This document shows, piece after piece, positions 1 through 64,000 of a DNA stretch of 64,000 nucleotides. The notes below the pieces were generated by a model. That model was given only the letters and a program-made list of their open reading frames with translations. It was not told the DNA's origin and did no database searches. This DNA is from Zobellia barbeyronii. GTDB taxonomy: Bacteria; Bacteroidota; Bacteroidia; Flavobacteriales; Flavobacteriaceae. The position numbers and the translations under genes are program-made. How positions within the stretch are numbered: the stretch's first letter is position 1; each line of letters begins with the position of its first letter. The DNA lies in NCBI RefSeq assembly GCF_018603515.1, contig NZ_JACATN010000004.1, forward strand, positions 558,001 through 622,000, written 5' to 3'.

Positions 1-528
1 AACATTTAACCAATTCTGAATCCATTCTACACGTTCCGGCTTACGGATGTACATGTATTCTACACCAATAGCATCACAATAAATGTGTTGCAAATGATCT
101 ATAATTTCTTTTAGGGTGCTTACTCCAATGCCAATGATTTCACCTGCATTAAAAACAGTTCCCATGTCTCCTTGTGAGAGTCCAAAGTTCTCAATATCTA
201 ATGATGGCTCGTATTTTCTACGCTCGCGAACAGGGTTTGTTTTTGTAAACAAATGACCTCTACTGCGATAACCATCAATAAGCCGAATAACCTGAAACTC
301 CTTTTGGAGTGACTCCGGCATCTGCTGACCCATAGAATTTTGAGTGCCGTTTTGAGCTACGAAATCCTCAACATCCAACTCATCAAGAGCGGTCTCGGTT
401 CCGAAATCATAACCTTGAAAAAAGGCGCGCCAACTAGGCTCTACACTATCGGGGTTAATAAGATATTTGTCGTATAGCTCTGAAAAAAAAGAGGTATGAG
501 CGGTATTTAGAAAAGAATATTTATCCAT
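1..528 (-). CDS. sucA: 2-oxoglutarate dehydrogenase E1 component, N-terminal part (runs off window)
   Basis: The first 176 codons are present; the rest lies beyond the left edge. The product is the thiamine-diphosphate-dependent E1 subunit of the 2-oxoglutarate dehydrogenase complex (TCA cycle, cytoplasm). The start reads MDKYSFLNTAHTSFFSELYD, followed by a VEPSWRAFFQGYDFG stretch. This is the E1 N-terminal helix typical of the family, including the 'WRxFFxG' pattern. Further on, IRLIDGYRSRGHLFTKTNP matches the conserved 'AYRxxGHxxAxxDP' region. The ATG at 526-528 fits the family start. Thiamine-binding residues are not visible because the gene is cut. Confidence 0.93.
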   Translation of the reverse strand, partial: MDKYSFLNTAHTSFFSELYDKYLINPDSVEPSWRAFFQGYDFGTETALDELDVEDFVAQNGTQNSMGQQMPESLQKEFQVIRLIDGYRSRGHLFTKTNPVRERRKYEPSLDIENFGLSQGDMGTVFNAGEIIGIGVSTLKEIIDHLQHIYCDAIGVEYMYIRKPERVEWIQNWLNV

Positions 529-625
529 AGAAAATTCTCTGTCATGCAAATAAATGGGTACAAAAATACAATAATTCCCATTTCTGAGACGTATCTTAGT
601 ATGCAATATTGAAAAAATAAAGATA

Positions 626-1162
626 ATGATTAAAAAACTTTATAAGATCTCGAAAAGCACTTTTTTAGCGTTATTTCTTATCGTTTTTGCATTAAATTGT
701 TCCGCACAAAACACTTCTACCCCTTCAGATTTCTGGAATAATGTACGATTTGGTGGGGGATTAGGCTTTGGACTCAATAATGGCGGCTTCAACGCTTCAG
801 TCTCTCCAAGTGCTATTTATCAATTCAATGAGCAATTTTCAAGTGGTATAAGTCTCACTTTTAATTATGCCAAATATGATGACAGTAAACGTTATGCCTA
901 TGGTGGAAGTATTATTTCTCTCTACAACCCCATACATTTTTTACAAATTTCTGCGGAATTAGAACAATTACGCATCAATCAAACTCTTAGTTTTAATGAT
1001 TCATCTACAATTGAAGATAATTACTGGTCGCCCTCTCTATTTTTAGGTTTAGGGTATACAGACCGAAATTTCACTGTTGGTATTCGCTACAATGTTCTTT
1101 ATGATGATAGCAAAAGCATCTACCTTGATGCATGGATGCCTTTCGTAAGAGTTTATTTTTAG
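626..1162 (+). CDS. Outer-membrane beta-barrel protein with signal peptide
   Basis: A 178-aa protein with a Sec signal peptide (residues 1-27, cleavage likely after NCSAQ). The mature part is rich in alternating polar/hydrophobic strands and glycine (FGGGLGFGLNNGGF), and ends in a terminal aromatic (VRVYF), the usual BAM recognition signature. The size suggests an 8-stranded barrel. It lies next to sucA in the opposite direction; homologues beside sucA are sometimes misnamed 'alpha-ketoglutarate decarboxylase', but nothing here supports an enzyme. Its role is unknown. It overlaps the stop of the convergent gene by 4 nt. Confidence 0.75.
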   Translation: MIKKLYKISKSTFLALFLIVFALNCSAQNTSTPSDFWNNVRFGGGLGFGLNNGGFNASVSPSAIYQFNEQFSSGISLTFNYAKYDDSKRYAYGGSIISLYNPIHFLQISAELEQLRINQTLSFNDSSTIEDNYWSPSLFLGLGYTDRNFTVGIRYNVLYDDSKSIYLDAWMPFVRVYF

Positions 1163-1512
1163 GAGTATTTAGCTTTCAACCAAACTTTTTGAAGCTCTCT
1201 TTTTAACACCAGAAAGGTAACCTGATCCGCTACCTCTACAACATCGGTTACTGTAATTTCCTTAAATGCTTTCTCCGGAACATCTATGATATAGAGTAAA
1301 TTCAGGTATTCTGAAAAGCGCTCCATAATTAAACGATATATTTTCTCCCTTAAAACACTTTTAAGTTCTTCGGGAAGAATTTCCAAATTGAGGTCTATAT
1401 AAATATTGGCTAAACCAAAATCTTTTATCAGCTGAGCTACTAATTTATTATAAAGCTCAGCTTTTTCTGCATTTGCAAGCAAATCTGTACTATCGGAAAA
1501 ATTCAAAACCAT
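1159..1512 (-). CDS. Conserved hypothetical protein (117 aa)
   Basis: A small cytoplasmic-looking protein of 117 aa, acidic in its first half, with predicted long helices (residues 9-35 and 45-75) and no signal peptide, membrane segment or cysteine motif. I do not recognise a domain. It is convergent with the barrel gene (stops overlap by 4 nt) and followed on the same strand by galE after an 87-nt gap. The intact frame and normal codon use support a real gene; the function is unknown. Confidence 0.6.
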   Translation of the reverse strand: MVLNFSDSTDLLANAEKAELYNKLVAQLIKDFGLANIYIDLNLEILPEELKSVLREKIYRLIMERFSEYLNLLYIIDVPEKAFKEITVTDVVEVADQVTFLVLKRELQKVWLKAKYS

Positions 1513-1599
1513 AAATTATCTACGTTTCTGATTCAAAGTTGGTTTTGCTTGATAAAAAATTAATTCTAGATAATGAACAGCAAAGTCTATGTATTAAGG

Positions 1600-2616
1600 T
1601 TACGCCCTAACTTTCTGCTCCCACTCCCAAGCAGATTTCATTGCCTCGTCCAAAGTATATTGAGATTTCCAACCTAAAACATCATTCGCCTTTTTAGTAT
1701 CTGCATAAGCAGAAACAATATCACCAGCTCTTCTATCTACAATTTTATAATTTAGTTTTTTACCTGAAACTCTTTCAAAACTATGAATAACCTCAAGTAC
1801 GGAACTTCCTTTTCCTGTACCTAAATTAAACACCTCATAGTTGTCTTGGTTCTTTCCTCCTAGTAAACGTTGCAATGCCTTTACATGAGCCTTGGCCAAA
1901 TCTACTACGTAAATGTAATCACGAACACAAGTACCATCTTCTGTAGGATAATCATCACCAAAAACAGACAGCTCCTCTCTTAACCCCATACCTGTTTGAG
2001 TAATAAAAGGCACCAAGTTCTGTGGTACACCAATAGGCAACTCTCCTATATTACCACTAGGATGAGCACCCATAGGATTAAAATAACGCAATGCAATTGC
2101 TTTCAATTTTGGATTTATAGCACATGTGTCACGAATAATCTCTTCGCCCATTTGCTTGGTATTCCCATACGGAGATTCTGCTGGTTTTACCGGTGCCTTT
2201 TCACTAATAGGCATTTCATCTGCCTGACCATAAACGGTACAAGAAGAACTGAATATAAAACTAGCGTTCTCTTTCTTAGAAAGTTCTTTTAAAAGATAGA
2301 CCAATGTACCTATGTTATTTTCATAATACAAAAGTGGTTTTTGAACACTTTCACCAACGGCCTTTGAGGCTGCAAAATGAATCACTCCCTGAACGTCTTG
2401 ATGTCTTTTGAAAAAGTCTTCAACTTTAGCTCTTTCCTTTAAATCTATCTTTTCAAAAAGTGGCATTTTACCAGAAATTGAAGAAATACCCTCCAATACT
2501 TTTTCAGATGAATTAGAACAATCATCAATTATCACAACCTCATAACCTTCGTTTTGAAGTTCTACAACTGTATGTGACCCAATAAATCCTAATCCGCCGG
2601 TTACTAATATTTTCAT
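1600..2616 (-). CDS. galE: UDP-glucose 4-epimerase
   Basis: A 338-aa extended short-chain dehydrogenase that interconverts UDP-glucose and UDP-galactose with bound NAD. The N-terminal GGLGFIGSH (7-15) is the dinucleotide-binding glycine motif. FSSSCTVYG (122-130) carries the catalytic Ser/Thr region, and Y150-x3-K154 is the catalytic pair. RYFNPMGAHPSG and RDYIYVVDLA are GalE signatures, and the length is normal for the family. It lies downstream of a DegT-type aminotransferase, from which a hairpin terminator separates it, and near waaA. This suggests a supply of sugar nucleotides for envelope glycans. The start ATG at 2616 is unambiguous. Confidence 0.95.
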   Translation of the reverse strand: MKILVTGGLGFIGSHTVVELQNEGYEVVIIDDCSNSSEKVLEGISSISGKMPLFEKIDLKERAKVEDFFKRHQDVQGVIHFAASKAVGESVQKPLLYYENNIGTLVYLLKELSKKENASFIFSSSCTVYGQADEMPISEKAPVKPAESPYGNTKQMGEEIIRDTCAINPKLKAIALRYFNPMGAHPSGNIGELPIGVPQNLVPFITQTGMGLREELSVFGDDYPTEDGTCVRDYIYVVDLAKAHVKALQRLLGGKNQDNYEVFNLGTGKGSSVLEVIHSFERVSGKKLNYKIVDRRAGDIVSAYADTKKANDVLGWKSQYTLDEAMKSAWEWEQKVRA

Positions 2617-2628
2617 AATCTATTTTTT

Positions 2629-2657
2629 AAAAACCCACTCGAAAAACGAGTAGGTTT
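2629..2657 (-). terminator. Rho-independent terminator between aminotransferase gene and galE
   Basis: On the minus strand AACCTACTCG, a T-rich loop and CGAGTGGGTT form a 10-bp stem with one G-U pair, followed by a T-run. On the plus strand the same pair is a C-A mismatch, so the minus strand is favoured. It suggests that galE is transcribed at least partly from its own promoter. Confidence 0.65.
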
Positions 2658-2715
2658 CTTTGCTTTATTTATAGTCAGTTTTTGTTTCAAAAGTAGTAGA
2701 TAAGGCTAATTGCCA

Positions 2716-3876
2716 CTACCCGTTTACAAAATCCACTACTGTTTTTGTAATAAAATCTATTTGCTCATCATCCAACTCCGTATGCATTGGTAATGAAATA
2801 ACTTCTTTCACCAATTGGTTCGTTACCGGAAAATCAGCTTCGTTATATCGTTCATCAACATATGCTTTTTGCTTATGCAAAGGAATAGGATAGTATACAC
2901 CGCATGGAATATCTTTTTCTGCCAAATGCTTTACTAGAGCATCTCTTTTTCCATTGGTAATTCTTAAAGTATATTGATGGAACACGTGACATGTACATGT
3001 ATCACAAATTTCCTGTCCACACTGAGTTGTTCTAGGCGTAATAATATTAGCTTGCCCTCTAAAGGCACTATTATAACTTCTGGCAGCTTGCCTTCTTCTA
3101 TTACAATACTGGTCTAATTTTGGCAATTTTGCACGTAAAACCGCTGCCTGAATAGAATCTAATCTAGAATTCACTCCCACCACATCATGATGGTATCTCT
3201 CATACATACCGTGATTCACAACACCTCTTAAGGTGTGTGCCAACTCATCATCATTAGTAAAAATTGCACCACCATCACCGTAAGCACCTAAATTCTTTGA
3301 CGGAAAAAAAGACGTTGCACCTACATGACCTATTGTACCTGCTTTTTGCTTCTTACCGTTATTAAAAGTATAATCTGCTCCAATAGCCTGTGCATTATCC
3401 TCTATTACATAAAGATTATGCTGATCGGCCAATTGCATAATAGCATCCATATTGGCACATTGTCCAAACAAATGAACAGGAACTATGGCTTTTGTTTTAG
3501 GCGTTATAGCTTTTTCAACGGCTGCAATATCTATATTAAAAGTATCTGGTTCTACATCTACAAGAACGGGAGTCAATTGCAAAAGAGCAATTACCTCTAC
3601 TGTAGCCGCAAATGTAAAATCTGCCGTTATTACCTCATCACCAGGCTGAAGACCCAACCCCATCATAGCAATCTGCAAAGCATCTGTACCATTAGCACAA
3701 GGTATTACGTGTTTTACGCCCAAGTAGGCTTCTAATTCGCTTTGAAAAGATTTTACCTCAGGTCCATTTATGAAAGCCGAAGTTTCCATAATAGTAGCTA
3801 TAGCAGAATTCACTTGTTCTTTTATTCCTTCGTACTGGCCACCTAGGTCGACCATTTGAATTTTTTTCATCGTCAT
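2716..3876 (-). CDS. DegT/DnrJ/EryC1/StrS-family aminotransferase (sugar aminotransferase)
   Basis: A 386-aa PLP-dependent fold-type I enzyme of the nucleotide-sugar aminotransferase family. Landmarks are ANGTDALQIA (61-70, phosphate binding), VHLFGQCANM (134-143), VIEDNAQAIGA (157-167, with the Asp that pairs with the PLP nitrogen) and SFFPSKNLGAYGDGGA with the Schiff-base lysine K194. A cysteine-rich insert (CGQEICDTCTC) precedes HVFHQYTLR; its role is not evident. The frame opens MTMKK, so the true start may be the second ATG (3870). The likely role is amino-sugar synthesis for lipopolysaccharide or glycoprotein glycans, in keeping with galE and waaA nearby. The exact substrate cannot be read from the sequence. 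Confidence 0.88.
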   Translation of the reverse strand: MTMKKIQMVDLGGQYEGIKEQVNSAIATIMETSAFINGPEVKSFQSELEAYLGVKHVIPCANGTDALQIAMMGLGLQPGDEVITADFTFAATVEVIALLQLTPVLVDVEPDTFNIDIAAVEKAITPKTKAIVPVHLFGQCANMDAIMQLADQHNLYVIEDNAQAIGADYTFNNGKKQKAGTIGHVGATSFFPSKNLGAYGDGGAIFTNDDELAHTLRGVVNHGMYERYHHDVVGVNSRLDSIQAAVLRAKLPKLDQYCNRRRQAARSYNSAFRGQANIITPRTTQCGQEICDTCTCHVFHQYTLRITNGKRDALVKHLAEKDIPCGVYYPIPLHKQKAYVDERYNEADFPVTNQLVKEVISLPMHTELDDEQIDFITKTVVDFVNG

Positions 3877-3961
3877 GAATTATATAAATCGAAACAAAAA
3901 TACGAAACCATGCAGTACAATTTTATGTAAAGAAGTGTAATTTAGCCCAAAATATGAATCA

Positions 3962-5206
3962 GTGCACAGCATCTATAATGTGATTGTTCAGATTTCTTGG
4001 TTCTTCCTGAAAATTCTGGCTCTTTTTAATTCTAAACTAAAGCTGTTCGTTAACGGCCGAAAGCATTCCTTCTACCTACTTGATAATGCCATTTCCAAAG
4101 ATGACAAAACTCTTTGGGTTCATGCCGCATCATTAGGCGAGTTTGAACAGGGACTTCCCATTATTGAAAAACTTAAGAACGAATACCCTGCCCATAAAAT
4201 TGTACTTACCTTCTTCTCCCCATCCGGATATGAAGTGAAAAAAAATACTTCTGCGGCAGATGTAGTTGCCTACCTTCCTATGGACACGAAGAAGAATGCC
4301 GCTCATTTTGTAAAAACGGTACATCCTGATATTGCCATTTTTGTTAAATATGAAATTTGGCCCAACTACATGAAAGCGTTGGAAAAGAATAAAGTTCCAT
4401 CTATTTTAATTTCCGCCATCTTTAATAAAAGCCAGGTGTATTTTAAAGCCTACGGCGGATTTATGAGAAGTACACTTCGTAAATTCTCGAACTATTTCGT
4501 TCAAGATGAGAATTCAAAAAAATTGTTAGAATCCATAGGCATAAAGAATGCACAGGTAAGCGGAGATACTCGCCTAGATCGTGTTTCTGAAATCCTAGAC
4601 CGAGATAACAGCTTAGATTTCATGGAAGCTTTTAAAAATGATAAACTTTGTTTTGTTGCAGGAAGCACATGGCCTGAGGATGAAGCTATATTAATAGACC
4701 ATATTAATCATGCTCCTAAGAATTTAAAATATGTACTGGCACCACATACCATTAAAAAAGATAAAATTTTAGGGCTTGCAGGGGCATTTACCAAAAGGAC
4801 CACACTTTACTCAAAAATTGATAGTAATAATTTGCGCGATTATGATGTTTTGATAATTGATACTATTGGTCTTTTGACAAAAATTTATAGCTACGCAGAT
4901 ATAGCGTATGTAGGCGGTGGGTTTTCCACAGGACTACATAACACCTTAGAACCTGCCGTTTTTGGCATTCCCGTTATTATAGGACCAAACTATGACGGTT
5001 TTAAAGAAGCGGAGGATTTAGTGAAACAAAAAGGTATCTCTCCAATAAAAGATCAATGGACTTTTGGTGAGCTTTTAAAGAAATTTCTAGATAGTCCAGA
5101 CTATAGAAAAAAGACTGGTGAAATAAATGCTACGTATATTTCCAAAAACAAAGGTGCTAGCCAAGAAATAATGAACCACATTAAAGAGCTCATCCAAAAA
5201 TCTTAA
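3962..5206 (+). CDS. waaA: 3-deoxy-D-manno-octulosonic acid (KDO) transferase
   Basis: A 414-aa membrane-anchored GT30 enzyme that transfers KDO from CMP-KDO to lipid IVA in the inner leaflet of the inner membrane (lipid A-core assembly). It has an N-terminal hydrophobic anchor (about 5-22), WVHAASLGEFEQGLP (glycine/Glu acceptor-binding motif), VAGSTWPEDE, and YVGGGFSTGLHNTLEPAVFGIPVIIGP near 315-345, the nucleotide-sugar binding region. The start is a GTG at 3962: the nearby ATG at 3954 is out of frame and soon stops, and the N-terminus matches the family. It is divergent from the aminotransferase gene. Confidence 0.93.
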   Translation: MHSIYNVIVQISWFFLKILALFNSKLKLFVNGRKHSFYLLDNAISKDDKTLWVHAASLGEFEQGLPIIEKLKNEYPAHKIVLTFFSPSGYEVKKNTSAADVVAYLPMDTKKNAAHFVKTVHPDIAIFVKYEIWPNYMKALEKNKVPSILISAIFNKSQVYFKAYGGFMRSTLRKFSNYFVQDENSKKLLESIGIKNAQVSGDTRLDRVSEILDRDNSLDFMEAFKNDKLCFVAGSTWPEDEAILIDHINHAPKNLKYVLAPHTIKKDKILGLAGAFTKRTTLYSKIDSNNLRDYDVLIIDTIGLLTKIYSYADIAYVGGGFSTGLHNTLEPAVFGIPVIIGPNYDGFKEAEDLVKQKGISPIKDQWTFGELLKKFLDSPDYRKKTGEINATYISKNKGASQEIMNHIKELIQKS

Positions 5207-5381
5207 CAAAAGGTTGTTTTCTAAAATCAGTATTTTTCTACTGAATGCAAATTACACTTCATCGTTTTTTTGAACAGTTCAACTGATGAATATACTAAAC
5301 ATGAGATAGTTAAGTCAATTATTTAGCAAAAATTAAGGTTTGTATTTATTAATTTCTTAAATTTAAGGAAACCTAATACAA

Positions 5382-5510
5382 ATGGAACAACAACTAAGTG
5401 GCGGAGTAAAAATACTCAATGGATTTCTTCGACTTATGATTGCCTGCCTGGTATTTATTCTATTAGCAGTACCGGTAGCTCTCGTTTTAGATTTAATCGG
5501 GATTTTGTAA
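5382..5510 (+). CDS. Small single-span membrane protein (42 aa)
   Basis: A short ORF starting MEQQLSGGVKILNGFLRLM and continuing into a strongly hydrophobic segment (IACLVFILLAVPVALVLDLI) that ends four codons later. It has an ATG start, sits 172 nt after waaA and is followed by a strong terminator. One transmembrane helix with a short cytoplasmic N-terminus is likely. There is no recognised family or function. The case for a real gene rests on the clean membrane-helix composition and the position before the terminator. Confidence 0.5.
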   Translation: MEQQLSGGVKILNGFLRLMIACLVFILLAVPVALVLDLIGIL

Positions 5511-5542
5511 CTCCATGAAAAAATTTAATTGACCAAGCATAA

Positions 5543-5567
5543 AAAAGGCCCTCATAGAGGGCCTTTT
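5543..5567. terminator. Bidirectional rho-independent terminator
   Basis: AAAAGGCCCTC, loop ATA and GAGGGCCTTTT form a perfect 11-bp hairpin with A and T runs on its two sides. It separates the plus-strand waaA/small-ORF unit from the convergent minus-strand gene that stops at 5574. Confidence 0.9.
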
Positions 5568-5573
5568 AATTTA

Positions 5574-6425
5574 TTACAAAGTAGCTATTATTCCTTTAAT
5601 GTAGCCAATTGATTCCATCATACCAGGTAAAGGGTCATCCCCTTCTGCTTCATATTCCAAAGCTAAAGTTCCTTTGTAGTTTAACTTTGAAACTGTTTTT
5701 AGAAAAGCAGGAAAGTCTATAACACCACGACCAATAATACAGGTTTGTCCATCTAGCTCTGAAGCCGTTACATCTTTTAAATGAATATCAAAGACCCTAT
5801 CAAAGAACTGGGTCACATCCTGGGAAGGATCTCTTTTTATACGTTGCGTATGCCCTATATCTACACATAGCCCCATTCGCTTATCCCTATCTTTAATTTT
5901 TACATAAGCACTTTCTGCACTTGGGTATACCTTATCTCCTGGTCCATGATTATGAATGGCAAGTTTAATATCATATGATTTTACCTTTTTCTCTACATAA
6001 TCTAGAAGGTTATGACTAGGCACACCAACAATCATATCAAGCTCCGCCATTTTAGCATATTCAAAAGCTTGGTCTACCTCTTCTTCAGTTGTCATATAGA
6101 TGACACCAGCTCCATAAAAATCAACTCCTTTTTCTTTACATTCTGCAACGGCACTTTTTATCGTGTGCGCACCCGAATCTAGCGGTAAATGCATGCTCTT
6201 GAATGTAATCCGATTTAAACCGCACCTCAGCGTCATATCCAAGGCCTTTTCACGTGTAAATTCCCGAAGGGTATATGAAGCAACCCCAAGCTTCAAATCG
6301 GATTTTAGGGTATTACTATTTTCTTTCAAAGTTGCAGCGTTTGCGGCTATAGGAAAGGAAAGAGCCCCCATACCCAATACACCAGCAGATGTGCGCTTAA
6401 TAAAATTTCTTCTGTTTGCTTTCAT
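5574..6425 (-). CDS. Exported sugar phosphate isomerase/epimerase-like TIM-barrel protein (Tat signal)
   Basis: A 283-aa protein with a twin-arginine leader (RRNFIK at 5-10, hydrophobic stretch, AANA cleavage site near 30), so it is exported folded to the periplasm. The mature part is an AP-endonuclease-2/xylose-isomerase-like barrel: KLGVASYTLREF, AIHNHGPGD (metal-ligand His), LCVDIGHTQR (Asp/His ligands), IHLKDV, and a final LALEYEAEGDDP (Glu ligand). Such proteins are common in marine Bacteroidota and often pair with Gfo/Idh/MocA enzymes in sugar catabolism. The substrate is unknown. It stands alone between a terminator and a 348-nt non-coding stretch. Confidence 0.85.
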   Translation of the reverse strand: MKANRRNFIKRTSAGVLGMGALSFPIAANAATLKENSNTLKSDLKLGVASYTLREFTREKALDMTLRCGLNRITFKSMHLPLDSGAHTIKSAVAECKEKGVDFYGAGVIYMTTEEEVDQAFEYAKMAELDMIVGVPSHNLLDYVEKKVKSYDIKLAIHNHGPGDKVYPSAESAYVKIKDRDKRMGLCVDIGHTQRIKRDPSQDVTQFFDRVFDIHLKDVTASELDGQTCIIGRGVIDFPAFLKTVSKLNYKGTLALEYEAEGDDPLPGMMESIGYIKGIIATL

Positions 6426-6773
6426 ATGTTTTGTTTGTATTTTGGTTTTTAGTCGATTTTGGTCTTAAGATTATGATCTGCTATTGAACTTCTTTTGATT
6501 TTGTTATCCATAAATAAAATTACCTAGTGGGATTGTTCTTAAAATGATAAACAAATTCACTTTAACTGTCTATTTACAAACACCTTAAAGCGATTTTTTA
6601 CATCTTTCAGAAATTACGAAATAATCATAATAAGGTCATTAAATATATAACACTTTTAAACTTTCTGCAATTAGATAGGGAATACCTTAACATAACTCCT
6701 AGTTTCAATACGAAATCCCAAACATCCAAACTAGCTTATTATTCGTATTTTAAATGACCAACAACAGTACAAA
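6426..6773. other. Intergenic region between divergent genes, no gene seen
   Basis: An AT-rich stretch of 348 nt between the divergent epimerase-like gene and the FAH-family gene. It must hold both promoters. I found no good TAnnTTTG element, no strong dyad and no ORF with coding character. Confidence 0.5.
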
Positions 6774-7973
6774 ATGAAATATATTGACTTGAATCACCTT
6801 ATTCCGCAGTTAGCAGAAAAAGGTACATGGATAGGCAGGTGCATGGTTCCTGCAAAAAAAGCGCATAACGGCATAGCCGGACCTCATGTAGTCTTGGCTA
6901 CCAAAGGAAAAGTTTACGACCTTTCTGCGCATTACAATTCCACTAGCGAATTAATAAATAGTAAGAATCCGGTTGCTACTTTAAAAGCTCTAAAGGATTT
7001 ACCTAAACTTGGTAACCTAGCAGACATATTGAAAAACTCTTTATATTTCAATCAAAATCCAAATCTTCCTTATTTAATCGCTCCAAATGATATTCAGGCT
7101 ATTAAAGCATGTGGAGTAACCTTCGTTAAAAGTTTACTGGAAAGGGTCATTGAAGAACAAGCTAAAGGAGATGCTAGTGCAGCCAAGGAAATACGTAAAA
7201 CCATATCTACTTCGTTAGGTAAGGATTTAAGCAAGGTGGTACCGGGTTCTCCAGAGACCAAAAAATTGAAGAAAGAATTACAAAAAAAGGGACTATGGTC
7301 TCAATACCTTGAAGTGGGCATTGGAAAAGATGCCGAAATTTTCACTAAGGCCCAACCTTTATCCGCTGTAGGATTTGGAGCTGAGATAGGGGTTTTAAAA
7401 AGTTCGAAATGGAATAATCCTGAACCAGAAATTGTGCTGGCCGTAGCATCTTCTGGTAAAATAATCGGAGCCACCTTGGGCAACGATGTAAATCTTCGTG
7501 ATTATGAAGGCCGGAGCGCATTACTCCTAGGCGAAGCAAAAGATCAGAATGGTTCTTGCGCCATTGGACCTATGTTTCGTTTATTCGATGAGAAGTTTAC
7601 ACTAGATGATATAAAAAAATCTAATGTGCAATTTTCCATGGAAGGAAAGGATGGTTTCACTACATCTGGAAGCAATAACATGAAGGAAATAAGCCGTGCT
7701 CCAGAAGACTTAGTAGCACAGGTAATTGGCAAAAACCATCAATACCCAGACGGATTTGTGCTTTTCTTAGGCACCATGTTCGTACCTACCGCAGACCGTA
7801 ATAAAAAAGGATTAGGCTTTACTCATAAAAAGGGTGACCAAATAACTATTTCAGCATCGCATTTAGGCACACTTACGAACTGGTCCAATACTTGCGATAA
7901 CATACCAAAATGGAAATTTGGCATTGGTTCTTTCACCAACTATATCTTAAAAAGAAATTCTAAGAAATTTTAG
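6774..7973 (+). CDS. Fumarylacetoacetate hydrolase-family protein (AraD1-like)
   Basis: A 399-aa cytoplasmic protein whose C-terminal half has the FAH fold. EPE (217-219) and D238 in GNDVNLRDYEGRSALLLGEAKD look like the metal ligands, and CAIGPMFRLFDE follows. The pattern is closest to 2-keto-3-deoxy-sugar-acid dehydratases/hydrolases (AraD1 type), which act on keto-deoxy-pentonates or -rhamnonate in non-phosphorylated sugar acid breakdown. True fumarylacetoacetase is less likely, although a homogentisate dioxygenase gene lies 27 kb away. It is monocistronic, divergent from an exported TIM-barrel epimerase. Confidence 0.8.
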   Translation: MKYIDLNHLIPQLAEKGTWIGRCMVPAKKAHNGIAGPHVVLATKGKVYDLSAHYNSTSELINSKNPVATLKALKDLPKLGNLADILKNSLYFNQNPNLPYLIAPNDIQAIKACGVTFVKSLLERVIEEQAKGDASAAKEIRKTISTSLGKDLSKVVPGSPETKKLKKELQKKGLWSQYLEVGIGKDAEIFTKAQPLSAVGFGAEIGVLKSSKWNNPEPEIVLAVASSGKIIGATLGNDVNLRDYEGRSALLLGEAKDQNGSCAIGPMFRLFDEKFTLDDIKKSNVQFSMEGKDGFTTSGSNNMKEISRAPEDLVAQVIGKNHQYPDGFVLFLGTMFVPTADRNKKGLGFTHKKGDQITISASHLGTLTNWSNTCDNIPKWKFGIGSFTNYILKRNSKKF

Positions 7974-8023
7974 ACTAGGTAAGTTGAAAATAGAAGTGCA
8001 GAGTTAGTTTAAGTAGCTGCCCA

Positions 8024-9661
8024 TTACTTCATTAAGTTTATCTCCGCAATGCTTTTAATTCTATTGCGCTCTAAGAAGGCATCAATAGTTTCAAAATGTT
8101 CAATTACCCTCTGGTTCTTAAACTCAAATACCTTTTCAGATAGTCCTTGTAGAAAATCACGATCGTGAGACACCAAAATTAAAGTCCCATCATAGGTTGA
8201 TAATGCTTCCTTTAAAACATCTTTTGATTTTAAATCCAAATGATTGGTAGGCTCATCTAATATTAAAAGATTCACTGGTTCTAATAACAACTTAACCATA
8301 GCTAGTCTAGTTTTTTCTCCACCAGAAAGCATACTTACTTTTTTATCGATATCATCACCACTAAACATGAACCTGCCTAAAATGTTCTTTATCTGGTTAC
8401 GGATATCACCAAAAGCAACCTCATCTACAGTTTGAAAAATGGTCAATTCCGGGTCTAATAAAGAAGCTTGGTTTTGAGCAAAATATCCAACTTTAACATT
8501 ATGCCCTAATTGACAGGTACCTTCTACAGGAATCTCACCCAAGATAGCTTTGATCATTGTTGATTTACCTTCTCCATTTCTACCAACAAAAGAAACTTTT
8601 TCTCCTCTAGCGATAGACATATTGGCGTCCTTGAAAACAATATGATTTTCATAGGATTTAGAAACAGCTTCAACGGTTACGGGGTAATCTCCAGAACGCG
8701 GTGAAGGTGGAAAACTCAATCTCAAGGATGACGTATCTACTTCATCAATTTCAATAATCTTCAATTTCTCCAGCATTCGCTCACGCGACGTAACCTGATT
8801 GGTTTTTGAATACGTGCCTTTAAATCGTTCAATAAAGGCCATATTATCAGCTATATATTTCTGTTGTTCTTGATAAGCTTTAATTTGATGAGACCTACGA
8901 TCTTCCCGTAATTGTAGGTAATGGGAGTAGTTGGCTTTATAATCATAAATCCTACCCATTGTTACCTCTATAGTACGATTGGTAATATTATCGATAAAGG
9001 CTCTATCATGAGAAATTACCATAACCGCATCTGCTTTGTTCAATAAAAAATCTTCTAACCAAATAACCGATTCAATATCAATATGGTTAGTAGGTTCATC
9101 TAGCAAAATAAGGTCTGGCTTTTGCAACAGGATTTTAGCCAATTCTATACGCATTCGCCAACCACCACTAAATTCATTTGTTTGTCTTGTAAAATCTTCT
9201 TGCCTAAAACCCAATCCTTTTAAAGCCTTTTCTACTTCAGAATCATAGTTAATATCTTCTAAGGCATAATATTTTTCACCTAAATCAGAAACCTTTTCTA
9301 TGATAGACATGTATGCATCACTCTCATAATCGGTTCTGGTTTCCAGTTCTTTATTGAGTCTTTCCATTTCATCACGCATGGTAAAAACGTGCTTAAAAGC
9401 TTTAGCCGCTTCCTCAAAAACGGTGCAATCATCTTCAGTTAATAAGTGCTGTGGAAGATATGCAATAACGGCATCTTTTGGGACGCGAACATTACCACGT
9501 GTACCTTTTTGCTCTCCAGCTATAATTTTCATCATTGTAGATTTCCCAGCTCCATTCTTACCCATAAGGGCAATCTTATCGGTAGGGTTAATTACAAAAG
9601 AAACATCACTGAACAAGGTAGTACCACTAAATTCTACCGCTAAATTATCTACTGAAATCAT
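8024..9661 (-). CDS. ABC-F family ATP-binding protein
   Basis: A 545-aa soluble protein with two ABC ATPase domains and no membrane segments, hence a ribosome-associated ABC-F factor rather than a transporter. Domain 1 has GKNGAGKST (Walker A, about 35), FSGGWRMRIELAKILLQKPDLILLDEP (signature plus Walker B). The linker is helical and charged (about 240-315). Domain 2 has GRNGEGKST, LSGGEKTRLAMVKLLL and LLILDEPTNHLD. The overall length is close to the YbiT/EttA group. Members tune translation or protect ribosomes; which applies here cannot be told. It converges with the FAH gene; no terminator was seen between them. Confidence 0.9.
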   Translation of the reverse strand: MISVDNLAVEFSGTTLFSDVSFVINPTDKIALMGKNGAGKSTMMKIIAGEQKGTRGNVRVPKDAVIAYLPQHLLTEDDCTVFEEAAKAFKHVFTMRDEMERLNKELETRTDYESDAYMSIIEKVSDLGEKYYALEDINYDSEVEKALKGLGFRQEDFTRQTNEFSGGWRMRIELAKILLQKPDLILLDEPTNHIDIESVIWLEDFLLNKADAVMVISHDRAFIDNITNRTIEVTMGRIYDYKANYSHYLQLREDRRSHQIKAYQEQQKYIADNMAFIERFKGTYSKTNQVTSRERMLEKLKIIEIDEVDTSSLRLSFPPSPRSGDYPVTVEAVSKSYENHIVFKDANMSIARGEKVSFVGRNGEGKSTMIKAILGEIPVEGTCQLGHNVKVGYFAQNQASLLDPELTIFQTVDEVAFGDIRNQIKNILGRFMFSGDDIDKKVSMLSGGEKTRLAMVKLLLEPVNLLILDEPTNHLDLKSKDVLKEALSTYDGTLILVSHDRDFLQGLSEKVFEFKNQRVIEHFETIDAFLERNRIKSIAEINLMK

Positions 9662-9702
9662 GTTGCTGAATTTAAAAATGCAAAACTAGCAATAAGAAAT
9701 GG

Positions 9703-11322
9703 TTAGTTTCCTTTTACCAGTTCAAAAAGTTCTTTATCCAACTGTGGTTTTACAACACTGGTAGTATTAAAATGCATTGTAGCTGTATTAGTAGTATTGT
9801 AGGCTGGCCAATCAGGTAGTCCAGAATGATTGGGATTTCCGTTTTTGGCAAAATTTATCCAAGCTTGACTCATTTTACCCGCTAAGACATGGGCTTCTTG
9901 TCCACCACCTGTCATCTGATTTGCAAGAATAATGTTGTCAAATACAAACGGAAGTTCCATACAATGTAATGCTTTATATTTCCCATCAAAAACGGGAGAC
10001 TGCCATGTGAAGAGGTACATAAATACGGGCGCACCATCTTTTAAGCTGGATTTAGAATTAGCCTCAGCCACAGCTCCCGGCCTGAACATGGTATCTACAT
10101 CCAGCAAATCTTTAGCCGCTGTATCTTCTGGATATGCTTTTTTAACCGCTTTAATATAATCCTCAGCCTTTTCCTTGTACGTCTCCTTAATATGATTGAT
10201 TATAGTTTCATCGGAAGCTCCTACGAAACGCATATTGGCAAAAGGTGCAAATTCATTTTTAGCAGTTCCGATTAATAAGGGAATATCTTTTGAAAGTGCC
10301 AACGCCTCTGAAGAATTTACCTGATATGGTAAAACAATGCCGTCTTTACTTGGGGCCCAATTCAACCCAAAACCAATAATAGTTTTTCCTTCCGCTTTCA
10401 TTTTCCCTTCCACTACTTTTAAAGCCTTACTACTAGCGTCTGCCAAGGTCTGAAAAGGAATGTTTTGAATACTATCTATAGTTGCAGCATTCAACCCTAA
10501 AATAGAAATAGTCTCTTTAGCTATATTCTGAGTAACCTCTTTCTCTAATAACGCTGTTCTAAAGGAACCACTTTGATTGACTGCTTTATGAAACAAACCA
10601 TTAGCTTTAGGCATTGCCATGAGGGTATTTACCTTTGCGCCGCCTCCAGATTGTCCAAAAATGGTTACATTATTTGGGTCACCCCCAAAGTTTGAAATAT
10701 TATCCCGTACCCATTCCAACGCAATAACCATATCAGAAATACTATTATTAGCCGAATGCTTGTATTTTTCGCCGTAGGCGGATAAATCTAAAAAGCCTAA
10801 AACATTCAACCTGTGATTAATAGACACCACAACAACATCACCCTTTTTACTCAAATTAGCGCCATCATAAGAAGGTAACTCATGGCTAGACCCGGCAGTA
10901 AACCCACCGCCGTGAATCCAAAACAGGACCGGTCTCTTTTTGCCGTCATCAATACCAGGTGTCCAAACATTTAAATTCAAACAATCTTCATTGGTATAGC
11001 TCCAGTCATGATCAAAAACAAATTCAGCTTCATCCTGTACCGATGTTGTTGGTGTCAACAATGGCGCCACAGGACCGTACATGGTTGAACTTCTTACACC
11101 TTCCCAAGATTCTGGTTTTTGGGCGACTTCAAATCGTTTTGCCTGAGCATAGGGTATTCCCTTATAAGTAAAAACCCCTTTTTCTATATATCCACGGACT
11201 TTTCCTGAATTGGTATTTGTTACGGCCATATTTTCCCCTGTCCGTATTTCTGACTGAGCACTCAGTAAGTTTGTGAAAAGGATAATTCCAAAAGAGACCA
11301 AAGTGATGCTAATTTTTTTCAT
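9703..11322 (-). CDS. Secreted type B carboxylesterase
   Basis: A 539-aa alpha/beta-hydrolase with a Sec signal peptide (1-22). Family landmarks are EDCLNLNVW (112-120), oxyanion-hole HGGG (137-140), nucleophile elbow GQSGG with S225, and an ALHCMELPFVF segment near 445 carrying the likely catalytic His. It hydrolyses carboxylic esters in the periplasm or outside the cell; the natural substrate (plant/algal ester, xenobiotic) is unknown. It lies 41 nt upstream of the ABC-F gene on the same strand, with no functional link apparent. Confidence 0.92.
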   Translation of the reverse strand: MKKISITLVSFGIILFTNLLSAQSEIRTGENMAVTNTNSGKVRGYIEKGVFTYKGIPYAQAKRFEVAQKPESWEGVRSSTMYGPVAPLLTPTTSVQDEAEFVFDHDWSYTNEDCLNLNVWTPGIDDGKKRPVLFWIHGGGFTAGSSHELPSYDGANLSKKGDVVVVSINHRLNVLGFLDLSAYGEKYKHSANNSISDMVIALEWVRDNISNFGGDPNNVTIFGQSGGGAKVNTLMAMPKANGLFHKAVNQSGSFRTALLEKEVTQNIAKETISILGLNAATIDSIQNIPFQTLADASSKALKVVEGKMKAEGKTIIGFGLNWAPSKDGIVLPYQVNSSEALALSKDIPLLIGTAKNEFAPFANMRFVGASDETIINHIKETYKEKAEDYIKAVKKAYPEDTAAKDLLDVDTMFRPGAVAEANSKSSLKDGAPVFMYLFTWQSPVFDGKYKALHCMELPFVFDNIILANQMTGGGQEAHVLAGKMSQAWINFAKNGNPNHSGLPDWPAYNTTNTATMHFNTTSVVKPQLDKELFELVKGN

Positions 11323-11725
11323 TTTGCTGAGTGTATGTTGAGTTGCTATTCTTGTGCTCCGTAATTATAAATTCCAATTATGTCCAATGTAAGGAAAAAA
11401 CAAATTTCCTCTTCAATGCGCCTCCTCATTTTGAGTATAGAACCTATATTTTTCTATTCAAATTTCAATGCTTTTCCAGATAAAAAAGAACAAGCGAAAA
11501 AGGTAACAATAAACCTCATTAATTAGCTGAATTTATACGATTCAAAATTGATAAACGACCAAATTTCCATCTGATTTTTAATAAAAATAATGTTAAATTA
11601 TTAAAAAGGACTTAACTTGTAAATTATGGCAAATGAACTTTAAAATAGCTGTATTTACCCTTATATTAAACGCTTTGCGGCAATTTCAATGACAAAAATC
11701 ATATTATTAATAAACAATTAAAGTT
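11323..11725. other. Intergenic region upstream of pta, no gene seen
   Basis: A 403-nt AT-rich gap between the divergent carboxylesterase and pta genes. No ORF with coding character was seen. Promoters for both genes must lie here, but I see no clear TAnnTTTG element; only AT-rich runs around 11575-11610. Confidence 0.5.
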
Positions 11726-13813
11726 ATGACAAAAGCACTTTATGTTGCTGCTTTAGAATCTCATAGTGGTAAGTCAATAGTTGTACTTGGTTTGATGCAA
11801 CTTTTACTTGGAAAAATGGCAAAAGTTGGCTATTTCAGACCTGTAATTAGTGATGTTCAAGAAGGCGAAATTGACAACCATATAAACACGGTACTTTCTC
11901 ATTTTGATTTGGATATTCCGGTAGAAGATGCTTACGCTCTTACCCAAAGTCAGATGGTTGAAATGTTCAACGATGGGAGAAAAGGAGACATTCTTGACTC
12001 TATTATATCTAAGTACAAAGAACTTGAGCAACGGTTTGATTTTATCCTTGTAGAAGGAAGTGATTTCTCTAGTGATGGAAGCGTAATTGAATTTGATTTA
12101 AACATAGACATTGCCAAAAATCTTGGTATCCCCGTTATTCTAATAGATAATGCCAAAGGCAATAGCCTAGAGGAATTTTGCGGTAACCTTGGTTCTGCCG
12201 TTAACACTTATATCAAAAAAGATATTGAACTCATTGGCGTGGTAGCAAATAAGCTCCGACCAGAGAATATAGACATTGTAAACAAGAGGCTGAATCTTGA
12301 ACTTAAAGATAAAACAGTTGTATTTGCAGTTCCTAGAGTTTCAAATCTATCTCACCCAACCATTCGTGAAATTTTGAAAGCTCTTAATGGAGAGGTTTTA
12401 TTTGGCGCAGAAAGCTTAAATAACCAAACCGGAAGTTTTGGTGTGGGCGCTATGCAATTACACAATTACCTAAATCACTTGCATGAGAATAGCCTGGTCA
12501 TTACCCCAGGAGACCGCTCAGACATTATATTAGGTGCTTTGCACGCCAACCTTTCTGACAACTACCCAACTATTTCAGGGATTGTATTGACCGGAGGAAT
12601 TATTCCTGAACCCTCCATTTTAAAGCTATTGGAAGGTTTTGAAACCCATGTACCTATAATTTCTGTAAAACAAGGCACGTTTGACACTACCAATGCCGTA
12701 GGTAATATTAAATCTAGGATTTACCCGGAAAGCAAGCAAAAAATCGCGACATCAATTTCACTTTTCAACTCTTATATTGATGGTGAATTATTATTAGAGC
12801 GATTAAAAACTTATGAACCAAAAGGGACTACGCCAAGAATGTTTCAGTATAACTTGGTACAGCGCGCCAAAACTTCTAAAAAGCACATTGTTCTTCCAGA
12901 AGGGGAAGATGCTAGAATTATTGAAGCTGCTAGCGAGTTGAGTACTTTGGGTATTGTTAAAATAACTCTTTTAGGAAATAAAGAAAAGATTGAAAAGAAG
13001 GCTATGCAGTTAGGTTTTGACCTTTCTCATCTATCTATCCTTGACCCAGGAACCGCACCAAATTTTGAAAGCTATGCCAACACTTTTTATGAATTAAGAA
13101 AGCATAAAGGTGTAAATATGGATATTGCAAGAGATTCTATGTTAGACGTTTCTTACTTTGGCACCATGATGGTATACCAAGGAGATGCAGACGGTATGGT
13201 TTCAGGAGCCGTCCACACCACCCAACATACCATACGCCCAGCATTACAGTTCGTAAAAACCAAGCCAGGTATAAAAGTAGTATCCTCGGTATTTTTTATG
13301 TGTTTAGAAAATAGAGTTTCCGTGTTTGGTGATTGCGCCATTAACCCTAATCCAACAGCAGAACAATTGGCAGAGATTGCTATCTCGTCCGCAGCGTCCG
13401 CTGAGGCTTTTGGAATTAAAGCTAAAATTGCCATGTTATCTTATTCTTCTGGTAGTTCAGGAAAAGGAGATGATGTAGACAAGGTGAGATTGGCAACTGA
13501 ACTCGTAAAAAAATCAAATCCTGAATTACAGATTGAAGGCCCGATACAATATGATGCGGCCGTAGACCCGTTAATCGGTAAAAGTAAACTCCCTAATTCT
13601 GAGGTTGCGGGACAAGCTTCCGTCTTAATATTCCCAGATTTAAATACAGGAAACAACACCTATAAAGCGGTACAAAGAGAAACCGGAGCCGTAGCAATCG
13701 GTCCAATGTTACAGGGGCTTAATAAACCCGTAAACGATTTAAGTAGAGGTTGTACGGTAGAAGATGTTTTTAATACAGTAATCGTAACTGCTATTCAAGC
13801 ACAAGAAAAATAA
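11726..13813 (+). CDS. pta: Phosphate acetyltransferase (long form)
   Basis: A 695-aa enzyme converting acetyl-CoA and phosphate to acetyl-phosphate. The long form has an N-terminal P-loop domain (ESHSGKSIVVLGLMQLL, about 11-27, dethiobiotin-synthetase-like), a middle DRTGG domain (about 215-330) and a C-terminal catalytic PTA domain from about 375 (RAKTSKKHIVLPEGEDARI, DGMVSGAVHTT, SYSSGSSGKGDD, RETGAVAIGPMLQGL). It stands 5 nt before ackA, so the two are co-transcribed as the acetate overflow/ATP-generating pathway. The start is the ATG at 11726. Confidence 0.96.
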   Translation: MTKALYVAALESHSGKSIVVLGLMQLLLGKMAKVGYFRPVISDVQEGEIDNHINTVLSHFDLDIPVEDAYALTQSQMVEMFNDGRKGDILDSIISKYKELEQRFDFILVEGSDFSSDGSVIEFDLNIDIAKNLGIPVILIDNAKGNSLEEFCGNLGSAVNTYIKKDIELIGVVANKLRPENIDIVNKRLNLELKDKTVVFAVPRVSNLSHPTIREILKALNGEVLFGAESLNNQTGSFGVGAMQLHNYLNHLHENSLVITPGDRSDIILGALHANLSDNYPTISGIVLTGGIIPEPSILKLLEGFETHVPIISVKQGTFDTTNAVGNIKSRIYPESKQKIATSISLFNSYIDGELLLERLKTYEPKGTTPRMFQYNLVQRAKTSKKHIVLPEGEDARIIEAASELSTLGIVKITLLGNKEKIEKKAMQLGFDLSHLSILDPGTAPNFESYANTFYELRKHKGVNMDIARDSMLDVSYFGTMMVYQGDADGMVSGAVHTTQHTIRPALQFVKTKPGIKVVSSVFFMCLENRVSVFGDCAINPNPTAEQLAEIAISSAASAEAFGIKAKIAMLSYSSGSSGKGDDVDKVRLATELVKKSNPELQIEGPIQYDAAVDPLIGKSKLPNSEVAGQASVLIFPDLNTGNNTYKAVQRETGAVAIGPMLQGLNKPVNDLSRGCTVEDVFNTVIVTAIQAQEK

Positions 13814-13818
13814 TAATT

Positions 13819-15003
13819 ATGCAGATTTTGATTGTCAATTCAGGGAGTTCCTCAATAAAATTTCAAGTAATTGAAATGCCTTCCGAAGAAATTATTTGTA
13901 AAGGTTTGGTGGAGCGTATCGGACTTGATAACGGTAAAGTACATTATACTGCCAAAGAAAAATCTCATGTGGAGTCATTGACCCTTGCAGACCATAAAGA
14001 AGGTTTACGGGCAATCACCAATTTATTGATGCATGATATTCATGGTATCCTGAAGCATCCAGATGAAATTGATGTTGTTGCACATCGTGTAGTGCATGGT
14101 GGGAGTAAGTTTGATCAACCCACCAAAATTGATGAAAGCGTAGTAGCAGAGATAGAAAGACTGGCTTCTATAGCTCCGCTCCATAACCCTGCTAACGCAA
14201 CCGGAATTAGAGTAGCCATAGATATGTTTAAAAATGCAGGACAGGTTGCTATTTTTGATACGGCCTATCATCAAACCATGCCTGAAAAAGCATATCGCTA
14301 TGCAATTCCTAAAAATCTTGCGGATGAAAACCGTATTCGCGTATATGGCTTTCATGGTACTAGTCACAAATATGTTTCGGAACAGGCTATTGCCTATTTA
14401 AAAAAACCAGCGAACAAAATTATAAGTATCCACCTAGGTAATGGTTGTAGTGCTACAGCTATAAAAGACGGTAAAAGTATAGACCATTCCCTTGGCTTTA
14501 GCCCTACGAACGGACTCATTATGGGTACGCGTAGTGGAGATATTGATCATTCCGTAATTTTTCATCTTATGAATAGTTTAAAAATGACTTCTGAAGAGGT
14601 CAACTATTTGTTACAGAAACAAAGCGGACTTTTAGGCCTTACTGGATATTCCGATTTACGCGAAATACAAAATGGCGCAGAAGAAGGAAATAAAGATTGT
14701 CAATTAGCATTAGCCATGACCGCCTATCGTATTAAAAAGTTTATTGGTACTTATATTGCCGTGCTTAACGGTGTAGATGCTATACTCTTTACTGGAGGTA
14801 TAGGAGAAAACTCAAATGTACTTAGAGAAATGGCCTGTAAAGACATGGAAGCATTAGGACTTCACATAGATGATCAAAAAAACAATCAAAGAAGTTCCTC
14901 TATTTTTGAGATTCAGAAAGATGAATCTGAAGTTAAAATTCTTGTTGTCCCTACTAATGAGGAATTAGAAATAGCTAGACAAACTTATGCGTTGGGGGCG
15001 TAA
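13819..15003 (+). CDS. ackA: Acetate kinase
   Basis: A 394-aa ASKHA-fold kinase that makes ATP and acetate from acetyl-phosphate. Motifs include the N-terminal VNSGSSSIKFQ phosphate loop (6-16), VVHGGSKF, FDTAYHQTMP, YGFHGTSHKYV (signature with catalytic His), GNGCSATAI and FTGGIGENS (adenosine binding). The length is normal. It is translated right after pta (5-nt gap) and closed by a terminator at 15076. Confidence 0.97.
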   Translation: MQILIVNSGSSSIKFQVIEMPSEEIICKGLVERIGLDNGKVHYTAKEKSHVESLTLADHKEGLRAITNLLMHDIHGILKHPDEIDVVAHRVVHGGSKFDQPTKIDESVVAEIERLASIAPLHNPANATGIRVAIDMFKNAGQVAIFDTAYHQTMPEKAYRYAIPKNLADENRIRVYGFHGTSHKYVSEQAIAYLKKPANKIISIHLGNGCSATAIKDGKSIDHSLGFSPTNGLIMGTRSGDIDHSVIFHLMNSLKMTSEEVNYLLQKQSGLLGLTGYSDLREIQNGAEEGNKDCQLALAMTAYRIKKFIGTYIAVLNGVDAILFTGGIGENSNVLREMACKDMEALGLHIDDQKNNQRSSSIFEIQKDESEVKILVVPTNEELEIARQTYALGA

Positions 15004-15075
15004 GCACTAACTTTTGTGGAAAACAAGGCTTGTGTTTGCACAGATTATAGAAAATATTATTTCTTTCAAAATAAC

Positions 15076-15105
15076 AAAACCCTTTCAGTGTTCTGAGAGG
15101 GTTTT
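15076..15105 (+). terminator. Rho-independent terminator of pta-ackA
   Basis: AAAACCCTTTCAG, loop TGTT and CTGAGAGGGTTTT form a 13-bp stem with one G-U pair, 72 nt after the ackA stop. Confidence 0.85.
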
Positions 15106-15171
15106 ATCGTTATACTGGTTGAGAGACTTCTCATCTCCCCTTATTAGTTCTAATATTTAAAAACACTCCAT

Positions 15172-15203
15172 AAAAAAAAGCCTCTCAGTTTCCTGAAAGG
15201 CTT
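15172..15203 (-). terminator. Terminator downstream of tRNA-Leu
   Basis: On the minus strand AAGCCTTTCAG, loop GAAA and CTGAGAGGCTT are followed by a run of eight T. It begins 8 nt after the tRNA 3' end. Its core resembles the ackA terminator in inverted orientation. Confidence 0.85.
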
Positions 15204-15210
15204 CTCGTTG

Positions 15211-15292
15211 TACAGGCGGAGAGACTCGAACTCTCACACCTTGCGGCACTAGATCCTAAGTCTAGCGTGTCTACCAATTCCACCACGCCTGC
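15211..15292 (-). tRNA. tRNA-Leu (anticodon UAG)
   Basis: An 82-nt gene read on the minus strand. The acceptor arm GCAGGCG pairs with CGCCTGT (terminal G-U), with discriminator A. The D-arm region is GTGGAATTGGTAGACACGC, the anticodon arm CTAGA-CTTAGGA-TCTAG has anticodon TAG, a long class II variable arm (TGCCGCAAGGTG) follows, and the T-arm GAGAGTTCGAGTCTCTC is intact. CCA is not encoded. The D-loop and long variable arm identify leucine. Confidence 0.97.
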
Positions 15293-15406
15293 ATTTCCAA
15301 TATCAAATTGGGATGCAAATATAATGCAAATTTTCAATTCTCTAAACTTTCCGTCATTTAAAAACGTTCTTTTTTGTATTTTTAAAATACACCCTAAATT
15401 TGCTCC

Positions 15407-16795
15407 ATGCAAAACGTACAAGATTACATTTCAAAAAACAAAGAAAGGTTCTTAGATGAACTCATACAATTATTGCGTATTCCTTCTGTAAGTGCCGACT
15501 CCGCCTTCTCTCAAGACGTAATCGACACCTCAGAAGCAGTAAAGACTGCGCTAGAAAATGCAGGTTGCGACACGGTCGAAATTTGCGAGACAGAAGGTTA
15601 CCCAATTGTCTACGGCGAAAAAATAATTGATCCTGCCCTACCTACAGTTCTGGTATATGGTCATTATGACGTTCAACCGGCTGATCCAATAGACCTTTGG
15701 AACTCGCCTCCGTTCGAGCCTGTTATCAAAAAAACAGATACACATCCTGAAGGTGCCATATTTGCACGCGGTGCTTGTGATGACAAAGGCCAGATGTATA
15801 TGCACGTAAAGGCATTGGAATTCATGGTGAAAACCGACCAATTGCCTTGTAACGTAAAGTTCATGATTGAAGGCGAAGAGGAAGTTGGCAGTAACAACCT
15901 AGCCGTTTTTGTTGCCAATAACCACGAAAAACTAGCTAATGATATCATTCTAATTTCTGATACCGGTATGATTGCGAACGATGTTCCTTCAATAACTACC
16001 GGCTTAAGAGGCCTTAGCTATGTAGAGGTAGAGGTTACTGGTCCAAATAGGGATTTACACTCCGGACTTTATGGTGGTGCCGTAGCGAATCCTATAAACG
16101 CTTTAACCAAAATGATTGCTTCGCTTCATGATGAAAACAATCATATTACCATTCCTGGTTTTTATGACAAAGTAGAAGACCTCTCTAAAGATGAACGCGC
16201 AGAAATGGCAAAAGCACCCTTTAGCCTAGACGCATATCAAAAAGCACTGAACATTACATCCGTAGATGGTGAAAATGGATATAGTACCAATGAACGTAAT
16301 AGCATACGCCCTACGCTAGATGTAAACGGAATTTGGGGCGGTTACATAGGCGAAGGCGCAAAAACCGTAATAGCCAGTAAGGCCTATGCAAAAATATCTA
16401 TGCGTTTGGTTCCTAACCAAGATTGGCAAGACATCACCCAATTGTTCAAAACTCATTTTGAAAGTATAGCACCTAAAGGAGTTACCGTAAAAGTAACACC
16501 TCATCATGGCGGACAAGGGTATGTTACACCTATTGACACCATTGGTTACAAAGCTGCTTCCAAAGCATACGAAACTACTTTTGGTAAAAAACCTATTCCA
16601 CAACGTAGTGGCGGTAGTATTCCTATTGTAGCATTATTCGAAAAAGAATTGAACAGTAAGACTATTCTAATGGGCTTTGGCTTAGATAGCGATGCTATTC
16701 ACTCACCAAATGAGCATTTTGGAGTTTGGAACTACTTAAAAGGTATTGAGACCATACCTTATTTCTATCAACACTTTACAGAAATGAGCAAGTAA
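15407..16795 (+). CDS. M20 family dipeptidase/metallopeptidase
   Basis: A 462-aa cytosolic zinc exopeptidase of the ArgE/DapE/CPG2 group. Ligand regions are GHYDVQPAD (H86, D88), GACDDKGQ (D125 bridging), and EGEEEVGS with the catalytic Glu and the next zinc ligand near 157-158. The lid domain occupies roughly 195-350, and SPNEHFGV supplies the last His near the end. It resembles carnosinase-like dipeptidases. The ATG at 15407 follows an upstream divergent tRNA and is the family start. Confidence 0.92.
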   Translation: MQNVQDYISKNKERFLDELIQLLRIPSVSADSAFSQDVIDTSEAVKTALENAGCDTVEICETEGYPIVYGEKIIDPALPTVLVYGHYDVQPADPIDLWNSPPFEPVIKKTDTHPEGAIFARGACDDKGQMYMHVKALEFMVKTDQLPCNVKFMIEGEEEVGSNNLAVFVANNHEKLANDIILISDTGMIANDVPSITTGLRGLSYVEVEVTGPNRDLHSGLYGGAVANPINALTKMIASLHDENNHITIPGFYDKVEDLSKDERAEMAKAPFSLDAYQKALNITSVDGENGYSTNERNSIRPTLDVNGIWGGYIGEGAKTVIASKAYAKISMRLVPNQDWQDITQLFKTHFESIAPKGVTVKVTPHHGGQGYVTPIDTIGYKAASKAYETTFGKKPIPQRSGGSIPIVALFEKELNSKTILMGFGLDSDAIHSPNEHFGVWNYLKGIETIPYFYQHFTEMSK

Positions 16796-16798
16796 AAT

Positions 16799-16834
16799 AA
16801 AAAGGGGAATCAACTAAAACTGATTCCCCTTTTT
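16799..16834. terminator. Bidirectional terminator between M20 peptidase and PhnA-domain gene
   Basis: AAAAAGGGGAATCA, an 8-nt loop and TGATTCCCCTTTTT form a perfect 14-bp stem, 4 nt after the peptidase stop and 3 nt after the stop of the convergent gene. Confidence 0.9.
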
Positions 16835-16836
16835 AT

Positions 16837-17415
16837 TTATATTTTTTTAACGTACTTGGTAATTATAACCGTCATAGTTGGTCCTACTTTACCTTCTATA
16901 TATTCTGCATTCTCACGGTCTAAAGAAATTCTACGTACCGCAGTACCTTGCTTGGCAACTTGGCTAGACCCTTTAATTTTTAAGTCTTTTACTAAAACAA
17001 CGCTATCTCCGTTTTCTAGAATTACGCCATTTACATCTCTATGAATAATCTTATCAGCCTCTGCTAAACCTTCTCCTGTTGCTTTTGCCCAGTCCAAAAC
17101 TTCTGGCTCTAAATACATCATTTCTAAAAGATCCTTAGGCCAACCTTCAGACTTTAATCTAGATAACATTCTCCAAGCTACAACTTTCACAGAGTCATAC
17201 TCGCTCCACATGCTATCATTAAGACATCGCCAATGATTGGCATCCATTTGTTCCGGATCCTCAATTTGAGTACGACAAGTTTCACATGCTAAAATACTTG
17301 AATCTACTCCACTTATAGAAACTGGTTCCACTTCAAAAATTTCTAAGTTATTGGTTCCTGTACAAAGTTCGCATGTGGAGCCACTACGTACTTCCAAATC
17401 AGCTAATACACTCAT
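16837..17415 (-). CDS. PhnA-domain zinc-ribbon protein
   Basis: A cytoplasmic protein of 192 aa when started at the ATG at 17415. An upstream ATG at 17436 in the same frame gives 7 extra residues (MFLKQPI) that do not fit the family. N-terminal cysteine pairs CELC and CETC form a zinc ribbon. The C-terminal part (VNGVILENGDSVVLVKDLKIKGSS) is the PhnA/YjdM SH3-like domain. Despite the name, the family is not shown to act in phosphonate breakdown. The function is unknown, and neighbours give no hint. Confidence 0.85.
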   Translation of the reverse strand: MSVLADLEVRSGSTCELCTGTNNLEIFEVEPVSISGVDSSILACETCRTQIEDPEQMDANHWRCLNDSMWSEYDSVKVVAWRMLSRLKSEGWPKDLLEMMYLEPEVLDWAKATGEGLAEADKIIHRDVNGVILENGDSVVLVKDLKIKGSSQVAKQGTAVRRISLDRENAEYIEGKVGPTMTVIITKYVKKI

Positions 17416-17692
17416 TATTGGTTGTTTTAAAAACAAATTTACATCTTTTTGATGGGGTGGTCAGGCTTTTCCAAAAGAAACAGGATTGAGCTATACGATA
17501 CATGTACGCTTTGCAAGAAAACAAACATTCACTTTTCGCTGCTATCCCTAACGCATCAAGAGGTAATCTGTTCTAGAAATAGTGTTAAACCATAAACTAG
17601 AGGCTAACATTCTGTAACAAAAAAAGTTAACTTACGTCATATTCATCATCAATCAGCCCAGTAATGGGTATCATCAAAAAAAATCGGACATC

Positions 17693-18793
17693 ATGGTACA
17701 GCAATTTTTTATCCTCTGCTCGGGGGCGGACACCTTCATTCTAAAAACCTGTTCACAAGGGGAACAGAACAAGTACGCCGGTATTGGTGCGACCGTATTC
17801 TTTACGGCACTCATGGCCTTTATTGCCAGTAGTTATGCGCTTTATACTGTTTTTGACAATGTATACACGGCTACTTTCTTTGGTCTCATTTGGGGACTTT
17901 TAATTTTTAACCTAGACCGCTTTATTGTCTCCACCATAAAAAAACGAAACAACTTTGGCAATGAGCTTTTACAGGCGGCACCCCGTCTTGTATTGGCCAT
18001 CATCATTGCTGTGGTCATCTCTAAACCTTTGGAAATGAAAATTTTCGAAAAGGAAATCAATCAAGTTCTATTGGAGCAAAAAAATGAAATGACATTGACG
18101 AATAAAAACCAGTTGGCTTTACAGTACACTCCAAACATAGAAAAGCTGAATACAGCTATTGGTGTTTTAAAAAGTGAAATCACTTTCAAAGAAGCAGAAA
18201 CCAATGCACTCTACACCACTTACATTACAGAAGCCGAAGGTACTTCTGGCACTCTAAAGTTAGGCAAAGGACCTGTGTATGAAGAAAAACGCGAGAAGCA
18301 CGATGCCGCTTTAGCCGAGCTTCAGCAATTAAAAGAGAGCAATAGTGAAAAAATAATCGCCATCGAAAATCAGATTTCTACTTTAAATGCGGAGTATTCT
18401 GATGTGGTTAAAGATTCACAACCCGTAATAGATGGTTTTGATGGACTTATGGCACGCATCAATGCATTGAACGAGCTACCTTGGTGGCCTTCGTTCTTTA
18501 TATTTCTATTGTTTTTGGCAATTGAAACCTCCCCTATCATCGCTAAACTATTATCACCAAAAGGTACTTATGACATTAAGCTAGACGAAGAGGAAAGTAT
18601 GGTCAATACTTGGGCACGACAAAAAATACAGCAACGCGAACAAATGCTGTTAGCAGACACGGCATTGAACGAAAAGATTTATAATGAGATCAAGAGAGAA
18701 GAAGAGGTATACGCCTACAAAAAGAAAAAAGCAGAGGAACTATTAAAACTACAAGCCGATGCTTTTAAGGGTATTCAAGTAAAGCAATTGTAA
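17693..18793 (+). CDS. DUF4407 domain-containing membrane protein
   Basis: A 366-aa integral membrane protein. The N-terminus (FILCSGADTFILKTCSQGEQNKYAGIGATV) is the hallmark of DUF4407. Three hydrophobic spans lie near 30-52, 55-75 and 98-115, followed by a charged coiled coil (about 125-255) and a last span at WWPSFFIFLLFLAIETSPII (about 262-281). The C-terminal tail is again charged and helical. Function is not known for the family. It is convergent with the HPt gene (4-nt gap). Confidence 0.82.
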   Translation: MVQQFFILCSGADTFILKTCSQGEQNKYAGIGATVFFTALMAFIASSYALYTVFDNVYTATFFGLIWGLLIFNLDRFIVSTIKKRNNFGNELLQAAPRLVLAIIIAVVISKPLEMKIFEKEINQVLLEQKNEMTLTNKNQLALQYTPNIEKLNTAIGVLKSEITFKEAETNALYTTYITEAEGTSGTLKLGKGPVYEEKREKHDAALAELQQLKESNSEKIIAIENQISTLNAEYSDVVKDSQPVIDGFDGLMARINALNELPWWPSFFIFLLFLAIETSPIIAKLLSPKGTYDIKLDEEESMVNTWARQKIQQREQMLLADTALNEKIYNEIKREEEVYAYKKKKAEELLKLQADAFKGIQVKQL

Positions 18794-18797
18794 AGTA

Positions 18798-19145
18798 TTA
18801 ATCTAGTAGGTCAAGAAAGACATTTATCCTTTTTAAAATCTTTTTAAAGTCTTCGTCAAGACTGGCATCTCCTGCATGTAAACGTTCTTTATGCTCTTCT
18901 GCAAAAATGAATGTTTTTTGCATGCCCAGGACACTGATCTTATATTTTAATTTGTGAACGATTTCTGCTGCAGCTCGGGGTTCGTCCAATTTTATATGAT
19001 AGAGATATTTACCAAGATCCCAAGAAAATTCGGATTTTAAAAGGGTTACAAACTTTTGTTCGAATTCAGCATCACGAACCCCTACGAGGTTTTCCACGTA
19101 GTTTAAGCTTGGCCTTTCTCCTTTATAGCTATCAAAATCCTTCAT
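18798..19145 (-). CDS. Histidine phosphotransfer (HPt) domain protein
   Basis: A 115-aa stand-alone phosphorelay protein. AAEIVHKLKYKISVLGM contains the phosphorylatable H64 in the HPt pattern H-x-[LK]-K-x6-G. The protein is almost wholly helical, as expected for a four-helix HPt. No sensor kinase or response regulator is adjacent, so its partners must be encoded elsewhere. The second half is somewhat divergent from E. coli ArcB/YojN HPts. Confidence 0.75.
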   Translation of the reverse strand: MKDFDSYKGERPSLNYVENLVGVRDAEFEQKFVTLLKSEFSWDLGKYLYHIKLDEPRAAAEIVHKLKYKISVLGMQKTFIFAEEHKERLHAGDASLDEDFKKILKRINVFLDLLD

Positions 19146-19333
19146 AAAAATCCGCCTCTATTTAAGCTTACCCGTTCGTAATTCAGAGTAAATAAAGGTA
19201 AGAATTATAGTACGGTTATTTTTTTGTTTGTTGTGAAACAGTCAAAAGAATACATCATCAGCTAATTAAAAGATGTTTGTTTTTAAAAAAGCTTTGAATT
19301 ATTATCAAAGTATCAGATTAGGTGTGTATTAAT

Positions 19334-21154
19334 CTAGCGCTTTATCAGAACAATCCAGTCTTGTTCTTTGTCCTTAGGAGGTGTGCCCAAATCTACTTTA
19401 CTACCCCCTTGTAATTTTAAAACGGAACCCAGCTGTAAACTTCCACCATTGAGAGGGTCAAACCAACTTACTTCAAAATCACCTTCGGTTTCACTCAAAT
19501 CTACACTATAGTTACCTTTCTTAGGTAAATAAACCGCATAGATCTCTCCTTCTTTCCGGTAACAGTAGGCCTCTTTAGAATTGATTAAACTATGTTGGGC
19601 CTGCATTTCCCAATAAGGTAAATTCTCCTGAAAAAAGTCTAGGGCATGTTTGGTCACTTCCCATAAGCGGTCTCTGGTACGCCAATCTTCGGTATTAAGA
19701 TCATGGTATGTATTATTAGCTCCAAAATACCACTCCACACCTGCAGCACCGGACAACAAAGTTCCCCAGAGCACATAACGACGCAATGAATCATGATTAC
19801 CATCTAATGAATCTGAACGCGCGCCGGTATGCCACATACCTATCTCATCCATAGTAATCATCCAATCATGACCTGCTTCGCGTGCTTTTGTTTTCCAAGT
19901 TTCCACTACTTCCGCAGCACCTTCTCGTTTGTCTACCTGTAAAGAAATACCATCCAAATCCTTAAAACCGACTATTGAATCCAAAATGTTTGCACGGGCC
20001 GGTTCATGGCTATGGGTATGTAAAAGTACAGGATGGTTATAGGGGTCTATTTCTTTGAGAAAAGAGGTCATAGCTCTACGTTGTGCATCGTTCTGTGAGA
20101 CAGGTGTAAACTCAGCATAACCATTCTCTTCTCCTAAATTAAAATTCATGGCCAAATGGTGTCCAAAACGTGCCATAAGCTCACGAAGATACAATTGGCG
20201 CATAGGACCTGTATTACCCTTATCTAACATGGTTTCGTTCTCCGTTTCCTGCAACACCATATGTAACAATATGCCCTTTGCCTGCATATGTTTGAAGACT
20301 ATTTCCCATTGCTCTAATTTACTAACGTCAAAACGGGTAAAATCATCAGGGTTGACATAAGGCCATACATCTTTTCCATCCCCAAGAATGTTTAAGGTTA
20401 AGAAATATGCTACGTTCATTCCCTTTGAAGACAAATAGTTCAATGCCCCAATAAGCGCCTTGCCTTTGCCTTCTTTCCACGTTGGGTCACCATTATTCCA
20501 ATCTTGTAAATGGGGCGTGTAACGATGTAGCTGTTCATTTGTCTTGGCTTCTCCTTTACTCTCCGAACTTTGCATACGGTAGGTGCCATCAAAATCTTCA
20601 TATCCTAAAAGATTTTCAGGGCTATCTGCACCTCCTTTAATCCAATATTCACCAGAATCCTGAAATCGGAAATACCCTTTTGAATTCACCAACCGCCCTT
20701 TTGACCTAAAATCTGGACTTTTCTTATCTGATGCCACTACATTAAACTTGCCCATAGCATTGGTCAAACTTATCTCTTCACCCTGTAACTTATCATTAGA
20801 AAGCGCAATGGAATCTCCATGTTGTAAAGTTGCGGAATAGCTCCACTCCCCCATTTCACTTGGAGAAAAACGCGCTTGCCAAATCTTACCCGCTTCAGCA
20901 CTACTCTCTGCTGCATCACCGTCTGCAGCATAAAAACCACGAACCTCATACCTTTTATCACCATTAGCAAACTCAACGTTTAAACGATAATTTAAAAACG
21001 GATTATCATCTGCTTTTTCTGAAGTTTCAGGACCTTCAAAAGATAAAGTGATTGTATGCCATCTTTGGTACTCCGTTAGCTTTTCCTCCTTCTCTTTTTC
21101 TGTACATGAAACAAAAAGAAAAGTGGATGCAATTAGGTATAGAAGTTTTTTCAA
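19334..21154 (-). CDS. DUF5060-like glycoside-hydrolase lipoprotein
   Basis: A 606-aa surface or periplasmic lipoprotein: signal peptide with lipobox ending at C17. Residues about 28-145 form a beta-sandwich (WHTITLSFEGPE, RFSPSEMGEWSYSATL) of the DUF5060 type. The middle (about 160-510) looks like a TIM barrel with candidate catalytic acids at E342/E343 (NLGEENGY) and E437 (TMDEIGMW). The last 80 residues are a small beta domain (YAVYLPKKGNYSVDLSE) like the 'putative collagen-binding' C-terminal domain that follows such barrels. The likely role is cleavage of an algal or other polysaccharide; no SusCD pair or other CAZyme lies nearby, so the substrate is unknown. Confidence 0.75.
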   Translation of the reverse strand: MKKLLYLIASTFLFVSCTEKEKEEKLTEYQRWHTITLSFEGPETSEKADDNPFLNYRLNVEFANGDKRYEVRGFYAADGDAAESSAEAGKIWQARFSPSEMGEWSYSATLQHGDSIALSNDKLQGEEISLTNAMGKFNVVASDKKSPDFRSKGRLVNSKGYFRFQDSGEYWIKGGADSPENLLGYEDFDGTYRMQSSESKGEAKTNEQLHRYTPHLQDWNNGDPTWKEGKGKALIGALNYLSSKGMNVAYFLTLNILGDGKDVWPYVNPDDFTRFDVSKLEQWEIVFKHMQAKGILLHMVLQETENETMLDKGNTGPMRQLYLRELMARFGHHLAMNFNLGEENGYAEFTPVSQNDAQRRAMTSFLKEIDPYNHPVLLHTHSHEPARANILDSIVGFKDLDGISLQVDKREGAAEVVETWKTKAREAGHDWMITMDEIGMWHTGARSDSLDGNHDSLRRYVLWGTLLSGAAGVEWYFGANNTYHDLNTEDWRTRDRLWEVTKHALDFFQENLPYWEMQAQHSLINSKEAYCYRKEGEIYAVYLPKKGNYSVDLSETEGDFEVSWFDPLNGGSLQLGSVLKLQGGSKVDLGTPPKDKEQDWIVLIKR

Positions 21155-21231
21155 GTTGAAGCGGTTTTAATGAATTAATACTTAAAAATAGTCAAATGGA
21201 GAACAGTTCTAACACGTAGATTACAATTTAA

Positions 21232-22233
21232 CTAGTTGCCCCATATCCGAAGCCACAGTGCATTTAGTAACCGTTTGGCATCTACTCGGGTTTTTGGCAT
21301 TTCATGAACTGCAAGTCCGTTTTCAGTTGGCTCAAGTTCATAAGTAAAGGCGAATTGTGTCTCTTTTGGGTCTAAACTTATAAGCCCAAAACGAAGGTCG
21401 TTAAAGAAAAGCTTGCCGTCCTTTTCAGATATGGTATACCAACCTTCCGTTATGCCAATGAGCCGCTTTACCTTATCATCAGATTTTAAATCACCCAAAA
21501 GTTGATGGTTTTTAGGATAGGATGTAAACTTGATATCCTCGGTATCAAAAAAAGAATAATCTCCTATTAAATACGCATCGCCAGCATCTACATTAGCAGT
21601 CCACAAAATAGTATTGAAAGGTGCGGGGCGGGTATCTACACTTTCATAGGTTACCCCATGTATTTCTAAACTATGCACAAACTCTCCGTATGCAAACCAC
21701 TTTAGAATTAAAGAAGTTACTAAATATGCTGTACTAACCGTCAACCCTAATCTATTGTATCTTTTTCGTTTTGGCGATGTTTTAGGTTGGCGCATGGCCA
21801 TAATCACAAAAACAATAAAAGGTACGGTGTACAGAGGGTCTATGACAAAAATATTCTGAAATGCCAATCGGATTTTAAGAGGCCAAAACAATTGAGTGCC
21901 CCAGGTGGTAAACGTATCTAGAACGGGGTGCGTAAAAAGCCCCCAAAACATTAACCAAGACCAATCCTTAAAAGTAGCCTCACTCTTCCGTTCTATTTTG
22001 GAAATTAGCCAACCAAATATTGGCGCAAAGAGTATGGAAAAGAAAATAGAGTGACTAAAACCCCGATGCATTTCCGTTGCGGTAACGGTATCAAAAAAGA
22101 AGCGCGCAATAACATCCAAATCAGGAATGGTACCTGCAATAGCCCCATACAGCATGGCTTTGTTACCTACCTTCTTTCCTAAAACGGCTTCACCGACAGC
22201 AGCACCTAATACTATTTGAGTTAATGAATCCAT
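21232..22233 (-). CDS. YbcI/YdjM-like membrane-bound metal-dependent hydrolase (DUF457)
   Basis: A 333-aa protein. The N-terminal half is a polytopic membrane domain with DSLTQIVLGAAVGEAV, GTIPDLDV (Asp pair), HRGFSHSI and THPVLDTFTTWG, the conserved His/Asp positions of the DUF457 family. The C-terminal 130 residues are a soluble, beta-rich extension with no family I can name. The true enzymatic activity of this family is not established. It lies 25 nt downstream of the MutS-like gene and may share its transcript. Confidence 0.8.
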   Translation of the reverse strand: MDSLTQIVLGAAVGEAVLGKKVGNKAMLYGAIAGTIPDLDVIARFFFDTVTATEMHRGFSHSIFFSILFAPIFGWLISKIERKSEATFKDWSWLMFWGLFTHPVLDTFTTWGTQLFWPLKIRLAFQNIFVIDPLYTVPFIVFVIMAMRQPKTSPKRKRYNRLGLTVSTAYLVTSLILKWFAYGEFVHSLEIHGVTYESVDTRPAPFNTILWTANVDAGDAYLIGDYSFFDTEDIKFTSYPKNHQLLGDLKSDDKVKRLIGITEGWYTISEKDGKLFFNDLRFGLISLDPKETQFAFTYELEPTENGLAVHEMPKTRVDAKRLLNALWLRIWGN

Positions 22234-22258
22234 TTATTGACTATCGTTTAAACTATTC

Positions 22259-24043
22259 TTATTCTACAATTTGCATCTTCTTCAATAAGAACGATGCATT
22301 CATATTCTGACAGATGCCATCTTTAAACTTATAATCAAAATGAAGCTCATCATCAATGATTTCTGCATCAAAATAATGGTTCTCTACTTGTGGTAAAGTA
22401 TTGGCCACTTCACATAAACTTAAATCGTGAGTAGCAATAATCCCTGTAGATTTAGAAGCAACCAATCGCTCAACAAACTTGCGGCTTCCTTCTGCCTTAT
22501 CTGTACTATTGGTTCCTTTTAGGATTTCATCTAAAACAATAAAATAACGGTCTTCTTGAATTTCATCAACAATGAATTTCAATCGTTTTAATTCTGAAAA
22601 GAAGTATGATTCGTCATCCGTTAATGAATCCGTCGTACGCATACTTGTAATCAATTTTATAGGCGAATAGTCTACCTTCTTGGCACAAAGTGGAAGTCCC
22701 ATATTAGCCATAACAATTTGTAATGAAACCGTCCGTAAGAACGTACTCTTACCAGCCATATTGGCTCCGGTAACAATAAAAAACTGTTCGCGGTCTATTA
22801 CAAAATCATTCAAAACACTCTTTTCTGGATTCAACAAAGGGTGACCTGCTCCAATGGATTTAAGAACTGCTGCGTCATTATTGATATTCGGGAAATTGTA
22901 CTCTGGATGATTAAAAGTAAAATTACCCAAGCTATTGTAGGCATCAAAAAACGCGATGGTATCAAACCATTTTTCTACAAAAGCCCCGTGTTTGGCAATC
23001 CATTTTTCTATCTCGTAGCAATGCGTTAATGTTCGTAGAAAAAAGCCATTACCAAAAAAGAGATAAATAATGTTATTATTCTTATCTAAACTGTTCAATT
23101 GCTTTGAAAATTGGGCTATGATTAAAGACGTTTTTTCTTTATCTCTAAGCACATTACCTCGTAATTCTTTTAAATAATCCGAAGTAAATTCAGTTTCCTC
23201 TATTAAGTTCAACAACTTATTATACTGCTGAAAAGTGCTCTGCACTTTTGAAGCATCACCACCCAAATTAGTGATTTTCTTCATATACATTCCGGTAACA
23301 CCCATACCCACCACAAGCCAAACCACCAAAGCCGACTCTGGTGCCAGATCTAGAAAATAAAGTGCAAACAAAATCACGGAGATTGCTGAAAAAACGAGAG
23401 GTAGATAACGCATTATTTTAGGTACGAAAGGAACGTAGTTCGTTAGCCAATTTACAATAGTATCCGTCTTGCCTTCTGCTTGCGTTAAAGATGCTATTGC
23501 AGAAAAATTCTGCCGCCACTCGGGCATTTCCCCTAATTCTTTAATAGCTTCCTGTTTCTCTACAATCCCATCTATGGTATTCGCTTTAAACAAACCAGCA
23601 AAAGTCTCAGCTCCCTGTTTTAAGGCTGTACGGTTGGCATACTGAAAAAATGACCCTCTACCAAAAAGGTCTATATCTTGACTGAAATAATGTAAGGGGT
23701 CTTTAAACTCATCGCCTTCTGGTAAATCGTGAAAGTCACGATCTAATACTTTCAGTTCCGTTTGGTTAATATCTAGCAAAGCCAATAACCTATCTCGTTT
23801 GTACTGGAGCGTTGCATGTCTCGTTACTAAAAAGAGAAAAAGCACAACGGTGACCAATATTACGCCCATAACCCATTTGGCATCACCAAAAAACCAATAT
23901 ATAGCAAAGCCTGCCACACCAAAGATGGCTAAACGCAACATGCTTGAGGCAAAGAGCTGTTTCTTTATTTGGGATAATTCTTTGGTGTATTTTTCAATTT
24001 CACCACTATAAAAAGATTTTAATTGCTGCATAATACCCGACAA
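22259..24043 (-). CDS. Membrane-anchored MutS-like ATPase
   Basis: A 594-aa protein with four hydrophobic spans (about 33-52, 57-75, 209-231, 236-254) followed by the MutS core and ATPase domain. Walker A GANMAGKST lies at 426-434, TDSLTDDESYFFSELKRL at 471-488, Walker B FIVLDEILKGTNSTDK at 501-516, and ATHDLSLCEVA near 540. The mismatch-recognition and connector domains of MutS are absent. It is thus a divergent, membrane-tethered member found in Bacteroidota; a mismatch-repair role is doubtful. It leads into the YbcI-like gene and follows MmcQ by 30 nt. Confidence 0.88.
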   Translation of the reverse strand: MSGIMQQLKSFYSGEIEKYTKELSQIKKQLFASSMLRLAIFGVAGFAIYWFFGDAKWVMGVILVTVVLFLFLVTRHATLQYKRDRLLALLDINQTELKVLDRDFHDLPEGDEFKDPLHYFSQDIDLFGRGSFFQYANRTALKQGAETFAGLFKANTIDGIVEKQEAIKELGEMPEWRQNFSAIASLTQAEGKTDTIVNWLTNYVPFVPKIMRYLPLVFSAISVILFALYFLDLAPESALVVWLVVGMGVTGMYMKKITNLGGDASKVQSTFQQYNKLLNLIEETEFTSDYLKELRGNVLRDKEKTSLIIAQFSKQLNSLDKNNNIIYLFFGNGFFLRTLTHCYEIEKWIAKHGAFVEKWFDTIAFFDAYNSLGNFTFNHPEYNFPNINNDAAVLKSIGAGHPLLNPEKSVLNDFVIDREQFFIVTGANMAGKSTFLRTVSLQIVMANMGLPLCAKKVDYSPIKLITSMRTTDSLTDDESYFFSELKRLKFIVDEIQEDRYFIVLDEILKGTNSTDKAEGSRKFVERLVASKSTGIIATHDLSLCEVANTLPQVENHYFDAEIIDDELHFDYKFKDGICQNMNASFLLKKMQIVE

Positions 24044-24073
24044 GAATTTTAAATAAAAATACTACGAAATGAT

Positions 24074-24436
24074 TCACGAAAGTGCATCATACTCCGCTTT
24101 AAGCTTTTTAGTGAATTTGGAAATAACTAAATCATAAGAATGGTCTATGAGTTCAGTGATTAGTTTAGGTGGCAGACTGTCTAACAGAAGCGTATTCCAG
24201 TGTACTTTGCTCATATGATAGCCCGGTATGATGTTGCCATCAAACTCTTCACGAAGTTCAATAGCCCTCTCCGGATCACATTTAAGATTTACTTGAGAAG
24301 GAAGACGCTCTAACGCACAAAGGGAAAACATCTTGCCCATGACTTTAAACACCAAGGTTTTCTCATCAAAAGGAAACTCTTCGGTTACTCCTTTTTTGGC
24401 AATGCAATACTCACGAAAAAGCTCAACGTTCATCAT
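24074..24436 (-). CDS. MmcQ/YjbR family DNA-binding-like protein
   Basis: A 120-aa protein of the MmcQ/YjbR family (double-wing fold). It shows the family's N-terminal REYCIAKKGVTEEFPFDE, the KVMGKMFSL strand, LKCDPERAIELREE and the central PGYHMSKVHWNTLLLD pattern. The fold resembles DNA-binding type II modules, but function is unproven. The gene lies in a tight minus-strand series, 14 nt after the GNAT gene. Confidence 0.88.
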   Translation of the reverse strand: MMNVELFREYCIAKKGVTEEFPFDEKTLVFKVMGKMFSLCALERLPSQVNLKCDPERAIELREEFDGNIIPGYHMSKVHWNTLLLDSLPPKLITELIDHSYDLVISKFTKKLKAEYDALS

Positions 24437-24450
24437 TTTAAATCGTTCTT

Positions 24451-24984
24451 TTACTTGTTAGTCCTTATCAACTTCTCCATTGATGACCAATAGTATCTAA
24501 CTTTCAAAATTGGTTTATCGCCTATATCAGTACCTTCTACAGTCTCTAGTCTTTCACCGCCACAAGAATCATAAAATCCTTGTGCTGCCTTGTTGTTCTC
24601 CAGCACCCACAAATACATACCTAAGCTGGATGGGTTCTTCAACACCTCTTTAGCAACCAAAGACATTAAGTGTCTACCGACACCCATGCCCTGTACATCT
24701 TTTGAAACATGAAGATTATCTAACAAGGTACCATAGACTGCATGATCTGATATGAAAATACAGGCAAAACCTACAATGATACCATTGCTATCCGCAACGA
24801 CTACCCGTTGTTCAGATATAGGGTTCTCAAGTCTTTTATGCCAAACTTGCTGACGCTCAGAAAGAGCTAAATCATCTAAGTAAACGTCGCTGAATGCTCC
24901 GCGATAGTTTTCTTGCCAACTCTTAGCGTGTAATTGAGCAATTGCCATGGCATCTGCTAATACAGCAGACCTGTATGCAATCAT
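24451..24984 (-). CDS. GNAT family N-acetyltransferase
   Basis: A 177-aa acetyl-CoA-dependent acyltransferase. The fold is complete: an N-terminal substrate region (LHAKSWQENYRGAF), the beta4 core LDNLHVSKDVQGMGVGRHLMSLV with the acetyl-CoA pyrophosphate-binding Q/RxxGxG/A motif, and the C-terminal VLENNKAAQGFYDSCGGERLETV helix typical of GNATs. The substrate is unknown. It is 4 nt downstream of the Dabb-domain gene and so probably in one transcript. Confidence 0.9.
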   Translation of the reverse strand: MIAYRSAVLADAMAIAQLHAKSWQENYRGAFSDVYLDDLALSERQQVWHKRLENPISEQRVVVADSNGIIVGFACIFISDHAVYGTLLDNLHVSKDVQGMGVGRHLMSLVAKEVLKNPSSLGMYLWVLENNKAAQGFYDSCGGERLETVEGTDIGDKPILKVRYYWSSMEKLIRTNK

Positions 24985-24988
24985 AAGC

Positions 24989-25387
24989 TTATTGTACCCC
25001 TTTTGAATCGTAAACGATTACTTTGTCCCATAAAGCACTAGACTCTTCAATAAACACTTTATGAGGTGCTTCATCTTGGTAGTTCTTTTGTGCTTCTGCA
25101 GATTCAAAAGTTACGATTAGAGAGTAGGTAAACGACCCATCTACCACATCACGACTAGCCTTTGGTGGCATACCAATAAAGCTTGTTTTAGCGTATTGCG
25201 AGTTATCCAAAAACTTCTGAAGCGACTTTTCAAACGTAGCACGATCTGCCTTGTTATCAGGATTTTTAAACCAGAAAAATACGGTATGGGCAAAATGGGG
25301 ATCAAATTCTCTCATGTCATTCTTTGTTTGGCCATTAGCGGTAATGGCAAGTGTTAAAAATAATATTGCAAGGGTAAGTGTTCTCAT
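24989..25387 (-). CDS. Exported Dabb (stress-responsive A/B barrel) domain protein
   Basis: A 132-aa protein with a Sec signal peptide (1-19, cleavage after TANG/Q). The mature part is a dimeric alpha+beta barrel (Dabb): HTVFFWFKNPDNKADRATFEKSL, then FTYSLIVTFESAEAQKNYQDEAPHKVFIEES. Both the edge strand and the 'Y/H' end pattern are present. Its ligand or reaction is unknown. Confidence 0.82.
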   Translation of the reverse strand: MRTLTLAILFLTLAITANGQTKNDMREFDPHFAHTVFFWFKNPDNKADRATFEKSLQKFLDNSQYAKTSFIGMPPKASRDVVDGSFTYSLIVTFESAEAQKNYQDEAPHKVFIEESSALWDKVIVYDSKGVQ

Positions 25388-25414
25388 AATTATGGTTTGA
25401 ATCGTATAAATGAA

Positions 25415-26038
25415 TTAATCTTCCAGCATTTCTTTTTGCTTCTCCGTAATCTCTAAAGCAGTATAATCTAATTTCCAACCAATGGTCTCCACTATTTTTT
25501 CAATGAGTAGAACCGCTTGAATAGCCTCCTTTTTGGCTGTTTCCATCAATCCGCTTTGAGGAATTTTTTCACGAATATGTTGTTTAGCCTCTTTATTGAG
25601 TAACGTTAAATCTTCCGAAGAAAAGAAGTTGAACATGCCACTCTGAATATCATAAAACTGAATATCTGGTTCTATGGATAAAATTTCAGGTTCTGGAAAA
25701 TGAGTTAGAATAATTCTTTTGTTCTCATTGTCCGCCTTTATTTTTACCTTTTTAAGGTCATAACCAATATGGGCTTTGGCATTGATGACTAATAAGGCTT
25801 TTTTCTTACTGCTCACCAAACTCATGAACCGCTCCTTAATATTCTCATAGCGGTAGATTTCTGCAAAATCTCCTTCTACAGAAACCAATTTGCATACACT
25901 CTGTATTTTATCTACAAGTACCGTAGATTGGTGTTTGGTCAATTCTTTATTTTGCCTTTGTCTAAAAAGAGAATACACCCAATACATAAGGATAGCACCT
26001 AAAATCAGACCCAAAAAAGTATCGAAGATATTATCCAT
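25415..26038 (-). CDS. DUF4230 domain-containing membrane-anchored protein
   Basis: A 207-aa protein with one N-terminal transmembrane segment (about 5-23) and a soluble domain matching DUF4230 (KIQSVCKLVSVEGDFAEIYRYEN, KALLVINAKAHIGYDLKKVKI, ILTHFPEPEILSIEPDIQFYDI). The rest likely faces the periplasm. The function of the family is unknown. It lies 2 nt downstream of the DUF4260 gene. Confidence 0.85.
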   Translation of the reverse strand: MDNIFDTFLGLILGAILMYWVYSLFRQRQNKELTKHQSTVLVDKIQSVCKLVSVEGDFAEIYRYENIKERFMSLVSSKKKALLVINAKAHIGYDLKKVKIKADNENKRIILTHFPEPEILSIEPDIQFYDIQSGMFNFFSSEDLTLLNKEAKQHIREKIPQSGLMETAKKEAIQAVLLIEKIVETIGWKLDYTALEITEKQKEMLED

Positions 26039-26040
26039 TT

Positions 26041-26391
26041 TTATTTTCCTATTTCCCCTAAGTGGGTAAATTTAAATCCTTTGTCATATTTAAGGCCATA
26101 ACCAAAAACACGATCCATTGCAGCATGCGAAAATAAAACAATCCCAACTAACTGCAATACAGGTTCCGAAAGATACGCCCCAATTAAATAGATGACAAGA
26201 GCAATGCCTTTATGATGAAAAACATTGTAAAATATAGCTCCCGCCTTATTCCCTAAAAGATATCCTAACATGCCTATATCTGGCGTTAATAGTAATAGCA
26301 AAAACCACCACCATGCATAAGGTAAAAGACTAAAAAGATACATCCCAAAAAAGAACATAACCAACTCCTCAACCTTTAGCAACTTTATCAT
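26041..26391 (-). CDS. DUF4260 family membrane protein
   Basis: A 116-aa integral membrane protein with about three to four hydrophobic spans. LLLTPDIGMLGYLLG, YNVFHHKGIALVIYLIGAYL, HAAMDRVFGYGLKY and the final HLGEIGK are the conserved DUF4260 positions. Function is not known. Its start overlaps the stop of the upstream cyclase gene by 4 nt, which suggests translational coupling. Confidence 0.88.
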   Translation of the reverse strand: MIKLLKVEELVMFFFGMYLFSLLPYAWWWFLLLLLTPDIGMLGYLLGNKAGAIFYNVFHHKGIALVIYLIGAYLSEPVLQLVGIVLFSHAAMDRVFGYGLKYDKGFKFTHLGEIGK

Positions 26392-27155
26392 TTAGGAGTG
26401 ACTTTATTTTGAATAACCCTATAAAGCACAGGCCTACTGGGACTAGCATCATTTTCAAAAGGAGCCACCTGCAGGTTTAGAATATAGGTTCCGTCCTCAA
26501 TAGAGTTTGCCACATAAATAAATTCCGTTATTGTAGCGTTCTTACGAAGTTTACCATTAAAGTTCCAAAATGCCTTGTGAGCTACTAACGCTCCATTATC
26601 TTTTTCTTTATCTACAGAAGGAAGATCTACAAGTAAGTGATTCACTCCTTTTTCCACCAAAAACTCAGCTGCTTCTTGCGTTAGATAAGGAGGATTTGAA
26701 TGCGAGTATTGTCTTGACTTTTTTTGCTTCATGTTAGGCAACGTACGGATAACGACCGCTTCCCGTTTTTTGTTCCCCAAAGCGTACTTCAGTTGTTTCT
26801 TTGATATAATAAGGTCCTCATCAAACATTTCCGGAGCTACGGTAATCACTTCCGAGAGAAAGAAATATTGCTTTAGATTTTTATTGACCGAGTGAAATTC
26901 TTCGGTAATATGCCCAACACATTCCGTATGTGTACCATGAGCATGCGGATTGAATGAAATATCATTAAAATTGATGGAAGCTCCTTCGGACACTTTACCT
27001 ACAAAACCTGATTCTTCGTGAGCCTCAATTTTAGGAGGCGCAACATACCATGCATTTACATTTTCCTCTCCACCTTTAATAGCTACTGAAATATCTAAAG
27101 GTTTAGAAAGGTCTATTGGGTAATTTTTTGTCCTATGTTTTATAGTGGCAATCAT
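26388..27155 (-). CDS. Cyclase family protein (kynurenine formamidase-like)
   Basis: A 255-aa metal-dependent hydrolase. HAHGTHTECVGHI (71-83) is a variant of the family's HxGTHxDxPxH metal site, with Glu in the usual Asp place. YLTQEAAEFLVEKGVNHLLVDLPSVD matches the central conserved region. Known members hydrolyse N-formylkynurenine or related amides, or cyclise polyketides; the exact reaction here is uncertain. The start at 27155 is the first ATG. Confidence 0.85.
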   Translation of the reverse strand: MIATIKHRTKNYPIDLSKPLDISVAIKGGEENVNAWYVAPPKIEAHEESGFVGKVSEGASINFNDISFNPHAHGTHTECVGHITEEFHSVNKNLKQYFFLSEVITVAPEMFDEDLIISKKQLKYALGNKKREAVVIRTLPNMKQKKSRQYSHSNPPYLTQEAAEFLVEKGVNHLLVDLPSVDKEKDNGALVAHKAFWNFNGKLRKNATITEFIYVANSIEDGTYILNLQVAPFENDASPSRPVLYRVIQNKVTPK

Positions 27156-27258
27156 AAAAATGTATTCTATTTTTAAAAACGACTTTGGCTCGTAGATAAT
27201 AAAAAGCCAGATGACCGTATTCGGCGACTAACGCTTGAGCCTATTTTCACTTCTATTT

Positions 27259-28392
27259 CTACTTCAAATTTACCATAAAAAGGTCGGATGCGAGACCGTC
27301 AGCTAAAAAACGCCCCTTTTTAGTGGTCAGTAGCGTATCATCTTTAATATGCAACAATTCATCTTTCAGGTGCTTCTCTGCCTGCATTAAAGCATATTCA
27401 TGATATTTCTCACCAAAATCAGATGTAATTCTAGAAAGCGATACCCCCCAGATGGTACGAAGGCCAGTCATCACATATTCATTATACGTATCGGTAACGG
27501 ATAGTGTTTCAGTCTCTATTGGAAGCTCTCCTTTTTCTATCGACTTCAAATACTTTGGGTTATTATTAATGTTCCATCCTCTACGCACACCATCATACGA
27601 GTGTGCAGACGGACCTATACCCAAATACTTTTTCTGTTGCCAGTAAGCTGTATTGTTTCTTGAAAAATAACCTGATTTTCCAAAATTAGAGATCTCGTAG
27701 CTTTCAAAACCAGCTGCTTCCAAAGTTTCGGATAGAATATGAAAGTGCGCTTGGGCCACCTCATCATCTACATTTTTGACCAAGCCTTTTTTAATAAAAC
27801 TTGCGAGTGCCGTATGCGGCTCAACAGTGAGGGCATAACTGGAAATATGAGGTATCCCAAAAGAAAGCGCTTTGTCTATATTTTCTTTCCAGCGCTCGTT
27901 TGTCATGTCCGGCACGCCGTAAATTAAATCGATAGAAATATTATCAAAATAAGCGGTTGCCTCCCTTATACAGTTTTCCGCTTCAGTAGCGTTATGTGCA
28001 CGATTCATCAACTTCAAATCTTCTTCAAAGAAAGATTGAATACCAATACTTAAACGATTAACGAGGCTCTTAGAAAGGGCAATTATTTTCTCCGTTGATA
28101 AATCATCTGGATTGGCCTCCAAGGTAATTTCAGGATTTTCAGAAACGTCATAATTCTCATAAACCGAATCAATAATAGATTGTATTTCCTTAGTTTCCAG
28201 CACACTGGGCGTTCCTCCTCCAAAATATATAGTTTCTACCACCTCATCCTTAAACTCGTCTTTACGTAATAAGAGTTCCTTCTGCAAAGCAGCAACCATT
28301 GCCTCTTTCTTCCCCATTGAAGTAGAGAAATGAAAATCGCAATAATGACATGCCTGTTTGCAAAAAGGGATGTGAATGTAGATGCCGCTCAT
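27259..28392 (-). CDS. hemW: Radical SAM heme chaperone HemW (coproporphyrinogen III oxidase-like)
   Basis: A 377-aa radical SAM protein. C11-x3-C15-x2-C18 in IPFCKQACHYCDF binds the 4Fe-4S cluster, and YFGGGTPSVL is the SAM-binding strand. SIGIQSFFEEDLKLMNRAHN and SISYALTVEP-like segments follow, then the C-terminal HemN_C domain. HemW delivers heme to respiratory enzymes, in keeping with a cytochrome-rich genome. The start codon lies 2 nt from a tandem 7-bp repeat that separates it from the four-helix-bundle gene. Confidence 0.93.
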   Translation of the reverse strand: MSGIYIHIPFCKQACHYCDFHFSTSMGKKEAMVAALQKELLLRKDEFKDEVVETIYFGGGTPSVLETKEIQSIIDSVYENYDVSENPEITLEANPDDLSTEKIIALSKSLVNRLSIGIQSFFEEDLKLMNRAHNATEAENCIREATAYFDNISIDLIYGVPDMTNERWKENIDKALSFGIPHISSYALTVEPHTALASFIKKGLVKNVDDEVAQAHFHILSETLEAAGFESYEISNFGKSGYFSRNNTAYWQQKKYLGIGPSAHSYDGVRRGWNINNNPKYLKSIEKGELPIETETLSVTDTYNEYVMTGLRTIWGVSLSRITSDFGEKYHEYALMQAEKHLKDELLHIKDDTLLTTKKGRFLADGLASDLFMVNLK

Positions 28393-28394
28393 TT

Positions 28395-28418
28395 TTCAGT
28401 GTTCAGTGTTCAGTGTTC
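28395..28418 (+). repeat. Tandem array of TTCAGTG (3.4 copies), left border of four-helix-bundle cassette
   Basis: Three exact copies of TTCAGTG plus TTC. The array fills the gap between the hemW start codon and the stop codon of the four-helix-bundle gene, and its last C is the first base of that stop codon. A degenerate inverted array with the same 7-bp period stands at 28805-28825. Confidence 0.9.
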
Positions 28419-28783
28419 TATTTTGCTCCAAAATTGGCTGGGTTTCGCATCATATATTGAATTAATTTCCCAACTTCATCACTTTGCGCTACACACTCAC
28501 TAAAAGTTTTCTCATCTATATATTTACATGCTAAAGAAAATTCTAGCCATGTTTGTGTTTCCGAATTTTCCGCATCACTATCAGTTAACTTACTAATAAA
28601 ATGTTTAGGATAAAGTCGCTTACGATAAGCTTCTGCAATATTGGCACTAACACTTCGTGAAGACCTTCTAATTTGATCGGTCAAAGAATATGTCTCGGTT
28701 TTAGGAAATGTTTTCGATATCTCAAAAATCCGCATTGCTAAAGCAAAGGACTTTTTATAAGCCAATAAATCTTGAAACCTCAT
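28418..28783 (-). CDS. Four-helix-bundle protein (23S rRNA intervening-sequence protein family)
   Basis: A 121-aa helical protein. LLAYKKSFALAMRIFEISKTFPKTETYSLTDQIRRSSRSVSANIAEAY is the unmistakable N-terminal half of the family first found encoded in intervening sequences of bacterial 23S rRNA; SDAENSETQTWLEFSLAC follows. Members form pentamers; their function is unknown. Here the gene is not in an rRNA gene but sits between ruvC and hemW, bordered by inverted arrays of a 7-bp repeat. That layout suggests it arrived as a small cassette. Confidence 0.88.
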   Translation of the reverse strand: MRFQDLLAYKKSFALAMRIFEISKTFPKTETYSLTDQIRRSSRSVSANIAEAYRKRLYPKHFISKLTDSDAENSETQTWLEFSLACKYIDEKTFSECVAQSDEVGKLIQYMMRNPANFGAK

Positions 28784-28804
28784 ATAATTCTATTCTACAA
28801 ACCA

Positions 28805-28825
28805 ATTACTGCCTACTGAATACTG
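28805..28825 (-). repeat. Degenerate 7-bp array (nnTACTG x3), right border of four-helix-bundle cassette
   Basis: On the plus strand ATTACTG, CCTACTG, AATACTG; on the minus strand CAGTATT, CAGTAGG, CAGTAAT. This is the same period and near-same unit as the left array (CAGTGTT), but in inverted orientation, between the cassette gene and the ruvC stop. Confidence 0.7.
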
Positions 28826-28849
28826 CTCACCAACCACAAAACCAGCATC

Positions 28850-29404
28850 CTACTTCTTCACTCTTGAACTATTCTGCTTTACAAAAGCATCCCAACCAGA
28901 ATACCCTTTACCAACATCTATTCTACCCGAGTTATAGAAATGACAAACAGCGGCAGCAAGACCATCTGTACTATCTAAATTTTTAGGTAGCGTTTTTAGT
29001 CCCAGTACACTTTGAAGCATTTTGGCTACTTGTTCTTTACTGGCATTACCATTACCTGTTACCGCCATTTTTATTTTCTTTGGCAAATATTCCGTTATGG
29101 GAATTTCACGCGAGAGTCCTGCTGCCATGGCCACACCTTGGGCACGACCTAGTTTAAGCATAGATTGTACGTTCTTGCCAAAGAATGGGGCCTCAATAGC
29201 TATTTCATCAGGGTGATACGTATCAATAAGTTCTATGGTGCGTTCAAAAATGAGCTTTAGTTTTACGTAGTGGTCGCTGTATTTTTTGAGCATCAGTTCG
29301 TTCATTTGAACGAACTCCATTTTTTTACCTACCACTTTTATGACACCGAAGCCCATAATGGTAGTACCTGGATCAATACCGAGTATAATTTTTTCCGTTG
29401 CCAA
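28850..29404 (-). CDS. ruvC: Crossover junction endodeoxyribonuclease RuvC
   Basis: A 184-aa Holliday-junction resolvase with an RNase H fold. LGIDPGTTIMGFGVI carries the first catalytic Asp, PDEIAIEAPFFGKN the catalytic Glu, and STDGLAAAVCHFY the C-terminal Asp pair region. The basic stretch PKKIKMAVTGNGNASKEQV is the DNA-binding/dimer region. The tail is about 10 residues longer than E. coli RuvC, as usual in this phylum. Confidence 0.95.
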   Translation of the reverse strand: MATEKIILGIDPGTTIMGFGVIKVVGKKMEFVQMNELMLKKYSDHYVKLKLIFERTIELIDTYHPDEIAIEAPFFGKNVQSMLKLGRAQGVAMAAGLSREIPITEYLPKKIKMAVTGNGNASKEQVAKMLQSVLGLKTLPKNLDSTDGLAAAVCHFYNSGRIDVGKGYSGWDAFVKQNSSRVKK

Positions 29405-29414
29405 ATGATTTGTT

Positions 29415-29885
29415 TTATTGCAGTACTATAGGAATTCTAAATTTTGCCCTAACGGGAATGCCTCTTTTTAATGCGGGTTCAATCTTGGGTAAACCGTTTA
29501 GGCAATTTTCAATCTGCTTGTCAAAACCAAGAAGTTGAGTTTCTGTTATATCTCCTTTATCAATATTTAAAAGAGAGATTGCTCCTGAAGCCTCCATTAA
29601 AAAGTCGACAAAAATAGTGTCTTTTACTGCTTCTTGCACCACAAAATCCGATTCTTCTAGTGTTTTGGAAAAGTGCTTCAACAGCGTTGCCATAAAGCAT
29701 TGTTTCTGCTCTTGTTTAGAGGCAGTTTCATCGCAATCGGCAAAAAGAGGATATTGATCAACATCTTCCCAATCAATACTTAGTATTTCTTTGTTGACCA
29801 ATTCTTGAGTTTTCTTTTCCCTTGAAGCCGACCAATTACATGCCGTAAGCAGGAACAAAAAACATAAAATTGTGAGGTTTCGCAT
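29415..29885 (-). CDS. Lipoprotein with a TonB-C-like module
   Basis: A 156-aa lipoprotein (lipobox LTAC16). After the signal, YPLFADCDETASKQEQKQCF resembles the PGCE...CF pre-module of the two TonB-like units in the M56 protein encoded at 31159-33129. The C-terminal part (SGAISLLNIDKGD, NGLPKIEPALKRGIPVRAKFRIPIVL) has the strand order and 'LPK..PA..G.PV...F.IPI' signature of a TonB C-terminal domain. It may be an envelope receptor partner; function is inferred only from this likeness. Confidence 0.7.
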   Translation of the reverse strand: MRNLTILCFLFLLTACNWSASREKKTQELVNKEILSIDWEDVDQYPLFADCDETASKQEQKQCFMATLLKHFSKTLEESDFVVQEAVKDTIFVDFLMEASGAISLLNIDKGDITETQLLGFDKQIENCLNGLPKIEPALKRGIPVRAKFRIPIVLQ

Positions 29886-30015
29886 TGCCCTTAATTGTAG
29901 GCTGAAATTACAATTTTTTGTGGAGGTTTGTGCTATGAATCCTTATTCACAAAGGGAAAATACCTCAAAAGAGCTATTTTTTATCAAAAAAGGCGAATTT
30001 GAAAACAGAGACGAA

Positions 30016-31155
30016 TTATTTTACATCATAATGAATTTCCTCCTTTAATTCGGAAATCCGTTTGCTTACAATCTTTGCCATGTAGTCATTTTTCTTACCG
30101 AATCGCTCGTTAAATTTTTCGTAGTACGTTAATTTAATTTTGGGGTCTTTGTAATACCGATCGGCCACCGTACATACATTATGATAAACCAGTGCATCAT
30201 CTGGATCTTCTTGGTGAGCCAGTTTATAGTATTTTAAAGCCGTTTTAATATCATCTTTATCTCTGGCGATTCCTGCTAAAGCGACATATTCCCTTAACAG
30301 AAAAGGCTTTTGAATTACAATAGATTCTTTAATATAATATTGGGCACTATCTATTTGTCTGTCCTTCCAAAACACCTGACCTAAATTAAAATAGGCATTG
30401 GCATTTTCATTGTTCAATTCCAAGACTTTTCTATAGTTTGTTTCTGCCTTTTCAAACTCCCAATCTTTAAAGAAGCAATAGGCTAGTTTTTCATAGACAT
30501 ATTCTTTATGCTCGCCCAATTCTATTAGCTTTTCAAAATAAGGAAGCGCTTTAACATACTCATCGTTGTTATAATAGGCCAGTGCTTTTAAGTTTATTAA
30601 TGCTACATCATTTTCATAGAAGCGAAGTCCTTTGTCAATGAAAGTTAGTGCCGAATCCTTTTCACGCTGTCCAACATAGTACTTCCCCAATTGAAACAAA
30701 CTTCTCAAATGAGTACTATCTATTGCTACAGCAGTTTTATAGGACGCCAAACTATGCTCACTCTCCTTTTGCTCACGAAAAGTCTCACCCAAATAAAAAT
30801 GATACTCAGCATTGTCATTTGTAACATTGGTAAGATCTACAAAAAGTTTTTCTGCACTTTTAAAGTCTTTGGTTTTTAGATAGAGCTTCCCCAATTCAAA
30901 CCTTGCTATTTGAAGCAATGCATCCTGAGACAACACACTTTCATACTGTGCTATGGCTTTTTCATAATTACCAATGGCGTTATAGGCCCTTGCAATTTGC
31001 AAAGCAGAAGTAATAGAACCAACCCCAGCATACTGGTTTATGGCTTTCGTATAATTACCTGTAGCATATAGACTATCCGCTAATGCCGAAGTCGTAGCTT
31101 GACCTTCTGCCGTAATACAAAAAGTAAGCAAAGAAATATAAATTAGGGTTTTCAA
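30016..31155 (-). CDS. Tetratricopeptide-repeat protein, exported
   Basis: A 379-aa protein with a signal peptide (1-19, TAEGQA) followed by about nine to ten TPR units from residue 25 to 360 (recurrent pattern YxxxGxYxxAIxxYxxxL; for example AYNAIGNYEKAIAQYESVL, AYYNNDEYVKALPYFEKLI, YFNLGQVFWKDRQIDSAQYY). It is a periplasmic protein-interaction scaffold. It starts 3 nt after the M56 gene and so belongs to the blaI-like operon. Confidence 0.85.
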   Translation of the reverse strand: MKTLIYISLLTFCITAEGQATTSALADSLYATGNYTKAINQYAGVGSITSALQIARAYNAIGNYEKAIAQYESVLSQDALLQIARFELGKLYLKTKDFKSAEKLFVDLTNVTNDNAEYHFYLGETFREQKESEHSLASYKTAVAIDSTHLRSLFQLGKYYVGQREKDSALTFIDKGLRFYENDVALINLKALAYYNNDEYVKALPYFEKLIELGEHKEYVYEKLAYCFFKDWEFEKAETNYRKVLELNNENANAYFNLGQVFWKDRQIDSAQYYIKESIVIQKPFLLREYVALAGIARDKDDIKTALKYYKLAHQEDPDDALVYHNVCTVADRYYKDPKIKLTYYEKFNERFGKKNDYMAKIVSKRISELKEEIHYDVK

Positions 31156-31158
31156 ATC

Positions 31159-33129
31159 TTATCTAAGTTTAAAGGTAATAGGTATAGAATAAGGTACGTT
31201 TACCTCTTTTCCATTGTTTTTACCTGGGGTCATTTTAGGTAATTTAGAAATAATGCGTTCTGCTTCTTTCTCCAAAGATTCATCAGGCCCTCTGGTTGAG
31301 ATATGGGTAACATTACCATCTGTATCCATTAAAAAAATAACGTTCACCCTGCCCTGAATGCCTCTTTTCTGAGCGTCTTGAGGAAACCTGAAATTTTCAG
31401 ATATATGTTGATACATACTTTTTTTAAAGCAATCTAGCTTATCATCTGAATCTTCACAACCCGGAAAGACAGGTGGGTTTTCAACATTTCTAAATGCCAC
31501 GGAATTTCCATAAGCCATTTGTGCCTCAGCAGACAATTTGGCTATTTGCTCCTGTTGCATCTGCACATAGTCCGCGTCTGCTGCAAATGGATTGAAGCCT
31601 GCTTGTTCTAATCTAAAAGATATAGGAATTGAAAATGGGACATTCACGGTTTTACCATTATAAGAACCCGGTGTCATACGTGGCAATTTTTCAATAATAC
31701 GAACCGCTTCATTTTCTAATAATTCATGAGGCCCCCTTTTGCGAATATTAGTAATTGAACCATCTTCATCAATGGTAAACATAATACTCACCCTACCTTG
31801 AATACCTTGTCTCTGAGCCTCATCCGGATATTTAAAATACTTTCCTATATGTTCCTGCATATTTTGCTGAAAACAAGCTTTTAAATCAATTTCATTTTCA
31901 CAACCCGGAAAAATTGGTGCTTTATCAATATATTTAAATGGCACTAAATTATCTTCTTTGTAGGCTTTCTTCCAATCGTTAGGTTCTCCTGCAGAAGGCA
32001 TAAAGTTTTTTAATGATTTTGACCGACCATTTGTATTGGTTATGGTCATTTTAGCCTGAATTGGTTCATTGTTAATTCCCGAAACAAAAACTTTTTCAGT
32101 AGTACTTTCAAATTTTATCGAGTTTTCTAAGTCTTCTACCTTTAGAGTCCATGCCTCTTCTGAATTTGTTAAAGCTTTTAATCTTGTATACACTTTGGCT
32201 TCCTCTTCTTCAGATAGATTTTCAACGCTACTAACCGTTATGACATCTTCATTTGTAACCTCAGCTACTTTATTGTTATTCTCACATGAAGCATAAAATA
32301 ACATGCCTAGCACCAAGGGCAACAATGCTAAATACTTTAATTTGAAAACCGATTTTGACTGTGATTTTTGTAACATGACGATTCGTTTTTTGATTAATGA
32401 TGATTTAAAAAAGTGATTGATGAATGATATATTTTGAGTTTGGAATACTTGGGAAAGCAACAATTGATATTGTTCATTTTTATTCCGTTTAGCCACTTTT
32501 GCATCGGCGATGAACTCGTGTAATTCTGAAATTCTACTTTGATAGACGTAAACCAATGGATTAAACCAACCTACAATACGCATGAGCTCAAAGAAGAGCA
32601 AGTCCCAAGTATGACCTTGCTTTATATGAACCAGCTCATGGGCTATAATATTGGTATAATCCGTTTTTGAAACCTTATCCCCTATAAAAATAGACTTGAA
32701 AAAAGAAAAAGCCATATTACTATTAGGCACCAATATTTGGGTGAATTCCTTAAAACTAATCTTGTCACCTTTTGCCCTTAAAAGATATAATTGGCGCAGC
32801 TTGTACACCAACAGCAATGTAGAAACCAATGCTCCTAATACAAATAAGACCATTTGCCATGAAATATCTAATCCCGTAGGCTCTTGAGCACCTACAACAA
32901 CAGCAGTGTTTACTCCCCACAGAGACTCTCCATATTCAATATAAGGCTGATCCACCGTAGTTTTGAACGCTTCAATCTTTACCGAAGGCAACACCAGTGA
33001 TACAATGAATGTGGTTAAAAGATAAAAGCGATTCCATTGAAAAAAGGTTTCTCGTTTTAAGAAAAAATCATAAATAACAAGAAAAACCAGTTGAAAAGCG
33101 ATGCACTCCAGGATATACTGTATCATCAA
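31159..33129 (-). CDS. BlaR1-like M56 metallopeptidase with two C-terminal TonB modules
   Basis: A 656-aa inner-membrane protein. Spans lie near 5-23, 36-52, 93-109 and 264-280, and the cytoplasmic metalloprotease motif H164-E-L-V-H168 falls in AHELVHIKQGH (M56). Instead of a penicillin-binding sensor, the outer part has two homologous units (about 403-506 and 552-655), each with FPGCE...CF, a TonB_C domain (QGRVxxxF, LPxMTPGxxNGKxVNVPxSIPI). This is a Bacteroidota variant of the BlaR sensor protease that would cleave the BlaI-type repressor encoded 25 nt upstream. The signal it senses is unknown. Confidence 0.88.
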   Translation of the reverse strand: MMIQYILECIAFQLVFLVIYDFFLKRETFFQWNRFYLLTTFIVSLVLPSVKIEAFKTTVDQPYIEYGESLWGVNTAVVVGAQEPTGLDISWQMVLFVLGALVSTLLLVYKLRQLYLLRAKGDKISFKEFTQILVPNSNMAFSFFKSIFIGDKVSKTDYTNIIAHELVHIKQGHTWDLLFFELMRIVGWFNPLVYVYQSRISELHEFIADAKVAKRNKNEQYQLLLSQVFQTQNISFINHFFKSSLIKKRIVMLQKSQSKSVFKLKYLALLPLVLGMLFYASCENNNKVAEVTNEDVITVSSVENLSEEEEAKVYTRLKALTNSEEAWTLKVEDLENSIKFESTTEKVFVSGINNEPIQAKMTITNTNGRSKSLKNFMPSAGEPNDWKKAYKEDNLVPFKYIDKAPIFPGCENEIDLKACFQQNMQEHIGKYFKYPDEAQRQGIQGRVSIMFTIDEDGSITNIRKRGPHELLENEAVRIIEKLPRMTPGSYNGKTVNVPFSIPISFRLEQAGFNPFAADADYVQMQQEQIAKLSAEAQMAYGNSVAFRNVENPPVFPGCEDSDDKLDCFKKSMYQHISENFRFPQDAQKRGIQGRVNVIFLMDTDGNVTHISTRGPDESLEKEAERIISKLPKMTPGKNNGKEVNVPYSIPITFKLR

Positions 33130-33154
33130 AATCTGTTTTAATAATTCTTTTAAT

Positions 33155-33526
33155 TTACTCTTCCGGCTCAGCAGGTTTTTTAATATCTTGTAAAATAGAT
33201 TCTAATTCAGTAAGGCTCATATCGTTCTTCTTCATAAAGAAAGAGACCATGCTTTTAAAAGATCCTTGAAAATATCCGTCTACCAGCTTATTAATGCTCT
33301 GATTGCTGTAATCAGATTTCTTCACAAGCGGAAAATAGAGATACCCCTTACCCTCCTTCTCATGATTTACAAAACCCTTGCTTTCTAAAATTCTAACGAT
33401 TGTTGAAACCGTGTTGTAAGCTGGTTTTGGCTCTGGCAACTGTTCTATTATTGTTGCCACATTACATTTTTCTAGCAGCCATAATTGCTGCATTACTTCT
33501 TCCTCTGCCTTTGTCAACTGCTTCAT
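33155..33526 (-). CDS. BlaI/MecI/CopY-family repressor
   Basis: A 123-aa winged-helix repressor. MKQLTKAEEEVMQQLWLLEKCNVATI and the NTVSTIVRILESKGFVNHEKEGKGYLYFPL region are classic BlaI/MecI; the C-terminal helices (NQSINKLVDGYFQGS...) form the dimer part cut by the partner protease. It is the first gene of an operon with the M56 protein and the TPR protein. Its start lies 3 nt from the first of three ACTAA-N4-TTAGT dyads, so autorepression is likely. Confidence 0.92.
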   Translation of the reverse strand: MKQLTKAEEEVMQQLWLLEKCNVATIIEQLPEPKPAYNTVSTIVRILESKGFVNHEKEGKGYLYFPLVKKSDYSNQSINKLVDGYFQGSFKSMVSFFMKKNDMSLTELESILQDIKKPAEPEE

Positions 33527-33528
33527 TT

Positions 33529-33596
33529 AACTAAGTATTTAGTTCATTCTCAAAACAAATATAACTAAAACATTAGTTTAAACTAATGTTTTAGTT
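33529..33596 (-). promoter_or_regulatory. Operator/promoter of the blaI-like operon, with a perfect 34-bp palindrome
   Basis: Three dyads AACTAA-N4-TTAGTT (one mismatch at most in the outer bases): 33529-33544, 33563-33578 and 33581-33596. The latter two together form a perfect palindrome of 34 bp (33563-33596). A minus-strand -7 element TATATTTG (33556-33563) lies between the first and second dyads, 30 nt from the repressor ATG. Binding would cover the -7, upstream and start-site regions. Confidence 0.8.
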
Positions 33597-33737
33597 CAAA
33601 AAAATAAAAATAGTATACTCTTTTCATCAATATTACTAATACCCTAACAGTCAGATTACAATTCAAAAACAACCAGATAGCAGACCAGAAAGATGTAACA
33701 AAATGTACTTATCTTCGTCAAACAGGAAATTGACTAA

Positions 33738-34253
33738 ATGGATATTGTATTACTTATTTTGGGTTTCATTTTTATGCTCGTCGGAATTTTAGGCAGCTTC
33801 TTGCCCATACTCCCCGGACCACCTATTAGCTGGGTTGGTCTTTTATTATTACACCTCACAAAGGCAATACCACCAGACAGTTGGTTTTTAGGAATTACTG
33901 CCGCTTTGGCTCTTGTTGTTTTTGGATTAGATTATGTAATTCCTGCTATGGGAACAAAGAAATTTGGTGGAACAAAATATGGAGTTATCGGCACCACTCT
34001 AGGACTGTTGGTTGCCCTATTCTTTCCTATTTTAGGTCCGTTTGGTATTATAGTTTGGCCTTTTGTTGGTGCATTGGTAGGGGAATTATTGAATAAAGCC
34101 GATGGAAAAACAGCCACAAAAGCCGCTTTCGGATCGTTTCTGGGCTTCTTGACCGGTACTTTTATGAAGTTCCTGATTGCTATAATTTATTTCGGTCTTT
34201 TTATTTCTAAGGCTTGGAATTATCGACTTGAATTGTTTCCATTTTTAAGCTAA
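33738..34253 (+). CDS. DUF456 family membrane protein
   Basis: A 171-aa integral membrane protein with about four hydrophobic spans. FIFMLVGILGSFLPILPGPPISWVGLL is the DUF456 N-terminal signature; GTKYGVIGTTLGLLVALFFPILGPFGIIVWPFVGALVGE is the glycine-rich core, followed by KAAFGSFLGFLTGTFMKF. Function is unknown. It is divergent from the blaI-like operon and could share its control region, though no plus-strand -7 was found near the dyads. Confidence 0.9.
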   Translation: MDIVLLILGFIFMLVGILGSFLPILPGPPISWVGLLLLHLTKAIPPDSWFLGITAALALVVFGLDYVIPAMGTKKFGGTKYGVIGTTLGLLVALFFPILGPFGIIVWPFVGALVGELLNKADGKTATKAAFGSFLGFLTGTFMKFLIAIIYFGLFISKAWNYRLELFPFLS

Positions 34254-34267
34254 TACATATAAAATAG

Positions 34268-34306
34268 AACAAAAAAACCTTGCTCCAAGAGCAAGGTTTT
34301 TTTGTT
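34268..34306. terminator. Bidirectional terminator
   Basis: AACAAAAAAACCTTGCTC, loop CAA and GAGCAAGGTTTTTTTGTT form a perfect 18-bp stem, 14 nt after the DUF456 stop and 35 nt from the stop of the convergent nitroreductase gene. Confidence 0.92.
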
Positions 34307-34341
34307 TTTAAGTAGTAAGCTGAATAAATTCTAATCAATTT

Positions 34342-34896
34342 CTAGTCCATCCAAACTACTTTATCTTCTATTGGCGTTCTTACGCCTTCAGGAATTTCTT
34401 CATCAGAATATCCCATGTAAAAAAAGCCTAGACAGGCTTCACCATCGTTCATTTCAAAAAAATCATTCATGTGTTTTACCAATCCCGGTGAGCTCCAATA
34501 AGAACCGATGCCCATTTCTGTACAGCATAACCACATATTCTGAACAGCCATAGCTGTAGCGGCCACTTCTTCCCATTCAGGAATACTTTGCACTGGATCT
34601 CTTTGCATACAAATGGCAATAATAGCCCCTGCACGTTTTGGATTTTCAATCAGTTTTTTAGCTTTGAACTCCTTTGGATTCGGTTCATTTTCTAAGTACT
34701 TTAAAGAAAGAAACAATCCTAATTTCTCTTGAGACTCCCCTTGTAAAACTCTAAACCTCCATGGTTCGGTTTTCTTATGCGTAGGTGCCCAATTAGCAGC
34801 TTCTAATATTTTTTCAATATCTGCTTTAGCTATAGGCTTATCATTATACTGGGCCGGAAAAACCGATCGTCTATTTTTTATAAGGTCAAAAATCAC
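34342..34896 (-). CDS. Nitroreductase family protein
   Basis: A 184-aa FMN-dependent NAD(P)H oxidoreductase of the YdjA/TdsD-like short nitroreductase group. LIKNRRSVFPAQYND (FMN phosphate Arg pair), ILEAANWAPTHKKTEPWRFRVL, and the central EVAATAMAVQNMWLCCTEMGIGSYWSSP are diagnostic. It is cytoplasmic, acts as a dimer; its physiological substrate is unknown. It follows the homogentisate dioxygenase gene on the same strand (47-nt gap). Confidence 0.92.
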   Translation of the reverse strand: MIFDLIKNRRSVFPAQYNDKPIAKADIEKILEAANWAPTHKKTEPWRFRVLQGESQEKLGLFLSLKYLENEPNPKEFKAKKLIENPKRAGAIIAICMQRDPVQSIPEWEEVAATAMAVQNMWLCCTEMGIGSYWSSPGLVKHMNDFFEMNDGEACLGFFYMGYSDEEIPEGVRTPIEDKVVWMD

Positions 34897-34943
34897 TTAT
34901 TCTATTTTGTTTAATTTCTAATTCAGTTTCAAGTAAAAATAAT

Positions 34944-36101
34944 TTACTCTAACCAGCTTTTATAATACTTACCATCATCAATATCCATTGCCTGTTGGGT
35001 TAATTTCAACGGCTTAAAGGTATCAATCATTACAGCTAGTTCTTCAGTTTTAGTTTTACCTATACTAGCTTCGTATGTTCCTGGGTGCGGACCATGAGGA
35101 ATACCAGCAGGATGTAAAGAAATACTCCCTTCATCAACACCTTTTCGACTCATAAAATCTCCATCTACGTAATAGAGTACCTCGTCAGAATCTATGTTAG
35201 AATGATTGTAAGGTGCAGGAATAGCCTGCGGATGGTAATCATACAATCTGGGACAGAACGAACACACCACAAAGGCACTAGTTTCAAACGTCTGGTGCAC
35301 TGGTGGCGGTTGATGAACACGCCCCGTTATGGGTTCAAAATTATGAATAGAAAAGCCATAAGGAAAATTGTATCCATCCCAACCAACAATATCAAAAGGA
35401 TGCGTGGCATAAGTCATATGATGCAGTTGTCCTTGCTTCTTTACTTTGATTAAAAACTCGCCTTTTTCATCATGAGTCTGTAGATTTTGTGGCAATTTAA
35501 AATCTCGCTCACAAAATGGTGAATGCTCCAAATGTTGACCAAAATAGTTACGGTATCTCTTTGGCGTATATATAGGATGATAGCTTTCGGTAATCAATAA
35601 ACGATTGTCTTCTGTATCAAATTCAATCTGATATATTATCCCTCTAGGAATTACCAAATAATCTCCATATTCAAAAGAAATCTCACCTAAAATGGTCTTT
35701 AACGTACCAGAACCTTTGTGAACAAACAAAAGCTCATCTGCATCTGTATTTTTATAAAAATAATCTGTTAGGGATTTCCTTGGAGCAGCGAGCCCTACAT
35801 GCACATCATTATTGAAAAGCATGGTTTTACGGCTTTCCAAATAATCATCTTCAGGCTTTACTTGAAAACCTTGAAGTAACCTAGATTTTATATTGTATTC
35901 CACAGCGGCCCTAGGCGCAACATCTAACGTCTTACCCACTTCTTTTACTTGCGTAGGCCTATGTAAATGATAGAGCAAAGAAGACATTCCATCAAAACCA
36001 ATAGTACCGAACAATTGTTCATAATGTAAGGTGCCATCTTCCTTTTTGAAAGTGGTATGTCTCTTTTGTGGAAATTTTCCCAGCTTGTGATATAAAGGCA
36101 T
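34944..36101 (-). CDS. hmgA: Homogentisate 1,2-dioxygenase
   Basis: A 385-aa cupin-fold iron dioxygenase that opens the homogentisate ring in tyrosine/phenylalanine degradation. The family begins MPLYHKLGKFPQKRHTTF; I therefore take the ATG at 36099-36101 and not the in-frame start 29 codons upstream. YLVIPRGIIYQIEFD, HNFEPITGRVHQPPPVHQTFET, and PAGIPHGPHPGTYEASIG hold the His/Glu iron ligands. The partner genes for 4-hydroxyphenylpyruvate dioxygenase and maleylacetoacetate isomerase are not next to it. Confidence 0.88.
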   Translation of the reverse strand: MPLYHKLGKFPQKRHTTFKKEDGTLHYEQLFGTIGFDGMSSLLYHLHRPTQVKEVGKTLDVAPRAAVEYNIKSRLLQGFQVKPEDDYLESRKTMLFNNDVHVGLAAPRKSLTDYFYKNTDADELLFVHKGSGTLKTILGEISFEYGDYLVIPRGIIYQIEFDTEDNRLLITESYHPIYTPKRYRNYFGQHLEHSPFCERDFKLPQNLQTHDEKGEFLIKVKKQGQLHHMTYATHPFDIVGWDGYNFPYGFSIHNFEPITGRVHQPPPVHQTFETSAFVVCSFCPRLYDYHPQAIPAPYNHSNIDSDEVLYYVDGDFMSRKGVDEGSISLHPAGIPHGPHPGTYEASIGKTKTEELAVMIDTFKPLKLTQQAMDIDDGKYYKSWLE

Positions 36102-36379
36102 GTAATTTTCTTTAAAAATCTTGTTTAAAATTACGGTTTTTTTATCGATATCGCATATTTCACCCTTTTTATAAACGGATGAAATCATCCCAAGAACGCA
36201 AATTTCTTAAAATGAAAAAAACGTTATAGTAACGCATTTGATCGATGAAAAGAAATCTATTTGATGTAAGTTTGTACTGTCGTTAAGTTTATGAAAATGA
36301 GCGACATAAAACTGGACATCCGTAAAACTCATGACCAGTTCTAAAATAATATTGAAAGTGTAAATTAATACCTTGTATC

Positions 36380-36505
36380 ATGAATAGAACACATCATCAG
36401 GTAAAAGCAGAGAAAGCTAAAAAGGCATGGATGTCAATCCAAGACAGAAGAACACCGGAACACAACAAACCAAGTTCCGTTGATCGTCAACTTCAAAAAG
36501 TATAG
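36380..36505 (+). CDS. Possible small basic protein (41 aa)
   Basis: An ORF in an otherwise empty 650-nt gap, reading MNRTHHQVKAEKAKKAWMSI and ending RQLQKV. It is lysine/arginine/histidine-rich with no membrane segment. It is followed 20 nt later by a nested hairpin. The codon use is plausible, but no homologue is known to me, so it may be chance or the coding part of a small regulatory RNA. Confidence 0.35.
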   Translation: MNRTHHQVKAEKAKKAWMSIQDRRTPEHNKPSSVDRQLQKV

Positions 36506-36525
36506 TCCAGAATTTAGTTTAAGGT

Positions 36526-36572
36526 GATGTAATTACGTTACGACAAATCGTAACAAAGCCTACAATTACATC
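36526..36572 (+). repeat. Nested inverted repeat (possible structured RNA)
   Basis: An outer 9-bp stem GATGTAATT/AATTACATC (36526-36534 and 36564-36572) encloses a perfect inner 7-bp stem GTTACGA/TCGTAAC with tetraloop CAAA (36537-36554). The internal loop is asymmetric (2 nt on one side, 9 nt on the other). No T-run follows, so it is not a simple terminator. Confidence 0.6.
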
Positions 36573-36630
36573 CTTCCCTATACGATGCGACATTCTTGGT
36601 TTTTACAGCCTTGCAGAAACAATTGGGTAT

Positions 36631-36660
36631 AAAAAAAGCCTTCCAACATGGAAAGCCTTT
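36631..36660 (-). terminator. Terminator downstream of the NADH dehydrogenase gene
   Basis: On the minus strand AAAGGCTTTCCA, loop TGT and TGGAAGGCTTTTTTT make a stem with G-U pairs and a T-run. On the plus strand one pair is broken. It lies about 90 nt after the stop at 36752; another short hairpin (36667-36689) stands between. Confidence 0.75.
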
Positions 36661-36751
36661 CATTGGCCCAAACCTATACAGGTTTTGGGTTACAACACAA
36701 CAGGACAAATATACTAAAGGATTTTAAATAATTGCTATCTCTATGGCTAAA

Positions 36752-38029
36752 CTATGCCTTTGGATTAAACCTTCTTAAAATAAGGCGAGCCGCTTTATCG
36801 TAATTGATATAATTGTATGCCCAGTTAAAAAATACAATGACCTTATTTCTAAACCCTACCAGCGCCATTAAGTGAACGAACATCCAGATAAACCAAGCAA
36901 AGAAACCTCCAAATTGTAATTTTTTAATATCCGCAACAGCTTTGTTTCTTCCTATGGTAGCCATGGTTCCCTTATCTACATAAGTAAAAGGTTTCATTTC
37001 TTTACCCTCCAATAACTTTTCTAAATTTTTGGCCAATAACTCTCCTTGCTGAATTGCCGGTTGCGCAACTTGTGGATGTCCTTTGGGGAAATCTTCAGTT
37101 TCCATATAAGAAATATCCCCAATGGCAAAAACCGAGTCATAACCTTCTACCTGACTAAAACGGTTTACTTTATAACGGTTTAAACGTTCTACCAAAATAT
37201 GGGGTGCAAAACCCTCTATGGCCGCACCGGTAACTCCTGCAGTCCAAATAAAATTTTTAGTGCGTATGGTGGTTCCATCTTTTAAGGTTACCTGTTCCCC
37301 ATCATAATTACTGGCAATGGCGTTAAGATGAACGCGTACCCCTAATTCTTCCAAAAATCCCATGGCTTTCTTAGTTGCATGCTCACTCATTGGCGGCAAT
37401 ACTTTTGGGCCACCCTCATACAAGTTGATTTCCATTTCATCTATATTCAGATGTCGGTAATCTTCAGGGAAAACGTTATTCTTAAGTTCTGCAAATGCCC
37501 CAGCAAGCTCTACACCTGTTGGCCCCGCTCCAATAATACAGAAATTAAGTAATGCCTTACGCTCTTCTGGATCCTGGCAGTCGTCTGCTTTTTCAAAATT
37601 TTGTAACATTAAACTTCTAATGTCCAGTGCTTGCGGCACACTTTTCATAGACATGGCATGTTGCGCAATCTCTTTATTCCCAAAAAAGTTAGTTTTTGTA
37701 CCCGTGGCCAAAACCAAATAATCATATTCCAGGTTTCCCGTGTCCGTTATAATTACCTTCTGTTCCGGTTCAATACGCTCAACATTAGCTAGCCTAAAAT
37801 AGAAATTCTCCAAATGCCTTAACACCTTACGTATAGGGTATGCAATGGAGTCCGGTTCTAAGCCGCTAGTAGAAACCTGATAAAGGAGTGGTTGAAAGGT
37901 ATGGTAGTTATGCTTGTCCAGTAATACGACTTGTAAATCTATTTTACTGAGTTTTTTGGCTAGTGATATTCCGGCAAAACCGCCACCAATAATCACTATT
38001 CTTTTCTGACCTGTCTTGGGAAGGTTCAT
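36752..38029 (-). CDS. ndh: Type II NADH:quinone oxidoreductase (NDH-2)
   Basis: A 425-aa non-proton-pumping NADH dehydrogenase on the inner face of the membrane. The FAD-binding site is IIGGGFAGISLAKKL (about 14-28), the NADH site is CIIGAGPTGVELAGAF (about 164-179), and AIGDISYME near 308 is the second FAD motif. The last 70 residues have a hydrophobic amphipathic helix (FGGFFAWFIWMFVHLMALVGF) for membrane attachment. It feeds the quinone pool upstream of the cbb3 branch encoded next door. Length and motif order are normal. Confidence 0.92.
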   Translation of the reverse strand: MNLPKTGQKRIVIIGGGFAGISLAKKLSKIDLQVVLLDKHNYHTFQPLLYQVSTSGLEPDSIAYPIRKVLRHLENFYFRLANVERIEPEQKVIITDTGNLEYDYLVLATGTKTNFFGNKEIAQHAMSMKSVPQALDIRSLMLQNFEKADDCQDPEERKALLNFCIIGAGPTGVELAGAFAELKNNVFPEDYRHLNIDEMEINLYEGGPKVLPPMSEHATKKAMGFLEELGVRVHLNAIASNYDGEQVTLKDGTTIRTKNFIWTAGVTGAAIEGFAPHILVERLNRYKVNRFSQVEGYDSVFAIGDISYMETEDFPKGHPQVAQPAIQQGELLAKNLEKLLEGKEMKPFTYVDKGTMATIGRNKAVADIKKLQFGGFFAWFIWMFVHLMALVGFRNKVIVFFNWAYNYINYDKAARLILRRFNPKA

Positions 38030-38121
38030 AACTTAATTTTCCACAAAATTAAGAAGATCTAGCGCAGTATATTTTTAATCTTTAGAAATATCACATTTAA
38101 TATTGCCGCAATAAAAAAACT

Positions 38122-38150
38122 AGAAAAACACCTTCTTCTATTTAGAAGAA
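38122..38150 (-). terminator. Probable terminator of the Usp gene
   Basis: On the minus strand TTCTTCT, loop AAATA and AGAAGAA, followed by GGTGTTTTTC. It starts 7 nt after the stop at 38157. The stem is short and AT-rich, so it is moderately supported. Confidence 0.5.
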
Positions 38151-38156
38151 CCTGCA

Positions 38157-39059
38157 CTATTCAGAAGCCGAAAGACTCTGCTCTTTTTTACTATGTGAAG
38201 AACCACTCATGCCCAATTCTGGAATAACCAATAAAGGAATTTGTGTATGAAAAGCTATACGTTTCACCACTGCCTCACGAGTTAGGTTTTCCATATAACT
38301 ATGTTGGTAATGTAACATAGCTAACAAATGAATATCTAATTCATTGCTAAAAATCTCTAAGGTTTTAGAAATGGAATTTAATTCCGAAACCGTATGAACG
38401 TAATGCTCTACATCTTTTAAATATTTACGAAGCATACTTAAATTAAACTTCTGAAGCTCCGTTAATGCAGTGATTTTCTGCTGCACATGTACTATTCTTA
38501 TAACCGCATTAAAGGTCTTGGCCATATCCAATAATGGTCTCAATTCAGACTGCGTATAAAATCTGTTGAAATCTGTGGCAAAAGCTACTTCGTCCGGTGT
38601 TTTAAACTTAAAATTCTGAGGAACGGCAAGTACAGGGCATTTCTTTACCGTTTTTATAATTCGCACTGTATTGCTACCCATGAAAACCTCATCTATTGCC
38701 GAGGCTCCTTTTGTTCCAGTGATAACCAAATCTATTGCATACTCATCTATTACTGCTTTTACCTCATCTACAAGCATAGAAAAAGAAGATACCGCAGTAA
38801 ATCTATGTTGTGGATTGTTGAATTCCGTGTGCATGCGTGAAATGAGATTGGCAAGACCTGCTTCGGATTGGGTTCGAGCAGCATCCTCCATCATATCGCC
38901 ACTCACGTTTGTAGCCATAAAACGGCTATGTGCAATGTGGGGCGTATAAGTATTCAATACGTAAAAAGTACAGGTTTCGTTCTTGAAAAGTTCTACAGCA
39001 TAGCTTGCAGCGTTCCATGCATTTTCGGAAAAGTCGGTAGGTAATAGTATATTTTTCAT
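38157..39059 (-). CDS. Tandem universal stress protein (UspA-type)
   Basis: A 300-aa cytoplasmic protein with two Usp domains (about 1-145 and 150-285). The first carries ILLPTDFSENAWNAASYA and the ATP-binding loop GTKGASAIDEVFMGSNTVRI; the second is less conserved at the loop. Family members respond to oxygen limitation and growth arrest. An FNR-like dyad TGAT-N4-ATCA with a correctly spaced -7 element stands 59 nt upstream, so anaerobic induction by the neighbouring regulator is likely. Confidence 0.9.
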   Translation of the reverse strand: MKNILLPTDFSENAWNAASYAVELFKNETCTFYVLNTYTPHIAHSRFMATNVSGDMMEDAARTQSEAGLANLISRMHTEFNNPQHRFTAVSSFSMLVDEVKAVIDEYAIDLVITGTKGASAIDEVFMGSNTVRIIKTVKKCPVLAVPQNFKFKTPDEVAFATDFNRFYTQSELRPLLDMAKTFNAVIRIVHVQQKITALTELQKFNLSMLRKYLKDVEHYVHTVSELNSISKTLEIFSNELDIHLLAMLHYQHSYMENLTREAVVKRIAFHTQIPLLVIPELGMSGSSHSKKEQSLSASE

Positions 39060-39086
39060 CTACTTTTTTTATTGAAATCTTCAATG

Positions 39087-39129
39087 TAAAAGTAGAACCA
39101 ACACTATGGTGAAACTATGATAAATATCA
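39087..39129 (-). promoter_or_regulatory. FNR-type promoter of the usp gene
   Basis: The dyad TGATAAATATCA (39118-39129, centre 39123.5) is 29.5 bp from the first base of a minus-strand -7 element TACTTTTA (39094-39087, 7 of 8 with TAnnTTTG counting the free positions). The predicted leader is about 20 nt. The geometry is identical to the fnr, ccoI, ccoS and nos cytochrome promoters. Confidence 0.75.
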
Positions 39130-39148
39130 GTTTTTGAAAAGAGAAAGG

Positions 39149-39838
39149 TTAAAATCCATCAATCAAATCTAAAAGCTTACGCTCATCAGCAATACCAATT
39201 TTCTTTCCGGAAGTTTTAATAAATCCTTTTTTCTTGAATTCAGAAATAATCCTAATACAAGATTCAGTAGCCGTACCTACTACGTTAGAATAGTCTTCTC
39301 TAGATAAGGAAAGCGTCAAGAAACCATCTTCGTCCTCGCCATAATTCTTTCTAAGGTATAAAAAAGCTTCTGCCATTCTTTGTTTCACCGTCTTTTGAGA
39401 CATGTTCACAATAACGTCGTCTGCTTCTCTTAGGTCATGCGCCATATGACGTAAAACTTCAACAGCAAAATTAGGATTCGTATCTAGGGTATTAGAAATA
39501 ATTTCTTTTGGTATAAAACAAACCTCCATGTCACTTACTGCAATTGCACTTAAGTTGGTAGACTCTTCGGCAATTACGGCTCGTTGGCCCATAACCTCGC
39601 CTTTACTGGCCAATCTTACGATTTGGTTTTTACCATTCTCACTAAGTTTAGACAGTTTTGAGACACCATCTCTAACACAAAAAACGCCATCTAGCTTTTC
39701 ACCTTCTTTGAAGATAGCTTCGCCTTTTTTAAGTTTTTTAGAAATTTTGGAATCGGAGACCTTCTTCAATTCTTCCTTACTCATAGCTCGTAAAGAATTG
39801 AATTGCCTTATTATGCAATTTTCACACCTGCTGCTCAT
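39149..39838 (-). CDS. CRP/FNR family transcriptional regulator
   Basis: A 229-aa regulator: N-terminal cNMP-type sensor barrel (about 20-140), dimer helix, and C-terminal winged helix (REDYSNVVGTATESCIRIISEFKKKG). The recognition helix keeps the Glu and Arg of E. coli FNR/CRP (E-S-C-I-R against E-T-I-S-R), compatible with a TGA half-site. Cysteines lie at C5-x2-C8, C54 and C107, so an Fe-S cluster is possible but the spacing differs from E. coli FNR. Its own promoter shares a dyad with ccoI, and matching dyads precede cco, usp and nos. It is thus the likely oxygen-responsive controller of this island. Confidence 0.9.
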   Translation of the reverse strand: MSSRCENCIIRQFNSLRAMSKEELKKVSDSKISKKLKKGEAIFKEGEKLDGVFCVRDGVSKLSKLSENGKNQIVRLASKGEVMGQRAVIAEESTNLSAIAVSDMEVCFIPKEIISNTLDTNPNFAVEVLRHMAHDLREADDVIVNMSQKTVKQRMAEAFLYLRKNYGEDEDGFLTLSLSREDYSNVVGTATESCIRIISEFKKKGFIKTSGKKIGIADERKLLDLIDGF

Positions 39839-39863
39839 ATCCTATTATTTATACCTGACCGTA

Positions 39864-39937
39864 CAAAGGTACCGTTCCCTAATTATAATAAACCTGACAA
39901 TTGTCATATATTTAAACTCTAATATCCTGCACCTTTG
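39864..39937. promoter_or_regulatory. Symmetric bidirectional fnr/ccoI promoter with one central FNR dyad
   Basis: A perfect dyad TGACAATTGTCA (39895-39906, centre 39900.5). On the minus strand TACCTTTG (39871-39864) is the -7 element for the regulator gene; on the plus strand CACCTTTG (39930-39937) is that for ccoI. Each starts exactly 29.5 bp from the dyad centre. Predicted leaders are about 20 nt on both sides. Confidence 0.85.
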
Positions 39938-39960
39938 TGCAAGGTATAGCAAATGATTAA

Positions 39961-42357
39961 ATGAACTCTAACAATTGTTTTCATTGTGGTGATGACTGTG
40001 GCAAAAAAGCCATAGTTCTAGATGACAAAAATTTTTGTTGCAATGGTTGTAAAACCGTTTATGAAATTTTTTCCGGTAATGACCTTGATTACTACTACGA
40101 CATTCAGTCTGCTGCCGGCGCAACTCCAAAAACTCTTGATGGAAGATACGATTTTTTAGATTCAACGCCAATTGCCGAAAAATTAATAGAATTCAATGAC
40201 GGGGACTTACAGATTGTAAATCTTTATATACCCCATATTCACTGTAGCTCTTGCATATGGGTACTAGAAAATCTGAACAAGTTAAACCCATCTATTAAGA
40301 GTGGTCAAGTAGATTTTCCAAAGAAAACAGTACGTATTACTTACAGCAGTGCAGCCATTTCTTTAAAAGAAGTGGTTTTGCTACTGGCGAGAATAGGTTA
40401 TGAGCCTTATATATCCCTTGATGATTTTGACAATAAAAAGAAAAGTGTAGACCGCAGCCTAATTTACAAACTTGGCGTAGCTGGTTTTGCTTTTGGCAAT
40501 GTCATGTTCCTTTCGTTTCCAGATTATTTTGACCTCTCTACTAGCGATGCATCGGGGGGCGAGTTCTGGCTCAACAAATATGAACCAGTCTTTCATTGGC
40601 TTATGTTTCTGTTTTCATTGCCTGTAATTTTTTATGCCGGCAGAGATTATTTCATATCTGCCTATAAAGGACTTCGTAGTAAAATATTAAATATTGATGT
40701 GCCAATTGCTCTGGGGATTTTTGTGCTATTTGTACGTAGTACACTAGAAATTACTTTTGATTGGGGAAGTGGCTTTTTCGACTCCTTAACAGGATTGGTG
40801 TTCTTTTTGCTTTTAGGAAAGTTCTTTCAGCAAAAAACCTATTCCTTTCTTTCGTTTGAACGAGACTACAAATCATATTTCCCGATTGCCATAACTAGAA
40901 TATCAAAAGAAGGGAAAGAAGAAACTACACAAGTACACGATATAAAAAGAGGAGACCGTTTACTCATTAGAAATGAAGAATTGATTCCTGTTGATGGTAT
41001 TCTTATAAACGGACAAGCACGTATTGATTATAGTTTTGTTACAGGCGAATCCGAACCAGTAAAAAAAGAATCCGGAGAGAAAGTCTTTGCCGGCGGAAAA
41101 CAACTACAAGGTGCCATAGAAATGGAAGCCTTAAAATCGGTTTCACAGAGTTACCTTACCCAATTATGGGGAAACAGTATTTTTCAAGAAGACAAAGCCA
41201 GTAAGTTCCAAACCCTGACCGATAGTATTGGCCGGAGATTTACGATTGCCGTGCTCAGTATTGCTTTCTTATCGGCCGCATTTTGGCTTTATTATGACCC
41301 TAGCAAAGTCATGAACGTATTTACGGCAGTATTAATAATTGCCTGCCCCTGTGCCATTGCTTTAGCATCTCCCTTTACTTTGGGTAACATGTTACGCATT
41401 TTTGGGCGAAAGAAGTTTTACTTAAAGGACACCCGCACCATAGAACAACTTGCGCAAATAGACACCGCTATTTTTGACAAAACAGGTACCATTACCACAT
41501 CAAAAAAGAGTACTGCCACCTATGAAGGTATGCCCCTTACGGAAGCTGAAGCTTCTTTGCTAAAAAATACGCTACGTGGCTCTAACCACCCATTAAGTAG
41601 AACGCTTTACAGTCTTTTGTCCGAACAAAATATTATTACGCTAGACGAATACGAAGAACATATTGGCAAAGGTATAGAGGGGTCAAAAGATGACGAACAT
41701 ATAAAAGCCGGTTCAGCATCTTTTGTAGGTAATGACCAAGTCTCAGATGCACTTAACACATCGGTACATATTAGCAGTAACGACTCCTATAAGGGTAAGT
41801 ATATTTTTCATAATGAATACCGAGATGGCGTTTCCGAAGTATTTAAGGATATGTCCAAAAATTTTGACGTAGCCATTTTATCGGGAGACAACGAAGGAGA
41901 GAAGTCTCGCTTAGAAAAATTGTTACCCAAACTCACTCCGTTGTACTTCAATCAAAAACCACAGCATAAACTGGAGTTTATAAAGGCTTTACAAGAACAA
42001 GGCAAAAAGGTACTTATGGTGGGTGATGGTCTTAACGATGCCGGAGCTTTGGCGCAGGCAGAAGTGGGCATTGCCATATCTGAAAATATTAATGTGTTCT
42101 CGCCTGCTAGCGATGGTATTATGGACGCCTCTAAATTTCAACAGCTAAACAACTATATCCTGGCCTCTAAGAAAGCGATGAAGATTATAAAACTCAGTTT
42201 TCTGTTATCCTTGACTTACAACGTCATAGGTCTCTATTTTGCGGTTACCGGACAACTTGAACCTGTTATTGCTGCAATCTTAATGCCCTTGAGTTCTATA
42301 AGCGTGGTTGCCTTTGCTACCATCTCTACCAACTTCATAGGAAGAAATATTGACTAA
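39961..42357 (+). CDS. ccoI: Copper-translocating P1B-type ATPase for cbb3 oxidase assembly
   Basis: A 798-aa heavy-metal P-type ATPase. The N-terminus holds a cysteine-rich metal-binding region (C6, C9, C13, C26, C27, C30) typical of FixI/CcoI, then an HMA-like domain with C95-x2-C98. Eight membrane spans surround CPC (462-464); the phosphorylation site is DKTGT (D506), with TGES (361-364) and GDGLNDAGAL near 695. It moves copper out of the cytoplasm for the CuB centre of cbb3 oxidase. It lies directly upstream of the cco genes and under the symmetric FNR promoter. The ATG at 39961 agrees with the predicted transcription start. Confidence 0.93.
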   Translation: MNSNNCFHCGDDCGKKAIVLDDKNFCCNGCKTVYEIFSGNDLDYYYDIQSAAGATPKTLDGRYDFLDSTPIAEKLIEFNDGDLQIVNLYIPHIHCSSCIWVLENLNKLNPSIKSGQVDFPKKTVRITYSSAAISLKEVVLLLARIGYEPYISLDDFDNKKKSVDRSLIYKLGVAGFAFGNVMFLSFPDYFDLSTSDASGGEFWLNKYEPVFHWLMFLFSLPVIFYAGRDYFISAYKGLRSKILNIDVPIALGIFVLFVRSTLEITFDWGSGFFDSLTGLVFFLLLGKFFQQKTYSFLSFERDYKSYFPIAITRISKEGKEETTQVHDIKRGDRLLIRNEELIPVDGILINGQARIDYSFVTGESEPVKKESGEKVFAGGKQLQGAIEMEALKSVSQSYLTQLWGNSIFQEDKASKFQTLTDSIGRRFTIAVLSIAFLSAAFWLYYDPSKVMNVFTAVLIIACPCAIALASPFTLGNMLRIFGRKKFYLKDTRTIEQLAQIDTAIFDKTGTITTSKKSTATYEGMPLTEAEASLLKNTLRGSNHPLSRTLYSLLSEQNIITLDEYEEHIGKGIEGSKDDEHIKAGSASFVGNDQVSDALNTSVHISSNDSYKGKYIFHNEYRDGVSEVFKDMSKNFDVAILSGDNEGEKSRLEKLLPKLTPLYFNQKPQHKLEFIKALQEQGKKVLMVGDGLNDAGALAQAEVGIAISENINVFSPASDGIMDASKFQQLNNYILASKKAMKIIKLSFLLSLTYNVIGLYFAVTGQLEPVIAAILMPLSSISVVAFATISTNFIGRNID

Positions 42358-42470
42358 GTCTGTAAGACACTACGCTCAAGACCAAAAGTTAACAGTTAAA
42401 AAACGGATTCAGTACGTTTAAAAAGTTACGTTTGTAAAACCAACAACTCACTAATTACCTCTCAAGTAAA

Positions 42471-42938
42471 ATGCCAGCTTTCAGTCTCTCATCGATTTCA
42501 GCACATTTCAAAAAAATTTCCTTTTTACAAATCTCAATAGCTATTGTCTATCTCTGGTTTGGCGCACTTAAATTTTTTAATGATGTTAGTCCGGCCGAAG
42601 AATTGGCAAAAGAAACCATCACCTCACTCACTTTTGGTTTAATTCCTCCTAATATTTCTATTTTTATGCTTGCCGTTTTAGAGGTAGGTATTGGTATTTT
42701 TCTTTTATTCGACCTATTTAGAAAACAAACTATTATTGTAACTTTATTGCATATGGTCTGTACTTTTTCTTCCTTACTTCTCCTTAATGAAGCCTCTTTT
42801 ACCTACAGCCCTTTTGCACCAACCCTTCTAGGTCAGTACGTTATAAAAAATCTAATTATAATTGCCGCTTTAATTTCTATTTACCAGAACACAAAAAAGG
42901 CAGAAAAGACAGCATACAACAGCTCTTCCACAGATTAA
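42471..42938 (+). CDS. DoxX-like small membrane protein
   Basis: A 155-aa protein with four hydrophobic spans (about 20-36, 60-80, 86-103, 123-140). The FLQISIAIVYLWFGALKFF start and the LAVLEVGIGIFLLF span resemble DoxX/YkgB-type proteins. Function is unknown. It sits between ccoI and ccoS; a possible -7 element TACGTTTG lies at 42427-42434, so it may have its own promoter. Confidence 0.7.
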   Translation: MPAFSLSSISAHFKKISFLQISIAIVYLWFGALKFFNDVSPAEELAKETITSLTFGLIPPNISIFMLAVLEVGIGIFLLFDLFRKQTIIVTLLHMVCTFSSLLLLNEASFTYSPFAPTLLGQYVIKNLIIIAALISIYQNTKKAEKTAYNSSSTD

Positions 42939-43048
42939 AAAAATACAATTTTTAACTTTTTCCTGCTTAAAATAATAATAGCATATATATTTACACACCA
43001 GACGGTTGTGATAAAAAATTAAGAAAGTTTTAGATATTTATCAAAACC

Positions 43049-43091
43049 TGACAAAAGTCATATTAAATAGCAAGTACACACCGTAGTTTTA
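43049..43091 (+). promoter_or_regulatory. FNR-type promoter of the cco operon
   Basis: The dyad TGACAAAAGTCA (43049-43060, centre 43054.5) is 29.5 bp from the first base of TAGTTTTA (43084-43091), a 7-of-8 -7 element. The predicted start is about 14 nt before the ccoS ATG. The dyad outer half-sites are identical to those of the fnr/ccoI dyad. Confidence 0.78.
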
Positions 43092-43110
43092 CGGCATAAT
43101 TCAGGTAGGT

Positions 43111-43320
43111 ATGAGTGTCATTTTTGTATTATTGGCCATAAGTATTCTTATTGCGGTCATATTTTTTATCGCTTTCATCGTTTCGGTGAAAAGCGGTCAA
43201 TACGATGATTCGTATACTCCATCTGTACGCATGCTTTTTGACGACGAACTGGTTAAGACTAAAAAAACCAGCGCCAAAGAGTTTGAAAAAGAGAAAATCC
43301 AACTAAATAAACAAGTATAA
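43111..43320 (+). CDS. ccoS: cbb3-type oxidase assembly protein CcoS
   Basis: A 69-aa protein with one N-terminal transmembrane helix (about 2-24), then SGQYDDSYTPSVRMLFDDE, the CcoS signature. It is needed for heme b and copper insertion into CcoN. It ends 2 nt before ccoNO and is the first gene of the oxidase operon. Confidence 0.92.
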   Translation: MSVIFVLLAISILIAVIFFIAFIVSVKSGQYDDSYTPSVRMLFDDELVKTKKTSAKEFEKEKIQLNKQV

Positions 43321-43322
43321 TT

Positions 43323-45521
43323 ATGGAAGTACAGCAGTTTTATTACGATAACAAAATCGTGAAAAATTTCCTCTATGCAACCATGTTCTGGGGTATTGTG
43401 GGTATGTCTGTAGGCTTACTATTAGCCTTAATGTTCATGTTCCCCAACTTAACCGATGGAATATCATGGTTAAGTTTTGGTCGTTTACGCCCATTGCATA
43501 CCAATGCGGTGATTTTTGCATTTGTAGGAAATGCTATTTACGCAGGGGTTTACTACTCCACGCAACGTTTGCTAAAAGCGCGTATGTATAGCGATTTTCT
43601 TAGTAAGTTCAACTTTTGGGGTTGGCAGGCAATTATTGTCTCGGCAGCTATTACCCTTCCATTAGGGTATACCAGTACTAAAGAATATGCAGAGCTTGAA
43701 TGGCCTATAGATATAGCCATTGCTGTGGTTTGGGTTGCTTTTGGTGCCAACCTCATCGGCACCATGATAAAAAGGAGACAGCGTCACCTTTACGTTGCCA
43801 TCTGGTTTTACTTGGCTACTTTTGTTACGGTAGCAGTGCTTCACATCTTCAACAACTTGGAGCTTCCTGTTAGCGCATTAAAAAGTTACTCTATTTACGC
43901 TGGTGTTCAAGATGCATTAGTACAGTGGTGGTACGGGCACAATGCGGTTGCATTTTTCTTGACTACCCCGTTCTTGGGACTTATGTACTACTTTGTACCT
44001 AAAGCAGCAAACAGACCGGTTTATTCTTATAGACTATCTATAGTTCACTTCTGGTCTTTGATTTTTATTTATATCTGGGCTGGACCTCACCACTTGTTAT
44101 ACTCCGCTTTACCGGATTGGGCTCAAAACTTAGGTGTAGCATTTTCAATTATGCTTTTAGCTCCTTCTTGGGGTGGTATGATAAACGGACTTCTTACGTT
44201 ACGTGGTGCATGGGATAAAGTTCGTACAGACCCTGTTTTAAAATTTATGGTAGTTGCAATTACCGGTTACGGTATGGCAACTTTTGAAGGTCCTTTACTT
44301 TCGCTTAAGAACGTAAATGCTATTGCCCACTTTAGTGACTGGATTATTGCTCACGTACATGTAGGTGCTTTAGCCTGGAACGGTTTCTTAACATTTGGTA
44401 TGATTTATTGGTTGGTACCTAGAATGACCAAAAATAAATTGTTCTCTATAGGCTTGGCAAACTTCCATTTCTGGATCGGTACTTTAGGTATTATTCTGTA
44501 TACGTTACCAATGTACGTTGCTGGATTTACCCAAGCATTAATGTGGAAAGAATTTAACCCAGACGGTACATTGGTTTATGGTAACTTCTTAGAAACCGTA
44601 CACGAAATTATGCCTATGTACTGGATGCGTGCCATTGGTGGAAGCCTTTACATTGTTGGTGCCATGGTTATGATCTACAACGTAGTTCGTACCATACGTT
44701 CCGGTAGCACAATAGAAGATGAATTGGCAGAAGCTGCTGCTCTTACTCGTGTTTCAAAACACAGAACAGCTGGCGAAACTTTCCATACTTGGTTAGAGCG
44801 TAAGCCTATTCAATTGACCATCTTAGCTACTGTAGCTATATTAATTGGAGGTCTTATACAGATTGTACCAACCCTTTTGGTAAAATCTAACATACCTACC
44901 ATTTCTAGTGTTAAGCCTTATACTCCGTTAGAACTAGAAGGCCGTGACCTTTACATTCGTGAAGGTTGTGTTAGCTGTCACTCGCAAATGGTTCGTCCGT
45001 TTAGAAGTGAAGTAGAACGTTATGGTGAGTATGCCAAAGCTGGTGAATTCGTTTACGACCACCCATTCCTATGGGGAAGTAAGCGTACTGGACCAGATTT
45101 ACTTAGGGTTGGCGGAAAGTATTCTGACAACTGGCACTTGAACCACATGTATGACCCTCAGAGTACATCATCCGGTTCTATTATGCCTTCATATTCTTGG
45201 ATGGTACGTGACAAGCATGACCGTAGCAACATTAAGACAAAAATGGAAGCTATGGTAACCTTGGGAGTACCGTACACTGAAGAGGAGATTGCTAATGCCG
45301 ATGCTCTTATGGATGCTCAGGCTACAAAAATCGAGAAGAACTTATATTCAGATCCCGATTTTGCTAAAAACTATGAAGCTGACAAAACCTATGCCGCTGA
45401 AAATGGTGAAGAGTTCGTAGAAATGAGAGACCGAGAAATCGTATCCTTAATTTCATACCTACAACGTTTAGGTACGGATATCAAGATTAAAGAGACCGGC
45501 GAAATAATATCTGAAAAATAA
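43323..45521 (+). CDS. ccoNO: cbb3-type cytochrome c oxidase, fused subunits I and II
   Basis: A 732-aa fusion. The CcoN part (about 1-490) has 12 spans with H59 (low-spin heme), GHNAV near 206 (CuB His), PHH near 255-256 and HVH near 344-346 (CuB, heme b3 and low-spin heme ligands). After a further span (ILATVAILIGGLIQIVPTLLV) comes the CcoO part with heme c motif C549-V-S-C552-H553 in REGCVSCHSQMVRP and the distal region PSYSWM. It is the catalytic core of a high-affinity terminal oxidase. The fusion is the usual form in this phylum, but unlike Proteobacteria. Confidence 0.96.
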   Translation: MEVQQFYYDNKIVKNFLYATMFWGIVGMSVGLLLALMFMFPNLTDGISWLSFGRLRPLHTNAVIFAFVGNAIYAGVYYSTQRLLKARMYSDFLSKFNFWGWQAIIVSAAITLPLGYTSTKEYAELEWPIDIAIAVVWVAFGANLIGTMIKRRQRHLYVAIWFYLATFVTVAVLHIFNNLELPVSALKSYSIYAGVQDALVQWWYGHNAVAFFLTTPFLGLMYYFVPKAANRPVYSYRLSIVHFWSLIFIYIWAGPHHLLYSALPDWAQNLGVAFSIMLLAPSWGGMINGLLTLRGAWDKVRTDPVLKFMVVAITGYGMATFEGPLLSLKNVNAIAHFSDWIIAHVHVGALAWNGFLTFGMIYWLVPRMTKNKLFSIGLANFHFWIGTLGIILYTLPMYVAGFTQALMWKEFNPDGTLVYGNFLETVHEIMPMYWMRAIGGSLYIVGAMVMIYNVVRTIRSGSTIEDELAEAAALTRVSKHRTAGETFHTWLERKPIQLTILATVAILIGGLIQIVPTLLVKSNIPTISSVKPYTPLELEGRDLYIREGCVSCHSQMVRPFRSEVERYGEYAKAGEFVYDHPFLWGSKRTGPDLLRVGGKYSDNWHLNHMYDPQSTSSGSIMPSYSWMVRDKHDRSNIKTKMEAMVTLGVPYTEEEIANADALMDAQATKIEKNLYSDPDFAKNYEADKTYAAENGEEFVEMRDREIVSLISYLQRLGTDIKIKETGEIISEK

Positions 45522-45533
45522 AAAATAAATATC

Positions 45534-45725
45534 ATGTTCAAATTTGTAAAAGGTTACATGGAAACTATTGATGGCGTAGCAACCTACCCCATGATATCAC
45601 TACTTATCTTCTTTGTGTTTTTCATATTGTTATTCTGGTGGGTTTTTACTGCCTCAAAAACATACATAAAAGAAGTGAGCGAATTACCTTTTGAAGAAGA
45701 TAACCAACAAAACCTAGAACTATGA
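45534..45725 (+). CDS. ccoQ: CcoQ/FixQ-like small subunit
   Basis: A 63-aa protein with one transmembrane span (about 20-42, MISLLIFFVFFILLFWWVFTA) and a short acidic cytoplasmic tail (ELPFEEDN). Position between ccoNO and ccoP and size identify it as CcoQ, which stabilises the interaction of CcoP with the core. Its stop overlaps the start of ccoP by 4 nt. Confidence 0.87.
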   Translation: MFKFVKGYMETIDGVATYPMISLLIFFVFFILLFWWVFTASKTYIKEVSELPFEEDNQQNLEL

Positions 45726-46675
45726 AAAACACATCAACTTGGTGGTTCAAAATACCACTTGTTTTCTTTTTAATATTCGGCTTAACGGAGTTTGTTGTTG
45801 ATTCAGGAGACTTACCCGCGTTTATTAAATTCCCAATGGTGCAAGTATTCCTTGTATTCGTTCTATTCTTGCTTATCGTAATTGCGATAATTACAAGAGC
45901 CATAGAAAATGTAATGTATCAAACTCTTTCAAAAGAAGCGCAAGAGCGTTATCTAGCTGCAAAGAACAAATCTTTACATTGGAAATGGGGCGAAGAAACT
46001 TACCAAAGAATGCTTGGTTCTAAACCCATGGAAAAAGAAGGCGAGATTATTCTTGACCATGACTATGATGGTATTCGCGAGTTAGACAACAATCTACCGC
46101 CATGGTGGGTATACTTATTCTATGCCTCTATTGTGTTCGCTGTAGTTTACCTAGTTCGTTTTGAGATATATAATGATTATAACCAAGACCAAGAATACGA
46201 GCAAGAAGTAGCTGCCGCTCAATTAGAGATTGAAGAGTATAAAAAGACCGCAAAAGGCCTTGTTGATGCCAATACGGTAGAATTACTTACCGATGCGGGA
46301 GACCTTAAAGCTGGCCAGACCATTTTTGAAAGTAACTGTGTTGCCTGTCATATGGTAGATGGTGGCGGTGGTATTGGACCTAACCTTACAGACCAAAATT
46401 GGATTTTAGGTGGAGGCATCAAAAATGTTTTCCATACGATTTCTGAAGGTGGTCGTGATGGTAAAGGTATGATTGCTTGGAAACAGAGTTTAAAGCCTGC
46501 AGAAATTGCTCAGGTTGCTAGTTACGTCTTGAGTTTTCAAGGTACTACACCAGCCAATCCAAAAGCTCCGGACGGTGATCTTTGGTTAGACCCAGATGCA
46601 CCTGCCCAGGCAGTTCCTGCAATAGAATCTAGTACCGAACAGGAAGTAGATTCTACATCGGTTACTATGAACTGA
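45722..46675 (+). CDS. ccoP: cbb3-type oxidase subunit III, single-heme form
   Basis: A 317-aa membrane-bound cytochrome c. Two spans are at about 8-28 and 40-58, a third at 128-145; HDYDGIRELDNNLPPWW (113-129) is the CcoP N-terminal signature. Only one heme c site is present, C206-V-A-C209-H210, with M250 (GKGMIAW) as likely distal ligand. Proteobacterial CcoP has two hemes. The C-terminal tail (281-317) is low-complexity and acidic. It takes electrons from soluble cytochrome to CcoO. Confidence 0.92.
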   Translation: MKNTSTWWFKIPLVFFLIFGLTEFVVDSGDLPAFIKFPMVQVFLVFVLFLLIVIAIITRAIENVMYQTLSKEAQERYLAAKNKSLHWKWGEETYQRMLGSKPMEKEGEIILDHDYDGIRELDNNLPPWWVYLFYASIVFAVVYLVRFEIYNDYNQDQEYEQEVAAAQLEIEEYKKTAKGLVDANTVELLTDAGDLKAGQTIFESNCVACHMVDGGGGIGPNLTDQNWILGGGIKNVFHTISEGGRDGKGMIAWKQSLKPAEIAQVASYVLSFQGTTPANPKAPDGDLWLDPDAPAQAVPAIESSTEQEVDSTSVTMN

Positions 46676-46721
46676 ATTAAACGGGACATGTTTGCCCTGT
46701 TAGCTGATAAAGCATAATAAA

Positions 46722-48140
46722 ATGGCACAAGATCAAGAAAATTTTAGGGATTCCATAGGCACCATAAAGGAAGACGGAAAACGGGCATGGGTATATCCCA
46801 AAAAGCCTAGTGGTAAACTTTATGAGTATCGCAAATACGTAAGTTACGTTCTTCTTACCTTCTTGATTGCGTCTCCTTTTATTAAGATTAACGGCAACCA
46901 ATTTTTGATGTTCAATGTCTTAGAAAGACGTTTTAACATCTTTAGTTTTCCGTTTTATCCGCAAGATTTTCACCTCTTCGTTATTTCAATGATTATTGGG
47001 GTGGTTTTCATTGCTCTTTTTACTGTTGCATTTGGACGTATTTTCTGCGGATGGATGTGCCCGCAAACCATTTTCTTGGAAATGGTTTTTAGAAGAATAG
47101 AATATTGGATAGATGGTGACCGTGGCGCTCAAATGCGACTGGATAGACAAGCTTGGGATTCTGAAAAGATTCGTAAACGTGTGTTGAAATGGATAATCTT
47201 TTTTATCATATCGTTTATCATAGCTAATGTTTTCTTGGCTTACTTGATTGGTAGCGACCGCTTGATTCAGTATGTTACAGATGGTCCTAGCCAACACTTA
47301 AGCACCATGTTATCTCTATTGATATTTACAGGGGTGTTTTATTTTATATTCGCCTGGTTTAGAGAACAGGTGTGTATTATTGCCTGTCCTTACGGACGTA
47401 TGCAAGGTGTGCTATTAGACAACCAGTCTATTATTGTTGCTTACGACCACGTAAGAGGTGAAGCTGAAAATGGAAGAAAAAAGTGGCGTAAAAATGAAGA
47501 CCGAGAGGAATTAGGCAATGGCGATTGTATTGACTGCAACCAATGTGTAAACGTTTGCCCTACAGGAATTGATATTAGAAACGGAACGCAGTTAGAATGT
47601 GTAAACTGTACCGCCTGTATAGATGAGTGCGATTCCATAATGGAAAAAGTAGATCTTCCAAAAGGATTGATTCGCTATGCCAGTGAAGATGAAATTACCA
47701 AGAAAGAGAAGTTTAAATTTACACCTCGTTTAAAAGGATATACTGCGGTATTGGTAATTTTAACTGGTGTACTTGTAGGTATGATGTTCTTAAGAAACGA
47801 CCTTGAAGCCAATATTTTGAGGTTACCAGGCCAACTTTACGAACACAAAGAAGGCAACATTATTAGTAATGTCTTCACTTACAAATTATTGAACAAAACC
47901 ACTAAGCCTGTAGAGAACGTTCATTTTGAGTTGATGTCTCCTAAAGGGGAAATTAAATTAGTACGAAACAATAATTTTGATGTACAACCGGAAGCGTTGG
48001 CAGAAGGAACCTTGTTTATAGAAATTAATGCTTCGGCCTTGAGTGGTGATAAGAACAACTTAAAAATTGGTGTCTACAGTAATGACAAATTAATAGAGAC
48101 CACCACGGCGCGCTTTTTGGCACCGCGTAGTTATAAATAG
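46722..48140 (+). CDS. ccoG: cbb3-type oxidase accessory protein CcoG (Cu reductase, 4Fe-4S)
   Basis: A 472-aa membrane ferredoxin-like protein. It has membrane spans with GRIFCGWMCPQTIFLE (Cys pair, NapH/NosR-like), REQVCIIACPYGRMQG, then two 4Fe-4S motifs CIDCNQCVNVCPTG and CVNCTACIDECD. The C-terminal 130 residues form a periplasmic beta domain (Ig-like FixG_C). CcoG reduces Cu(II) to Cu(I) for CcoN maturation. Length and order are as in the family. Confidence 0.94.
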   Translation: MAQDQENFRDSIGTIKEDGKRAWVYPKKPSGKLYEYRKYVSYVLLTFLIASPFIKINGNQFLMFNVLERRFNIFSFPFYPQDFHLFVISMIIGVVFIALFTVAFGRIFCGWMCPQTIFLEMVFRRIEYWIDGDRGAQMRLDRQAWDSEKIRKRVLKWIIFFIISFIIANVFLAYLIGSDRLIQYVTDGPSQHLSTMLSLLIFTGVFYFIFAWFREQVCIIACPYGRMQGVLLDNQSIIVAYDHVRGEAENGRKKWRKNEDREELGNGDCIDCNQCVNVCPTGIDIRNGTQLECVNCTACIDECDSIMEKVDLPKGLIRYASEDEITKKEKFKFTPRLKGYTAVLVILTGVLVGMMFLRNDLEANILRLPGQLYEHKEGNIISNVFTYKLLNKTTKPVENVHFELMSPKGEIKLVRNNNFDVQPEALAEGTLFIEINASALSGDKNNLKIGVYSNDKLIETTTARFLAPRSYK

Positions 48141-48157
48141 TAATTAAGTAAAAGATC

Positions 48158-48604
48158 ATGAAAATAAATTGGGGTACAGGTATCGTAATTGCTTTTGGAA
48201 TTTTCATCAGTTTTATACTGTTCTTCGTGATACGAATGACTACAAGCCATGATGCCAATCATGATTTGGTTACTGAAGAGTATTACAAGGCAGAACTTGG
48301 CTATCAAAAAGAAATAGATGCAGAGCAAAACGCTGTTAACTCCAATGAAAAAATAGAATTAGAAAAAACACCTGAAGGATTACTAGTAATCTTTCCTAAA
48401 GGATACGCAGACACAAATGTATCAGGCATTGTATCCCTATACAGACCGTCCAATAAGCACTTGGATTTTGACTTACCTATAAGTCTATCCGATTCACATT
48501 TGCTCATACCTGACAAACGCTTGTTGGATGGTCGTTGGGATATAAAAATAACTTGGAAACACCAAGGGAAGGATTTTCAGCATAGAGAAAGTATAACCCT
48601 TTAA
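48158..48604 (+). CDS. ccoH: FixH/CcoH-like protein
   Basis: A 148-aa protein with one N-terminal span (about 6-26) and a periplasmic part with DLVTEEYYKAELGYQKEIDAEQNA, the FixH signature, then a beta-rich domain (LPISLSDSHLLIPDKRLLDGRWDIKITW). It helps assembly of the cbb3 complex. It lies 17 nt after ccoG and 7 nt before the SafE-like gene. Confidence 0.9.
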   Translation: MKINWGTGIVIAFGIFISFILFFVIRMTTSHDANHDLVTEEYYKAELGYQKEIDAEQNAVNSNEKIELEKTPEGLLVIFPKGYADTNVSGIVSLYRPSNKHLDFDLPISLSDSHLLIPDKRLLDGRWDIKITWKHQGKDFQHRESITL

Positions 48605-48611
48605 GAGAAAC

Positions 48612-49316
48612 ATGATTCTATCTGCCGTCATACTAGGCTTAATGGGAAGCTTGCACTGCGTTGGCATGTGTGGCCCTATTGCCTTTATGCTTCCGGTAGA
48701 CCATTCTAACAATGTCAAAAAATTTGGTCAGATATTCATTTATCACTTTGGCCGGTTAATGGCATATGGTATCATTGGACTCATTTTTGGCTTTCTAGGA
48801 AAAGGATTATCCATTTTTGGTGCACAACAAAAACTCTCCATAGCTATTGGAGTTTTGATGATTCTAGTTGTATTAATTCCTCATAAAACATTCAGCAAAT
48901 ACAACCTATCAAAACCCATTTACAAAGTCATATCTAAAGTTAAGAACCAACTAGGTAAAGAATTGAAGAAAAAATCTCCGGATACCTTTTTAACGATTGG
49001 TTTCCTAAACGGATTTCTACCTTGCGGTTTGGTTTATATGGCACTTTTTGGAGCCGTTGCCATGGGCAATGCTTTACAAGGCAGCCTGTATATGATGTTA
49101 TTTGGTTTAGGAACTGTGCCTTTAATGACGGTTGCTATTTATTTTAGTGGTTTATTAAAAGGTGGTATACGTCAAAAAGTACAAAAAGCTATTCCCGTTT
49201 TTGTAGTGATTATAGGTTTGCTTTTTGTCCTTAGAGGTCTTGGGTTGGGTATTCCTTACGTATCACCAGCACCTGTTACACAAATAGCTTCAAGCGCTAT
49301 AGAATGCCATAATTAA
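48612..49316 (+). CDS. Sulfite exporter TauE/SafE-family membrane protein (cbb3-linked)
   Basis: A 234-aa protein with about six spans. LGLMGSLHCVGMCGPIAFMLP carries a Cys pair in a span, and IGFLNGFLPCGLVYMALFGAVAMG has a third intramembrane Cys; such Cys pairs mark the DsbD-like branch often found with cco genes, where it may handle copper or reductant. The annotation 'sulfite exporter' is a family name only. It is the last gene of the compact ccoS-to-SafE run. Confidence 0.85.
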   Translation: MILSAVILGLMGSLHCVGMCGPIAFMLPVDHSNNVKKFGQIFIYHFGRLMAYGIIGLIFGFLGKGLSIFGAQQKLSIAIGVLMILVVLIPHKTFSKYNLSKPIYKVISKVKNQLGKELKKKSPDTFLTIGFLNGFLPCGLVYMALFGAVAMGNALQGSLYMMLFGLGTVPLMTVAIYFSGLLKGGIRQKVQKAIPVFVVIIGLLFVLRGLGLGIPYVSPAPVTQIASSAIECHN

Positions 49317-49343
49317 CGGCTACGGCCACCAAACAATTTTCTT

Positions 49344-49832
49344 ATGAAACCGTTACCTAACGAAATTGTACTTCGCCCAAGGTTTCAATTGGATATTGCC
49401 GGAACCAGTGAAAGCATTCTTAAAAAGTTTGAAACTGCTGGTTACGCTCCTTTTTTGGTAAAAAGATTAGATGAACATGTCTTTCTTAAATTCGACGATA
49501 AAAACAACCATTTCTGGTCGCCTCAACTCCACTTGCAGATAGATGAACTAGATGCTTCCAACTGCCGTTTACATGGCATATTTGGACCTAACCCTACCCT
49601 ATGGACCTTCTTTATGTTCGTACATTTTGCGGTAGCATGCCTATTCATCATCATAGGAATTTGGGCGTATTCAAGCGCGTCCCTAAATAAACCTTATCAC
49701 TTGCAACTAGGACTAATGGGTATGATAGTAGTGGTATGGTTTGTACTTTACTTTTTTGGACGAAGCGGTAAACAAAAAGGAAAGCCACAAATGGAAGAAT
49801 TATATGGGTTTATGATGAAAGTTCTTACGTAA
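49344..49832 (+). CDS. Conserved membrane protein of unknown function (162 aa)
   Basis: A 162-aa protein: a soluble N-terminal domain of about 85 residues with mixed strands (LRPRFQLDIAGTSESILKKFE, HVFLKFDDKNNHFWSPQLHLQI) and two C-terminal spans (about 89-110 and 121-140). It is 27 nt after the SafE-like gene and probably part of the same transcript. I do not recognise a characterised family. Its stop codon lies within the palindrome described next. Confidence 0.65.
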   Translation: MKPLPNEIVLRPRFQLDIAGTSESILKKFETAGYAPFLVKRLDEHVFLKFDDKNNHFWSPQLHLQIDELDASNCRLHGIFGPNPTLWTFFMFVHFAVACLFIIIGIWAYSSASLNKPYHLQLGLMGMIVVVWFVLYFFGRSGKQKGKPQMEELYGFMMKVLT

Positions 49833-49868
49833 GAAATTTCAAAGGTTTTAATGTCTTTCTTATATTTG
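49822..49868 (+). promoter_or_regulatory. Putative promoter with upstream 14-bp palindrome, before the haloperoxidase-like gene
   Basis: TATATTTG (49861-49868) fully matches the TAnnTTTG -7 element and would give a leader of about 25 nt for an ATG at 49899. A perfect palindrome TTCTTACGTAAGAA (49822-49835) lies upstream, overlapping the previous stop codon. No -33 TTTG was found. Confidence 0.45.
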
Positions 49869-49898
49869 AAAGTTACCAACAACTTAATAACCAATTAC

Positions 49899-51353
49899 AT
49901 GAAACGTATTATTGTACTAACCCTTATGATGGGGTTATTATCTTCCGGCGCATCTTTCGCCCAAGAAAAACAAGAAGAACCAAGAGGAGTTGAAAATATT
50001 GCCTATAAGTGGGGAAAAATGGCGTTGGATGCCACAGCATCGGATACCGAACAATTCAAGCCTAGACCCACAATAACCTCACGTTACCTTGGCCTAATTT
50101 TTATCTCAATTTTTGATGCATGGTCCGTTTATGATGAGACTGCTATACCAGTTTATTTAAAAGGTGTAGACCGAAAACCTGCGAGTGAACAGAATCTTAA
50201 AAATAAAGAAATTGCGATTAGCTATGCTGCTTTTGGTGCGATGAAGGAATACTACTATTCCAATACTGAAATGTTCAGAAAATTTATGACGGACTTAGGT
50301 CTTGACCCAGACAATACATCAACGGACCCGAACACGCCGGAAGGTGTGGGCAACCTAGCTGCCATGGCTACTATAGAAGCTAGAAAAAACGATGGTAGCA
50401 ATCAATATGGGGAGGTTGAAGGTTCTAACGGAGAAGCATATTTTGATTATACCAACTACAGTCCGGTAAACTCAGCAGATGAGAATACGGACATCAATAG
50501 GTGGCAACCAAAGTATTTTTCAGATGGCAAAGGTGGCCAATATGCTCCTGGTTGTCTTACCCCTTACTGGCAAAAAGTAGCTCCTATTACATTAACCACG
50601 GCAGACCAATTTAGACCAGGGCCTCCGCCGTTGGTAGGTTCAGAGCAATTAAAAAAAGAAGTTCAAGAGGTGGTTGATTTGCAGGCCAACCTATCTGATG
50701 AAGAAATAGCTTTGGTAGAATTCATGCGAGACGGACCGCAATCTGTACAGCAAGCTGGCCACTGGTTAAAGTTCGCACAAGACGTTTCCCGCAGAGATAA
50801 CCATACGTTAGACGAAGATGTAAAAATGTATTTCTTAACGGAAATAACTGCAATGGATGCTTTTATTGCTTCATGGGATTCTAAGATGTTCTATGATTAT
50901 GCCCGTCCTTATGCACTGGTTCACGAATATTACAAAGATAAAACTATAAAGGCGTGGGCAGGTCCTGGCAAAGGTATTGTTGAAATGAAAGGGCAAGAAT
51001 GGCGCCCTTATTCGCCAGATATTTTTCTATGTCCTCCATTCCCGAGCTACACCTCTGGTCACAGCACTATTAGTGGGGCTTGTGCAGAAGTGCTTCGTCT
51101 TTTTACCGGTGATGAGTATTTTGGAGAATCCATAGAACTTATACCGGGTTCCCTTACAGAATATGACAGCATTCATTTTGGAAAACCGGTAATTATAAAC
51201 TTCCCTACTTTTACTGAAACTGCTAATATGGCGGGTATGTCTAGGGTAATGGGTGGTTACCACATACAGGCCGACAATATAGCTGGCCTGCAATTAGGTA
51301 GAGATGTGGCTACCCAAGCATGGGAATTTTACAACGACCATTTAGCAAAATAG
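49899..51353 (+). CDS. Vanadium-dependent haloperoxidase/PAP2-like secreted protein
   Basis: A 484-aa exported protein; the in-frame ATG 16 codons upstream lies before a promoter-like element, and the signal peptide MKRIIVLTLMMGLLSSGASF begins at 49899. The helical C-terminal half has the three vanadate/phosphate-binding motifs of the superfamily: KMFYDYARPYA, PSYTSGHSTISGA (near 380-390) and MAGMSRVMGGYHIQADNIAG (near 445-460). It is either a halide-oxidising enzyme or an acid phosphatase; the SGHST and GGYHxxxD patterns suit both. It is not obviously linked to the neighbouring respiratory genes. Confidence 0.85.
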   Translation: MKRIIVLTLMMGLLSSGASFAQEKQEEPRGVENIAYKWGKMALDATASDTEQFKPRPTITSRYLGLIFISIFDAWSVYDETAIPVYLKGVDRKPASEQNLKNKEIAISYAAFGAMKEYYYSNTEMFRKFMTDLGLDPDNTSTDPNTPEGVGNLAAMATIEARKNDGSNQYGEVEGSNGEAYFDYTNYSPVNSADENTDINRWQPKYFSDGKGGQYAPGCLTPYWQKVAPITLTTADQFRPGPPPLVGSEQLKKEVQEVVDLQANLSDEEIALVEFMRDGPQSVQQAGHWLKFAQDVSRRDNHTLDEDVKMYFLTEITAMDAFIASWDSKMFYDYARPYALVHEYYKDKTIKAWAGPGKGIVEMKGQEWRPYSPDIFLCPPFPSYTSGHSTISGACAEVLRLFTGDEYFGESIELIPGSLTEYDSIHFGKPVIINFPTFTETANMAGMSRVMGGYHIQADNIAGLQLGRDVATQAWEFYNDHLAK

Positions 51354-51377
51354 AAACATCATGTCTAATTAAAAAGA

Positions 51378-51417
51378 GGAAAGGAAATCAGTTTGATTCT
51401 CTTTCCACTTTTTTTAT
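51378..51417 (+). terminator. Terminator after the haloperoxidase-like gene
   Basis: GGAAAGGAAATC, loop AGTTT and GATTCTCTTTCC (two internal mismatches) are followed by ACTTTTTTT, 24 nt after the stop. Confidence 0.7.
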
Positions 51418-51532
51418 ACCAATAATTGGCAAAACATGATATTGTTCATATTCTAAAGCTCCTCTATTATAGATATTTGCAGCACAAACCGAGCACTTCA
51501 AAAACTAATGCCAATAGTGTACTTTTGATACG

Positions 51533-51928
51533 ATGGAAAAAAAAGAAATTGAAACCCGAGATGACGTACAGCTGCTTGTTGAAACCTTCTATGGAAAAAT
51601 AAGAGAGGATAAAATTCTTGGTCCTATTTTTAATGGAATTATTACCGACTGGGAAGCACACCTAAAATTATTAACGGATTTCTGGGAAACTCAGCTTTTT
51701 TTAAAACGAATATATCAAGGCAACCCCGTAACGGCGCACCAAGAAGTAGATGACAAAACCAATCATAGTATTACCTCCGAACATTTTGGCCTTTGGCTTA
51801 ATCATTGGTTTGCAACCATAGATGAACTCTTTGAAGGCGACAAAGCTTGGATTGCCAAGAATAGGGCACAAAAAATGAGTACAATGCTTTTTATGCAGAT
51901 GTTCCAACATAGAAGTAGAACTTCCTAA
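51533..51928 (+). CDS. Group III truncated hemoglobin
   Basis: A 131-aa globin with the 2-over-2 fold. It shows DDVQLLVETFYGKIREDKILGPIF (helices B-E), FWETQLF, NPVTAHQEV and the F-helix ITSEHFGLWLNHWFATIDE with the likely proximal His, a pattern typical of TrHb-III (cgb-like). Members bind O2/NO and may detoxify NO or assist a terminal oxidase. Its position beside rrf2 and ric suggests nitrosative-stress defence. A TACTTTTG element (51520-51527) lies only 6 nt from the ATG. Confidence 0.88.
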   Translation: MEKKEIETRDDVQLLVETFYGKIREDKILGPIFNGIITDWEAHLKLLTDFWETQLFLKRIYQGNPVTAHQEVDDKTNHSITSEHFGLWLNHWFATIDELFEGDKAWIAKNRAQKMSTMLFMQMFQHRSRTS

Positions 51929-51946
51929 TACAAAAAAATAAAATTT

Positions 51947-51989
51947 AACTCGGATACATTTGTCCTAGTTAAAAAACATCATATCTTTG
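51947..51989 (+). promoter_or_regulatory. rrf2 promoter with operator over the -33 element
   Basis: The -33 TTTG (51959-51962), a 19-nt spacer and -7 TATCTTTG (51982-51989) form a textbook Bacteroidota promoter. A dyad AACTCGGA-N8-TCCTAGTT (51947-51970) is centred on the -33 element. The same GGA-N8-TCC core recurs upstream of ric. Autorepression by the Rrf2 protein is the natural reading. Confidence 0.78.
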
Positions 51990-52012
51990 TAACGTAAAAC
52001 AAAACTATCTGA

Positions 52013-52447
52013 ATGTTTTCAAAAGCATGTGAATACGGAATAAGAGCATCAACCTACATAGCGTTAAAATCGCTTGAAGGTACTAGAGTGAGCTTGAAAG
52101 AGATTGCTGAAAAGATAGATTCTCCCGTTGCTTTTACGGCCAAAGTTTTGCAGCAATTATCTAAGAATCACATTGTAGATTCAGTAAAAGGTGCATCTGG
52201 CGGCTTTCAGATAACAAAGGCAAACATAAACCAGATAAAACTTGCCCAAATAGTATTTGCCATAGATGGCAACAACGTATATGAGGGTTGTGGACTTGGT
52301 CTAAAAAAATGTAATGCTAATGAACCCTGCCCTGTTCACGATAAATTTGTTCAGATACGGAGTGATTTGAAAAACATGTTAGAAAATACCAGCCTTTATG
52401 ATATGACCATTGGTCTAGAGGAAGGACTTACATCTTTGAGAAGGTAA
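52013..52447 (+). CDS. Rrf2-family Fe-S transcriptional regulator (NsrR/IscR-like)
   Basis: A 144-aa winged-helix regulator. The N-terminus (MFSKACEYGIRASTYIA) and EIAEKIDSPVAFTAKVLQQLSKNHIVDSVKGASGGFQI are Rrf2-specific. Three cysteines C93-x6-C100-x5-C106 are placed to bind an Fe-S cluster. The gene is immediately followed by ric and preceded by a globin, so an NO-sensing NsrR-like role is favoured over IscR. Two matching dyads stand before this gene and before ric. Confidence 0.9.
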   Translation: MFSKACEYGIRASTYIALKSLEGTRVSLKEIAEKIDSPVAFTAKVLQQLSKNHIVDSVKGASGGFQITKANINQIKLAQIVFAIDGNNVYEGCGLGLKKCNANEPCPVHDKFVQIRSDLKNMLENTSLYDMTIGLEEGLTSLRR

Positions 52448-52461
52448 AAAAATTTGAATAT

Positions 52462-52485
52462 AAATAGGACAATTTTATCCTATTT
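52462..52485 (+). promoter_or_regulatory. Second Rrf2-type operator, upstream of ric
   Basis: A perfect dyad AAATAGGA-N8-TCCTATTT lies 27 nt before the ric ATG, with the same arm length, spacer length and GGA/TCC inner bases as the rrf2 dyad. A full -7 element at the matching distance is not evident (only TATA at 52497). Confidence 0.7.
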
Positions 52486-52511
52486 AATAAAATAACTATA
52501 AAAAAGAAATT

Positions 52512-53231
52512 ATGACACAAACAGTAGGCGAAATTGTAGCAAAAGATTACCGAACCGCACAAGTTTTTAAAAACCATAAAATTGACTTTTGTTGCCGAGG
52601 AAACCGTTCACTTGAAGAGGTTGCCCTTAAAAATAATTTAAGTGTTGATGTGCTTTTCTCAGAACTAAAAGCGGTAACAGAACAAACCAGTGGTGATAAC
52701 ATTGATTTTAAATCTTGGCCATTGGACCTTCTTGTTGATTATATTGAAAAAAAGCACCATAGATATGTTGAGAAACAAAGTACTGTATTGAAACAATACC
52801 TTGACAAACTATGCCGCGTACATGGCGAAAAACATCCTGAGCTTTTTGAAATCAAAGAACTTTTTAATGCATCTGCAGGAGAATTAGCTTCGCACATGAA
52901 AAAAGAAGAATTGATACTCTTCCCTTTTGTTAGAAAGATGGTTGAATCACAACAGACCGGAAAAGATTTGAGTGCTCCTGGTTTCGGCTCCGTAGCAAAT
53001 CCAATTTGTACTATGATGGACGAACATGATAATGAAGGGGTTCGTTTTAGAACCATTGCCAAACTGAGCAATGACTACACGCCACCTGCTGACGCCTGTT
53101 CTACTTACAAGGTTACGTATTCGCTATTGCAAGAATTTGAAGACGACCTGCACCGTCACATTCACTTAGAGAACAACATTCTCTTTACCAAGGCCAGTGC
53201 GTTAGAAAAAGAATTAACTGCAGTTGCGTAA
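52512..53231 (+). CDS. ric: Iron-sulfur cluster repair di-iron protein (RIC/ScdA/YtfE)
   Basis: A 239-aa cytoplasmic protein that repairs Fe-S clusters after nitrosative or oxidative damage. The N-terminal ScdA_N domain (about 1-60) has VGEIVAKDYRTAQVFKNHKIDFCCRGNRSLEEVA with the paired Cys. The hemerythrin-like domain (about 75-230) supplies di-iron ligands in KKHHRYVEKQ, HGEKHPEL, HMKKEE, MMDEHDNEG and HRHIHLENNILF. It is the target and partner of the preceding Rrf2 regulator. Confidence 0.94.
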   Translation: MTQTVGEIVAKDYRTAQVFKNHKIDFCCRGNRSLEEVALKNNLSVDVLFSELKAVTEQTSGDNIDFKSWPLDLLVDYIEKKHHRYVEKQSTVLKQYLDKLCRVHGEKHPELFEIKELFNASAGELASHMKKEELILFPFVRKMVESQQTGKDLSAPGFGSVANPICTMMDEHDNEGVRFRTIAKLSNDYTPPADACSTYKVTYSLLQEFEDDLHRHIHLENNILFTKASALEKELTAVA

Positions 53232-53297
53232 AGTGTAATTCGCACTTACTAAATCTGCTTATAAAAGTTCAATTATAAATTTCTAAAATTGATTCTC

Positions 53298-53642
53298 ATG
53301 AGGACACCATCGTTACCTTTAAGTTATTCTGAAAAACAACAGAGAAGTACTGGTATAGCCAAAGTATACAACAATCTACTTAGTGAGTTTACCAGACAAC
53401 AGACCGGTTATTCCACTATTGCTATAATAGCGCAAAGCTGCATAGGTTCTGCTGCTGCAATGGTGTTATTGATGAGTAACCTACATGACCTTTCAAAAAT
53501 GGTATTGCTCTTTTTTGTAACCATTTTATGTATGGGATACAATGCTGCAGTACTTGCGCAATTGAAATCTAAAATAACTTTTAATATGCTATTAGTAAGT
53601 TTGCTCTTTAGTTGCTCTATTATTATTGCGAACATTCTTTAG
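53298..53642 (+). CDS. Small membrane protein of unknown function (114 aa)
   Basis: A protein with three hydrophobic spans (about 42-60, 65-85, 92-112) after a polar N-terminus (YSEKQQRSTGIAKVYNNLLSEF). I take the ATG at 53298 instead of the TTG three codons upstream. The family is unknown to me. Its location between ric and a ferredoxin, next to nos genes, suggests a role in the NO/N2O response, but that is context only. Confidence 0.6.
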   Translation: MRTPSLPLSYSEKQQRSTGIAKVYNNLLSEFTRQQTGYSTIAIIAQSCIGSAAAMVLLMSNLHDLSKMVLLFFVTILCMGYNAAVLAQLKSKITFNMLLVSLLFSCSIIIANIL

Positions 53643-53674
53643 CATTCATCCATTATAAAACCTGAACTATATCT

Positions 53675-54001
53675 GTGGAGAACCTAAGCCTTACTTATAT
53701 TGACGAGTATGGCGAAAAATGCCACGCTAACTTCGTGACCAATGAATACCATAGTCTTATGGAACTACTGTTTGATAAGTATATGGAAGATTGGGGCGAT
53801 TGTAAAGGCAGAGCCTGGTGTGGGACCTGTCATATAAAAATCCATAGCGAATTCACTTTGGATAAAATGGATATAACAGAAAGGAATACGCTTTCTACTA
53901 TTCTTAATGCTGATAAAACAAGCCGTTTGGCTTGTCAAATTCCCCTAAATTCAAATTTAAACGGTGTCGTTTTTAGTATACTAAAAGACGATGCCGTTTA
54001 A
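53675..54001 (+). CDS. Small 2Fe-2S ferredoxin-like protein
   Basis: A 108-aa soluble protein with C43-x5-C49-x2-C52 and C87 (RAWCGTCHIKI ... RLACQIPL), the plant/mammal-type 2Fe-2S ligand pattern with a slightly long first spacing. The start is a GTG at 53675; no in-frame ATG precedes it. It may give electrons to ric, the globin or the nos/oxidase system. It is convergent with the membrane gene that stops at 54006. Confidence 0.8.
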   Translation: MENLSLTYIDEYGEKCHANFVTNEYHSLMELLFDKYMEDWGDCKGRAWCGTCHIKIHSEFTLDKMDITERNTLSTILNADKTSRLACQIPLNSNLNGVVFSILKDDAV

Positions 54002-54005
54002 GTTT

Positions 54006-55229
54006 TTATGACTGAGGCACATTCTTCTCTCTCGATAGTAAAAGACCTAAAAGGGCCAATAGCAGTACCAAACTTGCCACCGCCAAAATAAGATAGTAGG
54101 CAGAAAACAATGTGGCTGATTGCCATGCTACGATTGCCTTATAAAAAATTAAGGCTTCCGTGAGTACAAAACCTAGTGTATATAGTAAGAAGGTTTGTTT
54201 GCCAAGCTGTAGTAACTTAAAGTAGTCTAGGAACAAGAATAGGCTTATAGTCACCACTCCCAAGAATGTCCAGTGTAAATAACCGATGGTAAAGTCTAAA
54301 TAGGTCACGGCTAAATTTGCAAAATAAGGTATTGCGCTAAGTGTTTGCAATATCATTTTACTACCCAATAGCACGCCTATTATTTTCAATATATTCTGAT
54401 GAAACGTTGAAAACAAGCTATTCAATTTAGACTTAACCTCTAATAAGAATATCCATAAAACATAAAACGCATACAACTGCAAAACGGCCCCTACTCCACC
54501 AAATATATAGTAAACTATAGATGGATGCGAAAACAACGTAGACAGAAAAAAAGAAAGGACAATACCAAGGTTCAATCCCCAAAAGAACCTTTTAAAATTC
54601 CTTTGTGGTAGGACAATCTGTTGTTTCTCCAAAATATATAGAAATACAGCTACGAGCGCCATTATCATCCATCCGTTATAAAGGAAATGGAGATAGAAAT
54701 AAATAGCCAAACGATACCAAATGGAGTCTCCGCCAAGGGTATTCATTATTCCTCCTAATGCCCAAGGACCAACACTTGAAATCAGCAAATACAAAATAGC
54801 AGCTTTTGCACACTGTAATGATTGAGTCTTCTTGTATGCAACAGGAACGTTCTTAAAAAAGAACCAAGAAAACCAATAAGATGCCAACAAGAACAGGGTA
54901 GAAAAGACAATTGAAAACACAGCATACCCTTGAAACGGAAAAGTCAACAACATACCAATTAAAGTGAGCTGGGTAAACCAAAATATTCTACTGTATTTCT
55001 CACCAACTGCTGACTTGCTTAAGTAAAGTTTATACAGTAAGCTAGTGAGCGCTAAATATACCCAGCCCAATAACGCTATATGTGAATGGGCATGAACAAT
55101 ATACTTGTAGGTTATAGGAATATCAAGTACTCTAAAAAACCGTAGTACACACCCTAAAAGAGCCGCCAAGACAAAATACACTAAAGCTATTTTAGTATGC
55201 TTTTTAAGATTTATCATTTGTCTTGCCAT
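54006..55229 (-). CDS. Polytopic membrane protein with oxidase/NnrS-like histidines
   Basis: A 407-aa protein of about 12 spans and no soluble domain. Intramembrane histidines occur in an order that recalls heme-copper oxidase subunit I or NnrS: HAHSH (46-50) in span 2, H181-FLYN185-GW, H235 in SHPS, H319 in GYLHW. In NorB the second of these would be H-x3-E-G; here Asn replaces the Glu. It may bind heme and/or a metal, but this is inference. It sits at the end of the nosDFY transcript (15 nt after nosY) and beside the ric group. Confidence 0.65.
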   Translation of the reverse strand: MARQMINLKKHTKIALVYFVLAALLGCVLRFFRVLDIPITYKYIVHAHSHIALLGWVYLALTSLLYKLYLSKSAVGEKYSRIFWFTQLTLIGMLLTFPFQGYAVFSIVFSTLFLLASYWFSWFFFKNVPVAYKKTQSLQCAKAAILYLLISSVGPWALGGIMNTLGGDSIWYRLAIYFYLHFLYNGWMIMALVAVFLYILEKQQIVLPQRNFKRFFWGLNLGIVLSFFLSTLFSHPSIVYYIFGGVGAVLQLYAFYVLWIFLLEVKSKLNSLFSTFHQNILKIIGVLLGSKMILQTLSAIPYFANLAVTYLDFTIGYLHWTFLGVVTISLFLFLDYFKLLQLGKQTFLLYTLGFVLTEALIFYKAIVAWQSATLFSAYYLILAVASLVLLLALLGLLLSREKNVPQS

Positions 55230-55244
55230 ATCATTGGCCCTAAA

Positions 55245-56027
55245 TTAAAAATCTTTTTTCTTGGATACGTATACCAATCGCCAAATAGGTAGAACAGTCC
55301 ATAAAATAAGCATCAACATAGAAACAAAAAGACCTTGATCCGTTCCAAAGAACTTTTTGAATACAGCACCAGTATAACCCAAAAGAGCAGAAATATCCAA
55401 TTTTAAAAGAATTAAGGTCCGTGACAAATCTATAGGATTAAACATGGTAGCGCTAAGGGAAAAAGCATCTAAAGGATACTCCTTAAAAATAATTAGAGAC
55501 ATCAGAAACAACCCATCATAAATAACTGCCATAAACAACCACAACAATACGGCATACCCAAAACCTTTAATCTTGTTTTCGTTAGACAGGGCTATATTAA
55601 AAGCCAATACGGTAAAAATTAAAGTTAGAAAAGCACCTGTAACCAGGAGTAATGAAAAGTCAAAAATAGCATCACTTTTGAATAGACCATAGAGCACAAA
55701 AGGAATTCCAAGACCTAACACTAAGCTTAATGTTAAAGAACCCGCTACACCCAAATATTGACCTAAGAAAATAGAGGACCGTTTAATGGGTTGCGCCAGT
55801 AGCAGTTCCGTAAACTCTTTTGAGTTGTAGAAATACATTATTCCAAAAATAGTACTGATCAACGGCACAAGAATAATTATAACATTCATAAGGGTTATAA
55901 TGGCCTTTGAAACATCATTGTTCAAAAACAACAATACAAAACCTAACAAGAGGTAAAATAGAAAGTATACGTAGCTCCAGCGGCTACGGATTAGGTCGTA
56001 AAAACTATATTTTAGTATCTTAAGCAT
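55245..56027 (-). CDS. nosY: ABC transporter permease NosY
   Basis: A 260-aa membrane protein with six spans: FLFYLLLGFVLLFLN, IIILVPLISTIFGIMYFY, then the EFTELLLAQPIKRSSIFLGQYLG coupling region, followed by four more. With NosF and NosD it forms the complex required for CuZ assembly in N2O reductase. It overlaps nosF by 8 nt. Confidence 0.9.
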   Translation of the reverse strand: MLKILKYSFYDLIRSRWSYVYFLFYLLLGFVLLFLNNDVSKAIITLMNVIIILVPLISTIFGIMYFYNSKEFTELLLAQPIKRSSIFLGQYLGVAGSLTLSLVLGLGIPFVLYGLFKSDAIFDFSLLLVTGAFLTLIFTVLAFNIALSNENKIKGFGYAVLLWLFMAVIYDGLFLMSLIIFKEYPLDAFSLSATMFNPIDLSRTLILLKLDISALLGYTGAVFKKFFGTDQGLFVSMLMLILWTVLPIWRLVYVSKKKDF

Positions 56028-56730
56028 GAGTGGGTGCTGTTGCTATGGCCGCTATGGCGTGTTCTAAATCCGTTTGTCCTGTCTTAGTTTTCAGTTCTCC
56101 TATACTACCTTTAAAGTAAATATTACCTTCTAACAAGTAGACGATTACATCAGAAATTTCTGCAACAAACTGCATAATATGAGATGTGATCAACACCGTT
56201 TTCTTTAGGTCTCTTTGTTCTCTGATAAGATTTTTTAAATGAATTAAAGATGCTGGATCAAGACCTGTTGTTGGTTCATCTAGAATTAACAAAGGACTAT
56301 CGAACATAAACGCCAAAACAATGTTTACCTTTTGTTTGGTGCCTCCTGAAAGGGTTGAAAGTTTCTTATCTAAAAAAGGTTCTAGTTTAAAAAGCTCAAT
56401 CAATCTTTCTTCATCACTTGGGCTTTGCCTAAGATCCTTTATCATCCGGATAAGCTCGTAAACTTTTAAGTTTCCGGGGAAATTAGCTATCTGAGGTAGG
56501 TAGTCTATTTCTTTACGGTACTTCCAATTCTTTTTAATGGGTTCTCCCATCACAGAAATGCTTCCCTTATCCGGCACGACCATACCCAAAATACTCTTGA
56601 TCAAAGTAGTTTTTCCCGAACCATTAGGTCCTAAGATGGCAAAAACGCCACCTTTCTCTATGGTAAGGTTTAAGCCCGAAAGTACTTCGTTCTTTCCAAA
56701 TTTCTTCTGTAAACCTTCTATCTGAATCAT
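56020..56730 (-). CDS. nosF: ABC transporter ATP-binding protein NosF
   Basis: A 236-aa ABC ATPase: Walker A GPNGSGKTT (near 34-42), Q-loop YLPQIANFPGNL, signature LSGGTKQKVNIVLAF, Walker B LLILDEPTTGLDP, and the H-loop in ITSHIM. It energises NosDFY. Start and stop overlap nosD (4 nt) and nosY (8 nt), so the three are translationally coupled. Confidence 0.93.
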   Translation of the reverse strand: MIQIEGLQKKFGKNEVLSGLNLTIEKGGVFAILGPNGSGKTTLIKSILGMVVPDKGSISVMGEPIKKNWKYRKEIDYLPQIANFPGNLKVYELIRMIKDLRQSPSDEERLIELFKLEPFLDKKLSTLSGGTKQKVNIVLAFMFDSPLLILDEPTTGLDPASLIHLKNLIREQRDLKKTVLITSHIMQFVAEISDVIVYLLEGNIYFKGSIGELKTKTGQTDLEHAIAAIATAPTHA

Positions 56731-57968
56731 TGTACTTTGGTCATTAGGGGATTAATATCCAATAAATTGTCTGGTGTAAATACGGGAGAAACTTTTTCGG
56801 AAAAATCAATGATATCCATAAAAAGACTTCGCAATAAAACAATAGCCTCCGGTGTTTTGTTTACGATATAAGAAAACAATTTTACGGGGCGGTACGGCAC
56901 ATCGCCAATACCGTTCTTATCTAAATCGTAACCAGTATAACCACTCCAGTAATTACCATCAAACACATTATCGTTCAGCTTACTGTCATACGATATATCA
57001 AAACTGTTGTAAAGGAAATTATTACCCGTAAAAGCATTGGCGTAACAGGCTCCAAGAACTTTAATTCCCCACCCATTATTTATAAAATTGTTTCCTTTAT
57101 AATTAATTCGGTTAGACCCTTCTATGTTAATGCCAATTGTATTTTCCTCAAAGGTATTGTTACTTATTTCTGCATCATTAATTTCTTTCAACAATACACC
57201 AAAAGAAGCTGTTCCCCAGTTTTTCCTAAAGGTATTGCCCTTCATTATAATTCCTTTGGAAAACATAACTGCAACTCCGGCTCCGTTATTTTCAAAAAGA
57301 TTATTGGTGTAAACGTCATCATCAGAAAACATAAAATGTAAACCATATCTTAAGTTATTTGTGCTTTTGTTATTGTCTATTGTAATGTTATCCGAGAACT
57401 CCAAATAAATACCATCTCTTGCGCCTTGAACAATATTATTACTTACCTCAACATGGTGTGAATACCAAAGTTGGATTCCATTTCCGGAATTATACTCGTC
57501 CTTGGCATCGCCTATAATCTTATTGTGATAGACTTTTCCATAATTCGATTTTTCTAGATAAATCCCGAAAAACAATTTTTCTAAAACTACATTCTGAATT
57601 AGAAAATTTTCGCTTTTTACTACTCTAATGGCAGCATAATCTGTGGTATAGCTAGTGCCCACATTAATGATGAAAAAACCATCTATTGTTACACCATCCG
57701 ATACGATCCGCATGATTTCACCTTTCTTTTCTCCATCTATTATTGGGTAACCTTCCCCAATTAAGGTTAGTGGTTTATCAACAAGAATATTGAATTCCTT
57801 ATAGGTGCCCTTTTTAACTATTAGGGTGTCAAAATCTATGGCTCGGTCAATTCCCTCAGAAATAGATTTTATTTCGCAACTCTCACAGATAACTATAGGT
57901 TTGGCCCATAGGTGCGCGGTAACAAAAAGTAAAAAAGTAAAATTTAATAAACTTTGGTATCGCATCAT
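56727..57968 (-). CDS. nosD: Periplasmic copper-processing protein NosD
   Basis: A 413-aa protein with a Sec signal peptide (1-22) and a right-handed beta-helix built of CASH repeats. Recurrent NNxF/ISNNTF units run from about 100 to 330 (NNLFENNGAGVAVMFSKG, ISNNTFEENTIGINIEGS), ending with FDGNYWSGYTGYDLDKNGIGDVPYRP, the NosD signature. It works with NosFY in assembly of the tetranuclear copper site. A structured element (58029-58070) lies upstream. Confidence 0.93.
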   Translation of the reverse strand: MMRYQSLLNFTFLLFVTAHLWAKPIVICESCEIKSISEGIDRAIDFDTLIVKKGTYKEFNILVDKPLTLIGEGYPIIDGEKKGEIMRIVSDGVTIDGFFIINVGTSYTTDYAAIRVVKSENFLIQNVVLEKLFFGIYLEKSNYGKVYHNKIIGDAKDEYNSGNGIQLWYSHHVEVSNNIVQGARDGIYLEFSDNITIDNNKSTNNLRYGLHFMFSDDDVYTNNLFENNGAGVAVMFSKGIIMKGNTFRKNWGTASFGVLLKEINDAEISNNTFEENTIGINIEGSNRINYKGNNFINNGWGIKVLGACYANAFTGNNFLYNSFDISYDSKLNDNVFDGNYWSGYTGYDLDKNGIGDVPYRPVKLFSYIVNKTPEAIVLLRSLFMDIIDFSEKVSPVFTPDNLLDINPLMTKVQ

Positions 57969-58028
57969 CTTAATATGAGAAATTTAGAATTCTCGTTTGT
58001 TCTTTTCCTAGATCAGTTTTTCCATAAC

Positions 58029-58070
58029 AAGACCACCAAGGATTACTCTTGGATAAATGCAGCTGGTCTT
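58029..58070 (-). promoter_or_regulatory. Possible structured leader upstream of nosD
   Basis: On the minus strand AAGACCA, an 11-nt bulge, CCAAG, a 7-nt loop, CTTGG and directly TGGTCTT form coaxial stems of 7 and 5 bp with a one-sided bulge. It lies in the 147-nt gap between the PNPOx-like gene and nosD. No T-run follows, so it is not a plain terminator. Confidence 0.4.
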
Positions 58071-58115
58071 ACACTGCTTTTCAATACTTTTCTTTGATTT
58101 AAAATCCTAGGTTGT

Positions 58116-58577
58116 TTACTCTCTATATTTACCTACGATATCAGAAATGTGAATACGATAAACAATTGGACTTGCTTCCTTTTCCATTTTACTGGAAAAA
58201 TCTCTTATAAATTCAAGTTTCTCCCCTTTCGTTCTAAAAATGGTCTCCTTAACTCCTTCTGTAAAGGTACGTAGGCATTTTTTTGCCGTACTACCCTTTA
58301 GTTCTTCAAAAGTGCCATTAACCAATACAGAACGCCATGTAAACATAGAGGCAACGTCCTCTACTTGTAAGGATACATGCCCGTATGTTCTCATAGATAC
58401 TATTTTATGACCTGGAGCAGAATAACTAATTATGCTTTTATTCTCCTCATCAAAGAAGTATGTTACTGGTACAATAAATGGGCTTCTACCCCCTATATAC
58501 GCCAAATGACCCACATAATTATCACTTAAAAGCGACATACATTCTGAAATTTCCAAGTCTTTTACCATAGTTTCCAA
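58116..58577 (-). CDS. Pyridoxamine 5'-phosphate oxidase-family (flavin/heme split-barrel) protein
   Basis: A 153-aa split-barrel protein. SECMSLLSDNYVGHLAYIGGRSPFIVPVTYFFDEENKSIISYSAPGHKI is the typical N-terminal FMN-type barrel; SLQVEDVASMFTWRSVLVNGTFEEL follows. It may bind FMN, F420 or heme. It is 4 nt downstream of nosL and hence in the nos transcript, which is unusual enough to suggest a link with NO/N2O metabolism. No direct evidence of reaction. Confidence 0.8.
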   Translation of the reverse strand: METMVKDLEISECMSLLSDNYVGHLAYIGGRSPFIVPVTYFFDEENKSIISYSAPGHKIVSMRTYGHVSLQVEDVASMFTWRSVLVNGTFEELKGSTAKKCLRTFTEGVKETIFRTKGEKLEFIRDFSSKMEKEASPIVYRIHISDIVGKYRE

Positions 58578-58581
58578 AGAT

Positions 58582-59028
58582 TTAAAAAGGATTATCTTTT
58601 TCGAATTTTTCCTCTAATTCGGTCCACGTATACAATGTTCCAGAATTACTCACCTGCGCTCTATTTGCTTCATCTTCATTTGCAAAAGCAGTTAAAAACG
58701 CACCCATTGGACTAGGAATATTCTCGCTGATCAAATAAGTTGCTGTTGTTGCATCAACAAAAACCCCTGGATCAGTATAATTATTTACACGATACATTGC
58801 AACCGTTTCCGGTTCTACATCACGCAGGTAATTTATCATACATTCAGTTGCATCAAAAGCATAACTTCTCCCTTTTTTAGTCATAAACTGTGCAGCATGT
58901 TGCTTATCTACAATGGTCATACTACAAAAATGGCATCCTTCCGAACCATATTCTATGGGTTTTGGCTCACGGTTACATGAAGACAATACCAGAATACATA
59001 TTACTCCAAAAATTGTTAGACTCTTCAT
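58582..59028 (-). CDS. nosL: Copper-chaperone lipoprotein NosL
   Basis: A 148-aa outer/inner-membrane lipoprotein (lipobox LSSC18). GCHFCSMTIVDKQHAAQFMTKKGRSYAFDATECMINYL is the NosL signature with Cys, Met and His that hold Cu(I). It delivers copper to NosZ. The gene overlaps the upstream membrane-protein gene by 4 nt. Confidence 0.93.
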   Translation of the reverse strand: MKSLTIFGVICILVLSSCNREPKPIEYGSEGCHFCSMTIVDKQHAAQFMTKKGRSYAFDATECMINYLRDVEPETVAMYRVNNYTDPGVFVDATTATYLISENIPSPMGAFLTAFANEDEANRAQVSNSGTLYTWTELEEKFEKDNPF

Positions 59029-59669
59029 GATGTAGCTAATTTATGAGTTTGATGAGATGAGTGAGAACCGGTACTTTTCCAGCCTACTATAAAAGCAACT
59101 ACTGTAAGTGCCATTCCAACGAACATTAACCATGCACCCGTAGCCGGTATTGAACTTACATCAAAATTCAATAATTTTTTATAACCAAAAAGTGGTGGTT
59201 TATAGGTCATTGGTGTCCCATCTTCATTAATCACCTTAATTATGGCATGTGGATCTAGGTTAGAACCGTAGTCCGTTAACCAGAGATTAAAATCATACAT
59301 ACCCATGATACCTAAGATAGACATTAGTAAGAACCAACCCAAAAAATATCGGTAATCAATTTTACCTATATACCCTAAAATACCTAATAGCACTCCTAAA
59401 AGTACCATACCAATGATTACGATAGGAAAAACATTAAACTCCCACATCTCATCAGCTTTAGGAATGGTCTTCATACCTATGTAGTGGTTAAGACCGTCTA
59501 TATTTTGTAAATCGAATTCAGAAACGCCTTGTATGCCCGTAATATGAATATTCATACCCAACGGATCTGGGTATTGCGGAGCTCCTAACATTATATTCCA
59601 AAGCGGAAATGCAAACAACCCTAATAAACATAAAGAACCGACTATCATTATTATACTTGCCCTTTTCAT
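59025..59669 (-). CDS. Conserved membrane protein of clade II nos clusters
   Basis: A 214-aa protein with four spans (about 5-25, 82-101, 109-127, 180-200). Extracytoplasmic segments carry IQGVSEFDLQNIDGLNHYIGMKTIP and a C-terminal His-rich tail (SHSSHQTHK). I know similar genes only from Bacteroidota nos loci, always beside nosZ/nosL. The histidine tail and the conserved 'NHYIGMK' suggest metal or quinol contact, but function is not established. It starts 52 nt after a strong hairpin that follows nosZ. Confidence 0.75.
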   Translation of the reverse strand: MKRASIIMIVGSLCLLGLFAFPLWNIMLGAPQYPDPLGMNIHITGIQGVSEFDLQNIDGLNHYIGMKTIPKADEMWEFNVFPIVIIGMVLLGVLLGILGYIGKIDYRYFLGWFLLMSILGIMGMYDFNLWLTDYGSNLDPHAIIKVINEDGTPMTYKPPLFGYKKLLNFDVSSIPATGAWLMFVGMALTVVAFIVGWKSTGSHSSHQTHKLATS

Positions 59670-59720
59670 CTTACATCATCTTAAAAAATTAAATCCATCA
59701 ATCATCTTGGCTTTCAAATA

Positions 59721-59757
59721 AAAAAGCAGGTCGGTCTTGGTACGCGACCTGCTTTTT
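59721..59757 (-). terminator. Strong terminator (attenuator) between nosZ and downstream nos genes
   Basis: AAAAAGCAGGTCG, an 11-nt loop and CGACCTGCTTTTT form a perfect 13-bp stem, 32 nt after the nosZ stop. Downstream nos genes need read-through or another promoter. Confidence 0.88.
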
Positions 59758-59788
59758 GTTTGAATAATTAAACTACTTTCCGCTGAAC

Positions 59789-61750
59789 TTACTCACCCAA
59801 AGACCAAGAAAGGTCAATATTGGATTTAGCAGGCGAAACTCTTATGTAACCTTGCATCTCTTGGTGCAAAGCAGAACAGAAATCTGTACAGTAAAATGGC
59901 CATACACCTTCTTTTTTAGGCTCCCAAACCGATGTTTTGGTTTGTCCTGGCATTATTAGTAAACCAGAATTCTTTTGTCCGATCATCATAAAGCCATGCG
60001 GTACATCAAAATCTTGTTCATGGTTTGTAATATGGAAGTACACCTTATCACCAACTTTAACACCCTCTATATTATCTGGAGTAAAGTGACTACGTATCAT
60101 TGCCATATAGACATGTACTTCATTACCATCACGAACTACTCTTGCATCTGAAACATTTTTTGTTGCAAATGGATGTTCGTTTTCTGCCAGTTTATAAATT
60201 TTCTGCGATTTAGGTGCTAGTATAGATGCTGGAATAGCTGCTGCGTAATGTGGCTCACCATGTGTTGGGAAATCATAAATAAGCTCCATTTTATCTCCAG
60301 AAATATCATATAACTGTGCAGAGTGTTCTAACTCAGGACCAGTTGGCAGGTATCTATCTTTGGTAATCTTGTTCATGGATACCAGATATTTACCAAAAGG
60401 TTTTCTAGAGTTTCCACCAGGAATCATACAGTGGCCAACAGAATAAAAAGTTGGTTTTCTATCAATAACCTCCCATGTACCTACTTTCCATTTAACAACT
60501 TCCGAAGAAATAAAGAACGTGGTATACGCATTACCCTTACCATCAAACTCGGTATGCAATGGACCTAATCCTCCACTTTTTACTTGACCAGCCAACACGT
60601 CTTCGAATTTTAGAATAGGAAGACCATAAGCTTCACCATCATACTTTTTACCGTCAATTGCTGCAATCATTTTATCAAACGAGAATACCGTAAGATCTGC
60701 AGAAAGCTTTCCGTTTCCAACAATATAATCTCCTGTTGGATTTACATCTACCCCGTGTGGAGATTTTGGTGTTGGCATAAAGAATACAGCACCAGGTACT
60801 TTTGTAGGATCTACAGTAAGTACTTCTTTTTTCATGGTTGAAGTAGCACTATGTGTCTCATCGCTATACACGTTATGTGTATAATTTGCAGGTACCATTG
60901 TACCTCCTCCATTTTCTACATACTCTTCAATTTTCTTCCAGTTTACAGCTGCAATAAAATCTTTATCATTTTGAGAAGCGTTAACCTCTAGAAGCGAATT
61001 AGCTTCCTCTGTGTTATACGTAGTAAAGAAAAACCATCCGTGAGATTTACCTCTACCAGGGTGTGATAAATCATAATTAAAACCAGGCATGATCAACTGG
61101 AATTTTATATCCATTCTACCAGTTTCAGGTTCTACACTTATAAAAGACAAGGCACCTTTAAAGTTTCCTTTGTAGTCTTTTATAGGCATATCTCTCTGTG
61201 GAATTGGAACTGAAAAACGAGTTCCTGCCACTACGTACTCTGAATTCTCTGTGATGTATGATGAACTGTGATTACCTGCACTATTTGGAACTTCTATAAT
61301 CTCAGCAGTTTCAAATGTTTTTAGGTCAATTCTTGCTATACGTGGTGTGTTGTTACCATTTATGAATAGCCATCTACCATCTAATTCTCCATTAGTCTGA
61401 GAAATATCTGGGTGGTGAGAATCATCTGCAGGCACAAAACCAAAAGAAGTTTCTAACATAGGTTTTGTTTCTTCTGAATACCCATATCCATTAGTTGGGA
61501 ATTGAGAAAAAACAGGAATCTCTTTGAACATACGTCCTGAAGGAAGACCATAAACGGCTACGTTACCGCTATATCCACCAGACATAAAGGCGTAAAATTC
61601 ATCGTGCTCGCCAGGAGCTACATATACTTTCTCTGCATTATTGGAAGCAAGCGCTCCATTTGATGAATCGTTGCCGTTTTGATTACCGCAACCTGAAAGA
61701 AACAGGACCGATCCTAGAACTGCTACTAGGTATAATGAATACTTTTTCAT
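59789..61750 (-). CDS. nosZ: Nitrous oxide reductase, clade II (Sec-type)
   Basis: A 653-aa periplasmic multicopper enzyme reducing N2O to N2. It has a Sec lipoprotein-type leader (LSGC21) with no twin arginine, the hallmark of clade II. The seven-bladed propeller carries CuZ His ligands (DDSHHPD, GNHSSS, SHGW, SPHGVDV, GPLHTEF, GEPHYAA). The cupredoxin end binds CuA: C621-TDF-C625-SAL-H629-QE-M632, with VPHGF upstream. Length is normal. It is flanked upstream by a cytochrome c that may be its electron donor. Confidence 0.96.
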   Translation of the reverse strand: MKKYSLYLVAVLGSVLFLSGCGNQNGNDSSNGALASNNAEKVYVAPGEHDEFYAFMSGGYSGNVAVYGLPSGRMFKEIPVFSQFPTNGYGYSEETKPMLETSFGFVPADDSHHPDISQTNGELDGRWLFINGNNTPRIARIDLKTFETAEIIEVPNSAGNHSSSYITENSEYVVAGTRFSVPIPQRDMPIKDYKGNFKGALSFISVEPETGRMDIKFQLIMPGFNYDLSHPGRGKSHGWFFFTTYNTEEANSLLEVNASQNDKDFIAAVNWKKIEEYVENGGGTMVPANYTHNVYSDETHSATSTMKKEVLTVDPTKVPGAVFFMPTPKSPHGVDVNPTGDYIVGNGKLSADLTVFSFDKMIAAIDGKKYDGEAYGLPILKFEDVLAGQVKSGGLGPLHTEFDGKGNAYTTFFISSEVVKWKVGTWEVIDRKPTFYSVGHCMIPGGNSRKPFGKYLVSMNKITKDRYLPTGPELEHSAQLYDISGDKMELIYDFPTHGEPHYAAAIPASILAPKSQKIYKLAENEHPFATKNVSDARVVRDGNEVHVYMAMIRSHFTPDNIEGVKVGDKVYFHITNHEQDFDVPHGFMMIGQKNSGLLIMPGQTKTSVWEPKKEGVWPFYCTDFCSALHQEMQGYIRVSPAKSNIDLSWSLGE

Positions 61751-61775
61751 TTGTATTGTATTTGTGGTTATTTTA

Positions 61776-61797
61776 TTAAAGCCCCCAAGGGCTTTAA
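61776..61797 (-). terminator. Hairpin between cytochrome c gene and nosZ
   Basis: TTAAAGCCC, loop CCAA and GGGCTTTAA (7 to 9 bp). On the minus strand it is followed by AT-rich sequence but only a short T-run. It could attenuate, end or stabilise the 3' end of the cytochrome transcript. Confidence 0.5.
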
Positions 61798-61811
61798 ATC
61801 TTATTTATATA

Positions 61812-62324
61812 CTATTCTAATGTTCTAAAATATTCGAGTATACTACGAGCTTGATCTTCGTTCAACCCTTGGTTAGCCATTGGAGCACCATTAAATTCTG
61901 CCATAAGCTCTTTTGCCAAAGCATCTTCTTTAACCATAACTTCAGGATTAAGAATCATGTTCATTACCCATTCTGGGCTACGTCTTTTTAAAACACCCGT
62001 TGGAGCTGGGCCAATGAATTTTTTATCCACTCTGTGGCAAGCCATACACATTTGGCTGTATACCTCTTCACCTTTTTTTGCCAAAGCTTGATCAATGTCT
62101 GGGGACAAAGTCACCGATTTTATTGGGCCTACTCCTTTATTTTCTAGGTCCACACGTTCAGATGGTGAAACTGTACTAGTAGCTGCAACTGCTTCTACTG
62201 GTTTCTCAGTTTTAGTTTTTTCACGATCTACGCTAAATCCTTCTTTCTTTTTTTCTTCTTTACCCCCACAGGCCATAAGTAAGAGTGAAAAAAATATCAC
62301 GGTACTTCTTATTACAATCTTCAT
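61812..62324 (-). CDS. Lipoprotein cytochrome c linked to nosZ
   Basis: A 170-aa lipoprotein cytochrome with one heme site CMACH (in YSQMCMACHRVDKKFIGPAPTG), and M/NPEVMVKEDALAKELMAEFNGAPMANQ providing the distal Met. I choose the ATG at 62324, where MKIVIRSTVIFFSLLLMACG begins with a good lipobox; the longer frame starting at 62408 runs through the promoter and FNR dyad. The low-complexity linker (KTEKPVEAVAA) tethers the heme domain. It is the first gene of the nos unit and the likely electron donor to NosZ. Confidence 0.88.
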   Translation of the reverse strand: MKIVIRSTVIFFSLLLMACGGKEEKKKEGFSVDREKTKTEKPVEAVAATSTVSPSERVDLENKGVGPIKSVTLSPDIDQALAKKGEEVYSQMCMACHRVDKKFIGPAPTGVLKRRSPEWVMNMILNPEVMVKEDALAKELMAEFNGAPMANQGLNEDQARSILEYFRTLE

Positions 62325-62354
62325 TTTAAGTAGTTTATAGATTAATTTATTGAG

Positions 62355-62397
62355 CAAATGTATGGGGAATGAATAATCAAAAACATGATATATATCA
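62355..62397 (-). promoter_or_regulatory. FNR-type promoter of the nos cytochrome/nosZ unit
   Basis: The dyad TGATATATATCA (62386-62397, centre 62391.5) is 29.5 bp from the first base of a perfect minus-strand -7 element TACATTTG (62362-62355). The predicted leader to the ATG at 62324 is about 25 nt. It matches the geometry of the fnr, ccoI, ccoS and usp promoters. Confidence 0.82.
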
Positions 62398-62511
62398 GTA
62401 AATGACATAAAAAGGATAAAAATGTCCTTTATTTTTATTTTTTAACTGAAACAGGGTTTACCAGAAAATTGTAAATTCATGAGTTGACCGAACAAAACCC
62501 TAATTTATTAC

Positions 62512-63903
62512 ATGAAACAAGACAACTCACGAAGGTATTTTCTTAAAAAAGCTGCTCTAGGTTCCGCGGCAGTAACTTCCGCCCCCTTTATTTTATCCGC
62601 ATCAAAAAATGAAAGCATTCTTATGCAACGGGAATACGAAACCAACGTATTCTCTTCTAATGACCATATAAATCTGGCGCTTATTGGAACAGGTATTCAA
62701 GGTATTTTTGACACCCAAGCCGCACTAACCGTTTCAGGCATACAATTAGTTGCCGCCTGTGATCTTTATACAGGTAGATTGGAAAGGGCAAAAGAACTAT
62801 GGGGCGATGCTATTTTCACTACTCGTGATTATAGAGAAATTCTAAATAGAAAAGATATTGATGCCGTTATCATTGCTACTCCCGATCATTGGCACAAGAA
62901 AATAGTTATAGATGCCCTTAAGGCCTGCAAGCATGTATATTGTGAAAAACCTATGGTACAACAATGGGAAGATGGCCAAGCCATTATTTCTGCGCAAAAA
63001 GCTTCCGGGAAAATATGCCAAGTAGGTAGCCAGGGCATGTCGTCATTAGGAAACGAAAAAGCCAAACAATTATATTTAGATGGTGCCATTGGAGATATTG
63101 TAATGCTAGATTTCTATAACGATCGTTACTCCGCAGAAGGTGCTTGGCAGTATCCCATTCCACCCGACGCAAGTAACGAAACGGTTGATTTTGATACTTT
63201 TTTAGGCAAAGCTCCTAAGGTTCCTTTTGAGTCCGAACGATTTTTTAGATGGAGAAATTATAGAGATTATGGTACCGGTGTTGCCGGAGACCTTTTTGTT
63301 CATGCCTTTTCTACGCTAAACCATGTGATTGATTCCCATGGACCAAACAGAGCTATGGCTACCGGTGGACTACGCTATTGGAAAGATGGCAGAGATGTCC
63401 CCGATGTTAGCATTACTCTTTACGACTATCCTAAAACAGAAACCCACGCAGCATTTAACGCTGCTTTTCGTATAAATTTCATTGCCGGAAGTGGCGGTGG
63501 TAGTGGCTTTAAATTAGTGGGTACCGAAGGTGAAATGGAAATTGGACAAAATTCTGTTTCCCTTACACGTTCAAAACTTAGCTTGGTGCCCAGTGGTTAT
63601 TCTATGATTTCCTTTCCTGAAGCCATGCAAGAAAAGATAAAAGAAGGGTATGTCCAGCAAAATCTGGAAACCCGGGCATCTGCTTTAAAAACAGGAACTA
63701 GTAAATGGGAAGCACCAAAAGATTATAAAGGCGGGCATCATGACCATTTTTACAATTTCTTTACGGCCATACGCGAGAACGGAAAAGTAATTCAGGACCC
63801 AACATTTGGACTTAGAGCAGCAGGAGCGGCCCTATTGGCCAATGAAAGCTACTATAAAAAAGAGCCTGTAAATTGGAATCCTACAGAAATGAAAATGATT
63901 TAA
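62512..63903 (+). CDS. Exported Gfo/Idh/MocA-family oxidoreductase (Tat signal)
   Basis: A 463-aa NAD(P)-dependent enzyme. A twin-arginine leader (SRRYFLKKAALGSAAVTSAP) directs folded export. The Rossmann start is LALIGTGIQG (about 54-63), DAVIIATPDHWHK and HVYCEKPMVQ (the EKP motif with the catalytic-type Lys) follow, and the C-terminal domain ends with HHDHFYNFFTAIRENGKVI. Similar exported enzymes act on glycans or act as glycosidases in Bacteroidota. No partner is adjacent. Confidence 0.88.
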   Translation: MKQDNSRRYFLKKAALGSAAVTSAPFILSASKNESILMQREYETNVFSSNDHINLALIGTGIQGIFDTQAALTVSGIQLVAACDLYTGRLERAKELWGDAIFTTRDYREILNRKDIDAVIIATPDHWHKKIVIDALKACKHVYCEKPMVQQWEDGQAIISAQKASGKICQVGSQGMSSLGNEKAKQLYLDGAIGDIVMLDFYNDRYSAEGAWQYPIPPDASNETVDFDTFLGKAPKVPFESERFFRWRNYRDYGTGVAGDLFVHAFSTLNHVIDSHGPNRAMATGGLRYWKDGRDVPDVSITLYDYPKTETHAAFNAAFRINFIAGSGGGSGFKLVGTEGEMEIGQNSVSLTRSKLSLVPSGYSMISFPEAMQEKIKEGYVQQNLETRASALKTGTSKWEAPKDYKGGHHDHFYNFFTAIRENGKVIQDPTFGLRAAGAALLANESYYKKEPVNWNPTEMKMI

Positions 63904-63904
63904 C

Positions 63905-63939
63905 AAAAAAGGGCGGCCCGTGTAAAACGTTCCGCCCTT
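63905..63939. terminator. Terminator at the right edge, favouring the minus strand
   Basis: AAGGGCGG and CCGCCCTT form an 8-bp GC-rich stem with a 15-nt loop. The plus strand lacks a good T-run, but on the minus strand six T follow, so it also ends a convergent minus-strand gene beyond 63963. Confidence 0.65.
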
Positions 63940-63962
63940 ATAGTTGCGTAGTTTAAGTGCAT

Positions 63963-64000
63963 CTATATTTTAAAGGTCACCACCGGTATTTTAGAGTGAT
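63963..64000 (-). CDS. Possible C-terminal end of a gene entering from the right
   Basis: Only about 12 codons are visible; they read HSKIPVVTFKI followed by a stop at 63963-63965. The other two minus-strand frames are closed. The terminator at 63905-63939 supports a minus-strand gene ending here. No product can be named. Confidence 0.3.
   Translation of the reverse strand, partial: HSKIPVVTFKI

Follow-up and report, generated by a model that had tools for sequence, protein, structure and literature searches.

FNR-family proteins use an E...R recognition helix to recognize TGA/TCA, and their class II dyads lie near -41.5. The Bacteroidota promoter, with its -7 box TAnnTTTG, differs from the textbook promoter, and the contact between activator and polymerase in Bacteroidota is, to our knowledge, little studied. 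According to the accessible passages of the sources, the rhizobial kinase pathway hFixL-FxkR-FixK and the regulator FnrN share a box type and switch on the cbb3 oxidase (PMC7888657), and the kinase-controlled NmpRSTU regulon of Myxococcus xanthus includes the cbb3 oxidase, its P-type ATPase and HemN, but depends on an NtrC-like regulator at enhancer sites rather than a class II dyad (PMC11841059). The latter text also uses the words "universal stress" 12 times; its accessible passages do not give the genes meant. Within Bacteroidota, HcpR of Bacteroides and Porphyromonas is a CRP/FNR regulator with a predicted regulon of hcp genes only, and a fixed class II geometry was not found in the available part of that source (PMC1274295); in one Flavobacteriales genome the CRP/FNR protein has been assigned to carbon sensing as MalR (PMC8510549, available part). 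In a search of titles and abstract openings, with subscription papers and supplements lying outside it, none dealt, for Flavobacteriaceae, with the site geometry described below, with an Fnr regulon or with a fusion of receiver and CRP.

The locus considered here lies in a window of 64,000 nt from Zobellia barbeyronii (GCF_018603515.1, NZ_JACATN010000004.1, positions 558,001-622,000, forward strand), and the coordinates below are those of the window. It contains five promoters with a TGAY-N4-RTCA dyad upstream of a -7 element; since fnr and ccoI use one dyad jointly, there are four dyads, all at the positions given in a preliminary description. The usp promoter reads left, with its dyad TGATATTTATCA at 39118-39129 (minus strand) and -7 element TACTTTTA at 39087-39094 (minus; +1 predicted near 39082), toward usp (38157-39059, minus), which encodes a universal stress protein of 300 aa (Pfam PF00582, 6e-21). 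The dyad TGACAATTGTCA at 39895-39906 is common to two divergent promoters: that of fnr, with the -7 element TACCTTTG at 39864-39871 (minus; +1 predicted near 39859), precedes the gene for a CRP/FNR regulator of 229 aa (39149-39838, minus; Pfam cNMP_binding and HTH_Crp_2), and that of ccoI, with the -7 element CACCTTTG at 39930-39937 (plus; +1 predicted near 39942), precedes the gene for a ccoI-type copper P-type ATPase of 798 aa (39961-42357, plus; Pfam). The ccoS dyad TGACAAAAGTCA (43049-43060, plus) and -7 element TAGTTTTA (43084-43091, plus; +1 predicted near 43096) stand before ccoS, or FixS (69 aa; 43111-43320, plus; Pfam FixS, NCBIfam TIGR00847), the first gene, followed by the cbb3 oxidase genes. 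The nos cytochrome promoter has the dyad TGATATATATCA at 62386-62397 and the -7 element TACATTTG at 62355-62362 (both minus; +1 predicted near 62350); the cytochrome c gene of the nos cluster (61812-62324, minus; Pfam PF00034, profile run on 61812-62339) likely starts at the Met at 62324 and not at the open reading frame start at 62408, which is upstream of the dyad. Downstream on the same strand, nosZ (59789-61750, minus) encodes a Sec-dependent N2O reductase (NCBIfam TIGR04246, 7.7e-284). Further genes of the window code for the di-iron repair protein RIC and for an Rrf2-type regulator (Pfam/NCBIfam).

A scripted count from the last dyad base to the first -7 base gives 23 bases in 5 of 5 promoters, the dyad center being 29.5 bp from the first -7 base in each, in agreement with the single distance first proposed for these promoters; the search pattern suggested along with it, with N24, was one base too long. 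The predicted +1 positions use the -7 box of Flavobacterium psychrophilum, which spans -12 to -5 in the accessible passages of PMC9723704, and the dyad center would accordingly fall at -41.5. The proposed class II position is exact relative to the -7 box, and relative to +1 is carried over from another species. The window holds eight TGAY-N4-RTCA dyads, or 16 oriented dyads, and [TC]AnnTTT[AG] elements lie at a spacing of 23 from five of these, 32 from two and 0 from one; the broader pattern admits the ccoI element, in which the initial T of TAnnTTTR is absent. In 300 dinucleotide shuffles of the window no spacing between 0 and 40 gathered more than two pairs, and two pairs at one spacing arose in just two shuffles, which bears out the earlier view that the agreement exceeds chance. 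The number of dyads alone is unremarkable (8 observed, 3.5 expected; at least 8 in 5 of 100 shuffles), and when up to two mismatches were allowed, degenerate sites in the window showed no excess over chance (8 matches, 6.5 expected), comprising the five known sites and three weak ones. One weak match, at 51437, precedes a small gene at 51533 that matched nothing in Pfam; the weak three are not put forward as sites.

Loss of the spacing in orthologous promoters had been named beforehand as a refuting observation; the spacing proved to be conserved. A site at 23 precedes usp in 77 of 78 and ccoS in 72 of 72 related loci having the gene. For ccoI it is found in 66 of 78, and the other 12 have the same spacing with a changed first -7 base; the 66 have C at this position and the 12 have A or G, never T, and the off-consensus base is therefore a conserved deviation. 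The fnr promoter has the full site in 57 of 80 loci, the remaining 23 comprising 15 with the dyad only and 8 without it. Among fetched family loci, the nos cytochrome has the site in 29 of 30 (the window's own locus counted) and a hemN-like gene in 28 of 30, all three misses being one mismatch off at unchanged spacing. Over the 80 related loci, 584 oriented dyads have 284 elements at 23, no other spacing having more than 31, and each of seven control patterns yields at most one element at 23. The central 17 positions of the spacer carry 0.00-0.18 bits. The base following TCA is T in every counted usp, ccoI and ccoS site and mostly G on the fnr side.

The suggested scan of the genome and its relatives likewise found the spacing of 23 enriched over reversed patterns and other spacings. 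The source genome has 44 sites at 23 and none for the reversed pattern; the 30 other spacings (8 to 38) give 48 matches together, about 1.6 per spacing, and the reversed pattern gives 37 over all 31 spacings. Across 149 family genomes there are 812 strict sites at 23 (reversed control, 4). Ten other spacings together give 196 strict matches, above their reversed control of 72, and some adjoin fnr genes, so that other arrangements may exist. Outside the family, a class-level search at spacing 23 alone counted 102 sites, spread over 62 of the 190 genomes, and its reversed control gave 4 in all 197 genomes. On one contig (C31), which has 23 hits, five occupy about 213-226 kb and 17 occupy about 319-378 kb, with one in between; a single continuous 165-kb island is ruled out, the hits forming two blocks. 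The lone middle hit sits among genes that we label sulfatase-like.

The Fnr protein of the window resembles FNR of Escherichia coli and Aliivibrio fischeri in its fold, with the cNMP-binding and CRP-type helix-turn-helix domains present (Pfam), and its CxxC and central Cys107 align with those of A. fischeri FNR. It has Cys5, Cys8, Cys54 and Cys107, invariant in 101 sequences (81 near ones, the window included, and 20 distant ones), and the recognition helix TATESCIR. The FNR pattern of three N-terminal cysteines (CxxCx5C) plus a central one is nevertheless absent: at the third N-terminal position 97 of the 101 sequences have Asn and the other 4 have Ser, and Cys54 is additional. The best NCBIfam score is to NF008365 (Fnr), a subfamily model, at 104 against a cut-off of 228, and the available part of PMC12937710 gave no answer on the cysteine pattern. 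The core of the FNR box TTGAT-N4-ATCAA is present and its outer base differs, with T instead of A after TCA at usp, ccoI and ccoS, and the promoters have the Bacteroidota -7 box in place of the -10 box of E. coli and A. fischeri FNR promoters.

A second candidate regulator joins a receiver to cNMP and Crp-HTH domains within a single chain of about 350 aa, and its recognition helix resembles that of Fnr; this fusion occurs in 74 of the 149 family genomes. A kinase gene lies directly upstream in 34 of 34 loci checked. At 26 more distant fusion loci a PAS kinase is directly upstream in all 26 and a site follows in 23, and these kinases have the FixL proximal His in 26 of 26 and the distal Arg in 23 of 26; the FixL-type His/Arg motif is also found in PAS domains with no assigned ligand. 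The rhizobial arrangement differs, in the accessible passages of PMC7888657, in having separate proteins: here receiver and CRP/FNR output are fused directly behind the kinase, and no separate FixJ (LuxR-type) or FxkR and FixK were seen. In the source genome the kinase-fusion pair belongs to a region of stress genes that shows a distinct half-site flavor, and the kinase keeps the FixL His and has Glu for the Arg. A LOV-type NCRFLQ motif is present in this kinase and in 4 of 8 relatives; because of the Glu and the LOV-type motif, the signal of the source genome's kinase may be light. Half-sites in eight other genomes overlap between the classes (of 138, 75 are CT or TT and 28 AT or AA).

Site presence follows these two regulators: sites occur in 123 of the 127 genomes that have Fnr or the fusion, four having none, vs 3 of 22 with neither regulator (Fisher 2.6e-17), of which one has five sites and two have one each. 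Genome size confounds this test, since 13 of the 22 are at most 2.2 Mb; among genomes of at least 3 Mb with neither regulator, 7 of 8 also have no sites. Sites are still present in 29 of 31 fusion-bearing genomes in which Fnr was not detected. The preliminary description had the window's Fnr drive all targets together. The common conserved geometry over cbb3 oxidase, copper pump, usp, fnr and nos cytochrome stands, but Fnr is not the sole candidate, the fusion being the second, and the site set far exceeds the window. A single regulator for all sites was abandoned once two half-site classes and the fusion turned up.

The sites, their spacing and conservation and the association with regulator genes, all computed, point with good probability to a respiration regulon of class II activator-dependent promoters, one geometry being read by Fnr and the receiver-CRP fusion; start sites, binding, activation, the oxygen signal and the pairing of regulators with sites are what we infer. 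A CRP/FNR-type dimer on TGAY-N4-RTCA centered at -41.5 would adjoin RNA polymerase on the -7 box TAnnTTTG and replace the -33 contact, leaving 17 of the spacer bases free in sequence and the length fixed. Fnr (39149-39838) would be a probable iron-sulfur oxygen sensor with Cys5, Cys8, Cys107 and perhaps Cys54 as ligands, and the fusion, driven by its PAS histidine kinase, would in effect combine FixJ and FixK in a single polypeptide. In the source genome, Fnr would control cco, ccoI, the hemN-like gene, nap-like genes, the nos cytochrome, cytochrome peroxidase and usp; the fusion would act through TGAYYT half-sites on Usp, Dps-like, second ATP synthase, PEP synthase-like and FtsH-like targets. 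A fuller version is offered tentatively, at slightly under even chances: flavobacteria would have the FixL-(FixJ+FixK) relay in condensed form alongside an Fnr that has four cysteines and a rearranged cluster site, both acting on one invariant class II geometry that is based on the Bacteroidota -7 box, with TGAYAA and TGAYYT half-sites parting the respiratory regulon from a dormancy-like one for stress and fermentation, and with a LOV light sensor added to the latter's kinase in some lineages.

Of the alternatives, a signal other than oxygen, such as nitric oxide, light or another redox cue, survives best and is still rather unlikely. It would suit the presence of nosZ, the RIC protein and the Rrf2 regulator in the window, the deviation of Fnr from the known cysteine pattern, and a LOV-type motif, which the close fusion group has in 5 of its 9 kinases and the others have in 1 of 26; the targets, however, center on the cbb3 oxidase and the hemN-like gene, and the heme oxygen sensors DosP and FixL make up the best 13 of 18 solved relatives of one kinase from the wider group. 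It is improbable that another CRP/FNR protein uses the dyad and that the window's Fnr is a bystander. The source genome gives six matches to Fnr at E 0.01 (Fnr itself counted, some not regulators), and a third CRP/FNR paralogue, G000:C11:770342, has FNR-like grouped cysteines, CxxC-x4-C, together with a recognition helix of the E...R type; against this reading, site numbers track Fnr and the fusion over the 149 genomes, and the fnr promoter itself mostly carries the site. There is equally little chance that the site is a repression operator. A dimer at -41.5 would cover the -33 region and could block RNA polymerase, but occlusion tolerates shifts, and a strict length with free spacer sequence suits contact between activator and polymerase; TTG occurs in the -33 region of 21% of the 284 sites, a figure for these sites alone, the ccoI -7 box is consistently off-consensus, and under oxygen limitation the cbb3 oxidase and heme enzymes rise in F. 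psychrophilum (accessible passages of PMC9723704). Chance or reading bias, conceivable with just four dyads and -7 elements picked by eye, has practically no probability left after the shuffles, reversed patterns and other spacings, in the window, genome-wide and family-wide.

The spacing recurs at respiration and stress genes of most relatives searched and suggests a single common switch, probably responding to low oxygen. A base-exact geometry at hundreds of promoters provides a testable map of the probable low-oxygen regulon of a large environmental group, here including a Sec-dependent N2O reductase, and is an easy regulon predictor for other flavobacterial genomes; with the receiver-CRP fusion there would be a case of the FixLJ-FixK cascade pared down to two proteins.

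Five promoters in the window (usp, fnr, ccoI, ccoS, and the nos cytochrome) carry a TGAY-N4-RTCA dyad at one fixed distance from the -7 element. The four dyads lie where the preliminary description placed them, at 39118-39129, 39895-39906, 43049-43060, and 62386-62397, and the distance that it gave, 29.5 bp from the dyad center to the first base of the -7 element, was recovered by script in all five promoters. The gap between dyad and element, also by script, is 23 bases in five of five, so the proposed scan pattern with N24 is one base too long; fnr and ccoI have one dyad in common, and a -7 element lies at 23 to each side of it. In 300 dinucleotide shuffles the maximum number of dyad/-7 pairs at any one spacing was two, versus five at 23 in the window. 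The longest open reading frame of the nos cytochrome (window stretch 62324-62408) passes through its own promoter, and the true start is probably 62324.

The scan of the genome and family that the preliminary description proposed revealed enrichment at 23. The genome of the window (4.98 Mb; the window lies within contig C32) has 44 matches to the fixed-spacing pattern and none to its reversed form. With the gap left free from 8 to 38 bases there are 92 matches (reversed form, 37); because 44 of these sit at 23, the remaining 30 spacings average 1.6. Part of the 44 are probably chance matches, for example C35:95294, on another contig and within an open reading frame of 736 aa. The strict form TGAYAWWTRTCA at 23 was counted 812 times across 149 genomes of the family, 126 of which have at least one copy (reversed control, 4); the strict dyad at the ten spacings 13-22, summed, gives 196 matches (reversed control, 72), part of which adjoin fnr genes. 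A sample of the class has a match at 23 in 68 of 197 genomes; outside the family, 62 of 190 genomes matched, with 102 sites at 23 (reversed control, 4 over all 197).

Conservation of the spacing in orthologous promoters, a check named in the preliminary description, held in most loci before each of the five genes. The 80 named loci compared carry the closest fnr relatives found and come from Maribacter, Zobellia, Muricauda/Flagellimonas/Allomuricauda, Muriicola, Croceitalea, and others; they are mutually related and do not count as 80 independent cases. The site at 23 precedes usp in 77 of the 78 loci having the gene (the remaining one has a single mismatch), ccoS in 72 of 72, ccoI in 66 of 78, and fnr in 57 of 80. 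In the remaining 12, ccoI keeps both the dyad and the distance, but the element starts with A or G; the other 23 fnr promoters comprise 15 with a dyad lacking an element at 23 and 8 without a dyad. Over all 80 loci, 584 oriented dyads have 284 elements at 23 and at most 31 at every other spacing; seven control patterns (five permuted dyads and two changed inner gaps) never exceeded 1 at 23 or 14 at any spacing. For the nos cytochrome and a hemN-like gene, 30 loci each were fetched, the best-scoring ones from 102 matching genomes for the cytochrome and 114 for the hemN-like gene, the window's own genome included; the site at 23 is present in 29 and 28 of these, the three misses have the same spacing and are one mismatch off, and the sum over twenty other spacings was 3 and 1 matches. 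At the -7 box of ccoI (window 39930-39937), none of the 78 related loci has T as its first base: 66 have C and 12 have A or G, as though the promoter were being maintained in a weak form.

Despite the relatedness of the loci, each of the 17 positions in the middle of the spacer carries only 0.00 to 0.18 bits in the 284 sites: spacer length is kept and its sequence is free. The -7 box of Flavobacterium psychrophilum spans -12 to -5 (PMC9723704). If that position applies here, the dyad centers would lie at -41.5 and the leaders would be 15 to 26 bases long. The -33 region reads TTG in 21% and TTT in 69% of the 284 sites, shares that refer to these sites only. A dyad center at -41.5 corresponds to the class II position of CRP and FNR.

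Two candidate regulators can be linked to these sites. The Fnr protein encoded in the window (39149-39838, minus strand), which the preliminary description proposed as the driver, has the CRP/FNR fold; among solved structures, 2gau, a CRP/FNR protein, is closest to it in sequence, followed by A. fischeri FNR. In alignment with the latter, the CxxC and the central cysteine match, but the third N-terminal cysteine is replaced. Cys5, Cys8, Cys54, and Cys107 are invariant in 101 sequences, 81 of them near (the window's own counted) and 20 from more distant relatives with identities as low as 39%, and the third cluster-cysteine position in the same set is Asn (97) or Ser (4); we infer that Cys54 may substitute for the lost ligand. 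A paralog at C11:770342, with letters read by eye, has the third N-terminal cysteine and Phe in place of Cys54.

The second regulator is a receiver-CRP/FNR fusion (C31:369675-370739) with receiver, cNMP-binding, and Crp-HTH domains, whose recognition helix (TATETAIR) is similar to that of Fnr (TATESCIR). Its start is overlapped by the gene for a 1092-aa histidine kinase with several PAS domains and one GAF domain; a site precedes the kinase gene of this overlapping pair (C31:369675-373995). Ninety-two fusion copies were listed, 12 forming a close group (at least 54% identity) and 80 lying outside it. Six loci were read closely; in the four chosen for fnr-fusion closeness, the kinase-fusion pair is flanked by ccoI and usp-fnr; the other two adjoin Usp genes, and in one of them a hemN-like gene is adjacent as well. 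Among 26 inspected copies outside the close group, a PAS kinase is directly upstream of the fusion in all 26, a site at 23 occurs within 400 bases after the fusion gene in 23, and fnr is in the same stretch in 7; these kinases have the FixL proximal His in 26 and the distal Arg in 23. For one kinase of this wider group, 18 solved relatives were retrieved, and the top 13 are the heme oxygen sensors DosP and FixL. A large kinase gene is likewise directly upstream in eight of eight inspected close-group loci. In the window genome's own kinase, Glu takes the place of the FixL Arg, and its PAS stretch at about 379-513 has matches to LOV photoreceptors and FixL chimeras among its best solved-structure matches. 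This stretch includes, at residue 428, the LOV-type motif NCRFLQ, which recurs in 4 of the 8 other close-fusion kinases and in 1 of 26 outside that group; light may be a signal for the close-fusion kinases, alone or with oxygen.

The sites of the window's genome come in two flavors: those outside C31 have inner AA or AT in 26 of 38 half-sites, and those on C31, together with one pair on contig C22 grouped with them on its sequence, have TT or CT in 33 of 50 (30 of 46 without the pair). The pattern TGAYYTARRTCA at 23, built from the C31-flavor sites of this same genome, averages 3.9 per genome where a close fusion is present (12 genomes) and 0.5 elsewhere (137); when the genome of the window is left out, the 11 remaining close-fusion genomes have 38 such sites. 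The full 12 have 47, and 36 of these, spread over 11 genomes, are no more than 40 kb from the fusion gene. Stretches from eight close-fusion genomes hold 69 sites with CT or TT in 75 of 138 half-sites, a tally biased toward this flavor by the choice of stretches with the fusion gene and such sites. The genes behind them are C31-type: a 256-aa protein (6 genomes), a YtxH-like protein (5), the kinase itself (4), Usp (3), and a second ATP synthase (2). The fusion thus probably controls a regulon of its own, its kinase gene included.

On C31, 22 sites form two blocks at about 213-226 kb and 319-378 kb (L117, L122-L125), before genes for Usp, Dps-like, second ATP synthase, PEP synthase-like, FtsH-like, oleate hydratase-like, and chloride-channel-like proteins; the blocks look like a dormancy or fermentation region. 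Two more dyads common to two promoters, flanked in both directions by a -7 element at 23 as in fnr/ccoI, occur at C31:221072-221145 and C31:368629-368702, which are predicted symmetric divergent promoters. Outside C31, two divergent sites of C31 flavor (C22:862089-862272, L126) lie beside Usp-like and small unknown genes. Among the genes behind the non-C31 sites are those for a hemN-like radical SAM protein, a di-heme cytochrome peroxidase, universal stress proteins, a TonB-like protein, a weak S30AE match, and a small protein whose gene is followed by that of a nap-like molybdopterin oxidoreductase; for several of them no clear gene was found behind the site. Two same-strand sites with identical dyads, 395 bases apart (C32:275683-276120, L128), also have no clear gene behind them.

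Across the 149 family genomes (presence called at E 1e-50 for Fnr and 1e-40 for the fusion), strict sites average 9.3 per genome with both regulators (n=43), 4.5 with Fnr only (n=53), 5.4 with the fusion only (n=31), and 0.3 with neither (n=22); sites occur in 123 of 127 genomes having Fnr or the fusion versus 3 of 22 having neither. Genome size confounds this link, 13 of the 22 genomes with neither regulator being 2.2 Mb or less; among the eight of at least 3 Mb, seven have no site. The eighth, G121, has five strict sites although neither regulator was detected, and perhaps a diverged regulator. The genes fnr and fusion are at most 5 kb apart in 9 of the 43 genomes having both (hand count).

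FNR-type class II control of the cbb3 oxidase is of a known kind; the -7 box setting of Bacteroidota, the cysteine pattern of Fnr, and the receiver-CRP fusion are variants, of which no description was found among the titles and abstract openings searched in the open literature. In rhizobia, a kinase pathway and an Fnr likewise reach one box at cbb3 genes, but with separate proteins (PMC7888657). The sites, their spacing, conservation, and gene association come directly from computation; from them we infer binding, activation, an oxygen signal, and a division of sites between the regulators. In the favored reading, two related dimers would exert class II activation from the same position relative to the polymerase, one fed by a probable iron-sulfur Fnr and the other by a PAS kinase.
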